The notes under the pieces: generated by a model
Database searches by the model: none
The model's input: only the letters and a program-made list of their open reading frames with translations
Told to the model about the DNA's origin: nothing
Made by a program: the position numbers and the translations under genes
In this document: in pieces, positions 1-41,942 of the stretch
Layout: each line of letters starts with the position of its first letter
Numbering within the stretch: position 1 is the stretch's first letter
Assembly: GCA_019163175.1 (NCBI GenBank)
Contig: JAFLKN010000009.1
Span: 1 to 41,942 of the forward strand
DNA: 41,942 bases
DNA from: Prolixibacteraceae bacterium
GTDB lineage: Bacteria; Bacteroidota; Bacteroidia; Bacteroidales; Prolixibacteraceae
Reading direction: 5' to 3'

Positions 1-731
1 AGCCCGCAACCAATTATCTGGTGTTGAGCATCCTAAATTCTGAACTTCTGATCTCAACTATCTGAAAGTATAGGCTTGATCAGGAAATAGAAAAAACGCT
101 AATGGTGGTGTAATTGCCCAGGTTTGGGGAGAAAGGGGGTATTACCTTCGTTTATCCCCTTGAGAGGGAGGTTTAAACATGAGCACTTACTTGGTGCTGC
201 GCATCCTTACTTTTTCATTTTTATCCCCTGACTTTATGCAAGCATAGTCCGGGACTAAAAACGAAAAACCCCGCTAATAGCGGGGTAATTGCTCAGGTTT
301 GCGGAGAAGGGGGCTCATGAACCACCTTCCTGTAACCCTTATCAATATTGACTTTGAGAGCAAATCTCACTCCTCCCCCTTCTATAAGCAACCTTTTTCT
401 TTCATCCCCTTATTTTGCTTCACCTGCTTTGTTACCTGTTGCAAATGTAGTGAATTTTTAGTGCATTTTAGCGCACATAACAATTCTTTTTCAATAATAT
501 TTACTCCTTTAAAAATGTAATTCACAATTTGAGTGTTGAAAACTTTTCCACCCTTCTGCCGTATTTTTCACTGCCTTACTTATTAATTTTATACAGTTCA
601 ATCTGTTGATAATTTACAAATACTTTCTAGTAATGTCAAATGATTAAACCACGTAAAAACGCTGGTTAGACTCTCGTCATCTCTATTGTATTCTTAGCTA
701 TAACTTATCTTAAACCAAATAATACCATTAT
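1..731. other. Gene-free left flank with diverged duplication
   Basis: No convincing gene was seen. The stretch holds two diverged copies of one unit, best seen at 98-139 and 273-311, each with a GCTAAT...GTAATTGC block followed by a CAGGTTTG-type block and a G-rich run. A second shared block, GGTG-TG-GCATCC, lies near 20 and 197. The right copy contains a hairpin that reads as a leftward terminator. A 73-codon open frame at 299-520 lies inside the repeat and has no recognisable features. Confidence 0.5.
257..285 (-). terminator. Rho-independent terminator for leftward transcription
   Basis: The perfect inverted repeat CCCCGCTA / TAGCGGGG at 269-285 is followed, read on the minus strand, by a T-rich tract (complement of the A-run at 257-268). 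No leftward gene ending here is visible to its right, so it may be a relic of a displaced gene or part of the duplicated unit. Confidence 0.55.
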
Positions 732-1613
732 ATGACTTCCGGAAAACAAGTTTTATCGCACGTTCATTTTGATGAACACCCTTTTATGCTCTCAGGTAAT
801 CCTCCTCTTGATGAGCTTGCAATTCTAATCGATTCGGATTTTTCCATGCCGGAATATTGCAGAGCCCTTTTTGCAAAAATCATTTCCATTGGATTATCAG
901 AAGTCCCTCTTTTTCTGAGATACCAGTGTGATCGAGTCAAAGACCCAGTAAAGTGGATCAATACCCTGGAGAAATTAATCAAACTTAATGTAGATTTTTT
1001 CGATACCAAGCACCTTGATCACAGGCACTACAAGTTTATTTCCCAGATCGATCTTAAACGGCATGAACTGCAAACATCACTTCTTGTCAATCATCGTACA
1101 CATCATCTTCGTAAGTCTGTGAGCAGCTTTACCGAGGAGAAGGAATACTGTTTTCGTTCTGTAAAAGATCAACTTAAAGATTATCCAACGTATGAAGAAA
1201 AAATCGGGTTTCTTCATGATCAGATCTTCGACTATCGTGAGGATTCACTAGACTTCGTTTCCTGTAAGGAAAAACCTTTCGATGTGCTTTGTGAACTCGA
1301 AATAGAAAAGCTCGAAAAAAAAGAATCCTTAATTCAAAAAGCTGAAATATTTAAATCTAAAAAATCACTCGAAACTATGCCTGCAAGCAAAATGAAAATA
1401 AATGGAAATGTTAACTATCTGGTAGATGTCTTCTACCAAATGAAAGAGCGCAATATACTCGACGCTACACCCTCTGAGATTGCTGCAATTATAAATCGTG
1501 GTTTCCTGGATAAAAAAGGGAAGGAGATTCCTTTAAGCACCATTCTGACAATTTTAGACCCTTCCCGGGTTGAGAAACGCCCCAAAGAAGGCAAACGGTT
1601 CAAAATGAAATAA
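732..1613 (+). CDS. RteC-like element regulator (probable)
   Basis: This is a 293-aa cytoplasmic protein with no signal peptide or membrane segment. The middle part is rich in charged helices. The C-terminal 80 residues (NYLVDVFYQMKE, then NRGFLDKKGKEIPLSTI, then ILDPSRVEKRP) recall the C-terminal winged-helix part of RteC, the Bacteroides conjugative-transposon regulator that controls transfer and excision genes. The gene stands alone and is closed by a strong terminator. It is followed by the palindrome-rich region before the HTH gene, which fits a regulator of the neighbouring element. The assignment rests on pattern recall of the C-terminus only. An unrelated element-borne hypothetical protein is the alternative. 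Confidence 0.5.
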   Translation: MTSGKQVLSHVHFDEHPFMLSGNPPLDELAILIDSDFSMPEYCRALFAKIISIGLSEVPLFLRYQCDRVKDPVKWINTLEKLIKLNVDFFDTKHLDHRHYKFISQIDLKRHELQTSLLVNHRTHHLRKSVSSFTEEKEYCFRSVKDQLKDYPTYEEKIGFLHDQIFDYREDSLDFVSCKEKPFDVLCELEIEKLEKKESLIQKAEIFKSKKSLETMPASKMKINGNVNYLVDVFYQMKERNILDATPSEIAAIINRGFLDKKGKEIPLSTILTILDPSRVEKRPKEGKRFKMK

Positions 1614-1615
1614 CA

Positions 1616-1640
1616 GCGCCCTTCGGGGCGTTTTTATTTT
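1616..1640 (+). terminator. Rho-independent terminator of the RteC-like gene
   Basis: The stem CGCCC / GGGCG with a TTCG tetraloop (1617-1630) is followed directly by TTTTTATTTT. It begins two bases after the stop codon at 1613, so it closes the RteC-like gene and isolates it from the downstream module. Confidence 0.85.
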
Positions 1641-2082
1641 CCTATCTAAAACAGTAAAAAGTCTGATTAGAACATTTACATCTGATTTTTAAAGTAGTAT
1701 AATTCAGCGAATTAATTACCAAAATGGTCTGCCAGACCATTTTTAACTTGTTTTTCTCTTTTTCGAAATAAGATTTTGACAAATGAAATAAAATTATCAT
1801 TATATTTATGTTATAATTGACAGTATCACAGTATCTTAATGCTATTTTCTATTAAAAATACTTAGGATTTGAGCACTTTATCCTCACCTGTATTTTGAAA
1901 TATTTCCTTCCTTAATTGGCAGCTATTCAAAAAAGTCTGATTGGCCTTTTTCTGTTTCGTAAAATACCTATTCAGTATCAATCGATTAACTTCTAAAAAG
2001 GTCTGGTCAGACCATTTTTAGACTTTTTTTGAGTTTTTTCTTATATTATTTTGCTTCCTCAATCTTTAAAACAAAAAAGAAT
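1641..2082. promoter_or_regulatory. Intergenic region with GTCTG palindromes
   Basis: This gene-free stretch separates the RteC-like gene from the HTH gene. It contains two inverted repeats: AAAATGGTCTG / CAGACCATTTT around a single C at 1721-1743, and AAAAAGGTCTG / CAGACCATTTTT around GT at 1995-2019. There are also two half-sites of the form AAAAGTCTGATT near 1656 and 1933. The second palindrome lies about 65 bp upstream of the HTH gene. Operator sites for an element regulator, or a replication or excision recognition region, both fit. Confidence 0.55.
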
Positions 2083-2370
2083 ATGGAAGCAATCATCATT
2101 CCCAAAGATCAGTTTCATGATCTCATTACCAAAGTGGACTTGATACACCTTCAAGTCTCAATCCTTCACAAGAGGCCAGAGGAAGTCCTCATCGACAATC
2201 CCGAATTTATCGATTACATGCACATTTCCAAGCGCACAGCTCAAACCTGGCGCGATGAAAGGCGCATTCCTTTCACCCAGATCGGAGCAAAGATCTATTA
2301 CAAGCTTTCTGATGTCATGAAGCTTATTGAACAAAACACAACCCGCAGCCTCACTTCTGATGTCCGCTGA
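2083..2370 (+). CDS. Excisionase-type helix-turn-helix protein
   Basis: This 95-aa protein has the architecture of the small HTH_17/MerR-like DNA-binding proteins carried by Bacteroidota mobile elements. A short helical N-terminus (MEAIIIPKDQFHDLI) is followed by the HTH (DYMHISKRTAQTWRDERRIPFTQIGAKIYYKLSDV), where the family usually has YLGISKRTLYRYR...PFIKIGRKIYY. Such proteins act as excision factors or regulators. The ATG at 2083 is preferred over the upstream ATG at 2029 because MEAIIIP is the family-type N-terminus and the extra 18 residues are hydrophobic and unlike the family. Its palindromic upstream region may be its own operator. Confidence 0.8.
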   Translation: MEAIIIPKDQFHDLITKVDLIHLQVSILHKRPEEVLIDNPEFIDYMHISKRTAQTWRDERRIPFTQIGAKIYYKLSDVMKLIEQNTTRSLTSDVR

Positions 2371-2400
2371 CAAGTACCGTTCACTTGATGTTAAGCACAG

Positions 2401-2460
2401 CATTGCAAGAGCTCCACCTGAAGCAACCTCATCCTTGCGAGGCGCAGCCGAAGCAATCTC
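2401..2460. repeat. REP-like palindromes, two adjacent units
   Basis: Two neighbouring units of the form TTGC-GAG-GC...GC-GAAGCAA-CTC occur at 2401-2430 and 2431-2460. They match the short dispersed hairpin repeats seen in many Bacteroidota genomes. A third copy is at 3972-4003. They sit between genes, outside coding sequence. Confidence 0.6.
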
Positions 2461-2496
2461 AACCCCAAAGGTTATTCATCTTCAAATCCTAGTATC

Positions 2497-2766
2497 ATGC
2501 TCAAATCCTTCATTAAATCTATCACATCATTCTTCATTCAGGAAGATCCATACTCACAAATCAGATCCGATGAATTTTTAAGGATTGCTACTGTTCAGGA
2601 CGCTGTCGAAAAGCTCTATGAGCTTTACTCTCCACACGACCTCCGTCGGTGTGAAGAAATCGCTGACCTACTGCGCAACTTGAGAGAAGCGCATTCCTTC
2701 AATCCGCTGACACCCCTCAAAACTCTACCCACCTCTAAGAAACACCTGATCACAAAATACCTCTAG
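2497..2766 (+). CDS. Small hypothetical protein of the element
   Basis: I do not recognise this 89-aa protein. It is predicted to be helical and cytoplasmic, with a charged middle (DAVEKLYELYSPHDLRRCEEIADLLRNLREAH). It starts right after the REP-like repeats and precedes the SSB-tail protein by 49 bp. The codons are C-ending like those of the following element genes, which supports it as a real member of this module. It could be a small regulator or replication accessory, but nothing in the sequence decides this. Confidence 0.5.
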   Translation: MLKSFIKSITSFFIQEDPYSQIRSDEFLRIATVQDAVEKLYELYSPHDLRRCEEIADLLRNLREAHSFNPLTPLKTLPTSKKHLITKYL

Positions 2767-2815
2767 TCATCCATCCCATAAATCCTAACTCCCAACACCT
2801 AATCCCTCAAAAAAC

Positions 2816-3481
2816 ATGGAAATCATCGCATCCTCCAACACCTCCGGAAAATCCTTTTCCCCTGTCGAAGCCGGTAATTATGTAGCCAGGTGCTACAGCA
2901 TGATACATATCGGCACCATCTCTGACGAATATAAAGGGGAAAAGAAAGAAGCCAATAAGGTCCGGCTTACTTTCGAACTCCCTACCGAAACCAAAGTTTT
3001 CAAAGAAGAAAACGGCGAACAACCTTATGTTGTCAGCAAGGAATTTACTCTTAGCCTTCATGAGAAAGCATCACTCCGTAAATTTCTCGAATCCTGGCGC
3101 GGTAAAGGATTTACCGAGCAGGAAGCAAAGCACTTTGATGTTTCTAAATTGCTTGGTAAACCCTGCATGCTCAATATCATCCACAAGACAAAGCTAGATG
3201 GAAACATCCGCGCCGATATCAGTTCAGTAAGCCCAATTCCAAAAGGGCTCTCCTGCCCTGCTCCGGTTTTACCTCCGGTCATCTTTTCGGTAAATTCTTT
3301 TTCAAAAGAAATTTTCGACACTCTTCCCGAATTCCTTCGTGATAAGATTATGTCATCCAGGGAATACAAGCAGCTTTCAGTTCCGGCAAACGAAGTTGTC
3401 ACTCCTCCGGAACACGAAGCCCCCATTGATCCTGATCCAATAATTACCGGCGACGAAGATCCCGACGATCTACCTTTTTAA
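2816..3481 (+). CDS. Phage-type ssDNA-binding protein candidate with SSB-like tail
   Basis: This 221-aa protein opens with a beta-rich region (FSPVEAGNYVARCYSMI... KVRLTFELPTE) typical of phage OB-fold-like replication or recombination proteins. A low-complexity Pro/Asp-rich linker follows, and it ends exactly in DEDPDDLPF. That end closely resembles the acidic C-terminal tip of bacterial SSB (DDDIPF), which docks partner proteins on single-stranded DNA. With the RepA-like ATPase and primase-like protein downstream, an ssDNA-binding role in element replication or recombination is likely. The fold is inferred from the pattern. No SSB family signature is visible in the N-terminal half. Confidence 0.6.
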   Translation: MEIIASSNTSGKSFSPVEAGNYVARCYSMIHIGTISDEYKGEKKEANKVRLTFELPTETKVFKEENGEQPYVVSKEFTLSLHEKASLRKFLESWRGKGFTEQEAKHFDVSKLLGKPCMLNIIHKTKLDGNIRADISSVSPIPKGLSCPAPVLPPVIFSVNSFSKEIFDTLPEFLRDKIMSSREYKQLSVPANEVVTPPEHEAPIDPDPIITGDEDPDDLPF

Positions 3482-3500
3482 TCCTAACTCCGAAATTCTT

Positions 3501-3968
3501 ATGAAAAACCCGCTCTCCCTCATCACAAAGTTCCCTTCCACCAAACGCGAACGCGAATTCTTCATTCATCAAGCCATTGAAGAGATTATGAATGGAAATT
3601 GTTATCCCTTGCAAATGGAAGTCAGGCTCAAAAACCTGGAAGAAATCATCAAAGGCATCAGGACAAGTACCACAGTAAAAAATGCTGTCATTGCCGAAGC
3701 AGATTATTACCATGAAAAAACATTCGAACAATACGGTGCCAGGATCACAAAATCCACCCGCCGCGAATGGATCTATGATAATTGCAACGACAGCATTCTG
3801 GCTGATTTCCGAATCCAGCTTAATGACCTCCAGGCTGCCATAAAAGAACGCGAATCCTTCCTCCAAACCCTTAAACCGGGTATGATCGCAGTGGACGAAG
3901 CCACCGGCGAACAGCTTATTCCACCTGCTGTCAACGAAAAAACCATTCTTCAAATCTCAATCCTTTAG
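3501..3968 (+). CDS. Hypothetical phage-like helical protein
   Basis: This 155-aa protein has an N-terminal KREREFFIHQAIEEIMNGN segment and long amphipathic helices (about 40-60 and 95-125), probably coiled. I recall similar small proteins beside single-strand annealing or SSB-like genes in Bacteroidota phages and islands, but I cannot name a family. It starts 19 bp after the SSB-tail gene and shares its codon style, so the two are probably cotranscribed. A REP-like repeat and a hairpin terminator follow it. Confidence 0.55.
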   Translation: MKNPLSLITKFPSTKREREFFIHQAIEEIMNGNCYPLQMEVRLKNLEEIIKGIRTSTTVKNAVIAEADYYHEKTFEQYGARITKSTRREWIYDNCNDSILADFRIQLNDLQAAIKERESFLQTLKPGMIAVDEATGEQLIPPAVNEKTILQISIL

Positions 3969-3971
3969 CCA

Positions 3972-4003
3972 CGTCATTGCGAAGGCTCCGCCTGAAGCAA
4001 TCC
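3972..4003. repeat. REP-like palindrome
   Basis: The arms ATTGCGAAGGC and GCCTGAAGCAAT form an imperfect hairpin. It is the same repeat family as 2401-2460 and lies between the hypothetical gene and the terminator. Confidence 0.6.
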
Positions 4004-4037
4004 CAACCCTTTACCACTAATTAACCTTAGAAAGTCA

Positions 4038-4081
4038 CCCCTCTCTTTAAAGGAAAGAGAGGGGTCAGGGGTGAGTTTTTT
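4038..4081 (+). terminator. Rho-independent terminator-like hairpin
   Basis: A perfect 11-bp stem CCCCTCTCTTT / AAAGAGAGGGG has a 5-nt loop at 4038-4064. A GGGGTGAG spacer and a T6 tract (4076-4081) follow. The sequence is of a dispersed type common in Bacteroidota genomes, so it may be a repeat that works as a terminator between the SSB-tail operon and the ATPase gene. Confidence 0.6.
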
Positions 4082-4117
4082 CAACCTAATGACCATTGAA
4101 TGACAACTGCGTAACCA

Positions 4118-5146
4118 ATGAATGACTCCAACAACTTCATCCCCACCCAAGGCCTCGATCTCCTCCAGCGCCTAAAAGCTGAAGCTCTAGCCATGGCAAA
4201 TCCGCCTACCGAAACTAACTTCGAAGCCGGTTTCTTTCGCTGCCGGACTGCGAATCAGTGCCTGTCCGATGCGAAAAGCCAGCCGGTCCCAACAGATCTT
4301 TTCTACTCTCTTTGGTTCGAAAACGAACTCACCATTCTTTTTGCTGACACAGGTATTGGAAAATCAGTTTATGCTGTTCAGATCGCCGATACAATCAGCC
4401 ACAATCGAAAAGTCTTGTACATCGATCTGGAATTGTCCGACAAACAATTTCAGAAACGCTATTCTGATAACTACTTAAATGAATACACTTTCAATGAGAA
4501 CTTCTATCGCATCTCTTTCAAATCCCGTTATTCGATCCCGGAAGGCACTTCGTATGAGGATTATTTTATCAGCAGTCTGGTGAATCTTCTAGATCGCACT
4601 GGCGCTCAGGTTATCATTATCGACAACATGACACGTCTCATCTCCTCCGATACCGACAAGGCTCAGACCGCTAAGCCTGTCATGGATCGCCTCAACGATC
4701 TTAAATTCGATTACGGTTTATCAATCCTCTGCCTCGAACATACCCGTAAGACCAGCAGTTCTCAACCCATTAGCCTCAACGACCTGCAAGGCTCCAAGAT
4801 GAAGTCCAATTTTGCAGACTCCGCCTTTACCATCGGTCGTTCTGCCAGGGATCCCAATATCCGCTATGTTAAGCAACTCAAAGCCCGCTCTTGTGAGAAT
4901 ATTTACGACAGTGAAAACATCATCGTTTATGAAATACTCAAGGAAACAAACTTCCTTCATTTCCGCTTCATCGAATACGGAAATGAGCAGGAACATCTCA
5001 AGCATATCAATGACGAGGAAAAAACAGCAAAAATCGAACAGGTAATGCAGCTCCATTCCCAGAACATTTCAAACCGTGCAATCGCCCTCCAACTTGGTAT
5101 TTCTGAAGGAGTTGTCCGCAAATGGCTCAAGAAACACATCAGGTGA
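4118..5146 (+). CDS. RepA/RecA-like AAA ATPase with C-terminal HTH
   Basis: This 342-aa protein is a member of the AAA_25/RepA-type RecA-fold group, whose members include hexameric replicative helicases of plasmids and elements. Walker A ADTGIGKS lies at 76-83. A Walker B-like segment QVIIIDNMTRL near 163-173 is followed by a sensor-like LCLEHTRK. The last 30 residues form an HTH (NRAIALQLGISEGVVRKWLKKH). It probably unwinds or remodels DNA at the element's replication origin, or acts as a recombination ATPase. It is followed by GCGTAC repeats and the primase-like gene, which together look like a replication unit. Confidence 0.75.
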   Translation: MNDSNNFIPTQGLDLLQRLKAEALAMANPPTETNFEAGFFRCRTANQCLSDAKSQPVPTDLFYSLWFENELTILFADTGIGKSVYAVQIADTISHNRKVLYIDLELSDKQFQKRYSDNYLNEYTFNENFYRISFKSRYSIPEGTSYEDYFISSLVNLLDRTGAQVIIIDNMTRLISSDTDKAQTAKPVMDRLNDLKFDYGLSILCLEHTRKTSSSQPISLNDLQGSKMKSNFADSAFTIGRSARDPNIRYVKQLKARSCENIYDSENIIVYEILKETNFLHFRFIEYGNEQEHLKHINDEEKTAKIEQVMQLHSQNISNRAIALQLGISEGVVRKWLKKHIR

Positions 5147-5154
5147 AAATTGCC

Positions 5155-5209
5155 TGCGTACACTGCGTACGATGCGTACACTGCGTACGGGCGTACGCAT
5201 CGTACGCAC
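5155..5209. repeat. GCGTAC direct and inverted repeats (iteron-like)
   Basis: The 17-bp unit TGCGTACACTGCGTACG occurs twice in tandem (5155-5171 and 5173-5189) with one base between. An inverted GCGTACGCATCGTACGC block follows at 5191-5207. It lies between the RepA-like ATPase and primase-like genes, where an element origin or operator would be expected. Seven GTAC palindromes in 55 bp are not explained by coding. Confidence 0.7.
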
Positions 5210-5301
5210 CCCGTTCTCAACATTCTTCACTTGCTCACCCAATCACCCAATCGCCCTTCGCCCCTCGCCTATTCACTCGTTTTCCCAATCCATAAAACAC
5301 C

Positions 5302-6636
5302 ATGTACACCTTAGAGCCTTACAAATCCCCCTCTACCCGCCACACTTGTCCATCCTGTGGCGCAATACGGCAATTCGCAAGGTACATTAACACTGAAACC
5401 GGTGAATACTTGGCCGATCATGTAGGTCGTTGTAACCGCGAGCAAAACTGCTCTTACCATTACACCCCAAAACAATACTTCCACGATCATCCTGAACAAT
5501 CCTCCACCAACCCCCAAGCTCTTCGCCCTAACCCCACATTTTCAAATTTTCAAATTCCAAAATTTTCAAATACTCCATCATTCATCCCTGAATCCATCCT
5601 TCAAAACTCTCTTTCAAACTATAAACACAATCACTTCAGCACCTTCCTCAAATCCATTTTCGATCCCGCATCTGTCACGCACCTCATAAACACTTATTTT
5701 ATCGGTACCTCCAAAAACTGGCCTGGTTCTACCGTCTTCTGGCAAATAGACTGCCAGGGCAACATCCGCGATGGTAAAATCATGCTTTACGATCCAGCTA
5801 ACGGCCACCGGATTAAACAACCTTTCAACCACATCACCTGGGCACATTCTGCCCTCAAACTCAAAGATTTCAACCTGCAACAATGTTTCTTCGGCGAACA
5901 CCTCCTCAACCTTCACCCAACTCTTCCGGTTTCCATTGTCGAATCCGAAAAAACCGCCGTCATCGCCTCCGTTTACTTCCCTCAATTCATTTGGCTCGCC
6001 ACCGGCGGAAAGCACGGCTGCAAATGGACCACTCCCACTGTCCTCAATTTCCTCAAAGGTCGTCACATCACCCTCTGGCCCGACATCAAAGCCTATGATG
6101 ATTGGAAACTAAAAGCTAATGAGCTTTCAAAATCTGGCCTCCGCGTTACCATTTCAAACCTCCTCGAACAAGTCTCAACCGATTCCGAACGCGAAGCCGG
6201 TCTCGACATTGCCGATTACCTCATCCGTTTCAAACCCTACCAATTTTCCGATATTGAATTTAATAAGCCCAAAGACGCATTACCCATCCTAATCGCCCAA
6301 TTCCCGAATCCCACATTATTAAATTCACACATTAACACAATATCGCATTATCACATTAACCCATTTCGAAATCTTCAAATCCCCACATTTTCAAATCCCT
6401 TCAGCCGCCAAACTCAATCAGAAAGTCAAACCTGGGATATTGAAGCCCTCGAATCCTTCTTCTCCTCAATCCAATTACCCATACCTCCTTTTCAACTCAA
6501 CCAATGCACCGTCATTCACGATCTCCCTAAATTCATCTCCGGCCACCTTTCAATCCTTCGCACTTATAACGGCATTCCCGCATTCCTCCCATATCTCCAT
6601 CGTTTGGAACACCTTAAAATCCTTATAAAAAAATGA
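5302..6636 (+). CDS. DUF6371-type zinc-ribbon, toprim/primase-like protein
   Basis: This 444-aa protein has an N-terminal zinc-binding site C16-x2-C19...C44-x5-C50-x2-H53, as in primase-type zinc ribbons. A central region contains VSIVESEKTAVIAS and later LWPDIKAYDDW, which resemble the acidic motifs of toprim domains in element primases. It matches the DUF6371 proteins that accompany RepA-like ATPases in Bacteroidota mobile elements. A role in priming element replication is inferred. Two low-complexity insertions rich in FSN/PTF and HIN codons (about 5535-5580 and 6300-6400) resemble intergenic A/C-rich tracts translated in frame. The final 60 residues are weakly conserved in appearance. Confidence 0.7.
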   Translation: MYTLEPYKSPSTRHTCPSCGAIRQFARYINTETGEYLADHVGRCNREQNCSYHYTPKQYFHDHPEQSSTNPQALRPNPTFSNFQIPKFSNTPSFIPESILQNSLSNYKHNHFSTFLKSIFDPASVTHLINTYFIGTSKNWPGSTVFWQIDCQGNIRDGKIMLYDPANGHRIKQPFNHITWAHSALKLKDFNLQQCFFGEHLLNLHPTLPVSIVESEKTAVIASVYFPQFIWLATGGKHGCKWTTPTVLNFLKGRHITLWPDIKAYDDWKLKANELSKSGLRVTISNLLEQVSTDSEREAGLDIADYLIRFKPYQFSDIEFNKPKDALPILIAQFPNPTLLNSHINTISHYHINPFRNLQIPTFSNPFSRQTQSESQTWDIEALESFFSSIQLPIPPFQLNQCTVIHDLPKFISGHLSILRTYNGIPAFLPYLHRLEHLKILIKK

Positions 6637-6638
6637 TC

Positions 6639-6831
6639 TGTTCATTCTATTTCTCTGTTCATTTAAAATGAACAGAATATAATACTGAACAATATCTTTA
6701 TATATTGTTAATTGTTAACACTATATGAAATATGCAATTGTTCAATATTTTTTGATAAATATTTTTTTTAATCAAACATGTTCACTATTTTTGCTTGTTC
6801 ATTGAAAATGAACATAGGCTTTTAATGAACA
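6639..6831. promoter_or_regulatory. AbiEi-type operator cluster upstream of the defence operon
   Basis: Two perfect palindromes TGTTCATT-N3-AATGAACA lie at 6656-6674 and 6796-6814. Lone half-sites occur at 6639-6646 (TGTTCATT) and 6824-6831 (AATGAACA), with degenerate GTTCA-type sites between them. The right palindrome begins two bases after a -7 box, so a bound protein would block initiation. AbiEi antitoxins are known to autorepress through inverted repeats, which makes the adjacent AbiEi-like protein the likely ligand (inference). Confidence 0.7.
6762..6793 (+). promoter_or_regulatory. Candidate promoter of the defence operon
   Basis: TATTTTTG at 6786-6793 fits the Bacteroidota -7 consensus TAnnTTTG. 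A T-rich stretch, not a perfect TTTG, lies about 20 bp upstream. Initiation near 6800 would leave a leader of about 38 nt before the ATG at 6838 and would fall inside the right palindrome. Confidence 0.4.
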
Positions 6832-6837
6832 AATGTC

Positions 6838-7833
6838 ATGAAGAAAGAACGGGAAATTCTTGAAGAGGCTATCAACAGCCTGCTCAGGTACACGCAAATT
6901 CAGGCAATCGTTAAGGATGGTCGGCTCAGACGTGATGCCATACTGGAAATTGCCAGCGAAGAGTTCGCGATTGAAATTAAACCTGAAATCACGAAAGGCA
7001 ATAAAGGCATTGTCCTTGCTCAGCTCAAGGAAGTTTCCAGGGAGAATAATCTTCCAATAATTCTGATCACAAAATATATCCCTGGTGAAATAGCCAAAGA
7101 ATATGTGGCCGAAGGGGTATGTTACCTGGATGTTGCCGGCAACTGCAATATCAGGCAGAAGAAACTGATGCTCCTGATTGAAGGAAAAAAGATTGAGCGG
7201 ATGGCAAAAATCAATCAGCCACGCGCTTTTCAGGAAGCCGGCATCAAACTGGTCTTTCAGTTTCTGGTCGATCCTGAAAAGACACAACTCCCGTACCGCG
7301 AACTTGCCGGGATGGCCAACATCTCTTTAGGATCCGTTGGAACCATCATGCAGGAATTAATCGACCTTAATTTCATACTCAAAACAAAACATACCAAAAA
7401 GCTTAAGAATACTAAAGATCTTCTTAATCGCTGGATAACAGCCTACCATGATGTGTTGCGACCACGTTTACTCAAGAAAGAGATGCGCTTTGTTAAGCCA
7501 GACAGCTATAACAAATGGAAGGATATTAACCTGAATCTGATAAGCGGGCATGTGTATTGGGGTGGTGAACCGGGAGCAAATCTTCTGACAGGCTACCTGC
7601 ATCCGGGAACTTTTACAATTTATACCGATCAGAATTGGCATATTTTTAAGGATATTGATCTTGTTCCTGACGAAAACGGAAAGGTGCAGGTTTTGGATAT
7701 TTTCTGGAATCCGGATGCTATCTTGGGTGTGCCTCCCCTATTGATATATGCCGACCTTATGAGCAGTGGTAGCGACCGGAACATTGAAACCGCAATTATG
7801 ATTTTTAATAATGAGTTACAATATATCAAGTAA
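6838..7833 (+). CDS. AbiEi-family antitoxin-like regulator
   Basis: This 331-aa protein resembles the longer members of the type IV AbiEi antitoxin family. An N-terminal alpha/beta region contains EFAIEIKPEI (42-50) and later YLDVAGNCNIRQK. A winged-helix segment spans about 145-180 (LPYRELAGMANISLGSVGTIMQELIDLNFI), and the C-terminal half is beta-rich. AbiEi proteins neutralise the AbiEii nucleotidyltransferase and repress their own promoter. Here the gene sits directly behind paired palindromes, and its end overlaps the nucleotidyltransferase gene by 23 bp. It may therefore control the whole 12-gene operon as well as the toxin. The E-I-K triad is reminiscent of nuclease folds, but activity is not implied. 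Confidence 0.7.
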   Translation: MKKEREILEEAINSLLRYTQIQAIVKDGRLRRDAILEIASEEFAIEIKPEITKGNKGIVLAQLKEVSRENNLPIILITKYIPGEIAKEYVAEGVCYLDVAGNCNIRQKKLMLLIEGKKIERMAKINQPRAFQEAGIKLVFQFLVDPEKTQLPYRELAGMANISLGSVGTIMQELIDLNFILKTKHTKKLKNTKDLLNRWITAYHDVLRPRLLKKEMRFVKPDSYNKWKDINLNLISGHVYWGGEPGANLLTGYLHPGTFTIYTDQNWHIFKDIDLVPDENGKVQVLDIFWNPDAILGVPPLLIYADLMSSGSDRNIETAIMIFNNELQYIK

Positions 7834-8659
7834 TAACTTCAGCAATCCTTTGTTGAAGGAATTGCTCGATCAGTTGACAACCTTTTTTAGTTCAGTAGGT
7901 TCTGAGTTTTATATCATTGGCGCAACTGCCCGTGATATAATTCTTTCGGGTATTCACCATCAGCATGCTGGTCGGGAAACGGATGATCTGGATATCGCTA
8001 TTGCTATCCCCAATTGGAGTAAGTATCAGGAAATAGCTGAAAGCTTATGCTTGATCGACGGATTTAGTAAATCGAAAGAACAAAAACAGCGGTTTTGGTA
8101 CAAAAAAGTGTATATGCTTGATATTGTTCCTTTCGGTGAAATAGCTAAATCCGATAATCACATTTACTGGCCACCCGAGGAAACTCATGCCATGTCAGTC
8201 CATGGATTTACCGAAGTAGTGAAAAATACACTTGAAATTACGGTTGATGATACACTCAATATTCGTGTTGCTTCTCTGCCTGGAATATTCATTCTGAAAT
8301 TAAACGCCTGGAATGACAGGCATATCCTCACCGATAGAGATGCTGAGGATATGGCTTTCATCATCGAAAATTATCTCAGCATTAACGATCAAAGAGCAGC
8401 TAATGAGCATTACGACCTCTATGAAGTTACACCTTTCTCTACATTCATTGCAGGGGCGTCTTTAATGGGAAGGGATATGAAGGAAATACTCAAAAAAGAT
8501 GTTATGATTCTGGATTTGCTCCACCGGATTATCCTGGATGAAACAAATAAAAACGTGGATAGCGTTTTAATAAATCAAATTCTCGAAAAAAATAAAAAAC
8601 TGAGTTACGAAGATGTGTATAACGGACTTCTTTCTCTCACAAATGAATTAAAAAAATAA
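7811..8659 (+). CDS. AbiEii-like nucleotidyltransferase
   Basis: This 282-aa protein has a DNA-polymerase-beta-type nucleotidyltransferase signature. EFYIIGATARDII (G37-A-T39 in place of the usual GGS/GGT) is followed by RETDDLDIAI, with the metal-binding pair D59 and D61. The family (AbiEii/AbiGii and relatives) includes toxins that modify tRNA or other targets with nucleotides. The gene overlaps the AbiEi-like gene by 23 bp, the usual antitoxin-toxin order, and lies 14 bp before the methylase. It may be an abortive effector or a guard triggered when the defence system fails. The target cannot be read from the sequence. Confidence 0.7.
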   Translation: MSYNISSNNFSNPLLKELLDQLTTFFSSVGSEFYIIGATARDIILSGIHHQHAGRETDDLDIAIAIPNWSKYQEIAESLCLIDGFSKSKEQKQRFWYKKVYMLDIVPFGEIAKSDNHIYWPPEETHAMSVHGFTEVVKNTLEITVDDTLNIRVASLPGIFILKLNAWNDRHILTDRDAEDMAFIIENYLSINDQRAANEHYDLYEVTPFSTFIAGASLMGRDMKEILKKDVMILDLLHRIILDETNKNVDSVLINQILEKNKKLSYEDVYNGLLSLTNELKK

Positions 8660-8673
8660 TACTACCTGTTTAT

Positions 8674-10743
8674 ATGGCTGATATTGAAGAAACCAACGAA
8701 GAAGTTGTCCTCGAAGACAACCAGATAATGTGCGCTTTAACGGACTTGCCAAAACCCGCCAAAAGCAAAGAACTTACCTTACAATCGCTTATCCTGATGC
8801 TCAACGAAGAGTATGGATTTGAAATGAGTGATATGGAACGTGATTATGGATTTGCCTATGTGGATATTGAAGGCAAAAACAAGCGCATGAAAATTGATCT
8901 TGCTGTATTTGAAGCTGGTAAACCTCATGAAGATGATGGGTTGATCCGTATTTGCATAGTACAGGATGATAAAACCAAATCCAATGATAGCAAAAAAGGC
9001 GTGGAAGCTACATTGCAGGCTGCCCTCGAAGCTTCTGAGATATGTGATTTCGGCCTCTGGACCAATGGAGAAGAATTCCATTTCCTGCAAAAAGAAATGG
9101 ACGAATGGAACCAGCCTAACTGTTACGATATTTCTGACTTTCCTGGTGCCGGCCAAAGCATGGAAGACCTGGAAAAATGGGCAGATAAAATCAAGCCTCG
9201 TAAACCTGCTAACGACTCTTTGATCCGCACCTTTAAACGCTGCCACGACTATATCTATGGTAACGAAGGAATGAAGAAGACTGCCTTCTGGGAATTATTA
9301 AACCTGATCTTTTGCAAAATCTTCGATGAAAAACGCCGATTTATACCTTCACAGAATGGTGAGAGCTACCGCCGCAAATTTTGGGTCGGTGTTAAGGAAC
9401 AGAATTCAGAAGAAGGCTTACGAAATATTTCAAAGCGTATCAAAGGTATCTTCGAAGAGCTTAAATCCGATCCTTTATTTTCTGAAGTCTTTGATGGCAA
9501 CGAACAGATTAACTTATCGGATCGGGGTTTGGCATTTGTGGCAGGTGAGCTTGCCAAGTATTCCTTCCTCGATGCTACAGTAGACGTTAAAGGTACCGCC
9601 TACGAAACTATTGTTTCCAATACACTGAAACAGGAAGCAGGGCAATTCTTCACACCAAGAAACCTTATTCGTTGCATGGTTGAAATGATGGATCCAACAG
9701 AAAACATGCGCGTACTTGATCCTGCCTGCGGATCGGGAGGATTCCTTACTATTGTCCTTGACCATGTGCGCAAAAAGATAACCCAGGAAATGTATCCTGA
9801 GTTATCAGGCTTATACCTGGTCGAAAAATACAATTCCGCTGAGGTAAACGAACGCATTAAAGACTATGCTGAACGCATGATTTTTGGGTTCGATTTTGAC
9901 CCTGACTTAAAAAAGGCGGCTCGTATGAACATGGTTATGGCTGGTGATGGTCATGCCAATATTTTCAATATTAACTCTCTTGATTACCCCGAAGGTCCAA
10001 AAACCGCAGAGCTTGAAAAAATCAGAAGTACTATACAGCGGAGTGTCGAAAGCAGCAACGACAAGGATGAGCCTTATGAAACAGACGATGCCCGGGGCAA
10101 ATTCGATCTCATATTTACCAATCCTCCTTTTGGGGCTAAAGTGGAGGTAGCTTTCCAGATATCAAAACGCTATGAACTTGGGCATAACTGGAATAAGGAT
10201 ATGTATGGCAACTACCAGATGGGTACGGTTAGCAGCAGCGAGGCACCTGAAGTACTATTTATTGAGCAATGCTATAATTTCCTGAAACCTGGTGGTAGAA
10301 TGGCTATTGTATTACCTGATGGCATTCTTGGGAATCCTAATATGGAATATGTAAGAGAATGGATTCTTAAAAGATTTAGAGTTTTGGCCTCTCTTGATCT
10401 TCCAGTAGAGATGTTCTTGCCACAAGTAGGAGTACAGGCTTCTGTACTTTTCCTGCAAAAGAAAACCTCAATTCAACGCGATGCAGCGGTAAATGGAGAA
10501 AATTACGATGTTTTCATGGCTATTGCAGAAAGTGTTGGTAAAGATAGAAAGGGTAATCCTATTTATGTTCGTGATGAAGATGGAGCTGAGTTATTATATG
10601 ATAGCATCAAAGAAATTCTCTTTCGAGATAATAATGGTAATGCAAAGCTTAACAGTTTCAAAGTTCGTATAAAACATTTGAATGATGATTTGCCTCATAT
10701 ATGTAGTAAATTTCTGCAATTTATAAAGGAGGATATTAAATGA
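8674..10743 (+). CDS. N6-adenine DNA methyltransferase (type I M-like, MADS MAD2-like)
   Basis: This 689-aa protein has SAM motif I DPACGSGGFL at 349-358 and catalytic motif IV NPPF at 483-486, as in HsdM-type N6-adenine methylases. An N-terminal extension (about 25-150, with MKIDLAVFEAG...IRICIVQDDKTKS and FGLWTNG) resembles the type I restriction-subunit N-domain, but its nuclease triad looks incomplete (QDDK). It would methylate host DNA together with the S subunit, whose gene overlaps by 4 bp (ATGA). No HsdR is present. The order M-S-kinase suggests the methylase of a MADS-like or BREX-like system. The C-terminal 150 codons are more AT-rich than the rest. Confidence 0.85.
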   Translation: MADIEETNEEVVLEDNQIMCALTDLPKPAKSKELTLQSLILMLNEEYGFEMSDMERDYGFAYVDIEGKNKRMKIDLAVFEAGKPHEDDGLIRICIVQDDKTKSNDSKKGVEATLQAALEASEICDFGLWTNGEEFHFLQKEMDEWNQPNCYDISDFPGAGQSMEDLEKWADKIKPRKPANDSLIRTFKRCHDYIYGNEGMKKTAFWELLNLIFCKIFDEKRRFIPSQNGESYRRKFWVGVKEQNSEEGLRNISKRIKGIFEELKSDPLFSEVFDGNEQINLSDRGLAFVAGELAKYSFLDATVDVKGTAYETIVSNTLKQEAGQFFTPRNLIRCMVEMMDPTENMRVLDPACGSGGFLTIVLDHVRKKITQEMYPELSGLYLVEKYNSAEVNERIKDYAERMIFGFDFDPDLKKAARMNMVMAGDGHANIFNINSLDYPEGPKTAELEKIRSTIQRSVESSNDKDEPYETDDARGKFDLIFTNPPFGAKVEVAFQISKRYELGHNWNKDMYGNYQMGTVSSSEAPEVLFIEQCYNFLKPGGRMAIVLPDGILGNPNMEYVREWILKRFRVLASLDLPVEMFLPQVGVQASVLFLQKKTSIQRDAAVNGENYDVFMAIAESVGKDRKGNPIYVRDEDGAELLYDSIKEILFRDNNGNAKLNSFKVRIKHLNDDLPHICSKFLQFIKEDIK

Positions 10744-12098
10744 AAACTATAATTGCAAAAAGAATTTGGCTTGCAGAAAGTGATTTGCGGTTAGATGCAT
10801 CATACCATTTAAGCGATGGACAATTAACATTAATCGCCTTCAAAAAATCCAATATTCCAACAAAACCGTTGAAAAATGTCACTGATAGAATTTTTTATGG
10901 TGGTCGTTCAAGACGTATATATGTGAATAGTCCAGAGTTTGGCTTGCCTTTTATTAAAGGAGCTGATATTATTAAAGCAGATTTTTCAAATTTAAAATAT
11001 ATTTCTCGCAAGCGCACTCCAAATTTAAAAGAGTATTTCTTAGAAGAAGGTTGGACTACTATTACCCGGTCTGGCACTATAGGTAACACAGCCTATATCA
11101 ATAAAGACTTTATGGGTAAGGCTGCTTCAGATGATATTATTCGTGTTATTCCTAAATCAATACCCTCAGGCTACTTATATGCTTTTCTCTCTTCAAAAAA
11201 TGGTAAAGCGTTGTTGACACACGGCACTTATGGTGCGGTAATTCAACATATTGAGCCTGAACATATAGAAAATCTACCTGTTCCAATTTTCCCAACCCAA
11301 CAACAACAAACAATTCATGACCTTATATTAGAATCTGCCAATTTACGAGTAGAAGCTAATAAATCTTTGGAAGAGGCTGTCAATTATTTTAATAATAGAT
11401 ATTCCGACAAATTGATACCAACAACAAAAGTTTTTAATAAGAGTATTAATGACTTAACTTTTAGCTGGGCATCGTATAATAATAATATTGAATGTGATAC
11501 AATTGAAAGTCAAATAGGTAGTGACAAACTTACAATTGATGAGATAGCAACTGACGTGTTTGCTCCTCCTTTGTTTAAACATATTTATTTAACAAAAGAC
11601 AATGGCCATCCATTCCTTACTGGTGGTGAGTTAACTCAAAACAATCCAAGATATTATAGATATCTTTCACCTAAAGGAGTAAAAAATATATTAGATTATA
11701 AGGTAACGAAAGGAACTTTATTGCTCTATAAATCAGGTACAACAGATGGAGGCATTTTAGGAAATGTTTTTATTGTGGATGATAATCTTGCAAGTGCTTG
11801 TTTATCAGATCATGTTATTAGAATAAATATTCCTGATTTGAAACTTTCATATTGGGTTTTTGCCTTTTTAAAATCAACTGCAGGTATACGTTTATTACAA
11901 AAATTAGCAACGGGTACTATGATACCTTTCATAACTCCAGAAAGATTAAAAAGACTTGTTTTCCCAAAACCAAATGAAGATTTTGACACTGTTGTGAATC
12001 ATGTTTCAAATTATCTTGAAAAACGTGTTCTCGCTAACAATAAAGAAAACCAAGCCATTCAACTCGTCGAAAAAGAAATAGCCCAATGGCAACAATAA
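10740..12098 (+). CDS. Specificity (S) subunit (MADS MAD5-like)
   Basis: This 452-aa HsdS-type protein has two target-recognition halves. Each has an 'IKGADI...ITRSGTIGNTAYI...ASDDIIRVIP' or 'LTGGELTQNN...LLYKSGTTDGGILGNVFIVDD' pattern, followed by conserved helices (PVPIFPTQQQQTIHDLILESANLRVEA; LVFPKPNEDFDTVVNHVSNYLEKRVLANN). It would direct the methylase to a bipartite DNA site and might also present unmodified DNA to the defence complex. It overlaps the methylase by 4 bp and the kinase gene by 13 bp. By eye it is clearly more AT-rich than both neighbours, which suggests exchange of the recognition module. Confidence 0.85.
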   Translation: MKTIIAKRIWLAESDLRLDASYHLSDGQLTLIAFKKSNIPTKPLKNVTDRIFYGGRSRRIYVNSPEFGLPFIKGADIIKADFSNLKYISRKRTPNLKEYFLEEGWTTITRSGTIGNTAYINKDFMGKAASDDIIRVIPKSIPSGYLYAFLSSKNGKALLTHGTYGAVIQHIEPEHIENLPVPIFPTQQQQTIHDLILESANLRVEANKSLEEAVNYFNNRYSDKLIPTTKVFNKSINDLTFSWASYNNNIECDTIESQIGSDKLTIDEIATDVFAPPLFKHIYLTKDNGHPFLTGGELTQNNPRYYRYLSPKGVKNILDYKVTKGTLLLYKSGTTDGGILGNVFIVDDNLASACLSDHVIRINIPDLKLSYWVFAFLKSTAGIRLLQKLATGTMIPFITPERLKRLVFPKPNEDFDTVVNHVSNYLEKRVLANNKENQAIQLVEKEIAQWQQ

Positions 12099-15000
12099 TA
12101 CAAGCTAAACACAGCAAGGGAGCAGTAAATGCAGGCGAAGAGCGTTTATTGAAATTTCTGGAAGTCAACCTGCCGGATGATTTTTATATTATCTCCAACA
12201 TTGAGTTCGCCAACGTAACACCCAATGGCCAGGTGCAGTACCTGGAATACGATTGCATCGTTGTTACGCCTCATTCCCTGTATAATATAGAAAACAAGGA
12301 TTGGTCCGGCCGTCTCGAAGGCGACGATACCACCTGGTACCTCAACGACAGCGAGAAACCCAATCCGCTTAAAACCGTTCGTTTTAAAACATCAGTGTTG
12401 GCAAGTAAGCTAAAAGCGACCAATCCTTCCTGGGCTGCAGCCTGGGTTGCTTCCTTGCTTACGCTCTCGCATCCGCGCCAGAACAAACGGGGATTATGGG
12501 GTGATTGCGAAAAGGCTACATTCCTGCTCGATAATAAACTGATCGACTTTCTAAGCAATCCTTCAGCTGTTAAAAAACATGCCGGTAACATCAGCGACAT
12601 ATATCAGCAGATCAGTGATTTTATCGCGGGAGTTTCGGTTCCTCATGTGTCGAAAGAACGAAAAGAAATTTTGGGATACGATATTATCGAAACCCTTGCG
12701 CTTGATAAATGCTATTCCGAGTTTCTATGCAAAACCAAGGGCATGGTTACAGCAAACAAGTTAAGAATTAAGGAATATATTCTTGATCTGGCTGGACTAA
12801 GTCCTTCTGAGCGCGAAAAGCGTTCGCTTCAGATTAAAAACCAGCAGATGGCGTTGGCTAAAATGCAGCACAGCCCTTTTATCCTTAATGCCAGGTTTAT
12901 CCTGGACGAAGAAAGCCATCGTTTTTATGAGATTACCGACTTTCTCGACGAGAGTTCACTAAGTGCCGAACTTCGCCGTAAAACATTTACCCAGGAAGAA
13001 AAACTGGGAATCATCTTTAACCTTATCGAAGCGATTCGCGTAGCGCATAAAGCCAGCGTTTATCACCGCGACCTTAATCCTCAGAATATTTTTCTGTCGG
13101 GTGGTATTGCCGCCCTGGCTAATTTCGGGAAGGCTTATTTCGCCGATCATGGCGACATGGGTTATACCGTTGCTCCAACCATCAACGAAAGTAATGTTAC
13201 AGCGTATCATGCTCCGGAATTATTGGCAAAAGATGCTTCCCGCGCAAGTGATATTTATTCACTGGGAGTGCTTATTTACGAATTGTTTACCGGTAAACTT
13301 CCTTTCAGCTCTCCTTACGAATTGAATCAAATAGGTGGAAAACTCACCCCCGAATTGATGCCGACCGCTGTAAAAATTGGTCTCCCTGCCTGGTTGGACG
13401 AATTATGTGCCAATACCATTCTTTTTGACGACGCAAGCCGCTGGGATACCATCGAAGAACTGGAAAACTTTCTCAAATACCAACTCTCAAGTTCACAGGT
13501 TCCGGATCCCGCTCAACATGCTTACCAATCGGCTTTTGCTGACCTTAAACCCGGTTCCCGTATTGGTGATTTCACCTTGTACAGCCAGTTGGGTAAAGCC
13601 GGTGGTTTTTCAAGGGTTTTCAAGGCAAAACACAACCTGCAGAGTAAGGTCTTCGCAATTAAGATATTTAACGAGAGCATTAATATGCAGACCGTTATTG
13701 ACGAATACGTCGCCCTGGAAGGTCTTAATAACTCTAATATTGTTAAGTTCGTTAGCAACGGTACACTTCCCAATGGCCAGTTTTATACCCTCATGGAGTA
13801 CCTCGAAGGTGCCGATATGCAGGAATACACCTTGGGTGATCTGCGATTGCCTTTGGTCCGCATTTACCAGGTAGCAAAAGAGATATTAAATGCGTTGAAC
13901 TATTTGCAGCACCATGAACCCTTGCCCATTTTTCACCGCGACATCAAACCATCCAATATTGTATGGGATAAGCAGGATCGTTTTGTGTTGATTGATTTTA
14001 ATGTAGCCACAAACCTCGACACGGATAAAAATTTCGTTGGAACTCAGCCTTATCTTGCTCCTGACCTGGTTCAGGGTAAAAATGTAAATTGGGACAACAG
14101 TGCCGACACTTTTTCATTGGGTATCACCCTTTACGAGTTGATCTGTCATGCTTATCCATGGAGTGGGTTACGCATGCCGCGGGTAGGCATACCTCCCGAA
14201 CCATTGCAAACTTATCAGCCTCAGATTTCGGATGCTTTTGCTTCATTTATCCTGAAAGCAATTGGTTGTAATAAAACCGAACGCTTCAATACAGCTCAGG
14301 AAATGCTGGATGCGCTGAAAGCAATTGGTGAAGATAACCTGGTAAAAACAGAACCACCTGTAACCAGTGGAGAAGTCTTTCTGGTTGGACCCGAAGACAG
14401 AAGCTTTGTTGATTACCTCAATTCGCTTTACAGTCAGAGCCGTTATGGCAACGCCGGTACCAGGGCTGGTTCTGTAATGAATTCATTCGATACGCTCACT
14501 TATACCAAAACTAAACTCGATACCGAACTGCTGAAAGCTATTGCTGATGGTAAATATCGCTTGGTAATTATTACCGGGAATGCCGGAGATGGTAAGACTG
14601 CTTTTATAAAACAGATTGAAAGTCATGCTTCAGAAGTTGAGCGGTTCACAAACCGGAATGGTGCAAGTTTTCAGATAAATAATATTCCTTACCTGAGCAA
14701 TTACGATGGTTCGCAGGACGAGCAGGATCGGGCGAATAATGAAGTGCTTTCCGAATTTTTCCTTCCTTTTGTAAATACCAGCGATTTTAGCTCTGTTGGT
14801 GAAGGCCGTATTATTGCCATCAACGAAGGTCGCCTGGTCGATTTTCTGCAGTCATCAGGTAACTTCGATCATCTTTCCGAAATCATTGAGAATTATTTCT
14901 ACAACGGCGGTCACAGCGAATTGCCCGAAGGCTTGATGATAATTAACCTGAATTTAAGATCTGTTACAGCTAAGAATAATGGAACCGAAAGCCTGTTTCG

Positions 15001-16159
15001 TTCACAGGTTAAGAAATTGACTCAACCTGTTCTCTGGAGCAAATGTTCGGCTTGTATCCATTCAGGCATTTGTTTTATTAAGTACAATGTGGATACGTTG
15101 ACTGATTCTGCAGCAGGCGATGAAGTAATTAACCGCCTCGAATGGCTTATGCGTACAATCAGCTACAAACGTGAGCTGCATATTACAATGCGCGACCTGC
15201 GGTCGTTTATCGCTTACCTGATAAGCCGCGATTGTTCGTGCAATGATATATCTGCTTTGTACCAGAAATACCAGGAGCAACCCGAAAAGTATTGGCAATA
15301 TTACTATTTCAACATTACTTCTCCCGATTCCGAACGTTCGGGCGATCGTTTGATTAGTCTCATGCGCGAATCAGACCTTGCTCAGGTTTCAATACCTTCC
15401 ATTGATCGCGACTTATATTTCGGCTTGCATCAGGCAAAGGATTATCTCGAATTTTCGGAACGGCAGTATAATTTGCTTGAAATATTTAATTCACACAAAG
15501 TATTGCTTCCTGCTTACGAAATGAATGATAACCTGATGAAAACACTTAAACTTAGGCATCGGAGTTTCATCAGGCATCAGTATTATGAAGGCAAATTCGA
15601 GTTTAAAAAGCGACTTCCATATCAATCCTTAGTCGACTTTCACGATTTGTTATCAGGTGGCGGGGACCACAAAGCTGCAATAAAATCAGCAAAACAAAGT
15701 CTTGCTCAAGCAATTTCCATTAGCGAAGGTTGTACCGATCTGGATTTGTCAAAGAATTATTTGCTGCTAAGGTCCTCCCGGGTCAACGATCCTATCAGCC
15801 AGAGCTACCGCCGTTTCCCTATCGGGGATTTTGAACTCTTTGTTAACAAATCAGAACACCTGGTTCAGTACATCGAATACGAGAGCGACAGTTTGATTTT
15901 CCGCAATATTGATGTTGGCGACCAATATATAACGCTTACTGTATCATTGGATTTATATGAAATGTTATACTTTATTAAACAAGGCTTTAGCCCTTCTATT
16001 AATGATATGCGTGGAAGGTTCATCGAACTGCAGGTATTCAAAAACCTGCTCGAAAATAAATCCTACAATGAGGTGCTCGTAACAAAAAACAACAAAACGT
16101 TTTTTGTCATTTCACTCGAACAAAAGACCAATAAATTAAAAATCGCACCTCTAAATTAA
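12086..16159 (+). CDS. NERD - pseudokinase - Ser/Thr kinase - P-loop protein (PglW/MAD6-like)
   Basis: This is a 1357-aa multidomain protein. Its N-terminal NERD nuclease-like domain has D56...E69-N-K71. A first kinase-like domain has H327-R-D329LNPQN, but DFG is replaced by N346-F-G and no glycine loop is clear. A second kinase is complete: loop LGKAGGF from 502, K526, H617-R-D619IKPSN, and D637-F-N in place of DFG. The C-terminal part has a P-loop NTPase with GNAGDGKT at 831-838 and a C987-x2-C990-x5-C996 cluster. NERD-kinase proteins occur as PglW in type 2 BREX and as the kinase of MADS. It probably senses infection and phosphorylates system partners. The PP2C gene downstream is the expected antagonist. 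Confidence 0.85.
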   Translation: MATIIQAKHSKGAVNAGEERLLKFLEVNLPDDFYIISNIEFANVTPNGQVQYLEYDCIVVTPHSLYNIENKDWSGRLEGDDTTWYLNDSEKPNPLKTVRFKTSVLASKLKATNPSWAAAWVASLLTLSHPRQNKRGLWGDCEKATFLLDNKLIDFLSNPSAVKKHAGNISDIYQQISDFIAGVSVPHVSKERKEILGYDIIETLALDKCYSEFLCKTKGMVTANKLRIKEYILDLAGLSPSEREKRSLQIKNQQMALAKMQHSPFILNARFILDEESHRFYEITDFLDESSLSAELRRKTFTQEEKLGIIFNLIEAIRVAHKASVYHRDLNPQNIFLSGGIAALANFGKAYFADHGDMGYTVAPTINESNVTAYHAPELLAKDASRASDIYSLGVLIYELFTGKLPFSSPYELNQIGGKLTPELMPTAVKIGLPAWLDELCANTILFDDASRWDTIEELENFLKYQLSSSQVPDPAQHAYQSAFADLKPGSRIGDFTLYSQLGKAGGFSRVFKAKHNLQSKVFAIKIFNESINMQTVIDEYVALEGLNNSNIVKFVSNGTLPNGQFYTLMEYLEGADMQEYTLGDLRLPLVRIYQVAKEILNALNYLQHHEPLPIFHRDIKPSNIVWDKQDRFVLIDFNVATNLDTDKNFVGTQPYLAPDLVQGKNVNWDNSADTFSLGITLYELICHAYPWSGLRMPRVGIPPEPLQTYQPQISDAFASFILKAIGCNKTERFNTAQEMLDALKAIGEDNLVKTEPPVTSGEVFLVGPEDRSFVDYLNSLYSQSRYGNAGTRAGSVMNSFDTLTYTKTKLDTELLKAIADGKYRLVIITGNAGDGKTAFIKQIESHASEVERFTNRNGASFQINNIPYLSNYDGSQDEQDRANNEVLSEFFLPFVNTSDFSSVGEGRIIAINEGRLVDFLQSSGNFDHLSEIIENYFYNGGHSELPEGLMIINLNLRSVTAKNNGTESLFRSQVKKLTQPVLWSKCSACIHSGICFIKYNVDTLTDSAAGDEVINRLEWLMRTISYKRELHITMRDLRSFIAYLISRDCSCNDISALYQKYQEQPEKYWQYYYFNITSPDSERSGDRLISLMRESDLAQVSIPSIDRDLYFGLHQAKDYLEFSERQYNLLEIFNSHKVLLPAYEMNDNLMKTLKLRHRSFIRHQYYEGKFEFKKRLPYQSLVDFHDLLSGGGDHKAAIKSAKQSLAQAISISEGCTDLDLSKNYLLLRSSRVNDPISQSYRRFPIGDFELFVNKSEHLVQYIEYESDSLIFRNIDVGDQYITLTVSLDLYEMLYFIKQGFSPSINDMRGRFIELQVFKNLLENKSYNEVLVTKNNKTFFVISLEQKTNKLKIAPLN

Positions 16160-16165
16160 AAGAGT

Positions 16166-17725
16166 ATGGCTATACGATTAGATTCAAAAGAAGCTATTTT
16201 TCGCAACGAATTGGTTTTTGCTGCGGATGCAAAGTCAGTTAACCTTGATAATACACTTACGAATTTATTTATGCTGATGCGTAACACTGGAGGTCGTGTA
16301 AATGTGAGAGTGAAGACTGAACACACCTTTGATTCCTTGCGAACTTATCTGCTGAATCTGGAAAGGAGTGGAAATATTATTGGACTATCTGAAAATATGG
16401 GTGCAGCTGAAGATTGGCTAAGGAGCAACCTAGTCAACCTTGTTTATCGCGGCAATGTAGTTAAGGAAAAAATATCTTCACTTCGTCCGGTTCACATCGA
16501 AAGTTTCCGTATTCGTAACATTGCTCAAACAAGGGATTACAATTCAGCTGACCAGGTTTACCTTATGTTGCGAAAGAACCCAGAAATTCTTGAAAGCCTT
16601 AAAGATTACCTTTCAAGAGGCTGGGACAATGCTACTAAGGATTTTTCTAAAAATCAACAACTGGATGTGGATAGTGCAGGCATCCTGCAATTAATTAAAA
16701 ATATACAGGTTGATTTCAGGAGTATAACACAGGTTAGGAATGTCAGGCCTTTGCTCGAAAAACAAGCAGATCTGTTCTGTGATGATATATTACGATTGCT
16801 TGTTTATAAGGATACCATTCCTCGCAACGTATTTATTGAATACCTGCGAACGCTGACCGGTTTTCATTTATCATTATACACACAAAAGATAATTCACCTT
16901 TTACCCAGGATGATTAAAGCGGGAACTCGGAATATCGAGGATAACTTTTCTGTAATAGTTGATGTTACCGATAATTTCGAGAGTCGTGTTTCCCGATTTG
17001 CTTGTGATGATATGGAGAAGACAATCAACGGCCTGTATGATTATTTCAAGGCTGTATTTGAGATTAATGCAGTTCAAAAACGTCCGGAGTTTATTACTCA
17101 GAATCTGGATTCTGTTGACGATATTCTTTCAGTATTGAAAAGCCGGCCATCCGACTTTGATGTCTTTTACCAATATAAGTTGTCCGGCATTCTTGACCGC
17201 TTCAAAGAAGATGAAGCAGAAGACAAGAATATATTATTGGAAAGCATTCGGTTCGAAGAGACCAACTTTGATAAATACGTCCAGACTTTATTAAAAGCCA
17301 AAGGGGCTTATCAATACCGGTATTATCAACAATTCCTTGATGCAGTTTCAATGAAGAATACCGATTATGGCTTTCTCGCTGATGGCCGAAGCCGCAGGCA
17401 TCCGCGCAGGGCAGTACTGGGTTCCCGCTTGCTCGAAACATTGGTGCAGCTTTTGGTTCTCGATCCTAAAGAAGGAGGTGGTTTCAAAGCCCGGGCCTTA
17501 TCAATTGATGAACTTATCGCAAAACTCAGAAGCCGGTATGGAATCATCATAAATGGACTGAATGAAACCCGCTTTGCCGAAGGAGATATTGAAACGCACC
17601 TTGCTTTTAAAGAGAATGTAGATGCTTTCAAAAATAAGCTGCGCCAGATAGGTTTCTACACCGATCTGAGCGATGCATACATATTACAGAAAATCAGGCC
17701 TCGTTATAATAAATTTCAAGCATAA
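16166..17725 (+). CDS. Unknown 519-aa protein between kinase and HerA ATPase (MAD7 position)
   Basis: No catalytic motif was recognised. The protein is mostly helical, without signal peptide or membrane segments. An N-terminal DNA- or protein-binding-like region (VRVKTEHTFDSLRTYLLNLERSGNIIGL) is followed by long helices, and the C-terminal RSRYGIIINGLNETRFAEGDIETHLAFKENVDAFKNKLRQIGFYTDLSDAYILQKIRPRY looks like a winged-helix end. The position between a NERD kinase and a HerA-type ATPase, with gaps of 6 bp before and a 1-bp overlap after, matches MAD7 of MADS as I recall it. It may be a scaffold or adaptor linking kinase and ATPase (inference). Confidence 0.65.
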   Translation: MAIRLDSKEAIFRNELVFAADAKSVNLDNTLTNLFMLMRNTGGRVNVRVKTEHTFDSLRTYLLNLERSGNIIGLSENMGAAEDWLRSNLVNLVYRGNVVKEKISSLRPVHIESFRIRNIAQTRDYNSADQVYLMLRKNPEILESLKDYLSRGWDNATKDFSKNQQLDVDSAGILQLIKNIQVDFRSITQVRNVRPLLEKQADLFCDDILRLLVYKDTIPRNVFIEYLRTLTGFHLSLYTQKIIHLLPRMIKAGTRNIEDNFSVIVDVTDNFESRVSRFACDDMEKTINGLYDYFKAVFEINAVQKRPEFITQNLDSVDDILSVLKSRPSDFDVFYQYKLSGILDRFKEDEAEDKNILLESIRFEETNFDKYVQTLLKAKGAYQYRYYQQFLDAVSMKNTDYGFLADGRSRRHPRRAVLGSRLLETLVQLLVLDPKEGGGFKARALSIDELIAKLRSRYGIIINGLNETRFAEGDIETHLAFKENVDAFKNKLRQIGFYTDLSDAYILQKIRPRYNKFQA

Positions 17726-20700
17726 TGGAACTATCACAATTATATTATCAGTTACTTCTTTCGTTGATCCTCGAAGAACATAAAGAGGAGTTTGTAAATG
17801 CAAAGCCTGGACATTGCATGAAAATCACAGGTCTGGCAATGCGCGAATTACAACCGCTATGCGCCAATATCAGGGCTTTGCCGGGTAACTTACAGACTTT
17901 TATCCTTTCGGATGAAAAAAAAGGCGATGAATTCATCAGTGCAAACAAACTGATTGAATTACGAAATAACGATCTGCTGCCATTATTGATCCTTATTCCA
18001 TCCAATAGCAGGACTTCAACCGAAGACTCTTATGGGAATGCAACATTCAAGAATCTATCTATCGAAAACCTGGATAACAAACTGTTTGAAATCCTGAAGG
18101 AAGAATTACCTGTTCATGCTAAAGCCACAATACTCGAAATATTTGATTATCTCAGGCTTCATGGTTTACGTACGATTCAACTGATTCAGTATTTGTTGTA
18201 TGTGAAGTCTTTGTTTTGGTCAAACGAATCACTTGGTAATGGTCTGGCTTTTCTGAATATGATTCCTGATGAAAAAATCAGCAATGATTATATCCGGATC
18301 CGTAAACGCCTGTTATATAACTTGAAATGCGTGGATATCTTAGGCGATTTTACACATCCTATCCCGGATAGAATTCGGGAATTACCAATTGAACCTGAAA
18401 GTCTCCAGAAAGAGATTACGATATTTCTTCGAACAGAGAACCATTTGAAGAATAAGAATGAGATTTGCCAGGCTATTTTGCTTACCTATCCTGAGATTAA
18501 TTTTAGCAATTGGAAAGTTCCCGATTTTGAGGCAATTCACAATCTGCACGTCTTCACTGATAAGATTTCTTCAAAGGACTTAAAAGTTTCACAGGAAGGT
18601 GATCTCACTTTGACCATCCCGCACGAAAAATCCTCAAAGCTCAAAATTCGTATCTCAACCAAACCCGCACCAAAGGACTTCAAGGATTTGAAGAATTTCC
18701 GCATCGTCCTGATGGCAATTGATGGTTGGTATCCTGTTGCAGATGTTAAAAAGGTTAAAGTAACTGATAATAATACGCCTTATCGGTATGTAACAATGGA
18801 ATTTTCGGAAGCCATGTTCGAAGAAGGCTCATACTTTCTAAGGGTATTGGCCGAAGATGAAAATGGAGGTATCCTGAATACCCAGGATGCATTTATCCCA
18901 ATCGCATGGGAAGCAACCTGGAAAACCCAGAAAGAAGAGAATCCTGAATTAACAAGGGATCAGTTTAGTGAAATCAACCGTATAAAATGCACCAACGACT
19001 CTGAAGATTTCTATCTGAATTTTGGCAAAGATGAAGAGGGCGGCGAAACATACTTCCAGCGGAAAAACAAGCTTGACAACGTCTTGCAAGCCTATTTTAG
19101 CTTCCGTATCGAACTACTGCGCTCCAATGATGAGTTGATTTTGCCGGAACCTATCGAAGATACCGGTGTTTGGCTCAAAGGGAGCAATTCCGGTTTAGTA
19201 GGCACTTTCCATATTAAATACTCAAGCAGTCAGAACTTTCAGATCAACCTTTCCAATAAATTGCATAAACTGGAAGCTTGTTTACTCAAACATGCTGAAT
19301 CAATGGGTGCAATTGATGCAGCATTGAGCAGTAATCCAACGGATAACAATTTCCAATCGCTACGATTCAATCCTTTTTCGGCTTCTGGTCTTGTGCCGGT
19401 TGGTATGCTCGAATTACGCAAGGAACTGTTTTCATTCATTGCTCAGTCCGCACCCGACAATTCTGGAGTATTCGAAACCTTCGATGCATTTAAACACATC
19501 GAACTGATAAGGTCATATATAAAAGAATATGAGCTGTTTACAAAAAAGCTGAAACAAGATATTGAAACTGGATCTATTCAAACGGATGACTTGCAAAAAC
19601 TGTTGATCGAATTGCAGAATCTGGATATTGTTTCTATAAAAACGGAAATGCCCGATGGACAAACCATTTATCTGAAACTGATTTCTCCTTTACATCCGTT
19701 AAGGCTAACCTGGTTTATCAACTTGTTTGATCTTTACACCAGTTGGGAAGAAGAAACTAAAAATGATCCCCGATACAAATCAGTATGGTATAAAAATCTT
19801 GAGAACCTTTTCATTGGCGAACTCATTCCGGAAACTGCAATGCCGGTACTGGCCGGCATATCGATGTCAGAGTATTTTCAATACATTGGCGAATTATCGT
19901 TTGGCTGGGGATTATACTCCAAACCTTTACCGAAAAATAACGATGCTTTTTCTTCGGTTTCACGGCAAATCAAAATATATCTGTCAACCTTGCTAAACAT
20001 TGCAAACGAGTACCGTATTGATACAGATATTAATCAAGCCCTGGTTGGTCGACATATCCTGAACTACTTATCACAGCATCCATACACTGATAAGTTGATA
20101 ATCAACCTGTTTAATGCAGGTGATGCTTATGTGTTTGCAAATGCAATGGTTGATATTGAGAAGCTTAACGGATATAAATCGCTCAAATACGAAGTAAGGC
20201 TGTTTGTTGATGACAAAATAATTATTCCTGGAGAAGCATTCCGGAACCTGATTAATCCCGAAAGCAATATCTCTGAAGATGCGGAAGCATTTTCACAAGC
20301 TTCTGGAAATCGTTTGTTTCCTAAATTGCGCTTCTCTATCAATAATATTGGCGATTTTATTCATAATCCAGGTGATTATTATGCACATATTAGTTTCCTG
20401 ATTAGCCCGTTTCCGGTTAAAACAGCTTTGACACGTCCGGATGATAATAAACAATCATTCTATTTCAATGGGCTGATTAGCAGGCATGTGATTAGTGTTA
20501 CCCAGAAATCGGATGCAATAATCTGGAATAAGTACTTTTCCGAAAACCCCGTTGCCACAAGCATAAATGATTTTTGTAACACAGGTATTTCCCTGTTTGC
20601 CAATATGCAGGCTTTTGTTGCAAATTCACTTTCCACTAACAGGGAACAGTCTGTACCATCAACCCGCTTGGAATTAAAGGAATCGGATAAAGTATTGCTT

Positions 20701-23238
20701 TCTTTTATTCACGATATCTCTGATTGGGTAGTTACATTTGATAAAAACATGGGTCCTGAGGTGTATGACTTGCCAGGTAAAGATGGAGAAATCCCTTTTC
20801 TGCTCGACTATGTCCCTGGTCAGGAAGTTTCAGGAATTTCATCCTATCTCACTACCCGGCCTACTTCAGAAATTGTGGGCCTTCTTGGGCCGCATTTTGC
20901 TGAATTTGGCATTGATCTAAGAACCGATACAGAGAAACTAAAAATACTTCTCGAAGATATTCGTTCAATAAGTAGTTCTCTCATATTGCAATTCAACTCT
21001 ACAAGCAACAAAGCTTTTGAGGTTCTGGGAACTGCTTTCACAAAGAGAGTTTTGGAGAAAAAGAGGATTCTCGAAGACGCGTTCCTGATACCGGTTGATC
21101 TGCACAAAGAGTTATTCGAAAAACTTCCCAACGAGGATAAGGAAAGAGCTGATACCTTGCTGGTAAAAATGAATCCGGATAATCAGGAAATTTCCTTTAC
21201 CGTAATTGAAATTAAATGCCGGACTTCATTGAATGAGACTGAACGTTTGGATCTCATCAATAAAATGCAGAGCCAGATTGAAAATACAATCGAAGCCCTG
21301 AGGTTCCATTTTGATCCTACTTACTCCTTGTCAAACGACAGACTGGACAGAGAGCTAAAAACCCTTCAACTGCAATCATGGTTGGAATTTTATGTGAACC
21401 GAGCTTTTAGATACAATCATTTGTCGCCTGCAGTTCATGAAAATTACATCCGCTTATTGGACAACGTAAATTATGGTTATACGCTCTCATTCAAACGTTT
21501 GGGTATAATTTATGATTTTTCAGCAACAAAGCGGCATAAAAAAGAAAAGTTTTCAAGCGATTGCACGTTCTTCACATTCGGTAAAAGCTTGATTAATGAA
21601 ATCCTTGATCCAAACTCAGACTTAAATACATATCGTTTGGAACATGCTGAAGATGACAACCAGATAATATCCTTCTTTGGTGAATCTTACCTTCAGGCAT
21701 TAACATCGCACGCTGTACAACCTGCATCAGTTGCTGAACCTGAAATCCCTATTGGAAGTCCGGTCATAGAAACAGAAGAAATCCCTGTTGAGGAAACTCA
21801 ACCTGAATTCACAATTCCGGAACAGGAAGTGGAAATGCCGATCATACCTGTAACCCCGGTAGATGAAGCGGAATTGCTCCCTATACCTGTAACTCCGCAG
21901 CCTAATGAAGATGTACAACCTTTACTTGTAATTCCGGAACCAGAAGCAGAATTACTACAACCCGTCATTGAACCGGTTGTTGAAACAGTTCATATAGAAT
22001 CTGAAATATCTGAACCTGATTCATATCAGGCACCAGAGTTTGAAATCATGATAGGCAAGTCCTCAAATAGTCCGCAATATGGCATTTTAGGCAAAGTAAT
22101 TGCCAGTAGGAAGCCAATTGCACTTGATCTAAGCGAAACAAATACCATCAGTTTGTTTGGTGTGCAGGGAGGTGGGAAGAGCTATACTATTGGTACTATT
22201 TCTGAAATGGTTTTAAAGCAGTTCAGTCATATTAATGAATTACCTGCACCATTGGCAGGGGTTATATTCCATTACAGTGAAAGTATGGACTATGAACCCG
22301 AATTTACTTCAATGATTTATCCGAATAACAAAGCAGGTGAATTGCAGAAGTTAAAAGATGAGTTTGGCGCTGATCCGGGTAGCCTTTCCGATGTTGTCAT
22401 TCTAACTCCAAAAGCAAAAGTGAATGATCGCCGGCTACAGTTTCCCTCAATAGAAGTATTCCCGATCAGCTTTAATTCCAACGAATTAAATGTGCAGGAT
22501 TGGATGTTTTTACTGGGAGCAATTGGGAATGACTCTACCTATATCAGGCAACTCAAATCCACCATGCGCAGCATCCGCGATAATATTAGCTTGAAGGCTT
22601 TACGCAATTGTATCACTGATTCCACATTATTAACCACCTCACAGAAAGGATTGGCGGAGCAACGTCTTCAGTTTGCCCAGGAATACATTGACGATAATAT
22701 AGCAATCAAAGACCTCCTAAAACCCGGTCGTTTGATAATTGTGGACTTGCGCGATGAATTTATCGAAAAGGACGAAGCGTTGGGATTGTTTGTTGTAATG
22801 CTTAATATCTTTTCAGGTATAAAAACCTATGAATCTGTACCATTCAATAAGTTCATAGTCTTTGATGAAGCCCATAAATACATGGACAACAAAGATTTGA
22901 CAGGCAGCATAGTTACAGCAATTCGCGAAATGAGGCATAAGGGAGTATCAATTATGATAGCCAGCCAGGACCCGATGAGCCTGCCTAATGAAATTATTGA
23001 ACTTAGCTCAATAGTGTTGTTGCATAAATTCAACAGTCCGCAGTGGGTAAAGCATATTCAAAAGTCAATTACGCAATTGGCGGCATTGTCTCCGGCTGAT
23101 TTATCTGCACTCACTCCGGGTGAAGGCTATTTGTGGGCATCCAAATCAACGGATAAGAGTCTGATGAACCGGCCTGTCAAAATATTCACACGTCCTCGTG
23201 TAACAAAACATGGCGGAGAAACAGTAAAAGCAATTTAA
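17725..23238 (+). CDS. HerA-like ATPase with internal PD-(D/E)xK motif (MAD8-like)
   Basis: This 1837-aa protein has an N-terminal two-thirds without a named domain. A candidate nuclease core follows: D1143 in ADTLLV, then E1162-I-K1164 in FTVIEIKCR. A Pro/Glu-rich linker runs over about 1332-1434. A C-terminal HerA/FtsK-type motor has Walker A GVQGGGKSYT near 1479 and Walker B FIVFDEAHKYM near 1709, followed by a REMRHKGVSIMIASQDP segment typical of HerA/DUF87 ATPases. It probably translocates along or pumps phage DNA, with the nuclease motif as a possible effector. In MADS the last core gene is such an ATP-binding protein. It starts on the stop codon of the preceding gene (TAATG). Confidence 0.8.
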   Translation: MELSQLYYQLLLSLILEEHKEEFVNAKPGHCMKITGLAMRELQPLCANIRALPGNLQTFILSDEKKGDEFISANKLIELRNNDLLPLLILIPSNSRTSTEDSYGNATFKNLSIENLDNKLFEILKEELPVHAKATILEIFDYLRLHGLRTIQLIQYLLYVKSLFWSNESLGNGLAFLNMIPDEKISNDYIRIRKRLLYNLKCVDILGDFTHPIPDRIRELPIEPESLQKEITIFLRTENHLKNKNEICQAILLTYPEINFSNWKVPDFEAIHNLHVFTDKISSKDLKVSQEGDLTLTIPHEKSSKLKIRISTKPAPKDFKDLKNFRIVLMAIDGWYPVADVKKVKVTDNNTPYRYVTMEFSEAMFEEGSYFLRVLAEDENGGILNTQDAFIPIAWEATWKTQKEENPELTRDQFSEINRIKCTNDSEDFYLNFGKDEEGGETYFQRKNKLDNVLQAYFSFRIELLRSNDELILPEPIEDTGVWLKGSNSGLVGTFHIKYSSSQNFQINLSNKLHKLEACLLKHAESMGAIDAALSSNPTDNNFQSLRFNPFSASGLVPVGMLELRKELFSFIAQSAPDNSGVFETFDAFKHIELIRSYIKEYELFTKKLKQDIETGSIQTDDLQKLLIELQNLDIVSIKTEMPDGQTIYLKLISPLHPLRLTWFINLFDLYTSWEEETKNDPRYKSVWYKNLENLFIGELIPETAMPVLAGISMSEYFQYIGELSFGWGLYSKPLPKNNDAFSSVSRQIKIYLSTLLNIANEYRIDTDINQALVGRHILNYLSQHPYTDKLIINLFNAGDAYVFANAMVDIEKLNGYKSLKYEVRLFVDDKIIIPGEAFRNLINPESNISEDAEAFSQASGNRLFPKLRFSINNIGDFIHNPGDYYAHISFLISPFPVKTALTRPDDNKQSFYFNGLISRHVISVTQKSDAIIWNKYFSENPVATSINDFCNTGISLFANMQAFVANSLSTNREQSVPSTRLELKESDKVLLSFIHDISDWVVTFDKNMGPEVYDLPGKDGEIPFLLDYVPGQEVSGISSYLTTRPTSEIVGLLGPHFAEFGIDLRTDTEKLKILLEDIRSISSSLILQFNSTSNKAFEVLGTAFTKRVLEKKRILEDAFLIPVDLHKELFEKLPNEDKERADTLLVKMNPDNQEISFTVIEIKCRTSLNETERLDLINKMQSQIENTIEALRFHFDPTYSLSNDRLDRELKTLQLQSWLEFYVNRAFRYNHLSPAVHENYIRLLDNVNYGYTLSFKRLGIIYDFSATKRHKKEKFSSDCTFFTFGKSLINEILDPNSDLNTYRLEHAEDDNQIISFFGESYLQALTSHAVQPASVAEPEIPIGSPVIETEEIPVEETQPEFTIPEQEVEMPIIPVTPVDEAELLPIPVTPQPNEDVQPLLVIPEPEAELLQPVIEPVVETVHIESEISEPDSYQAPEFEIMIGKSSNSPQYGILGKVIASRKPIALDLSETNTISLFGVQGGGKSYTIGTISEMVLKQFSHINELPAPLAGVIFHYSESMDYEPEFTSMIYPNNKAGELQKLKDEFGADPGSLSDVVILTPKAKVNDRRLQFPSIEVFPISFNSNELNVQDWMFLLGAIGNDSTYIRQLKSTMRSIRDNISLKALRNCITDSTLLTTSQKGLAEQRLQFAQEYIDDNIAIKDLLKPGRLIIVDLRDEFIEKDEALGLFVVMLNIFSGIKTYESVPFNKFIVFDEAHKYMDNKDLTGSIVTAIREMRHKGVSIMIASQDPMSLPNEIIELSSIVLLHKFNSPQWVKHIQKSITQLAALSPADLSALTPGEGYLWASKSTDKSLMNRPVKIFTRPRVTKHGGETVKAI

Positions 23239-23240
23239 GA

Positions 23241-23927
23241 ATGCAGGTATTTAAATACACAGCGAAGGGAATAAGAGAAATCAACGAAGATTTTCTGCTT
23301 AACGACTTCTACTCACCGTCAGAATCATTACATCTGTTAGCAGATGGCATGGGCGGTTATTCTTTTGGTGAGGTAGCCTCTTCGTTAACATGCAAAACTA
23401 TTTCTGATTATTTATCCAAAAACCTTCTTTCGGATAATATTCCTGCCTGTATTAAACAATCAGTTGACATTGCTAATTCAATCATTCACAAGAAAAAAAT
23501 AGAGCTTGGTTCAAAACTGGGAACTACAATTGCCGGAGCATACATCACAGGTAACACAGCATACTTATTCTGGCTTGGTGATGTAAGAATCTATCTTTTT
23601 CGGCAAAGCAAGGTCATTTTCCAAACCGAAGATCATTCATTAATAAATGATATGCGCAAACAAGGCACAGTATCTCCGCTTGATATTAATCGCTACAAAA
23701 ATATTGTAACACGATCAATTACAGGTGCTTCTCATCAGGATGAACTACCGGTCATCGAAACCAGCTTTAATCCTGGCGACACTCTGATTCTCTGTTCCGA
23801 TGGAATGTGGCAAAGTTGGAACATAGCTTCAATCTTCAATCTTTCAGACGAAGAATTAAACAAATTATTTTCCGAAAAGGAATCCTCAAATGATGACAAT
23901 TATTCGATAATTAAAATTGGTATTTGA
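23241..23927 (+). CDS. PP2C-family Ser/Thr protein phosphatase
   Basis: This 228-aa protein has the PP2C metal-binding and catalytic motifs in order: R-E-I-N-E-D (12-17), LLADGMGGYSFGE (D35-G36), LGTTIAGA, FWLGDVRIY (G113-D114), LILCSDGMWQSW (D187-G188) and the terminal DDNYS. It is near the minimum size for the family and has no regulatory extension. Lying two bases after the HerA ATPase gene, it most likely dephosphorylates targets of the operon's kinase and so resets or gates the system. Kinase-phosphatase pairing inside one defence operon is known in principle, but I do not recall a PP2C in the eight-gene MADS. Confidence 0.88.
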   Translation: MQVFKYTAKGIREINEDFLLNDFYSPSESLHLLADGMGGYSFGEVASSLTCKTISDYLSKNLLSDNIPACIKQSVDIANSIIHKKKIELGSKLGTTIAGAYITGNTAYLFWLGDVRIYLFRQSKVIFQTEDHSLINDMRKQGTVSPLDINRYKNIVTRSITGASHQDELPVIETSFNPGDTLILCSDGMWQSWNIASIFNLSDEELNKLFSEKESSNDDNYSIIKIGI

Positions 23928-26900
23928 TTATAGAAGCTATAACAAATTCTTATTCTAAACATTTATTCGCTGAATATAAAAAAGTTGATATGAAAATAAA
24001 AAGCATGAAAGCATTTAGACACGATTTTAAGATGTCTATAGATGGACTTAAACATGATGAATGCGATGAAAATTTCATGGGTTGGAAACATAATAAAACC
24101 CCAGGTCTTTTTGCTATGTTCCATGGAGAAAAGAGTGATGTTGAAGGTCTTCTTGCAATGCCAACAGAGATGGCAGAAGATGGTCAGGCTGTATACGAAT
24201 TTATTCAAAATGCAGCAGACAGTGATGCTTCTCATTTTTATATGTTTTACAACGACAAGTATCTACTTACGATTAATAATGGAAGTGTTTTTGACAAAGG
24301 AGGTATTAAATCAATCCTTAATATTGGACAAAGTTATAATAAGAAACATGATCCTGATAAAATAGGTCGTTTCGGAATTGGCTTCAAATTAATACATAGG
24401 TTGGTTGGTACATCCAGTGGATTAGATGAAATTATCAAAGACTATAAAGGTCCTCAGCTATATAGTTGGTCAAGAAAAAGTGATTTTACCGATTTTATTG
24501 GTGCGGCTAACTTTATCGAAGATGGATTGGAAAATGAGTTGCCATGGTTAATGAAAATACTGATTACTTGTTTCCCGGCAACAGTTGATGAACAAGTAAA
24601 AGATTTAGATTATAATGAAAGAATACCCTACAAAAGGGAAGAACTCGTTGAATTTCAAAACTTTGTTAAGGAAAATATACAACACATTGACTCTAATTAT
24701 TTTAATCAGGGTACAATGATTTTCATAGGACTTGGAAATGGCAAAAAAGAACTATTAAGTAAAGATCAGGATGATATAAATAGCAGAATTGAAAATACAC
24801 TGTATTTTCTTAAAGATTTACATCATATCCAGGTTAATGATAAAGTCATTCAGCGACAAGCTGATTTCATCTTAGAAGAAAAATTCATAGTAAACCCGGA
24901 TGAAGATGATTTCAAGCAAATAGGAATTACTGACTCAAGAGATAAGCTGTTTCCCGTTATTCTGCAATTTGGATATAACACGTATTCAAGCAAAAATTTA
25001 AGTGTAAAAAACTACCCTAATTTTTATAAGTTCTTCCCGATGGAAGATACAACATACAAATTGCAGTTTATCTTTCATTCAAATGTTTTCTCTATTGGAA
25101 GTAATCGTCGGCATATCCATGAGCATGATATTAATGCAGAGCTTCTTCGCCTTTTGTCAAGGAGAATGCAAAACCGGATGAATGAGCATATTCTAAATAA
25201 ATCTTCCCATTTTTACGATATCTATGCCAATATTCTATTATCTGAGTGCAGTAAACAGTTTGTATCTGCAAACTTAATGGCCTCTTTGCTTGCATATATT
25301 TCTGATCATACCCCAGCATCTGATGGAACTTTTTTGAATAGAAATTCCATAATCATTAAAAACACATTGATTGATTGTTTACCTTCTGATTTTGGTATAG
25401 AAAAAAAATGGTTTAAATGGAATAAGACTGACATTGCAGACAGTGAATTGATTAAAGAAGCCCAGAATACAGTAAAACTAGGATTGAAATCTTATACATT
25501 AAAAAACTTGTTGGATGAAGGTGAAATTAATTCAGTCAATTCCTGGATTGAAAAACTTTCCGATAGCGAGTTTGATACTTTCATTACCGAATTAGAGGAT
25601 AATATTCCTCAAAATATATCGAAAATTAAGTTTATCAAATTAGAAAACGGAGACTATAAATCCATCTCAGAAATAGTTGATGCAGATATTTTATTTAAGT
25701 TCCCAAAAATAGAATCATTAGAGGGTGTACTTCGCACTCTAAATTTCAAGCTTACCAAAACTAATTTTGAGAATTTCCCAACTATAAAAGCTAAGCTATC
25801 CGAATTTATTGAATATCTTAAAGAAGATGCAGAAGTAAAATTGTACGATAAAAAAATTGTACCTGCACTTACAGCCAGCAATCTGACTCCGCTTGAAAAA
25901 AAGACTCTCTTCTTGTCTTTAAAATCTTTCAAGAATATAGCAGAAAAAACGCTCTCTGACAAACTATTATTATTTTGCAATAAGGACAATGAAAAACAAC
26001 CTCTTTCAAAATTAATAGACCCTACGATAAATGGTCTGGAATTATGGATAAAAGAATATTGCATCAATATTGAGGAAGTTTTTAATGAAATTAAATCAGA
26101 AGAGTACCTTCGCGGAAGCAAAACAATTTTTAACGATATAATAGTTCCTGATTGGGACCTGATAACAGTTCAGATTAATTCTGAAAATGTTTTATCTTTC
26201 TATGAATCTGTAGTTAAGTATTATAGGTACGCAGCAAGCCCGTTGTCAATTAAATCGAAACAGATAATCTATTGTGGCGAAAATGGATGGAAATCTTTTG
26301 CCGAAAATATTTTTTATCATTCTCAACTTTCAACTTTTGCCAGATACACTGACTTGTATGAGCTGTTTGATGAAATTTCCGTGTCTTATCCGGTCAAAGC
26401 AGTACTTGGTGTTTTATCCAATGAACCCTTTGGTATACAGGATTCCGATATTGAGAGATTGATAAGTTCAGGGATTTATTCCAAAGAAACAGTATTAGCA
26501 CTTTTGGAATTCTGTAAAGGGAAAGTAAACATTTTCGAGTATGGCTATTTTTCCGATGAGTCGGGGAATATTCGATTTGAGACTGATACGGACTGTAAAC
26601 AATATTATTCTGATAAAACAGATGTTATTGACTATATACAAACATATTGCGATAATGCCCTTATCTCGCTTCCGGTTGGGATATCTGGATTTAAAGAATC
26701 AGTGGTTAAAGGAGAGAAATTATATAAAGAAATTATTGATTCATCAGAAGAGAGCTGGAAAGAAAAAGATGAAGTTTTAAACATTTTATTAAACTTACTT
26801 TCAGATTCAGGTCTAAAAGATGTTTCTAAAAACTTTGTAAATTCCATTGATTGTATTCAGCTCTCCAGTGCAGACTGCAATGATGCTGAAATTACCTTTG

Positions 26901-29140
26901 TATGGATGAAGCTGCTTAATTCAATTTTTGAAACAAACGAATTTGACAGCATCAAAAGTAAGGTTTCTATTGACGGTATTAGTTTGTCTGAATTGTCCTG
27001 GAACAATGTAATCAGTTTGGAAGGTGAGGGCGAAATAGAATTAGGTTTAATCCTTGAAAAGTTTGCTGATACAAAGGCAGTTTCTGCTGTTCGTGATCAC
27101 TTGTTGAAATCGAATAAATTCGATGCAAACAAAATAAATGCCCTTTTTCAGTCTGATATAATTCCTTCTGATCATGAGTTAGTTGAAATTGCTGAGGAAA
27201 TGCTTATTGAGGAGTCAAATCAGCTCAAAAATTCTCATCAGTTACGTTTGATTATATATCTTTTTAGAAAAAGAAAGCTAATTTCAATAAATCAGATAAA
27301 AGTATTGGCTATTGATAGTAATTGGTATTCTCTGGCTGATACCTGGTATTTAAGGCCTTATGATTTTATTGACGATGATGCTGTTTTAGATTCATGTTAT
27401 GAAGGTATCGAAAGAAATAGGTTTGGAGAGTATTCTATAATCTCTAAACCATATTTTCTTAGAGAAAGCAATACTTTCATTTGTTCTCATTTAAAGGAAT
27501 CATTACAAGGGGATGCGCTTATTCATTTTCTTGAATTAGTAAAAGAACAGATAATTAAAAATGCACAATCAATCGTAAATTGGTTAGATGATTTCACCGA
27601 TAACATAGGCTTTATTCCTTCATATTCAATACTCTCAGATTCTAAATATATTTATGCCGGCGAAGAACTTCCTGAAGTGGTTGTAGTTTGGACAAAAAGA
27701 TCAAATGAAAATAATAAAGTCCTTGAAGCGATTGGAGTAAACGGGAACAAATCAGCAATTGTTCAATTGAGACAATATTTGTTGAGGGAAATTGACGAAT
27801 ATTCATTCGAAGGATTTAGCAGGAGTAGCGAAAGGGATAAGTTCTTATTAAAGAACTCAATGTCTGTAATGTCAGAGGCGGAAATTGAGTTTGATGACGA
27901 ATTTGGTGTGATTATTAAAAGTATAACAGAATTTATTAGTCCAGTATTTGATATCTCTGATATCCGACTGCCTGCTTCTGTCCGTATCGATGGGATTCAG
28001 ATATTTTATCAGTTAAAGGAGGTTAATTCTGCATATCTGATCAGTCCTGAATTTATAAGCGGTTGTAAAAAGTTCATTGGAAATGGATATACGGCTTTTA
28101 TTCAATCTCTTATAGATGATGAAATAACCATTGTTGATCCTGATTGTCTAAGCGATGGTTGGAAAAATAAATATACTAAACCGCTGCAATTTAATGATGC
28201 TGAAATTGATATTGATAAATTGGAATCCGAAAGTCAACCATGTGATTTGACGCAATATATCAGCTGGAAAGAAAATACAGCTTCAGCACTAACAATATCA
28301 ATTATTGAAAATTCTATTCCTTATTATGTATCACTTAAGGATTTTGAGCATAAATTCATTAAAGAATATCGGGAAGGTGACATTTATTATGATAGTGAAT
28401 CCCAGATACTGTATACCAAACGAGAAACCTATAACGAAGCGGTAATAAAAGAGCTAAAAGACCTAATTGATAGTGATGAATTAACTGATTTAATAGGCGG
28501 CGGAGCTATAGTCGTGCATTCTGCCAGAGAAACTGAACTTCTGCAAGAGATTCAGAATCTGAAAGAAAAACTAAATGCGATTTCTCCAGGTGAAGATATG
28601 GAAAGAGGTGGTTTGGGTAAAGATCCTCAAAGAGATTGGAGTTTAGAAGCAAGAAATATGTTAAGGAACCATTTAAACACTGTGGATGGCTTTGACTGCT
28701 CGGGCTGGGATGATTCCAACATTCCGTCCTCAGTTGTTAGAGGTGTTAAATTCCAAGGGAAAGATTGCACCTGGATTGTTAGAAGTGCAATGAGTAATAA
28801 ATCACAATTTCATTTAACTCCTTATGAATGGACGCTACTTGAGCAAAAAGATGTATTCTTGGCGTTAAGAACAAGTCAGCACGAAATAAGGATTTATGGT
28901 ATTGATGAGGACATCAGAAAAGTAATTTTTGAAAATAACCACACTATAAACATTAATTTTGACAGCGAGTTGCTTACATTTGAAGGAATAGATGGTTTTG
29001 CGAAACTTTTAGTCCAATTCAATGTATGGGGATCAGGTTTGGTTTTCAAAAATCCGGAATATTCTGCTGGTAACTCTTTTAAAGATCTTGAAAAATGTAA
29101 AGAAGGAATTGCAAATAAATTAAGCGACGACGCATTATGA
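23924..29140 (+). CDS. Sacsin/Hsp90-type (GHKL) ATPase, giant protein
   Basis: This 1738-aa protein has an N-terminal HATPase of the sacsin-like kind: N-box E92-FIQN96-AAD in VYEFIQNAADSDA, a TINNGSVFDKGGI segment in the G1 position, and a glycine lid IGRFGIGFKL (G148-G153). The long helical middle has no named domain. A short coiled coil (about 1543-1565) precedes a C-terminal NO VEIN/DUF3883-like domain (about 1575-1690, ending with SQFHLTPYEW), in which the expected ExK nuclease motif reads VRSA. The TTG start at 23924 gives the ATGA-like 4-bp overlap typical of this operon, and the ATG at 23990 is the alternative. It may act as an ATP-driven sensor or chaperone-like switch. Confidence 0.75.
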   Translation: MIIEAITNSYSKHLFAEYKKVDMKIKSMKAFRHDFKMSIDGLKHDECDENFMGWKHNKTPGLFAMFHGEKSDVEGLLAMPTEMAEDGQAVYEFIQNAADSDASHFYMFYNDKYLLTINNGSVFDKGGIKSILNIGQSYNKKHDPDKIGRFGIGFKLIHRLVGTSSGLDEIIKDYKGPQLYSWSRKSDFTDFIGAANFIEDGLENELPWLMKILITCFPATVDEQVKDLDYNERIPYKREELVEFQNFVKENIQHIDSNYFNQGTMIFIGLGNGKKELLSKDQDDINSRIENTLYFLKDLHHIQVNDKVIQRQADFILEEKFIVNPDEDDFKQIGITDSRDKLFPVILQFGYNTYSSKNLSVKNYPNFYKFFPMEDTTYKLQFIFHSNVFSIGSNRRHIHEHDINAELLRLLSRRMQNRMNEHILNKSSHFYDIYANILLSECSKQFVSANLMASLLAYISDHTPASDGTFLNRNSIIIKNTLIDCLPSDFGIEKKWFKWNKTDIADSELIKEAQNTVKLGLKSYTLKNLLDEGEINSVNSWIEKLSDSEFDTFITELEDNIPQNISKIKFIKLENGDYKSISEIVDADILFKFPKIESLEGVLRTLNFKLTKTNFENFPTIKAKLSEFIEYLKEDAEVKLYDKKIVPALTASNLTPLEKKTLFLSLKSFKNIAEKTLSDKLLLFCNKDNEKQPLSKLIDPTINGLELWIKEYCINIEEVFNEIKSEEYLRGSKTIFNDIIVPDWDLITVQINSENVLSFYESVVKYYRYAASPLSIKSKQIIYCGENGWKSFAENIFYHSQLSTFARYTDLYELFDEISVSYPVKAVLGVLSNEPFGIQDSDIERLISSGIYSKETVLALLEFCKGKVNIFEYGYFSDESGNIRFETDTDCKQYYSDKTDVIDYIQTYCDNALISLPVGISGFKESVVKGEKLYKEIIDSSEESWKEKDEVLNILLNLLSDSGLKDVSKNFVNSIDCIQLSSADCNDAEITFVWMKLLNSIFETNEFDSIKSKVSIDGISLSELSWNNVISLEGEGEIELGLILEKFADTKAVSAVRDHLLKSNKFDANKINALFQSDIIPSDHELVEIAEEMLIEESNQLKNSHQLRLIIYLFRKRKLISINQIKVLAIDSNWYSLADTWYLRPYDFIDDDAVLDSCYEGIERNRFGEYSIISKPYFLRESNTFICSHLKESLQGDALIHFLELVKEQIIKNAQSIVNWLDDFTDNIGFIPSYSILSDSKYIYAGEELPEVVVVWTKRSNENNKVLEAIGVNGNKSAIVQLRQYLLREIDEYSFEGFSRSSERDKFLLKNSMSVMSEAEIEFDDEFGVIIKSITEFISPVFDISDIRLPASVRIDGIQIFYQLKEVNSAYLISPEFISGCKKFIGNGYTAFIQSLIDDEITIVDPDCLSDGWKNKYTKPLQFNDAEIDIDKLESESQPCDLTQYISWKENTASALTISIIENSIPYYVSLKDFEHKFIKEYREGDIYYDSESQILYTKRETYNEAVIKELKDLIDSDELTDLIGGGAIVVHSARETELLQEIQNLKEKLNAISPGEDMERGGLGKDPQRDWSLEARNMLRNHLNTVDGFDCSGWDDSNIPSSVVRGVKFQGKDCTWIVRSAMSNKSQFHLTPYEWTLLEQKDVFLALRTSQHEIRIYGIDEDIRKVIFENNHTININFDSELLTFEGIDGFAKLLVQFNVWGSGLVFKNPEYSAGNSFKDLEKCKEGIANKLSDDAL

Positions 29141-30312
29141 AATTAGATCAAACTCCTGAAAAAGAAAATACTGCATTGCAGGTTAGTGCAAAGAAAAGAG
29201 AAAACTCTCCTGCATCTTCTAATAATGGCGGTTCAATATTGGAACTCCTCAATCCTCTGAAATCAGTTAATATCAATTCCGATCTTCATTCTTTCTACAA
29301 CTTCCGTGAGTCGAAAGAGAGCATAGAAGCGCTTTTGAAAGCCCAGTCAAATCTGGTGTTTTATGTTCTACATCAAAACTTCATGTGCGATGAGTTGCAT
29401 AGAGAGTTCTTTAAAAATATGGTTGGTCGGTTTTATGATTTACCTCAGAGGTTTTGGGACTATTACAGAGGTCTTGATTATCGTAGTAGTACCAATCATA
29501 CTACTATGTTAGGATTAGTGCTGCTTGAAAATAAAAATTTCTATGATAAATTACTGAAATTTGATAATTCTATTTTAAAAAAGAGCTTTAAAAGAATCAA
29601 ATCAGAAGAAGCTGCAGTTGGCATAAAATATTTAAATGCTTTGTGTTTAGAAGAGTATTGGGGAGGAGAGTATCTAAGATTGTATTCTGCCTATTTTGTG
29701 CCTTGCAATAAAAAAAAGATAACTGATAGAGATATTAGTGATAAGAGAGCTTGGCCAGCAATATCTTTTGATGATAACTTTGAGTTTGGGAGGTTCAATA
29801 CAAGCAGTTGCAAAGTAAAGCGGAAAACAGAGGCACTAGAAGAAAATTATTGGTACAAAATTTCTCTCAACGAATTAGACAAGATGGATAATTTCCCAGT
29901 TACAATACAAGCTTTTTTATTATTCCTTGGAGTGTATGCATCTATCGGCCTGGAACGTAAGCAGGAAATTGTAAACGTAATTAAAAAACGCGCGAATGTA
30001 TTAAATCTTCCATTTGATGATAATTGGATCCCCGATTGGGATTTAGAAGATGAGAAAATGATTCGTTCACTCTCTCAAACTTTTCCTTGGAGTAAAGAAT
30101 ATATCTATGAAAATGAGGATTTGCTCAACCTGGATATTCTAGGTTTAAATATGACAGTGCCATGGGATATGGACTTGGTAAAGTTCTTTGTCAGACGTGG
30201 CTATGGCGGAAGGATGTCAGAAAATAAGGCCGTTTTTGATAAGGTCTTCAAACCGCTTTTGACAGATGAAATTTTAGACATGCTTTTCAGGCTTGAATAC
30301 GAAACATATTAA
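29137..30312 (+). CDS. Unknown protein, paralogue A of a tandem pair
   Basis: This 391-aa protein belongs to no family I recognise. It is a clear paralogue of the next gene. Shared blocks include LNPLKS-N, LHSFYNF, FKNMVGRFYDLP, GLDYRSS, TTMLGLVL, LEEYWGG, ITDRDIS, FEFGRFN and a C-terminal IRSLSQTF-WSKEYIYENED...LGLNMTVPWDM-LVKFF. The C-terminal part resembles one unit of the W-x-x-LS-N-x-x-x-PW repeats seen in many Bacteroidota proteins of unknown role. It overlaps the sacsin-like gene by 4 bp. Partner or substrate-recognition roles for the giant ATPase are possible but unproven. Confidence 0.7.
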   Translation: MKLDQTPEKENTALQVSAKKRENSPASSNNGGSILELLNPLKSVNINSDLHSFYNFRESKESIEALLKAQSNLVFYVLHQNFMCDELHREFFKNMVGRFYDLPQRFWDYYRGLDYRSSTNHTTMLGLVLLENKNFYDKLLKFDNSILKKSFKRIKSEEAAVGIKYLNALCLEEYWGGEYLRLYSAYFVPCNKKKITDRDISDKRAWPAISFDDNFEFGRFNTSSCKVKRKTEALEENYWYKISLNELDKMDNFPVTIQAFLLFLGVYASIGLERKQEIVNVIKKRANVLNLPFDDNWIPDWDLEDEKMIRSLSQTFPWSKEYIYENEDLLNLDILGLNMTVPWDMDLVKFFVRRGYGGRMSENKAVFDKVFKPLLTDEILDMLFRLEYETY

Positions 30313-30322
30313 TATTTACATT

Positions 30323-31507
30323 ATGAAATTGGATCAAATACCTGAGAATGATTCTGCCCAAGTGGTTAGATCAAAAAAAGCAGAGCGACATGAAATAAGC
30401 TCTTTTATTGACAACAATGCAACCATATTGGAGATGCTCAATCCTTTGAAGTCAATTAACTTAACTTCAAACCTGCATTCGTTTTATAACTTTAAAGAGT
30501 TAAAGAAGCAAGTTGAAGTTTTAATGCGAACGCAATCGAATATCATTTTCTATATTCTACATCAGAACTTTATGGTTGATAATGCACATAAAGATTTTTT
30601 TAAGAATATGGTAGGAAGGTTTTACGATTTACCTGAATGGGCATGGGATTACTATCAGGGATTAGATTATAGAAGCAGTAATGATTATACTACAATGTTG
30701 GGATTAGTTTTAATGGAGAATAAACACTATTATAAAAAATACAGAAAGCCTAACTTGGCTCTTACAGAATTCACATTTGCCAGAAAGAAAAATAGTGAAA
30801 AAAAAGTTGATCTGACATGTTTTAACAAACTAGCACTAGAAGAATACTGGGGTGGAAAATATGATAAAATTCACTGTGCATATTATGTCCCATACAACAA
30901 AATAGAAATTACGGATAGAGATATTTCTAATGAAAGAAGTTGGGAAGCGATATCGTTTGATAAAAACTTTGAGTTTGGCAGATTTAATCCAAATAGCTAT
31001 AAAACAAAAAGAAAAGAAGAAGAGCTTGAAGAAAACTTTTGGTTTATCGCTTCGGATAATTGGATAAAAGAGATTGATAACGAAGCTGTAGATTTTTGCG
31101 AAGCAATGAAAGCTTATTCTGTCTATGCGTCATTAGGTCTTGACAATTTTGAAAAAATAACTGTCATCTTTAAAGAACTGGCAAAGGAACTAGGTATTGC
31201 AGATTGGGATGATTCTTGGATTCCAAACTTTGAAGAAGATGAAACGAAACTTATACGCTCTCTTTCCCAAACATTCTCATGGTCAAAAGAATATATTTAT
31301 GAAAATGAAGATATCTTAGACCTTGATGTTTTGGGATTAAACATGACAGTCCCTTGGGATATGGAGTTGGTAAAATTTTTTATTGAAAGAGGATACGGAG
31401 GAAGGATGTCTGAAAACAAGGCAGTATTTTATAAAGTGTTTGAGCCAATTCTTACAGATGAGATAATTCGGAAGCTCTTCAATTGCGAATATGAACGATA
31501 TGAATAA
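30323..31507 (+). CDS. Unknown protein, paralogue B of a tandem pair
   Basis: This 394-aa paralogue of the preceding protein is colinear over its full length. The ATG at 30323 is preferred over the in-frame ATG at 30293, because MKLDQIPEN lines up with MKLDQTPEK of the first copy and the earlier start would add an unmatched MNTKHINIYI. It lies 10 bp after its sister and overlaps the helicase gene by 17 bp. The two copies have diverged mainly in the middle (about residues 140-200), while the C-terminal 100 residues are most alike. Both copies remain open, which argues for separate roles or a heterodimer, not for decay. Confidence 0.7.
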   Translation: MKLDQIPENDSAQVVRSKKAERHEISSFIDNNATILEMLNPLKSINLTSNLHSFYNFKELKKQVEVLMRTQSNIIFYILHQNFMVDNAHKDFFKNMVGRFYDLPEWAWDYYQGLDYRSSNDYTTMLGLVLMENKHYYKKYRKPNLALTEFTFARKKNSEKKVDLTCFNKLALEEYWGGKYDKIHCAYYVPYNKIEITDRDISNERSWEAISFDKNFEFGRFNPNSYKTKRKEEELEENFWFIASDNWIKEIDNEAVDFCEAMKAYSVYASLGLDNFEKITVIFKELAKELGIADWDDSWIPNFEEDETKLIRSLSQTFSWSKEYIYENEDILDLDVLGLNMTVPWDMELVKFFIERGYGGRMSENKAVFYKVFEPILTDEIIRKLFNCEYERYE

Positions 31508-33299
31508 AATCGCTAGTCAGGGCTTTCCTGTCAGAAGAAATGCCAGCCCATTTAAGGAGTCATATTCTGCTTATGATCACATGCGGTTTCTTGATATGGA
31601 GCTTCATGCTCAAAATGAGCAATTTTCCAGAATAATAAATCGAAAAGCAACCGATTTACTCGAAGATGGATTGTTGATTCCTGCCAAGTTTCTCAAAGTA
31701 GAAAATGGTCATCTTATTGTAAAAATATCCAAAGCACGTGCTATCCCTCGGAAAGGAGAATACCTCACTGCTGTTCTTTTAGAAGGAGATATGCCGGATC
31801 ATCGTAATTGGGACGAAAGTTCATGGAGAGATTTGCGGATTAACCATCAAATAGCTATATCTGAAGCTATTTGTGTATGGCAGACTCCTGCAAATGACCC
31901 AAAATTCAATTTGGTTGGGTTTAGAGGCGTATCAATTGAGTTTGCAGGCCGTTTGGTTGCAGAGTGTGTTTTGATAATGGGGCCTAAAGAACCACCGCGT
32001 GAATATTTAATGAATCTTCGTCAAATTGCAGAATCAAAACCTGAACATTCAAAATTTCTGGATTTTGATTATCTGAATTTAGGGTGGGAACCAACTGTTA
32101 TGGATCCAAAGCGGAATTTTTCCGATTATGTGCTTTCACAACTTGCATTATCACCTTATTTAATTGTTCAGGGTCCTCCTGGAACAGGAAAGACATATAA
32201 ACTGGCTGAGCTTTTGGCTGAGCTCCTGGCTGAAGGCAAAAAAGTTCTTGTTACCGCATTGACAAACAGGGCATTGATTGAATTGGCAAAGAAAGAACCT
32301 TTGCAAAGATCGCTTGAGCTCGGATTAGTAACTAAAACAAATTTAAGCATTGATGAGTTAAATGAAGTGCCCTCACTTCAGAATCCGAGGGTTGAGAATG
32401 AAAAAGGAGAACTCACCCTATCAACATTTTATGTTTGCAGTAAGGACGCGGCAATGGCATATAGTCCTTATTATGATTTTGTTATCATGGATGAAGCAAG
32501 TCAGGCTTTGCTCAGCATGTTCGAAGCAACAATCCGCTTAGGTAAAAAAGTGCTGTGGATTGGCGATCAGAACCAGCTTCCGCCTATTGTGTTGGCAGAT
32601 GAAAAAGAAATCAACCATAACAAATGCATCCCTTTAATACAAGGCATGAAAACAGTTTGTGATTCGTTTGGGTTTCCTTCTTTCATGTTAAATCACACTT
32701 TCAGACTTTCTAATCGTGGTGCGAAGTTTACTTCTCTTTTTTATAAGAATGCTCTCGTTTCATCCAGACACCTTCCTGAAAATTACTTCTATCCTAACCT
32801 CTCTGGAGATTTGCAGTTTCTCTTTCATCCGGAAGGTGGTCCTTTTTGGTTGAGCACTACTATGACTGTTGGCGAAAAATGCCCTGTTGATTCAGTTCAG
32901 TTAGTCGCGCAAATAGTAAAAGCGTTGCATTTTTCTGACAGGAATTTACACATTGCAGTATTATCAAAGCTTAAAAAAACTGTCACTCAGCTGCAAATTA
33001 GTATCAACTCATTAATTGACGAAAATGAAAAAGTGATAATTGACACGGTTGAAAGGGTTCAGGGTATGACTTGTGATATTTGCTTTTTCTTTATCCCAAA
33101 CACTAGCTTATCAATGAGCCTAAATCAATCCTTTTTTAATGTTGCTACCAGCAGAGCATCCAGGCATACAATCATTATTGCAGATTGTTCAATTCTTGGC
33201 AATCCTGTTTGTAAAGGTGGAACTCGACAATATTTAGAAAATTTGAATAGTGAAAAAAAAATGCCGGAATTAAAGCAATTAAAGAGTCTCTGGGAGTAA
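31491..33299 (+). CDS. SF1 (UPF1/Dna2-like) helicase
   Basis: This 602-aa protein has a beta-rich N-terminal region (about 60-170) followed by a two-lobe superfamily-1 helicase. Walker A is GPPGTGKT at 228-235, motif Ia VLVTALTNRALIEL, and motif II D334-EAS, then VLWIGDQNQLPPIV (motif III) and NHTFRLS (motif IV region). The C-lobe has DTVERVQGMTCDICFFF (motif V) and FNVATSRASRHTIII (motif VI). No nuclease domain is present. It is the last gene of the 12-gene block and may unwind DNA or RNA intermediates made by the system. The start could be 31491 or the ATG at 31500. Confidence 0.88.
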   Translation: MNDMNKIASQGFPVRRNASPFKESYSAYDHMRFLDMELHAQNEQFSRIINRKATDLLEDGLLIPAKFLKVENGHLIVKISKARAIPRKGEYLTAVLLEGDMPDHRNWDESSWRDLRINHQIAISEAICVWQTPANDPKFNLVGFRGVSIEFAGRLVAECVLIMGPKEPPREYLMNLRQIAESKPEHSKFLDFDYLNLGWEPTVMDPKRNFSDYVLSQLALSPYLIVQGPPGTGKTYKLAELLAELLAEGKKVLVTALTNRALIELAKKEPLQRSLELGLVTKTNLSIDELNEVPSLQNPRVENEKGELTLSTFYVCSKDAAMAYSPYYDFVIMDEASQALLSMFEATIRLGKKVLWIGDQNQLPPIVLADEKEINHNKCIPLIQGMKTVCDSFGFPSFMLNHTFRLSNRGAKFTSLFYKNALVSSRHLPENYFYPNLSGDLQFLFHPEGGPFWLSTTMTVGEKCPVDSVQLVAQIVKALHFSDRNLHIAVLSKLKKTVTQLQISINSLIDENEKVIIDTVERVQGMTCDICFFFIPNTSLSMSLNQSFFNVATSRASRHTIIIADCSILGNPVCKGGTRQYLENLNSEKKMPELKQLKSLWE

Positions 33300-33708
33300 C
33301 TTTTGCGATTTAAATTTTATACCAAAAGAATCGCTTCATTAATGAGAATATTTTCACTTTATTTAAGATGCCAAACTATGATTCCCTTGTTGGAGCGCGT
33401 CTTATTTTCTGACGCGTTCCAGGACCAAATTTATTTCTATTAACAAATTATTCGGGCGTTCCACTCGTTCCTCGGGTCAGGCTTTCCGCTGCAATCTTTT
33501 TGCCATGCACACTAAAAACCTAACGCAACAAAAGGACTTTCGCTTCAATCCCTAACGTGGTTCTACAAGCAAAATAAGTTTAGCAAGCATGATACCTTAT
33601 CTCAAATTTCACAAATTTATCGATGACTATAAAACTTCAATTATGTTTTAACGATCACGCATACCCCGCATTTGCTATGCGTTTGTTGTGTGGTATGGTT
33701 TTGTCAAA
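33300..33708. other. Convergent intergenic region with hairpin and cassette-like sequence
   Basis: No gene was seen. A hairpin lies at 33392-33420. A block at about 33445-33555 (CGGGCGTTCC... then CTAACGC and CCCTAACG) resembles a sequence often seen beside exchangeable genes in Bacteroidota. A CACACAACAA motif sits on the minus strand at 33669-33692, close to the end of the leftward operon. Confidence 0.45.
33392..33420 (+). terminator. Possible terminator of the defence operon
   Basis: GGAGCGCGTC / GACGCGTTCC forms a 10-bp stem with one G-T pair and a 9-nt loop. The following tract is only moderately T-rich (AAATTTATTTC), so it is a weak candidate that could serve either direction. Confidence 0.4.
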
Positions 33709-34347
33709 TTAAATTTCATAAATCTTACTTACAAATTTATATGCTTGTTTTTCGCCTGTATTAGGATTAACCCATTCATCAATTTCTTTTGGGATTGAAG
33801 TTACGATATACGCATTATCAAAAGTAACTTCACCTTCTTTTATTCTGTCATAAAAATCTTGGTCTGTCATAGAAATCCACTTAATCCTGTATCTTGCACC
33901 TGACCAATCAAAATCAATTTTTGCCTTGTCATTATCATTTGTATAAATTCTTACATTAGACACTTTCATTATTGATTCTGACGGCACACTAACAGCAGCA
34001 AATTCCTGTTCATTTAAGTATGCTTTATAATTTCCCCAAAAACCCTTATAAGCGTACTGTTGATATGCCCAATCTAAAGCTTCATGGGTTCTACTTCCAT
34101 TTTTCTTACAGGTATTATTATCAATGACCCAATTTTCTTGCTGTTTACCTTGCGGCATTGGCCTTCCATCAAAGTCAATAATATCAAGAGGTTTTGCAAA
34201 GTCAATTTCATGTCCTTGAACCGCACCTGCATGACCGTCATCCCTAACTATTCGAATCCATTTGCTTGGGTCATCTAAATCAAGTCCTCCGGGACATAAA
34301 CCGCCCGTTTTACAACTGACTGCTAATAACAATAATCTCTTTTTCAT
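33709..34347 (-). CDS. Dual OB-domain protein
   Basis: This 212-aa protein matches the pattern of the small 'dual OB domain' family. The N-terminus is KKRLLLLAVSCKTGGLCPGGLDL, then KWIRIVRDDGHAGAVQGHEIDF, and a second beta-rich half contains YRIKWISMTDQDFYDRI. OB folds suggest nucleic-acid or nucleotide binding. It is the last gene of the leftward operon and overlaps the second DUF488 gene by 4 bp. I recall DUF488 and dual-OB genes as neighbours in bacterial accessory regions, without a known function. The hydrophobic start (LLLLAVSC) is the first beta strand in this family and is not a signal peptide. Confidence 0.7.
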   Translation of the reverse strand: MKKRLLLLAVSCKTGGLCPGGLDLDDPSKWIRIVRDDGHAGAVQGHEIDFAKPLDIIDFDGRPMPQGKQQENWVIDNNTCKKNGSRTHEALDWAYQQYAYKGFWGNYKAYLNEQEFAAVSVPSESIMKVSNVRIYTNDNDKAKIDFDWSGARYRIKWISMTDQDFYDRIKEGEVTFDNAYIVTSIPKEIDEWVNPNTGEKQAYKFVSKIYEI

Positions 34348-34820
34348 TTTAAATTTCCTCCAAACTTAATATCCTTACTAAATTTATAAAGTAACATATC
34401 ACTAACTAATCTTCTGTGGCATTTTTCTGTTGTATGTTCTGAGCAAAGTAGGACAACATTTTGATATTTTTTAAACTGCTCTACAAAATTTCCAATTTTT
34501 GACTTTTTTTCTAAATATTGATTAAACTCCTTTTCAAATAATTTATAATCTTTACTCATAGCAGAACCTTTGGTTCTTACTTCTTTTAACAATTCATTTT
34601 GAGGTGCTAAGTCAACTCTGTGCACATATTTGCAGCCGTCAACTAATTTGTCCAAAAAATAAGGCAAATCCTTTTCAAAGGCAAAGCGTGACAGCTGCCC
34701 ATTCGGATTTAATCTAATGTCAATAAGACAATCAATTTTATTATCTTTCAAAATCCCAAAAAAATCTTTAGCTGTTTTCTGGGTAAAACCAATGTTAAAT
34801 AAATTAATCATAATTTTCAA
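34344..34820 (-). CDS. DUF488 protein, short form
   Basis: This 158-aa protein has the DUF488 hallmarks: IDIRLNP at 33-39 near the first strand and a C-terminal LLCSEHTTEKCHRR (C126-S-E, C134-H-R). The invariant two cysteines with His and Arg look like a redox, metal or thiol-chemistry site, but the family has no established reaction. It overlaps the longer DUF488 gene by 17 bp and the dual-OB gene by 4 bp, so translation is probably coupled. The ATG at 34811 is an alternative start. Two different DUF488 proteins side by side suggest a heteromeric enzyme. Confidence 0.8.
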   Translation of the reverse strand: MKIMINLFNIGFTQKTAKDFFGILKDNKIDCLIDIRLNPNGQLSRFAFEKDLPYFLDKLVDGCKYVHRVDLAPQNELLKEVRTKGSAMSKDYKLFEKEFNQYLEKKSKIGNFVEQFKKYQNVVLLCSEHTTEKCHRRLVSDMLLYKFSKDIKFGGNLK

Positions 34821-35607
34821 AATTATTATTGTTAGTATTTGTTTCTTTTTTCCATCCGTGCATTAAGTTCCAGTATCTGTCACAGAAGTCATTTACTTTT
34901 TCTTGTTCTGTCTTTCCAAAATAATTATCAATTTTTGCTGGTTCAAAAAAGTTAGAATTTAAAACATCTAATTTTTTAATTTCGGATTTATTTAATACTA
35001 TTTCCGATAACTGCTTGTCTAGATTTCCATTAGAGACAGTATCAATTTTACCATTTTGATTTTGAATAATATGTTCTACGTCTATCCAATCTCCAAACTT
35101 TTGCTCAATCTTTTTACTTACAAAAAAATATCTATGACAGTCAATTGGTCTTTTCTCACTACACATAAGGGCAAGTGTGTAATTATTATCGTATGCTGTT
35201 TCTATTCTTTTTATTCCATCTGAAAAATATTCATCTTTTCTAAATTTTTGAAAATCAACTATTTCATCATCAGCATAAAGTTCAGTACTTTCCGGTCTAT
35301 TGCTTTTTGTAATGGGAAATATGTCTTCAAAAAATATATCAGAAGCTTTGGAAAAAACATCTTGCACATAACTTGCTTTTGCCCCAAGTTCTGGTATATG
35401 AATATATGAAATAGAAAAATGCTTACATGCCGCTTTTAAATAATCGGCATTGCATTGTGGATACTGTTTTGAATATGGCACAGAGCGAACATCAACCAAA
35501 TGAGATATATTGAACTCTTGTAAAGTTTTGAACATTTTTTCAATGTCAAAGCCTGTTCCATTTTGAAATAACGTATAGCCCAGTGTGTATAATTTTTGTT
35601 TATCCAT
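34804..35607 (-). CDS. DUF488 protein, long form
   Basis: This 267-aa protein carries DUF488 motifs LVDVRSVPYSKQYPQ (37-51) and ALMCSEKRPIDCHRY (C149-S-E151, C157-H-R159), plus a C-terminal extension of about 100 residues. The extension includes VEHIIQNQNGKIDTVS and a FCDRYWNLMHGWKKE tail. It ends with Asn-rich residues just before the next gene. It starts one base after the FkbH-like gene stop. With the short DUF488 and dual-OB proteins it forms a likely complex that acts on nucleic acid or nucleotides. That is inference from the neighbours only. Confidence 0.8.
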   Translation of the reverse strand: MDKQKLYTLGYTLFQNGTGFDIEKMFKTLQEFNISHLVDVRSVPYSKQYPQCNADYLKAACKHFSISYIHIPELGAKASYVQDVFSKASDIFFEDIFPITKSNRPESTELYADDEIVDFQKFRKDEYFSDGIKRIETAYDNNYTLALMCSEKRPIDCHRYFFVSKKIEQKFGDWIDVEHIIQNQNGKIDTVSNGNLDKQLSEIVLNKSEIKKLDVLNSNFFEPAKIDNYFGKTEQEKVNDFCDRYWNLMHGWKKETNTNNNNFENYD

Positions 35608-35608
35608 T

Positions 35609-36997
35609 TTATATCATCTTTAAATTTGTGCTTTTGTCAATATTGTCTGCAATTTCTTTTGCAAAAATTATTTCAATTGTATCTTTTTTGCCGTTATCCT
35701 TGAAAACATCTGAATATTTAGCCAACAGTTCACTAACTTTTTGGTTGTATTCTGAATGCTGAAAATTAATGAATATCTTATTTGAATTAGCAATTTTTTT
35801 TATGTATAACAAAATGAACTCTTCAAGTCCTATTTCAAAATACCTGCAACTTATTGCCCAGTTGTGGACGAGAAAAGTGTAGTATGAAAGGGTGTAGGTA
35901 ATTGCTGAGCAGATTCCTAAATTTTCACCATTTTCTCTACATATTTCAAAATACAACGATTTTGCATCACCGTCAAACTTATCATCATTTCGTGAGAATT
36001 TGAATTGGTTTGATTTAGAGTATAATTTAATGGATTCAGTATGTTTGTCGTCGTTAATTACTTTGACAGATAGTGTAGGCAAAGAGTTTTGAGTACGTTC
36101 AGTTTGTATTATTCTATATTGTTTTCTTCTATTCTGCGAATTTAACGATAGCTCAACTCTTTCAAATATACATCCGGCAATTAATTGAGTAACTAATTCA
36201 TTATGATTTGCCCATTCAGGTACAAATACTTCCGGCAATTTTTGTTTTACTTCATCTCTAACTATTTGATTATCGTCAATAAATACGATTGATTTTGGCA
36301 AAATGGAGAGTTGTTCCGCTATTTTTCTAATATTTTCGCTTTTATCGTTATTATTAGCAATAATGCAATCAATCTGATTTTTTAAAGGAAAAATAATATC
36401 ATCCAATTCTTCGATTGTTGATTCAACCATTTTAGAATCATTTCTTGAACATATTGTAATATATACGCCCAACTCATTCGCCAGCGTTTTAACAAATTTC
36501 ATAAATGCAATAAACGGTGCCCCTTGTTCAGAGTACATATTTTCTCTTATCTTATCTATTCCGACTTCGGAAAGGGTTCCCTTCCATAATGTATCATCTA
36601 AATCAAGCACAATCGCTTTATATAATATTTTTAATTTGCTAATTATTTGTGCAACAATCTTCATAACGATTATTCCAACGGCAGGGATGTCTGTTTTACT
36701 TGAAAGTTCAATAATAGTAGGTAGATTTTGAATTTGATATGTAAAGTTGCAGGACGTATCCTTCGTGATATTTTTGCAGGTAATGTCTATGTGATTGACA
36801 CTTTCATCAGTGCCTTCAAATTCTATGATAAAATTGTTTTCTTTGAGTTTCTCAAACAAATACGTTAAAACCTTATCATCTTTATGTATAAACCTCTTTA
36901 GCCCTGAAATAACAATTAAGAATTCGTCATTATTATAATTGCGAAATTTTTTGACAAAGTTATTTATGTATACGTATAGTAAAGTTATTCCATCCAT
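35609..36997 (-). CDS. FkbH-like HAD-IIIC protein with acyltransferase-like C-terminus
   Basis: This 462-aa protein has HAD motif I LDLDDTLWKG (D132, D134), motif II in TICSRND (about 181-187), and motif IV IDDN (D241-D242). The C-terminal 150 residues (SLYFEICRENGENLGICSAITYTL...WAISCRYFEIGLEEFILLYI) resemble the GNAT-like half of FkbH proteins. These normally load glyceryl units onto carrier proteins in polyketide or sugar pathways. No carrier-protein gene lies here, and the neighbours are DUF488 and dual-OB proteins, so the usual role is doubtful. The N-terminal 125 residues are not the typical SGNH-like part and may be a partner-binding region. Confidence 0.75.
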   Translation of the reverse strand: MDGITLLYVYINNFVKKFRNYNNDEFLIVISGLKRFIHKDDKVLTYLFEKLKENNFIIEFEGTDESVNHIDITCKNITKDTSCNFTYQIQNLPTIIELSSKTDIPAVGIIVMKIVAQIISKLKILYKAIVLDLDDTLWKGTLSEVGIDKIRENMYSEQGAPFIAFMKFVKTLANELGVYITICSRNDSKMVESTIEELDDIIFPLKNQIDCIIANNNDKSENIRKIAEQLSILPKSIVFIDDNQIVRDEVKQKLPEVFVPEWANHNELVTQLIAGCIFERVELSLNSQNRRKQYRIIQTERTQNSLPTLSVKVINDDKHTESIKLYSKSNQFKFSRNDDKFDGDAKSLYFEICRENGENLGICSAITYTLSYYTFLVHNWAISCRYFEIGLEEFILLYIKKIANSNKIFINFQHSEYNQKVSELLAKYSDVFKDNGKKDTIEIIFAKEIADNIDKSTNLKMI

Positions 36998-37012
36998 AAT
37001 ACCTTATTTTAG

Positions 37013-37744
37013 TCAATCTTTTGATATTTCAGAAATTATATTTTGCGTAAAATGAATAAAAATGCCTTCAGAGATTTTTTTAAATTCAAATTTCAAATGC
37101 GAAAATTCTTCCTCTTCAAAGCCTATTAGAAGAATAGGATAGGAAGTAAAATTAGCAAAGAAATCTTGATCTAAATCTATTTTTTTAGATGTAGATTTCA
37201 TAAGAATCAGAGACTTTTTATTTATTTCATTTTTAAAAATTATTTTATCATTATCTTCACTGTACCACAATTCCATAAACCTAATTTGACGTTTTACATC
37301 ATCATCAATTAAGTAATTCGACTTTGTAAAAAAATGAATATCATCTCTTATTTCTCTCCAGTGTGGGGAACATATATTATTTCTAAAAGATAATTGATAA
37401 AACCGAAAAAGGTCGATTGTTGGTGACCAATCAGGGCTTTCAAAAATATAGTTAAAAACACCGACTGGCTTAAGATTTGATAGTATTTTTATTGATTCAA
37501 TTCTTTTTTCGTGTATAAAACAAGAGCAATATAATACTCTAAATTCCTCTAAGAATTTATCATAATTTACTGGCTTTTTTTTATCATATAATCCTTCATG
37601 TTTAAAGTCATGTAATGCTTTTGCAAATAAAGGAATATATATTGGTTCATTTTCAGAAAATTCAACAACTGAAGTTAATGTGTCATATAGAAATAAGCTA
37701 ATCGCATTATTATTAAGTAGTTTATTAAAATCATAATTTATCAT
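37013..37744 (-). CDS. Unknown first gene of the DUF488 operon
   Basis: I do not recognise this 243-aa protein. It is acidic and mostly helical, with aromatic-rich blocks (VLYCSCFIHEKRIESI, WSPTIDLFRFYQLSFRNN, PHWREIRDDIHFF) and a C-terminal ILLIGFEEEEFSHLKFEFKK. It has no signal peptide, membrane segment or obvious catalytic motif. It is the promoter-proximal gene, 15 bp before the FkbH-like gene, and shares its strong AT-rich codon bias. It could be a sensor, an immunity factor or a carrier-like partner of the HAD/acyltransferase protein. Confidence 0.65.
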   Translation of the reverse strand: MINYDFNKLLNNNAISLFLYDTLTSVVEFSENEPIYIPLFAKALHDFKHEGLYDKKKPVNYDKFLEEFRVLYCSCFIHEKRIESIKILSNLKPVGVFNYIFESPDWSPTIDLFRFYQLSFRNNICSPHWREIRDDIHFFTKSNYLIDDDVKRQIRFMELWYSEDNDKIIFKNEINKKSLILMKSTSKKIDLDQDFFANFTSYPILLIGFEEEEFSHLKFEFKKISEGIFIHFTQNIISEISKD

Positions 37745-38400
37745 TTTTTATAAATGTGTTATTTGGTAATTAATTGAATTCAAATGTTCCGCTTCGTTCA
37801 TTTGCAACTATACTTTGGTGTTAAGAACTTGACAATACACATAATTCCACTTTCTTTTGCGTTACTTTATTGCTAATTGATAAATTTAATGTCCCTTTTT
37901 AATTTGTCTGTTTCTTGTAGTCTGTCTTTAAGCAATTGGCTATAAGTTTTACCAGAGCACACAACAAGTTATAAGCATCAAATGTAGGCTACTTTTATTC
38001 AAATATATCTATTTAAAATATATTGTTAAAAAAATCAATTCTCTATAAAGTCAGGCTTCCTAGTAAAGCAAACAACACAGTTGATATCTATGTAACCATT
38101 CCTTCACTCACAAATGGATATTTTTGAGTTGGTTTTGAGTATCTTTCTCTCTTCGGTTTTCTTGCTTGACAATTCATTCACTCATATCTTTCCGCCAACG
38201 CCCAGGCAGTGCCTGATGGCTGCCAGGTCGCAAATTTTTGTCACGGTATTTACAGAAAAAGCAAATATCCCTTGTCATACAACTGAAAAAGCATCCATAT
38301 TCTCTGGCTTTTTTCTTTCCTGAAATATCATTTTTCATCTTGATTTGTTAATATAGTATAATGTAAATCAGTGTCTTAAAATCAAAAAACCTATAAAGTC
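37745..38400. other. Divergent intergenic region with one copy of the 52-bp direct repeat
   Basis: The leftward DUF488 operon and the rightward hypothetical gene both read out of this region, so it must hold their promoters, but no convincing box could be fixed. It contains a GCACACAACAA...AAATG motif at 37957-37984, which matches the minus strand at 33669-33692, and the left copy of the 52-bp direct repeat (38203-38254). An open frame at 38114-38323 is mostly repeat sequence. Confidence 0.5.
38203..38254. repeat. 52-bp direct repeat, left copy
   Basis: This matches 41891-41942 with two mismatches (positions about 12 and 50). It contains CAGGCAGTGCC, GATGGCTGCCAGGTCGC and a TTTTTGTCACGGTATTT end. 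The second copy is cut by the window end, so the true repeat may be longer. Confidence 0.85.
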
Positions 38401-39040
38401 ATGAAAAAAAAAAAAGAAAGTTAAGCCTGAAGTCTACAAACCAAAAATCCCGGATATTCTTAGGAGTCTGTCCGCTGAACCGCAATGGATAATACTACTT
38501 CAAGGAAGAAATAAGCCTTATGATAGTATTTTATCGGATCTACATTACCTTTTTCAAAAAATGAATACCGATGAAAAGTATGATTTCAGTGTTTCAGGAA
38601 TATCTAAAGCTTTAAATATATCTACTACTGATTTGACAAAATGGTCACGTCAGCTTTATGATGATATTTTTGAACTTAATTCTGCTGAACCTGAATTATT
38701 TAAAACTGAGGGAAAAAAGTTTGATTTAAATTTTGAAGCCTTTACAGAGTACGCCAATTTAACCTTGTGGCTAAATTTTACACCAAGGAAGGATGAAATA
38801 TTTAAATTTGATTTTTTAAATGCAAGGTTAAGGTTCTCAATGTTTTATGTGGAAGAAGTAGACCATGAATTTTGGGATGGTAAAAATAGCATTACGGTAT
38901 TTCTTGGCACACATAAACCTAATACTTATCGCAGTCTTTTACATGATAAAGCTTTGTTCTACCATTTGATTGGCATTATTGAATCATTCCCATCTCAATC
39001 AGCTCTTGACGAACGTTTAATCCGTTTCTACCCGCACTAA
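38401..39040 (+). CDS. Hypothetical HTH-like protein, frame broken at an A12 tract
   Basis: The intact frame from the ATG at 38561 gives 159 aa. Upstream, the same frame is open back to the poly-A tract at 38404-38415 and encodes protein-like sequence (VKPEVYKPKIPDILRSL, then SAEPQWIILLQGRNKPYDSIL). The only good start is the ATG at 38401. It reads into a stop with 12 A's but would join the long frame with 11, giving about 212 aa. The middle has an HTH-like segment (VSGISKALNISTTDLTKWSRQLYDDI) and the rest is acidic. Polymerase slippage, phase variation or a sequencing error could explain the break. The family is unknown. The stop at 39038 is followed by an in-frame repeat array. Confidence 0.55.
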
Positions 39041-39203
39041 GATACGGCCTAAGACACGGCCTAAGATCGGCCTAAGTTACGGCCTAGTTCTATATGCCTT
39101 TATACAGCTAGAGTTACAGCTAGAGTTACAGATAGAGTTACAGCAAGAGTTACAGCAAGAGAAGTAGCAAGAGAAGTAGCAAGAGAAGTAGCAAGAGTTG
39201 CTT
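39041..39203 (+). repeat. 12-bp tandem repeat array encoding T-x-x-V-type units
   Basis: Four ACGGCCTAAG-type units (39041-39087) are followed by eight 12-bp units of the form CAGCTAGAGTTA / AGCAAGAGAAGT (39105-39203). The array is in frame with the preceding gene and would encode TARV/TDRV/AREV units. The TAA at 39038 and two more in-frame TAA codons inside the first repeats (39050, 39062) precede it. Confidence 0.8.
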
Positions 39204-39213
39204 AATATTATAT

Positions 39214-39423
39214 TGTAACATATTTATGCTATATATGTTACAAAAATAGACTATTTGTGTCGCATATATATACTATTTTTGCGACAATATTAACTTTTAA
39301 ATACCCTGCAAAGTATTGTTGATGAAATTATTATAAAATTATAAAAGCGGGTAAGGGTTCGCTTTTGTATTGATTCTGTTTTTACCTGTTATATTGTAAC
39401 TAATTTAGCATATATTTGTGACA
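39214..39423. promoter_or_regulatory. Operator/promoter region of the DUF6088 gene
   Basis: Three inverted repeats of related look occur here: TGTAACATAT...ATATGTTACA (39214-39242), TGTCGCA...TGCGACA (about 39257-39286), and TGTAAC...TGTGACA (39395-39423). TATATTTG at 39411-39418 fits the Bacteroidota -7 box TAnnTTTG and lies inside the third repeat. This is what autorepression by an AbiEi-type antitoxin would look like. The stretch from 39204 to 39431 holds no other gene. Confidence 0.6.
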
Positions 39424-39431
39424 AATATAGA

Positions 39432-40034
39432 ATGATAAAAATGAAAAGTGTAGAGACAAAAATAGTAGAAGCTATCAGGTCAAAACCAAGAGGCGTTTTG
39501 ATATTCCCGGAAGATTTTCAGGAAATGGGAACTCCTGAAGCTATTCGTGTAGCTCTTCATCGTTTAGAAAAGGACAACATTATTACGAGAGTTGCACAGG
39601 GTATTTATGTACGCCCTAAAACAAGCAGTTACATCGGCCAGGTACTTCCTACTGCCGAAGAAATAGCAGCAGCTATTGCCAAAAGAGATAGGATTCGAAC
39701 AGTACCTACAGGTACCTATGCTCTTAATGCATTAGGCTTGAGTACTCAAGTACCAATGCGAATAGTGTTGCTCACGGATGGCTCTCCCCGTGTAATAAAA
39801 GTAGGCAAACAAACCATCAAATTCAAGAAAACAACCCCTAAATCTCTTTTGGCAAAAGGGGATATAAGTCGTTTGGTAATTCAGGCACTAAAAGAAATTG
39901 GTTTAAACAAGCAAACTGAAGAAGAAGAAAAAACGATTATTGAATTACTCAAGAAAGAAAACCATCAGGACTTGCTCCATGATATTCCTTTAGCTCCTGT
40001 TTGGATTCAAAAAATAATGAAAAAAGCGCTGTAG
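39432..40034 (+). CDS. DUF6088/AbiEi-like antitoxin, orphan
   Basis: This 200-aa protein matches the DUF6088 family of AbiEi-type antitoxins. An N-terminal winged helix (FPEDFQEMGTPEAIRVALHRLEKDNIITRVAQGIYVRPK) is followed by TYALNALGLSTQVPMRIVLLTDGSPRVIKVGKQTIKFKKT, which is very typical of the family. Such genes are usually followed by an AbiEii nucleotidyltransferase toxin gene. Here only a 15-codon frame (40035-40082) and then a hairpin follow, so the toxin is missing or was lost. Three palindromes upstream suggest that it still represses its own promoter. The alternative start is the ATG at 39441. Confidence 0.82.
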   Translation: MIKMKSVETKIVEAIRSKPRGVLIFPEDFQEMGTPEAIRVALHRLEKDNIITRVAQGIYVRPKTSSYIGQVLPTAEEIAAAIAKRDRIRTVPTGTYALNALGLSTQVPMRIVLLTDGSPRVIKVGKQTIKFKKTTPKSLLAKGDISRLVIQALKEIGLNKQTEEEEKTIIELLKKENHQDLLHDIPLAPVWIQKIMKKAL

Positions 40035-40103
40035 ATGGCAATAGTAACTTTCAATAACATTCCTGCTAACGAAGAAAAATGATTATGCTGTAAAACTATA
40101 ATT

Positions 40104-40128
40104 CGGCAGCAAAGCCTGTTTGCTGCCG
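40104..40128. terminator. Hairpin after the DUF6088 gene
   Basis: This is a perfect 10-bp stem, CGGCAGCAAA / TTTGCTGCCG, with a GCCTG loop. On the plus strand an A-rich run follows instead of T's, so intrinsic termination is doubtful. It may act as an RNA-end stabiliser, or on the minus strand, where a short T-run follows. Confidence 0.5.
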
Positions 40129-40168
40129 TAAATTTGAAAAAAAAAAAATTCTTGAATTATTTAAGTAA

Positions 40169-40245
40169 TGTTCATTTAAAATGTCTGTTCATTTTCAATG
40201 AACATTATGTTTTAATAAACAGATTGAGTTACAAACATGTTCATA
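40169..40245. promoter_or_regulatory. Second cluster of TGTTCATT palindromes
   Basis: A perfect TGTTCATT-N3-AATGAACA palindrome lies at 40186-40204, a degenerate one at 40169-40180, and an AAACATGTTCA stretch follows at about 40234-40244. The spacing and context mirror 6639-6831 upstream of the defence operon, but no AbiEi-like gene of that type follows here. Confidence 0.65.
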
Positions 40246-40274
40246 ATTTACTTATTTCATTGAATATCAATATA

Positions 40275-40622
40275 TTATATGACCAAATTCGCTAGAATAT
40301 AGTCCAATATAAATTGCTTTTTGTTTAAGGATAAGGGGTAATAATTACCCCTTATGTAGAAGCGAAAAGCAGTTGAATAATATGCAACCACAGGATCAGT
40401 ATTACGTACGTCATCTTTAACGGTCACATGTTTATTTACATGATTGGTTACATGATCGGTTACATGATCGGTTACTTGGTCGGTTACTTGATCGGTTGCT
40501 TGATCGGTTGCTTTGACGGTACTTGTCCAGTACTTGTCCAGTACTTGTCCAGTTACTTGTATTCGGACTATAAAATATATTTTACGAATTATTTTGTATA
40601 TATAACTTCTCCTGTCAACCAT
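40275..40622 (-). pseudogene. Possible remnant of a regulator with a TDQV-repeat tail
   Basis: A 115-codon minus-strand frame contains TGQV...TDQATDQVTDQVTDHVTDHVTNHVNKHV. Such tails are typical of the C-termini of AlbA_2/AAA_4 (Schlafen-like) transcriptional regulators in Bacteroidota, but no AlbA_2 domain precedes it. It is best read as a leftover 3' end of such a gene. The DNA repeat itself could also keep the frame open by chance. Confidence 0.35.
40438..40553. repeat. 12-bp and 11-bp tandem repeats
   Basis: About seven units of ACATGATCGGTT/ACTTGATCGGTT (40438-40520) are followed by three perfect 11-bp units ACTTGTCCAGT (40521-40553). On the minus strand the 12-bp units encode TDHV/TDQV. 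Confidence 0.8.
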
Positions 40623-40745
40623 TTTAATATCTGAGTAAACCCATTTTCTTTTCTCCTCTATGTAAACGGGATAAAATTTGTTAAAAATTTATACGAAGGG
40701 TGATTAATTATCTAAATTGCACTTCATTTTTAAAGAACATATTCT

Positions 40746-41591
40746 ATGATAATAGACTCTCAAACAAACGTCGTTTACTATTCAAATCAATCCATTTATG
40801 GTTTGAAAGAAGAAGTTGTCGCATTGAAAACTATTCTTGATTATAACAATATCCAATGTCTCAAAATACTAGGTACAAGAGACTATTTCTGCCGGGATTA
40901 TATGCCTGTTCAAATAGATGAAGATACTTTTATACAGTTCAGGTTTAAACCCGACTACTTACTTAATGACCCTAAACTGAAACAATATGTTTCAAATGTT
41001 AATCTCATTTATCAGAAAAATGAGTTTTTGAAAAACCTAAACATTATCCCTTCCACCATAATTCTAGATGGAGGTAATCTAATAAAGTGGAACGATAAAG
41101 TGATAATCACCGACAAAGTATTTATTGATAATCAAGAGATACCAGCAGAAAGTCTTATTAAACAACTTAGTGAATTATTGAAATGTCAGGTTATCATCAT
41201 TCCCAGATATCCTGGTGAGGAAACAGGTCACGTTGATGGATTAATGCGGTTTGTAGATGGCAACACAGTTTTGTCTATTAACCTTGCAAATGAACCTAAT
41301 GATTGGATTTATTGGTTAAATAAAGCACTAGACCAGGCAAACATCAAATTACTTTCCTTACCTCAGGTACCTTTGGAAGAGGAAGAATTAGCATGGGGCT
41401 ATATTAATTATCTACATGTTGGGAAATTGATAATTATGCCAACATTTGGTTATAATAGTGGCCCAATCATGGAGGAATTCTTTAAAAAAGTATTTCCTGA
41501 TTACAACATAAAAACTTTAGATGCTAGGAAAATAATTAAGGAAGGAGGCGTGTTAAACTGTTTTACATGGAATATCTTCATACATGCATAA
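40746..41591 (+). CDS. Agmatine deiminase / peptidylarginine deiminase-family protein
   Basis: This 281-aa protein belongs to the guanidino-group-modifying superfamily (PAD_porph/AgDI). Visible motifs are TRDYFCRDYMPVQ (D46, D51), LDGGN (107-111), GHVDGLMRF (H162, D164) and the C-terminal GGVLNCFTWN with nucleophile C272. Agmatine deiminase converts agmatine to N-carbamoylputrescine and ammonia, and relatives deiminate peptidyl-arginine. At 281 aa it is shorter than usual bacterial AgDI (about 340-370) and lacks a signal peptide, so it is cytoplasmic. No polyamine genes are nearby. It lies inside the unit bounded by the 52-bp repeats, next to an antitoxin-like gene, which suggests accessory cargo. 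Confidence 0.85.
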   Translation: MIIDSQTNVVYYSNQSIYGLKEEVVALKTILDYNNIQCLKILGTRDYFCRDYMPVQIDEDTFIQFRFKPDYLLNDPKLKQYVSNVNLIYQKNEFLKNLNIIPSTIILDGGNLIKWNDKVIITDKVFIDNQEIPAESLIKQLSELLKCQVIIIPRYPGEETGHVDGLMRFVDGNTVLSINLANEPNDWIYWLNKALDQANIKLLSLPQVPLEEEELAWGYINYLHVGKLIIMPTFGYNSGPIMEEFFKKVFPDYNIKTLDARKIIKEGGVLNCFTWNIFIHA

Positions 41592-41890
41592 CTCTTTCGT
41601 ATAAATTTCGTTTTGCTAATAATTTAACAAATCAGCTCTTCATAATTAGCAATTCAGTAAGAACTGGAAATAATAGGATAAAATGAGGCGTTTTTAGAGT
41701 ACTCTAAAGGGGCCAGTAAGGGGCCATCCCGGTACTGATAGATAGCATAATTCTCATGGCATTTTAAAGCTATATTATGTAAAACTTTATATATTAGCAG
41801 TATACAGGTTTTGCCAAAAGAATCACAAAGGGGCCTTAATAGAGCCAGAAGGTAACTCAGAAATTTCTTGATCTGTCACTCCAACCCTCG
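41592..41890. other. Gene-free right flank with AAGGGGCC repeats
   Basis: No gene was seen. AAAGGGGCC or TAAGGGGCC occurs three times (about 41706, 41718 and 41828), the first two 12 bp apart, between a GAGTACTC palindrome and GGTACTGATAGATAGC. The right copy of the 52-bp direct repeat follows at the very end. Confidence 0.4.
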
Positions 41891-41942
41891 CAGGCAGTGC
41901 CGGATGGCTGCCAGGTCGCAAATTTTTGTCACGGTATTTGCA
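41891..41942. repeat. 52-bp direct repeat, right copy (cut by window end)
   Basis: This pairs with 38203-38254 in the same orientation with two mismatches. The two copies enclose 3.6 kb with the hypothetical, DUF6088 and deiminase genes. They could be attachment-site-like ends of a small mobile unit or dispersed repeats. Confidence 0.85.

Follow-up and report, generated by a model that had tools for sequence, protein, structure and literature searches.

The window analysed here, a stretch of 41,942 nucleotides from a Prolixibacteraceae genome (completeness, 95.76%), carries twelve plus-strand ORFs between positions 6838 and 33299, and the question raised by this locus is whether these genes constitute a single defence operon. 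They had been read in this way in an earlier note, and the gene order given there was confirmed (Table 1). The twelve genes are, however, better read as an eight-gene system (genes 1 to 8) followed by a four-gene module (genes 9 to 12). We consider it likely that these are two defence modules placed head to tail on one strand, namely, an m6A-gated variant of MADS and a separately acquired second layer of the Tiamat type.

The intergenic spacings of the ORFs as listed are, in order from gene 1 to gene 12, -23, +14, -4, -13, +6, -1, +2, -4, -4, -20, and -17 bp, in agreement with the gaps of at most 14 bp or overlaps that the note had described. This does not hold for gene 9, which, because of the N-termini of its homologues, is likely to start at M23 (position 23990) of the ORF listed from 23924 and then lies 62 bp behind the PP2C gene, with no overlap. 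By homologue N-termini, gene 11 likewise probably starts at M11 (30323) of the ORF listed from 30293. The window also contains an HTH_17 gene at 2029 to 2370.

Table 1. Features of the locus, in window coordinates
Feature	Position	Strand	Basis
Distal operator-like palindrome, GTTCATT-N5-TGAAC	6657..6673	.	
Proximal operator-like palindrome, 41 bp 5' of gene 1	6797..6813	.	
Gene 1, AbiEi-like regulator	6838..7833	+	C-terminal AbiEi_2, Pfam 5.2e-22
Gene 2, AbiEii-like nucleotidyltransferase	7811..8659	+	Pfam AbiEii, 23.3 bits (cut-off, 22.5; a narrow pass)
Gene 3, MAD2, N6-adenine DNA methyltransferase	8674..10743	+	NF047738, 793 bits (cut-off, 720); Pfam N6_Mtase
Gene 4, MAD5, S-subunit-like specificity protein	10740..12098	+	NF047740, 481 bits (cut-off, 400); Pfam Methylase_S
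Gene 5, MAD6: nuclease-like NERD domain, pseudokinase (NFG), kinase, SspF/DndF-like C-terminal core	12086..16159	+	NF047741, 691 bits (cut-off, 460)
Gene 6, MAD7, DndG-type subunit	16166..17725	+	NF047733, 579 bits (cut-off, 410); model vs 7exx DndG
Gene 7, MAD8, DndH/SspH-like: PD-(D/E)XK motif and HerA/FtsK ATPase	17725..23238	+	NF047742, 195 bits (cut-off, 175)
Gene 8, PP2C phosphatase, conserved core member	23241..23927	+	Pfam PP2C; recurrence
Gene 9, Tiamat-type (TmtA) sacsin/GHKL ATPase (likely start)	23990..29140	+	TmtA; P_loop_sacsin, 59.5 bits (cut-off, 50)
Gene 10, no fold assigned, paralogue of gene 11	29137..30312	+	No Pfam match above cut-off
Gene 11, paralogue of gene 10 (likely start)	30323..31507	+	No Pfam match above cut-off
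Gene 12, SF1 helicase	31491..33299	+	Pfam AAA_11/AAA_12

The conserved core, genes 3 to 8

MADS is reportedly the methylation-associated defence system of Maestri et al. 2024. The earlier note had equated the core of the locus with MAD2, MAD5, MAD6, MAD7, and MAD8, and profile searches against PADLOC and the MAD models assigned genes 3 to 7 to exactly these families, each above its NCBIfam equivalog cut-off and in the same order as in the full MADS locus of a Piscinibacter plasmid (mad1-8; L101). MAD2 carries the motifs DPACGSGG and NPPF. No match to MAD3 (threshold, E 1e-20) or MAD4 (threshold, E 1e-3) was obtained in any of the 39 core-bearing genomes, the window's own included; the Piscinibacter locus, run later as a positive control, matched both. 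Judged by sequence, genes 1 to 8 are a MADS variant, in which m6A would serve as the self mark.

Genes 3 to 8 were all kept in 44 of 55 database loci, indicating that the gene order is more than chance. Elsewhere, (i) core genes were missing towards the contig end in six loci (L016, L030, L031, L032, L050, and L057); (ii) L042 was missed by the ORF picker, and its PP2C gene was seen by tblastn; (iii) L063 and L064 had short MAD8 ORFs without any other core gene; and (iv) L065 and L066 lacked a match to MAD2 and PP2C, respectively. L049, which is the G118 contig, was counted once, as was L022, whose contig is as long as that of G052, and the pairs L016/L029 and L040/L046, which gave near-identical matches and may be near-duplicates, were kept among the 55. 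The searches for gene 2, MAD3, MAD4, and DndC covered 38 of these loci. PP2C was present in 52 of the 55 and is thus a conserved core member, so that the tail, which the note had counted as five genes, comprises four. In an alignment of 13 PP2C sequences (A5; rows chosen by us from 55 called ORFs), residues N15, D17, D35-G36, and D187-G188 were found in all rows and D219-N220 in 12.

The domains that the note had read in the twelve proteins were borne out by Pfam and PADLOC. In MAD6, Pfam identified a NERD domain, two kinase matches, and a P-loop. Residues 760 to 1357 of the window protein matched SspF (1.7e-24); the DndF profile gave no row for this protein and matched canonical MAD6 at 1.7e-9. 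The Walker A motif, an Asn at the position assigned to Walker B, four Cys, and an Arg were conserved in 18 of 18 rows (alignment A4; rows chosen by us from 56 called ORFs). The N-terminal half, with the NERD-pseudokinase-kinase arrangement of type 2 BREX, matched PglW at 225 and 226 bits, and the description of the locus as BREX-like holds for this half only. That the locus is a BREX variant built on PglW is very improbable: the 226 bits lie far below the NCBIfam PglW cut-off of 990, the C-terminal part of MAD6 is SspF/DndF-like, and none of the twelve genes has PglZ in its Pfam list, nor do PglZ, BrxC, or BrxL appear among the PADLOC and NCBIfam matches listed. BREX membership was accordingly rejected.

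MAD7 had no Pfam match and no useful sequence match in the PDB, and its SspG match was limited to residues 385 to 504. Its predicted model, however, matches DndG of 7exx and has the DndG fold. All 19 aligned MAD8 rows, the window's among them, keep the nuclease motif (D1143...E1162-x-K1164) unchanged, together with the Walker A and B motifs and the putative Gln sensor Q1748 (alignment A3; rows chosen by us from 61 called ORFs). The HerA-like C-terminus fell below the Pfam cut-off and matched the PADLOC HerA model at 1.8e-6, and weak HerA-type matches were found in the PDB by sequence. With whole-protein profiles, the window MAD8 matched SspH weakly (0.011), a Hymenobacter MAD8 protein matched SspH at 2.5e-8, and canonical MAD8 matched DndH at 9.5e-7.

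In the reading that we favour, MAD2 and MAD5 would methylate adenine at host sites, and MAD6, MAD7, and MAD8 would form a complex of the DndFGH/SspFGH type. In such a complex, MAD7 would contact DNA, and the kinase and P-loop domains of MAD6 would serve for sensing and signalling. MAD8 would translocate DNA (HerA) and cut it (PD-(D/E)XK) where the mark is missing. Phosphorylation by MAD6 would probably be reversed by the PP2C phosphatase.

Variable head genes and the operator-like palindrome

Genes 1 and 2 resemble the AbiE system in their adjoining AbiEi_2 and AbiEii domains, both over the Pfam gathering scores, and in the inverted repeats before the first gene. They differ from it in heading an eight-gene operon and in the N-terminal part of gene 1, which had no Pfam match. 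Gene 1 had no useful sequence match in the PDB, and neither of the two genes matched an NCBIfam family, so that this search recognised no MAD1 at the head. A gene 1 orthologue was present in 19 of 19 upstream slices, and a strong gene 2 orthologue adjoined the operon in 20 of the 38 genomes searched. In three cores gene 1 stands alone, with no gene 2. Of the 21 loci tested that do not belong to the AbiE-pair set, 14 have a DUF6577 gene instead. With head genes that vary in this way (AbiEi plus AbiEii, AbiEi alone, DUF6577, or HTH), the AbiE pair seems to be one choice among several. The earlier proposal that it replaces MAD1, MAD3, and MAD4 thus stands as regards the missing MAD3 and MAD4 and the recurrence of the pair, but apparently not as regards the replacement of MAD3 and MAD4.

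The 17-bp palindrome lies 34 to 45 bp 5' of the AbiEi gene in the window and in 18 of 18 relatives tested; L145, whose gene 1 start lies outside the slice, was left out of this count. AbiEi probably represses the operon at these GTTCATT-N5-TGAAC sites. We think it rather unlikely that the main role of genes 1 and 2 is instead that of a toxin-antitoxin pair, killing the cell once the core is overcome. Gene 2 does retain the motifs GATARD and DDLD, which we take to be of the nucleotidyltransferase type, and AbiE is described in PMC3985639 as a type IV toxin-antitoxin system. Yet regulation agrees better with the cores that have gene 1 but not gene 2 and with those that have DUF6577 instead. Both roles could be combined.

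The four-gene tail

Gene 9 matched almost the whole of the TmtA model PDLC03970 (847 bits; profile positions 1 to 1532 of 1552) and had weak sacsin matches in the PDB by sequence; TmtA presumably stands for Tiamat. Tiamat is a single-gene system, whereas gene 9 is accompanied by an SF1 helicase gene and a pair of paralogues. Genes 10 and 11, as the note had stated, are paralogues (identity, 59%), and gene 12 contains the motifs GPPGTGKT, DEAS, and VATSRA. Because the prediction for gene 10 from two sequences reached a mean pLDDT of only 36.5, no fold is claimed.

Could the twelve genes nevertheless be one integrated defence system, whose core needs the tail to work? All lie on one strand with tight spacing throughout, no plus-strand terminator was scored in 23200 to 24200, and Tiamat-type genes occur near 4 of the 55 other cores. 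We regard this as improbable, since a Tiamat-type gene is present in 4 of the 40 loci with at least 4 kb behind PP2C, the ATPase-helicase pair occurs in genome G723 without the core, and GC differs. Moreover, none of the 55 loci matched gene 10 or gene 11, and the matches to the other two tail genes were all distant (gene 9 at L028; gene 12 at L020 and L028). Nor were useful matches found to genes 10 and 11 in viral_contigs, to gene 10 in plasmids, or to gene 9 in either; the 27 plasmid records matching gene 12 all covered less than 80% of it. Among 344 other genomes of the class, genes 10 and 11 gave one weak match, in a repeat protein, and the other tail genes were not clearly matched in the slice around it.

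A stronger rival, still less probable than not, is that the tail is a mere defence-island neighbour with no functional link to the core. Immediately beyond the tail, the genes at 33709 to 37744 comprise among them a candidate defence cluster on the opposite strand, and unrelated defence-type genes follow two other cores (PDC-M16 at L018 and a DpdF-like protein at L062). On the other hand, the tail shares the strand of the core, 62 bp behind PP2C, and different Tiamat subfamilies occur repeatedly near the same spot. TmtA matched independently at L020, L052, and L055, and L028 was assigned by the 53% identity of its protein to that of L020; our own ten-row Tiamat profile includes the L020 and L028 proteins, and both therefore match it by construction. 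The 62-bp gap contains no scored plus-strand promoter or terminator; one site resembling a promoter on the plus strand falls within gene 8 (23680 to 23707), all promoter and terminator counts being at chance level. We favour a separately acquired module of a Tiamat-type sacsin ATPase, an SF1 helicase, and two rare paralogues, which would be co-expressed with the MADS variant and act as its second layer.

Comparison with known systems

The locus shares with MADS the five core genes and their order and differs from it in its head genes, in the lack of a MAD3 or MAD4 match, in the PP2C gene after MAD8, and in the Tiamat-type module behind. Among the Tiamat and sacsin literature matches listed, nothing specific was found on helicases or restriction-modification. 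A HerA/FtsK-centred system, BRC (PMC12839542), was rejected as a candidate, because its PglZ did not appear among the Pfam matches to the twelve genes.

With DndFGH/SspFGH (PMC10853773, PMC8092258), the locus shares the SspF-like C-terminus of MAD6, the DndG fold of MAD7, and the nuclease motif and HerA ATPase of MAD8, but here the complex is linked to an m6A methylase and an S subunit. DndH also has an inactive methylase domain and a TRD domain. Phosphorothioate gating was set aside as first choice: in a search with DndC alone from the Dnd and Ssp modification genes, 1 of 39 genomes, not the window's own, exceeded the cut-off. DndF fusions to NERD and to an inactive-active kinase pair are described in PMC10853773, and PMC12904381 lists the mechanism of restriction by MADS as unknown. 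A link between MADS and DndFGH was not found in the literature searched, which did not include the original MADS paper, and the word MADS is absent from PMC10853773 and PMC12839542.

We tentatively propose, at somewhat less than even confidence, that MADS is a DndFGH/SspFGH-type complex rewired from phosphorothioate to m6A and that a methylase is built into some "stand-alone" DndFGH sets with NERD kinases. In Bacteroidota, this form would add a kinase-phosphatase switch, an AbiEi operator, and the repeated recruitment of a Tiamat-type ATPase as a second, co-expressed layer, joined here by an SF1 helicase and two new proteins. Because the complex shares an operon with an adenine methylase and a specificity subunit, and no DndC exceeded the cut-off in 38 of 39 genomes, self/non-self discrimination becomes directly testable. 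The comparison gives MADS a structural template in the DndFGH-type complex, and its recurring partners can be named as PP2C, the AbiEi operator, and Tiamat.

Core genes and their recurrence

ORF positions confirmed the twelve plus-strand ORFs at 6838 to 33299 described in the earlier note, in a window that is one entire contig of a 5.92-Mb genome (completeness, 95.76%). Judging from the N termini of homologues, gene 9 would start at 23990 and gene 11 at 30323. The proposed core of MAD2, MAD5, MAD6, MAD7, and MAD8 of the methylation-associated defense system (MADS) also held, since all five proteins scored above the NCBIfam equivalog cutoffs: gene 3 with 793 bits (cutoff, 720), gene 4 with 481 bits (400), gene 5 with 691 bits (460), gene 6 with 579 bits (410), and gene 7 with 195 bits (175). 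The PADLOC models gave the same core assignment with weaker matches.

Scanning genome_contigs with gene 7 (MAD8) yielded 55 loci, nearly all in Bacteroidota and one in Bacillus. Among 199 relatives searched, the genomes with a full-length gene 7 were the window's own, G118, and G052. Genes 3 to 8 were all called at 44 of the 55 loci, and PP2C (gene 8) was present at 52, being missing from L063, L064, and the Bacillus locus L066. The MAD8 ORFs of L063 and L064, which lack other core genes, are just 691 and 707 amino acids long and perhaps represent internal deletions. At L065, a MAD2 match is absent, and a 966-amino-acid ORF occupies its position. Four plasmid records matched gene 6 (MAD7): Piscinibacter plasmid L101, Bacteroides and Phocaeicola records with the core and PP2C (MAD2 being split into two ORFs in the latter), and a Hymenobacter record with the core and no PP2C match. 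At locus L018, a PDC-M16 candidate defense pair (16083 to 21639) has a 4-bp overlap with the stop of this core's PP2C gene.

Upstream genes and a putative operator

Genes 1 and 2 matched no NCBIfam family. Among the 38 genomes searched, a strong gene 2 orthologue (E ≤ 1e-70) abuts the operon in 20, and a gene 2 match of any strength occurs in 23; gene 1 precedes the orthologue in 19 of 19 upstream slices. The 21 other loci tested for head genes include 14 with a DUF6577 gene, 3 with gene 1 alone, 1 with an HTH gene resembling that of Bacteroides plasmid L099, and 3 with none of these. The DUF6371 gene of the window is 43% identical to the one ahead of the same core in L099, which suggests a mobile-element module ahead of the core.

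The palindrome GTTCATT-N5-TGAAC is located 34 to 45 bp ahead of gene 1 in all 18 relatives with a captured gene 1 start, and these account for 18 of the 19 loci, among 163, that contain the exact pattern. The window has three sites (six matches over both strands with one mismatch allowed, versus 0.48 expected), and 0 of 100 shuffles attained six matches. AbiEi proteins are described as autoregulating at inverted repeats (PMC7319586); by analogy, gene 1 may autoregulate at this putative operator.

Features of the window outside the twelve genes
Feature	Position	Strand	Remark
HTH_17, AAA_25, and DUF6371 genes	2029-6636		Ahead of operon
GTTCATT-N5-TGAAC, distal copy	6657-6673		Before gene 1
GTTCATT-N5-TGAAC, proximal copy	6797-6813		Before gene 1
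GTTCATT-N5-TGAAC, third exact copy	40187-40203		Near DUF6088 (AbiEi-like) gene 39432-40034
Five ORFs: dual-OB protein, two DUF488 proteins, one with weak HAD-type matches, one without match	33709-37744	minus	3/5 match PADLOC candidate PDC-M45
52-bp repeat, first copy	38203-38254		96% identity between copies
52-bp repeat, second copy	41891-41942		Ends exactly at contig end

Tail genes and Tiamat-type genes elsewhere

Gene 9 matched TmtA across almost the full length of the protein (847 bits), and gene 12 is an SF1 helicase by family match. Genes 10 and 11 share 59% identity and gave a single weak match when 344 further genomes of the class were searched. The GC content of the tail (genes 9 to 12) is 0.341 versus 0.398 in the core. 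Of the two nearest relatives, L049 (genome G118; 78% for gene 7) lacks a tail, and the gene located 108 bp after PP2C is on the opposite strand; in the other, L015, the sequence stops 383 bases past PP2C and is uninformative on the tail.

A home-made profile, built with the L020 and L028 proteins included, placed Tiamat-type genes near 4 of the 55 cores; of the 51 loci at which PP2C was called, 40 had at least 4 kb of downstream sequence. These genes are found at L055 (1325 bits; a 95-amino-acid ORF intervenes) and L052 (792 bits; 28 bp after PP2C). Two further cases have a helicase alongside: at L020 (311 bits), the gene follows PP2C by 200 bp, and at L028, it is on the opposite strand and shares 53% identity with that of L020. 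Some enrichment near cores would also be expected from a defense island. The arrangement of core and Tiamat-type gene probably arose more than once, because the longest mutual alignment among the core-adjacent proteins, the L020-L028 pair excepted, is 435 residues.

Similar genes occur in other settings. In genome G723, a gene 9-gene 12 pair (453 bits; 42% identity) follows another GHKL-type protein, with no MADS core in the 30 kb covered, and in G392 a related pair is located behind genes that resemble type I RM in our sequence reading. A single 2307-amino-acid protein in G231 (L103, 8226 to 15149) combines a sacsin-type N terminus with a C-terminal SF1 helicase distantly similar to gene 12 (45 bits); TatD and KAP NTPase genes are nearby. 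In G494 (L105, 3515 to 18792), a Tiamat-like ATPase adjoins PglZ amid genes read as BREX. A MotA-domain gene and a gene with a weak OmpA match lie next to a 1653-amino-acid Tiamat-like protein in G196 (L126, 6083 to 16066); these two are reminiscent of ZorA/ZorB (Zorya), and a further neighbor resembles an SNF2-type helicase.

Self mark, phosphatase, and relation to MADS

DndC, the one modification gene searched for, was above the cutoff in 1 of 39 genomes, which doubled as the internal positive control, and matched weakly in one more; the window's own genome had no above-cutoff match. The gene 3 methylase has DPACGSGG and NPPF motifs and is apparently active. Since the operon encodes this methylase and an S subunit, m6A is the likely self mark. 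SspFGH is described as harming unmodified DNA and as toxic without its modification genes (PMC8092258). By the same logic, MAD2 would not be removable while MAD6 to MAD8 remain active.

In PP2C, N15, D17, D35-G36, and D187-G188 are conserved in 13 of 13 aligned rows and D219-N220 in 12 of 13. These residues have catalytic roles in PP2C phosphatases, and their conservation makes it plausible that PP2C is an active phosphatase counteracting MAD6.

The full MADS locus on plasmid L101 comprises mad1 (HTH), mad2, mad3 (AAA_21 ATPase), mad4, mad5, mad6, mad7, and mad8. In the 39 genomes with the core studied here, the window's own included, MAD3 had no match at E 1e-20 and MAD4 none at E 1e-3; the same tool detected both in L101. 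Compared with that locus, the window retains the order 2-5-6-7-8. On sequence grounds, the whole locus reads as a variant form of MADS whose effector complex is of the DndFGH/SspFGH type, followed by a Tiamat-helicase module.
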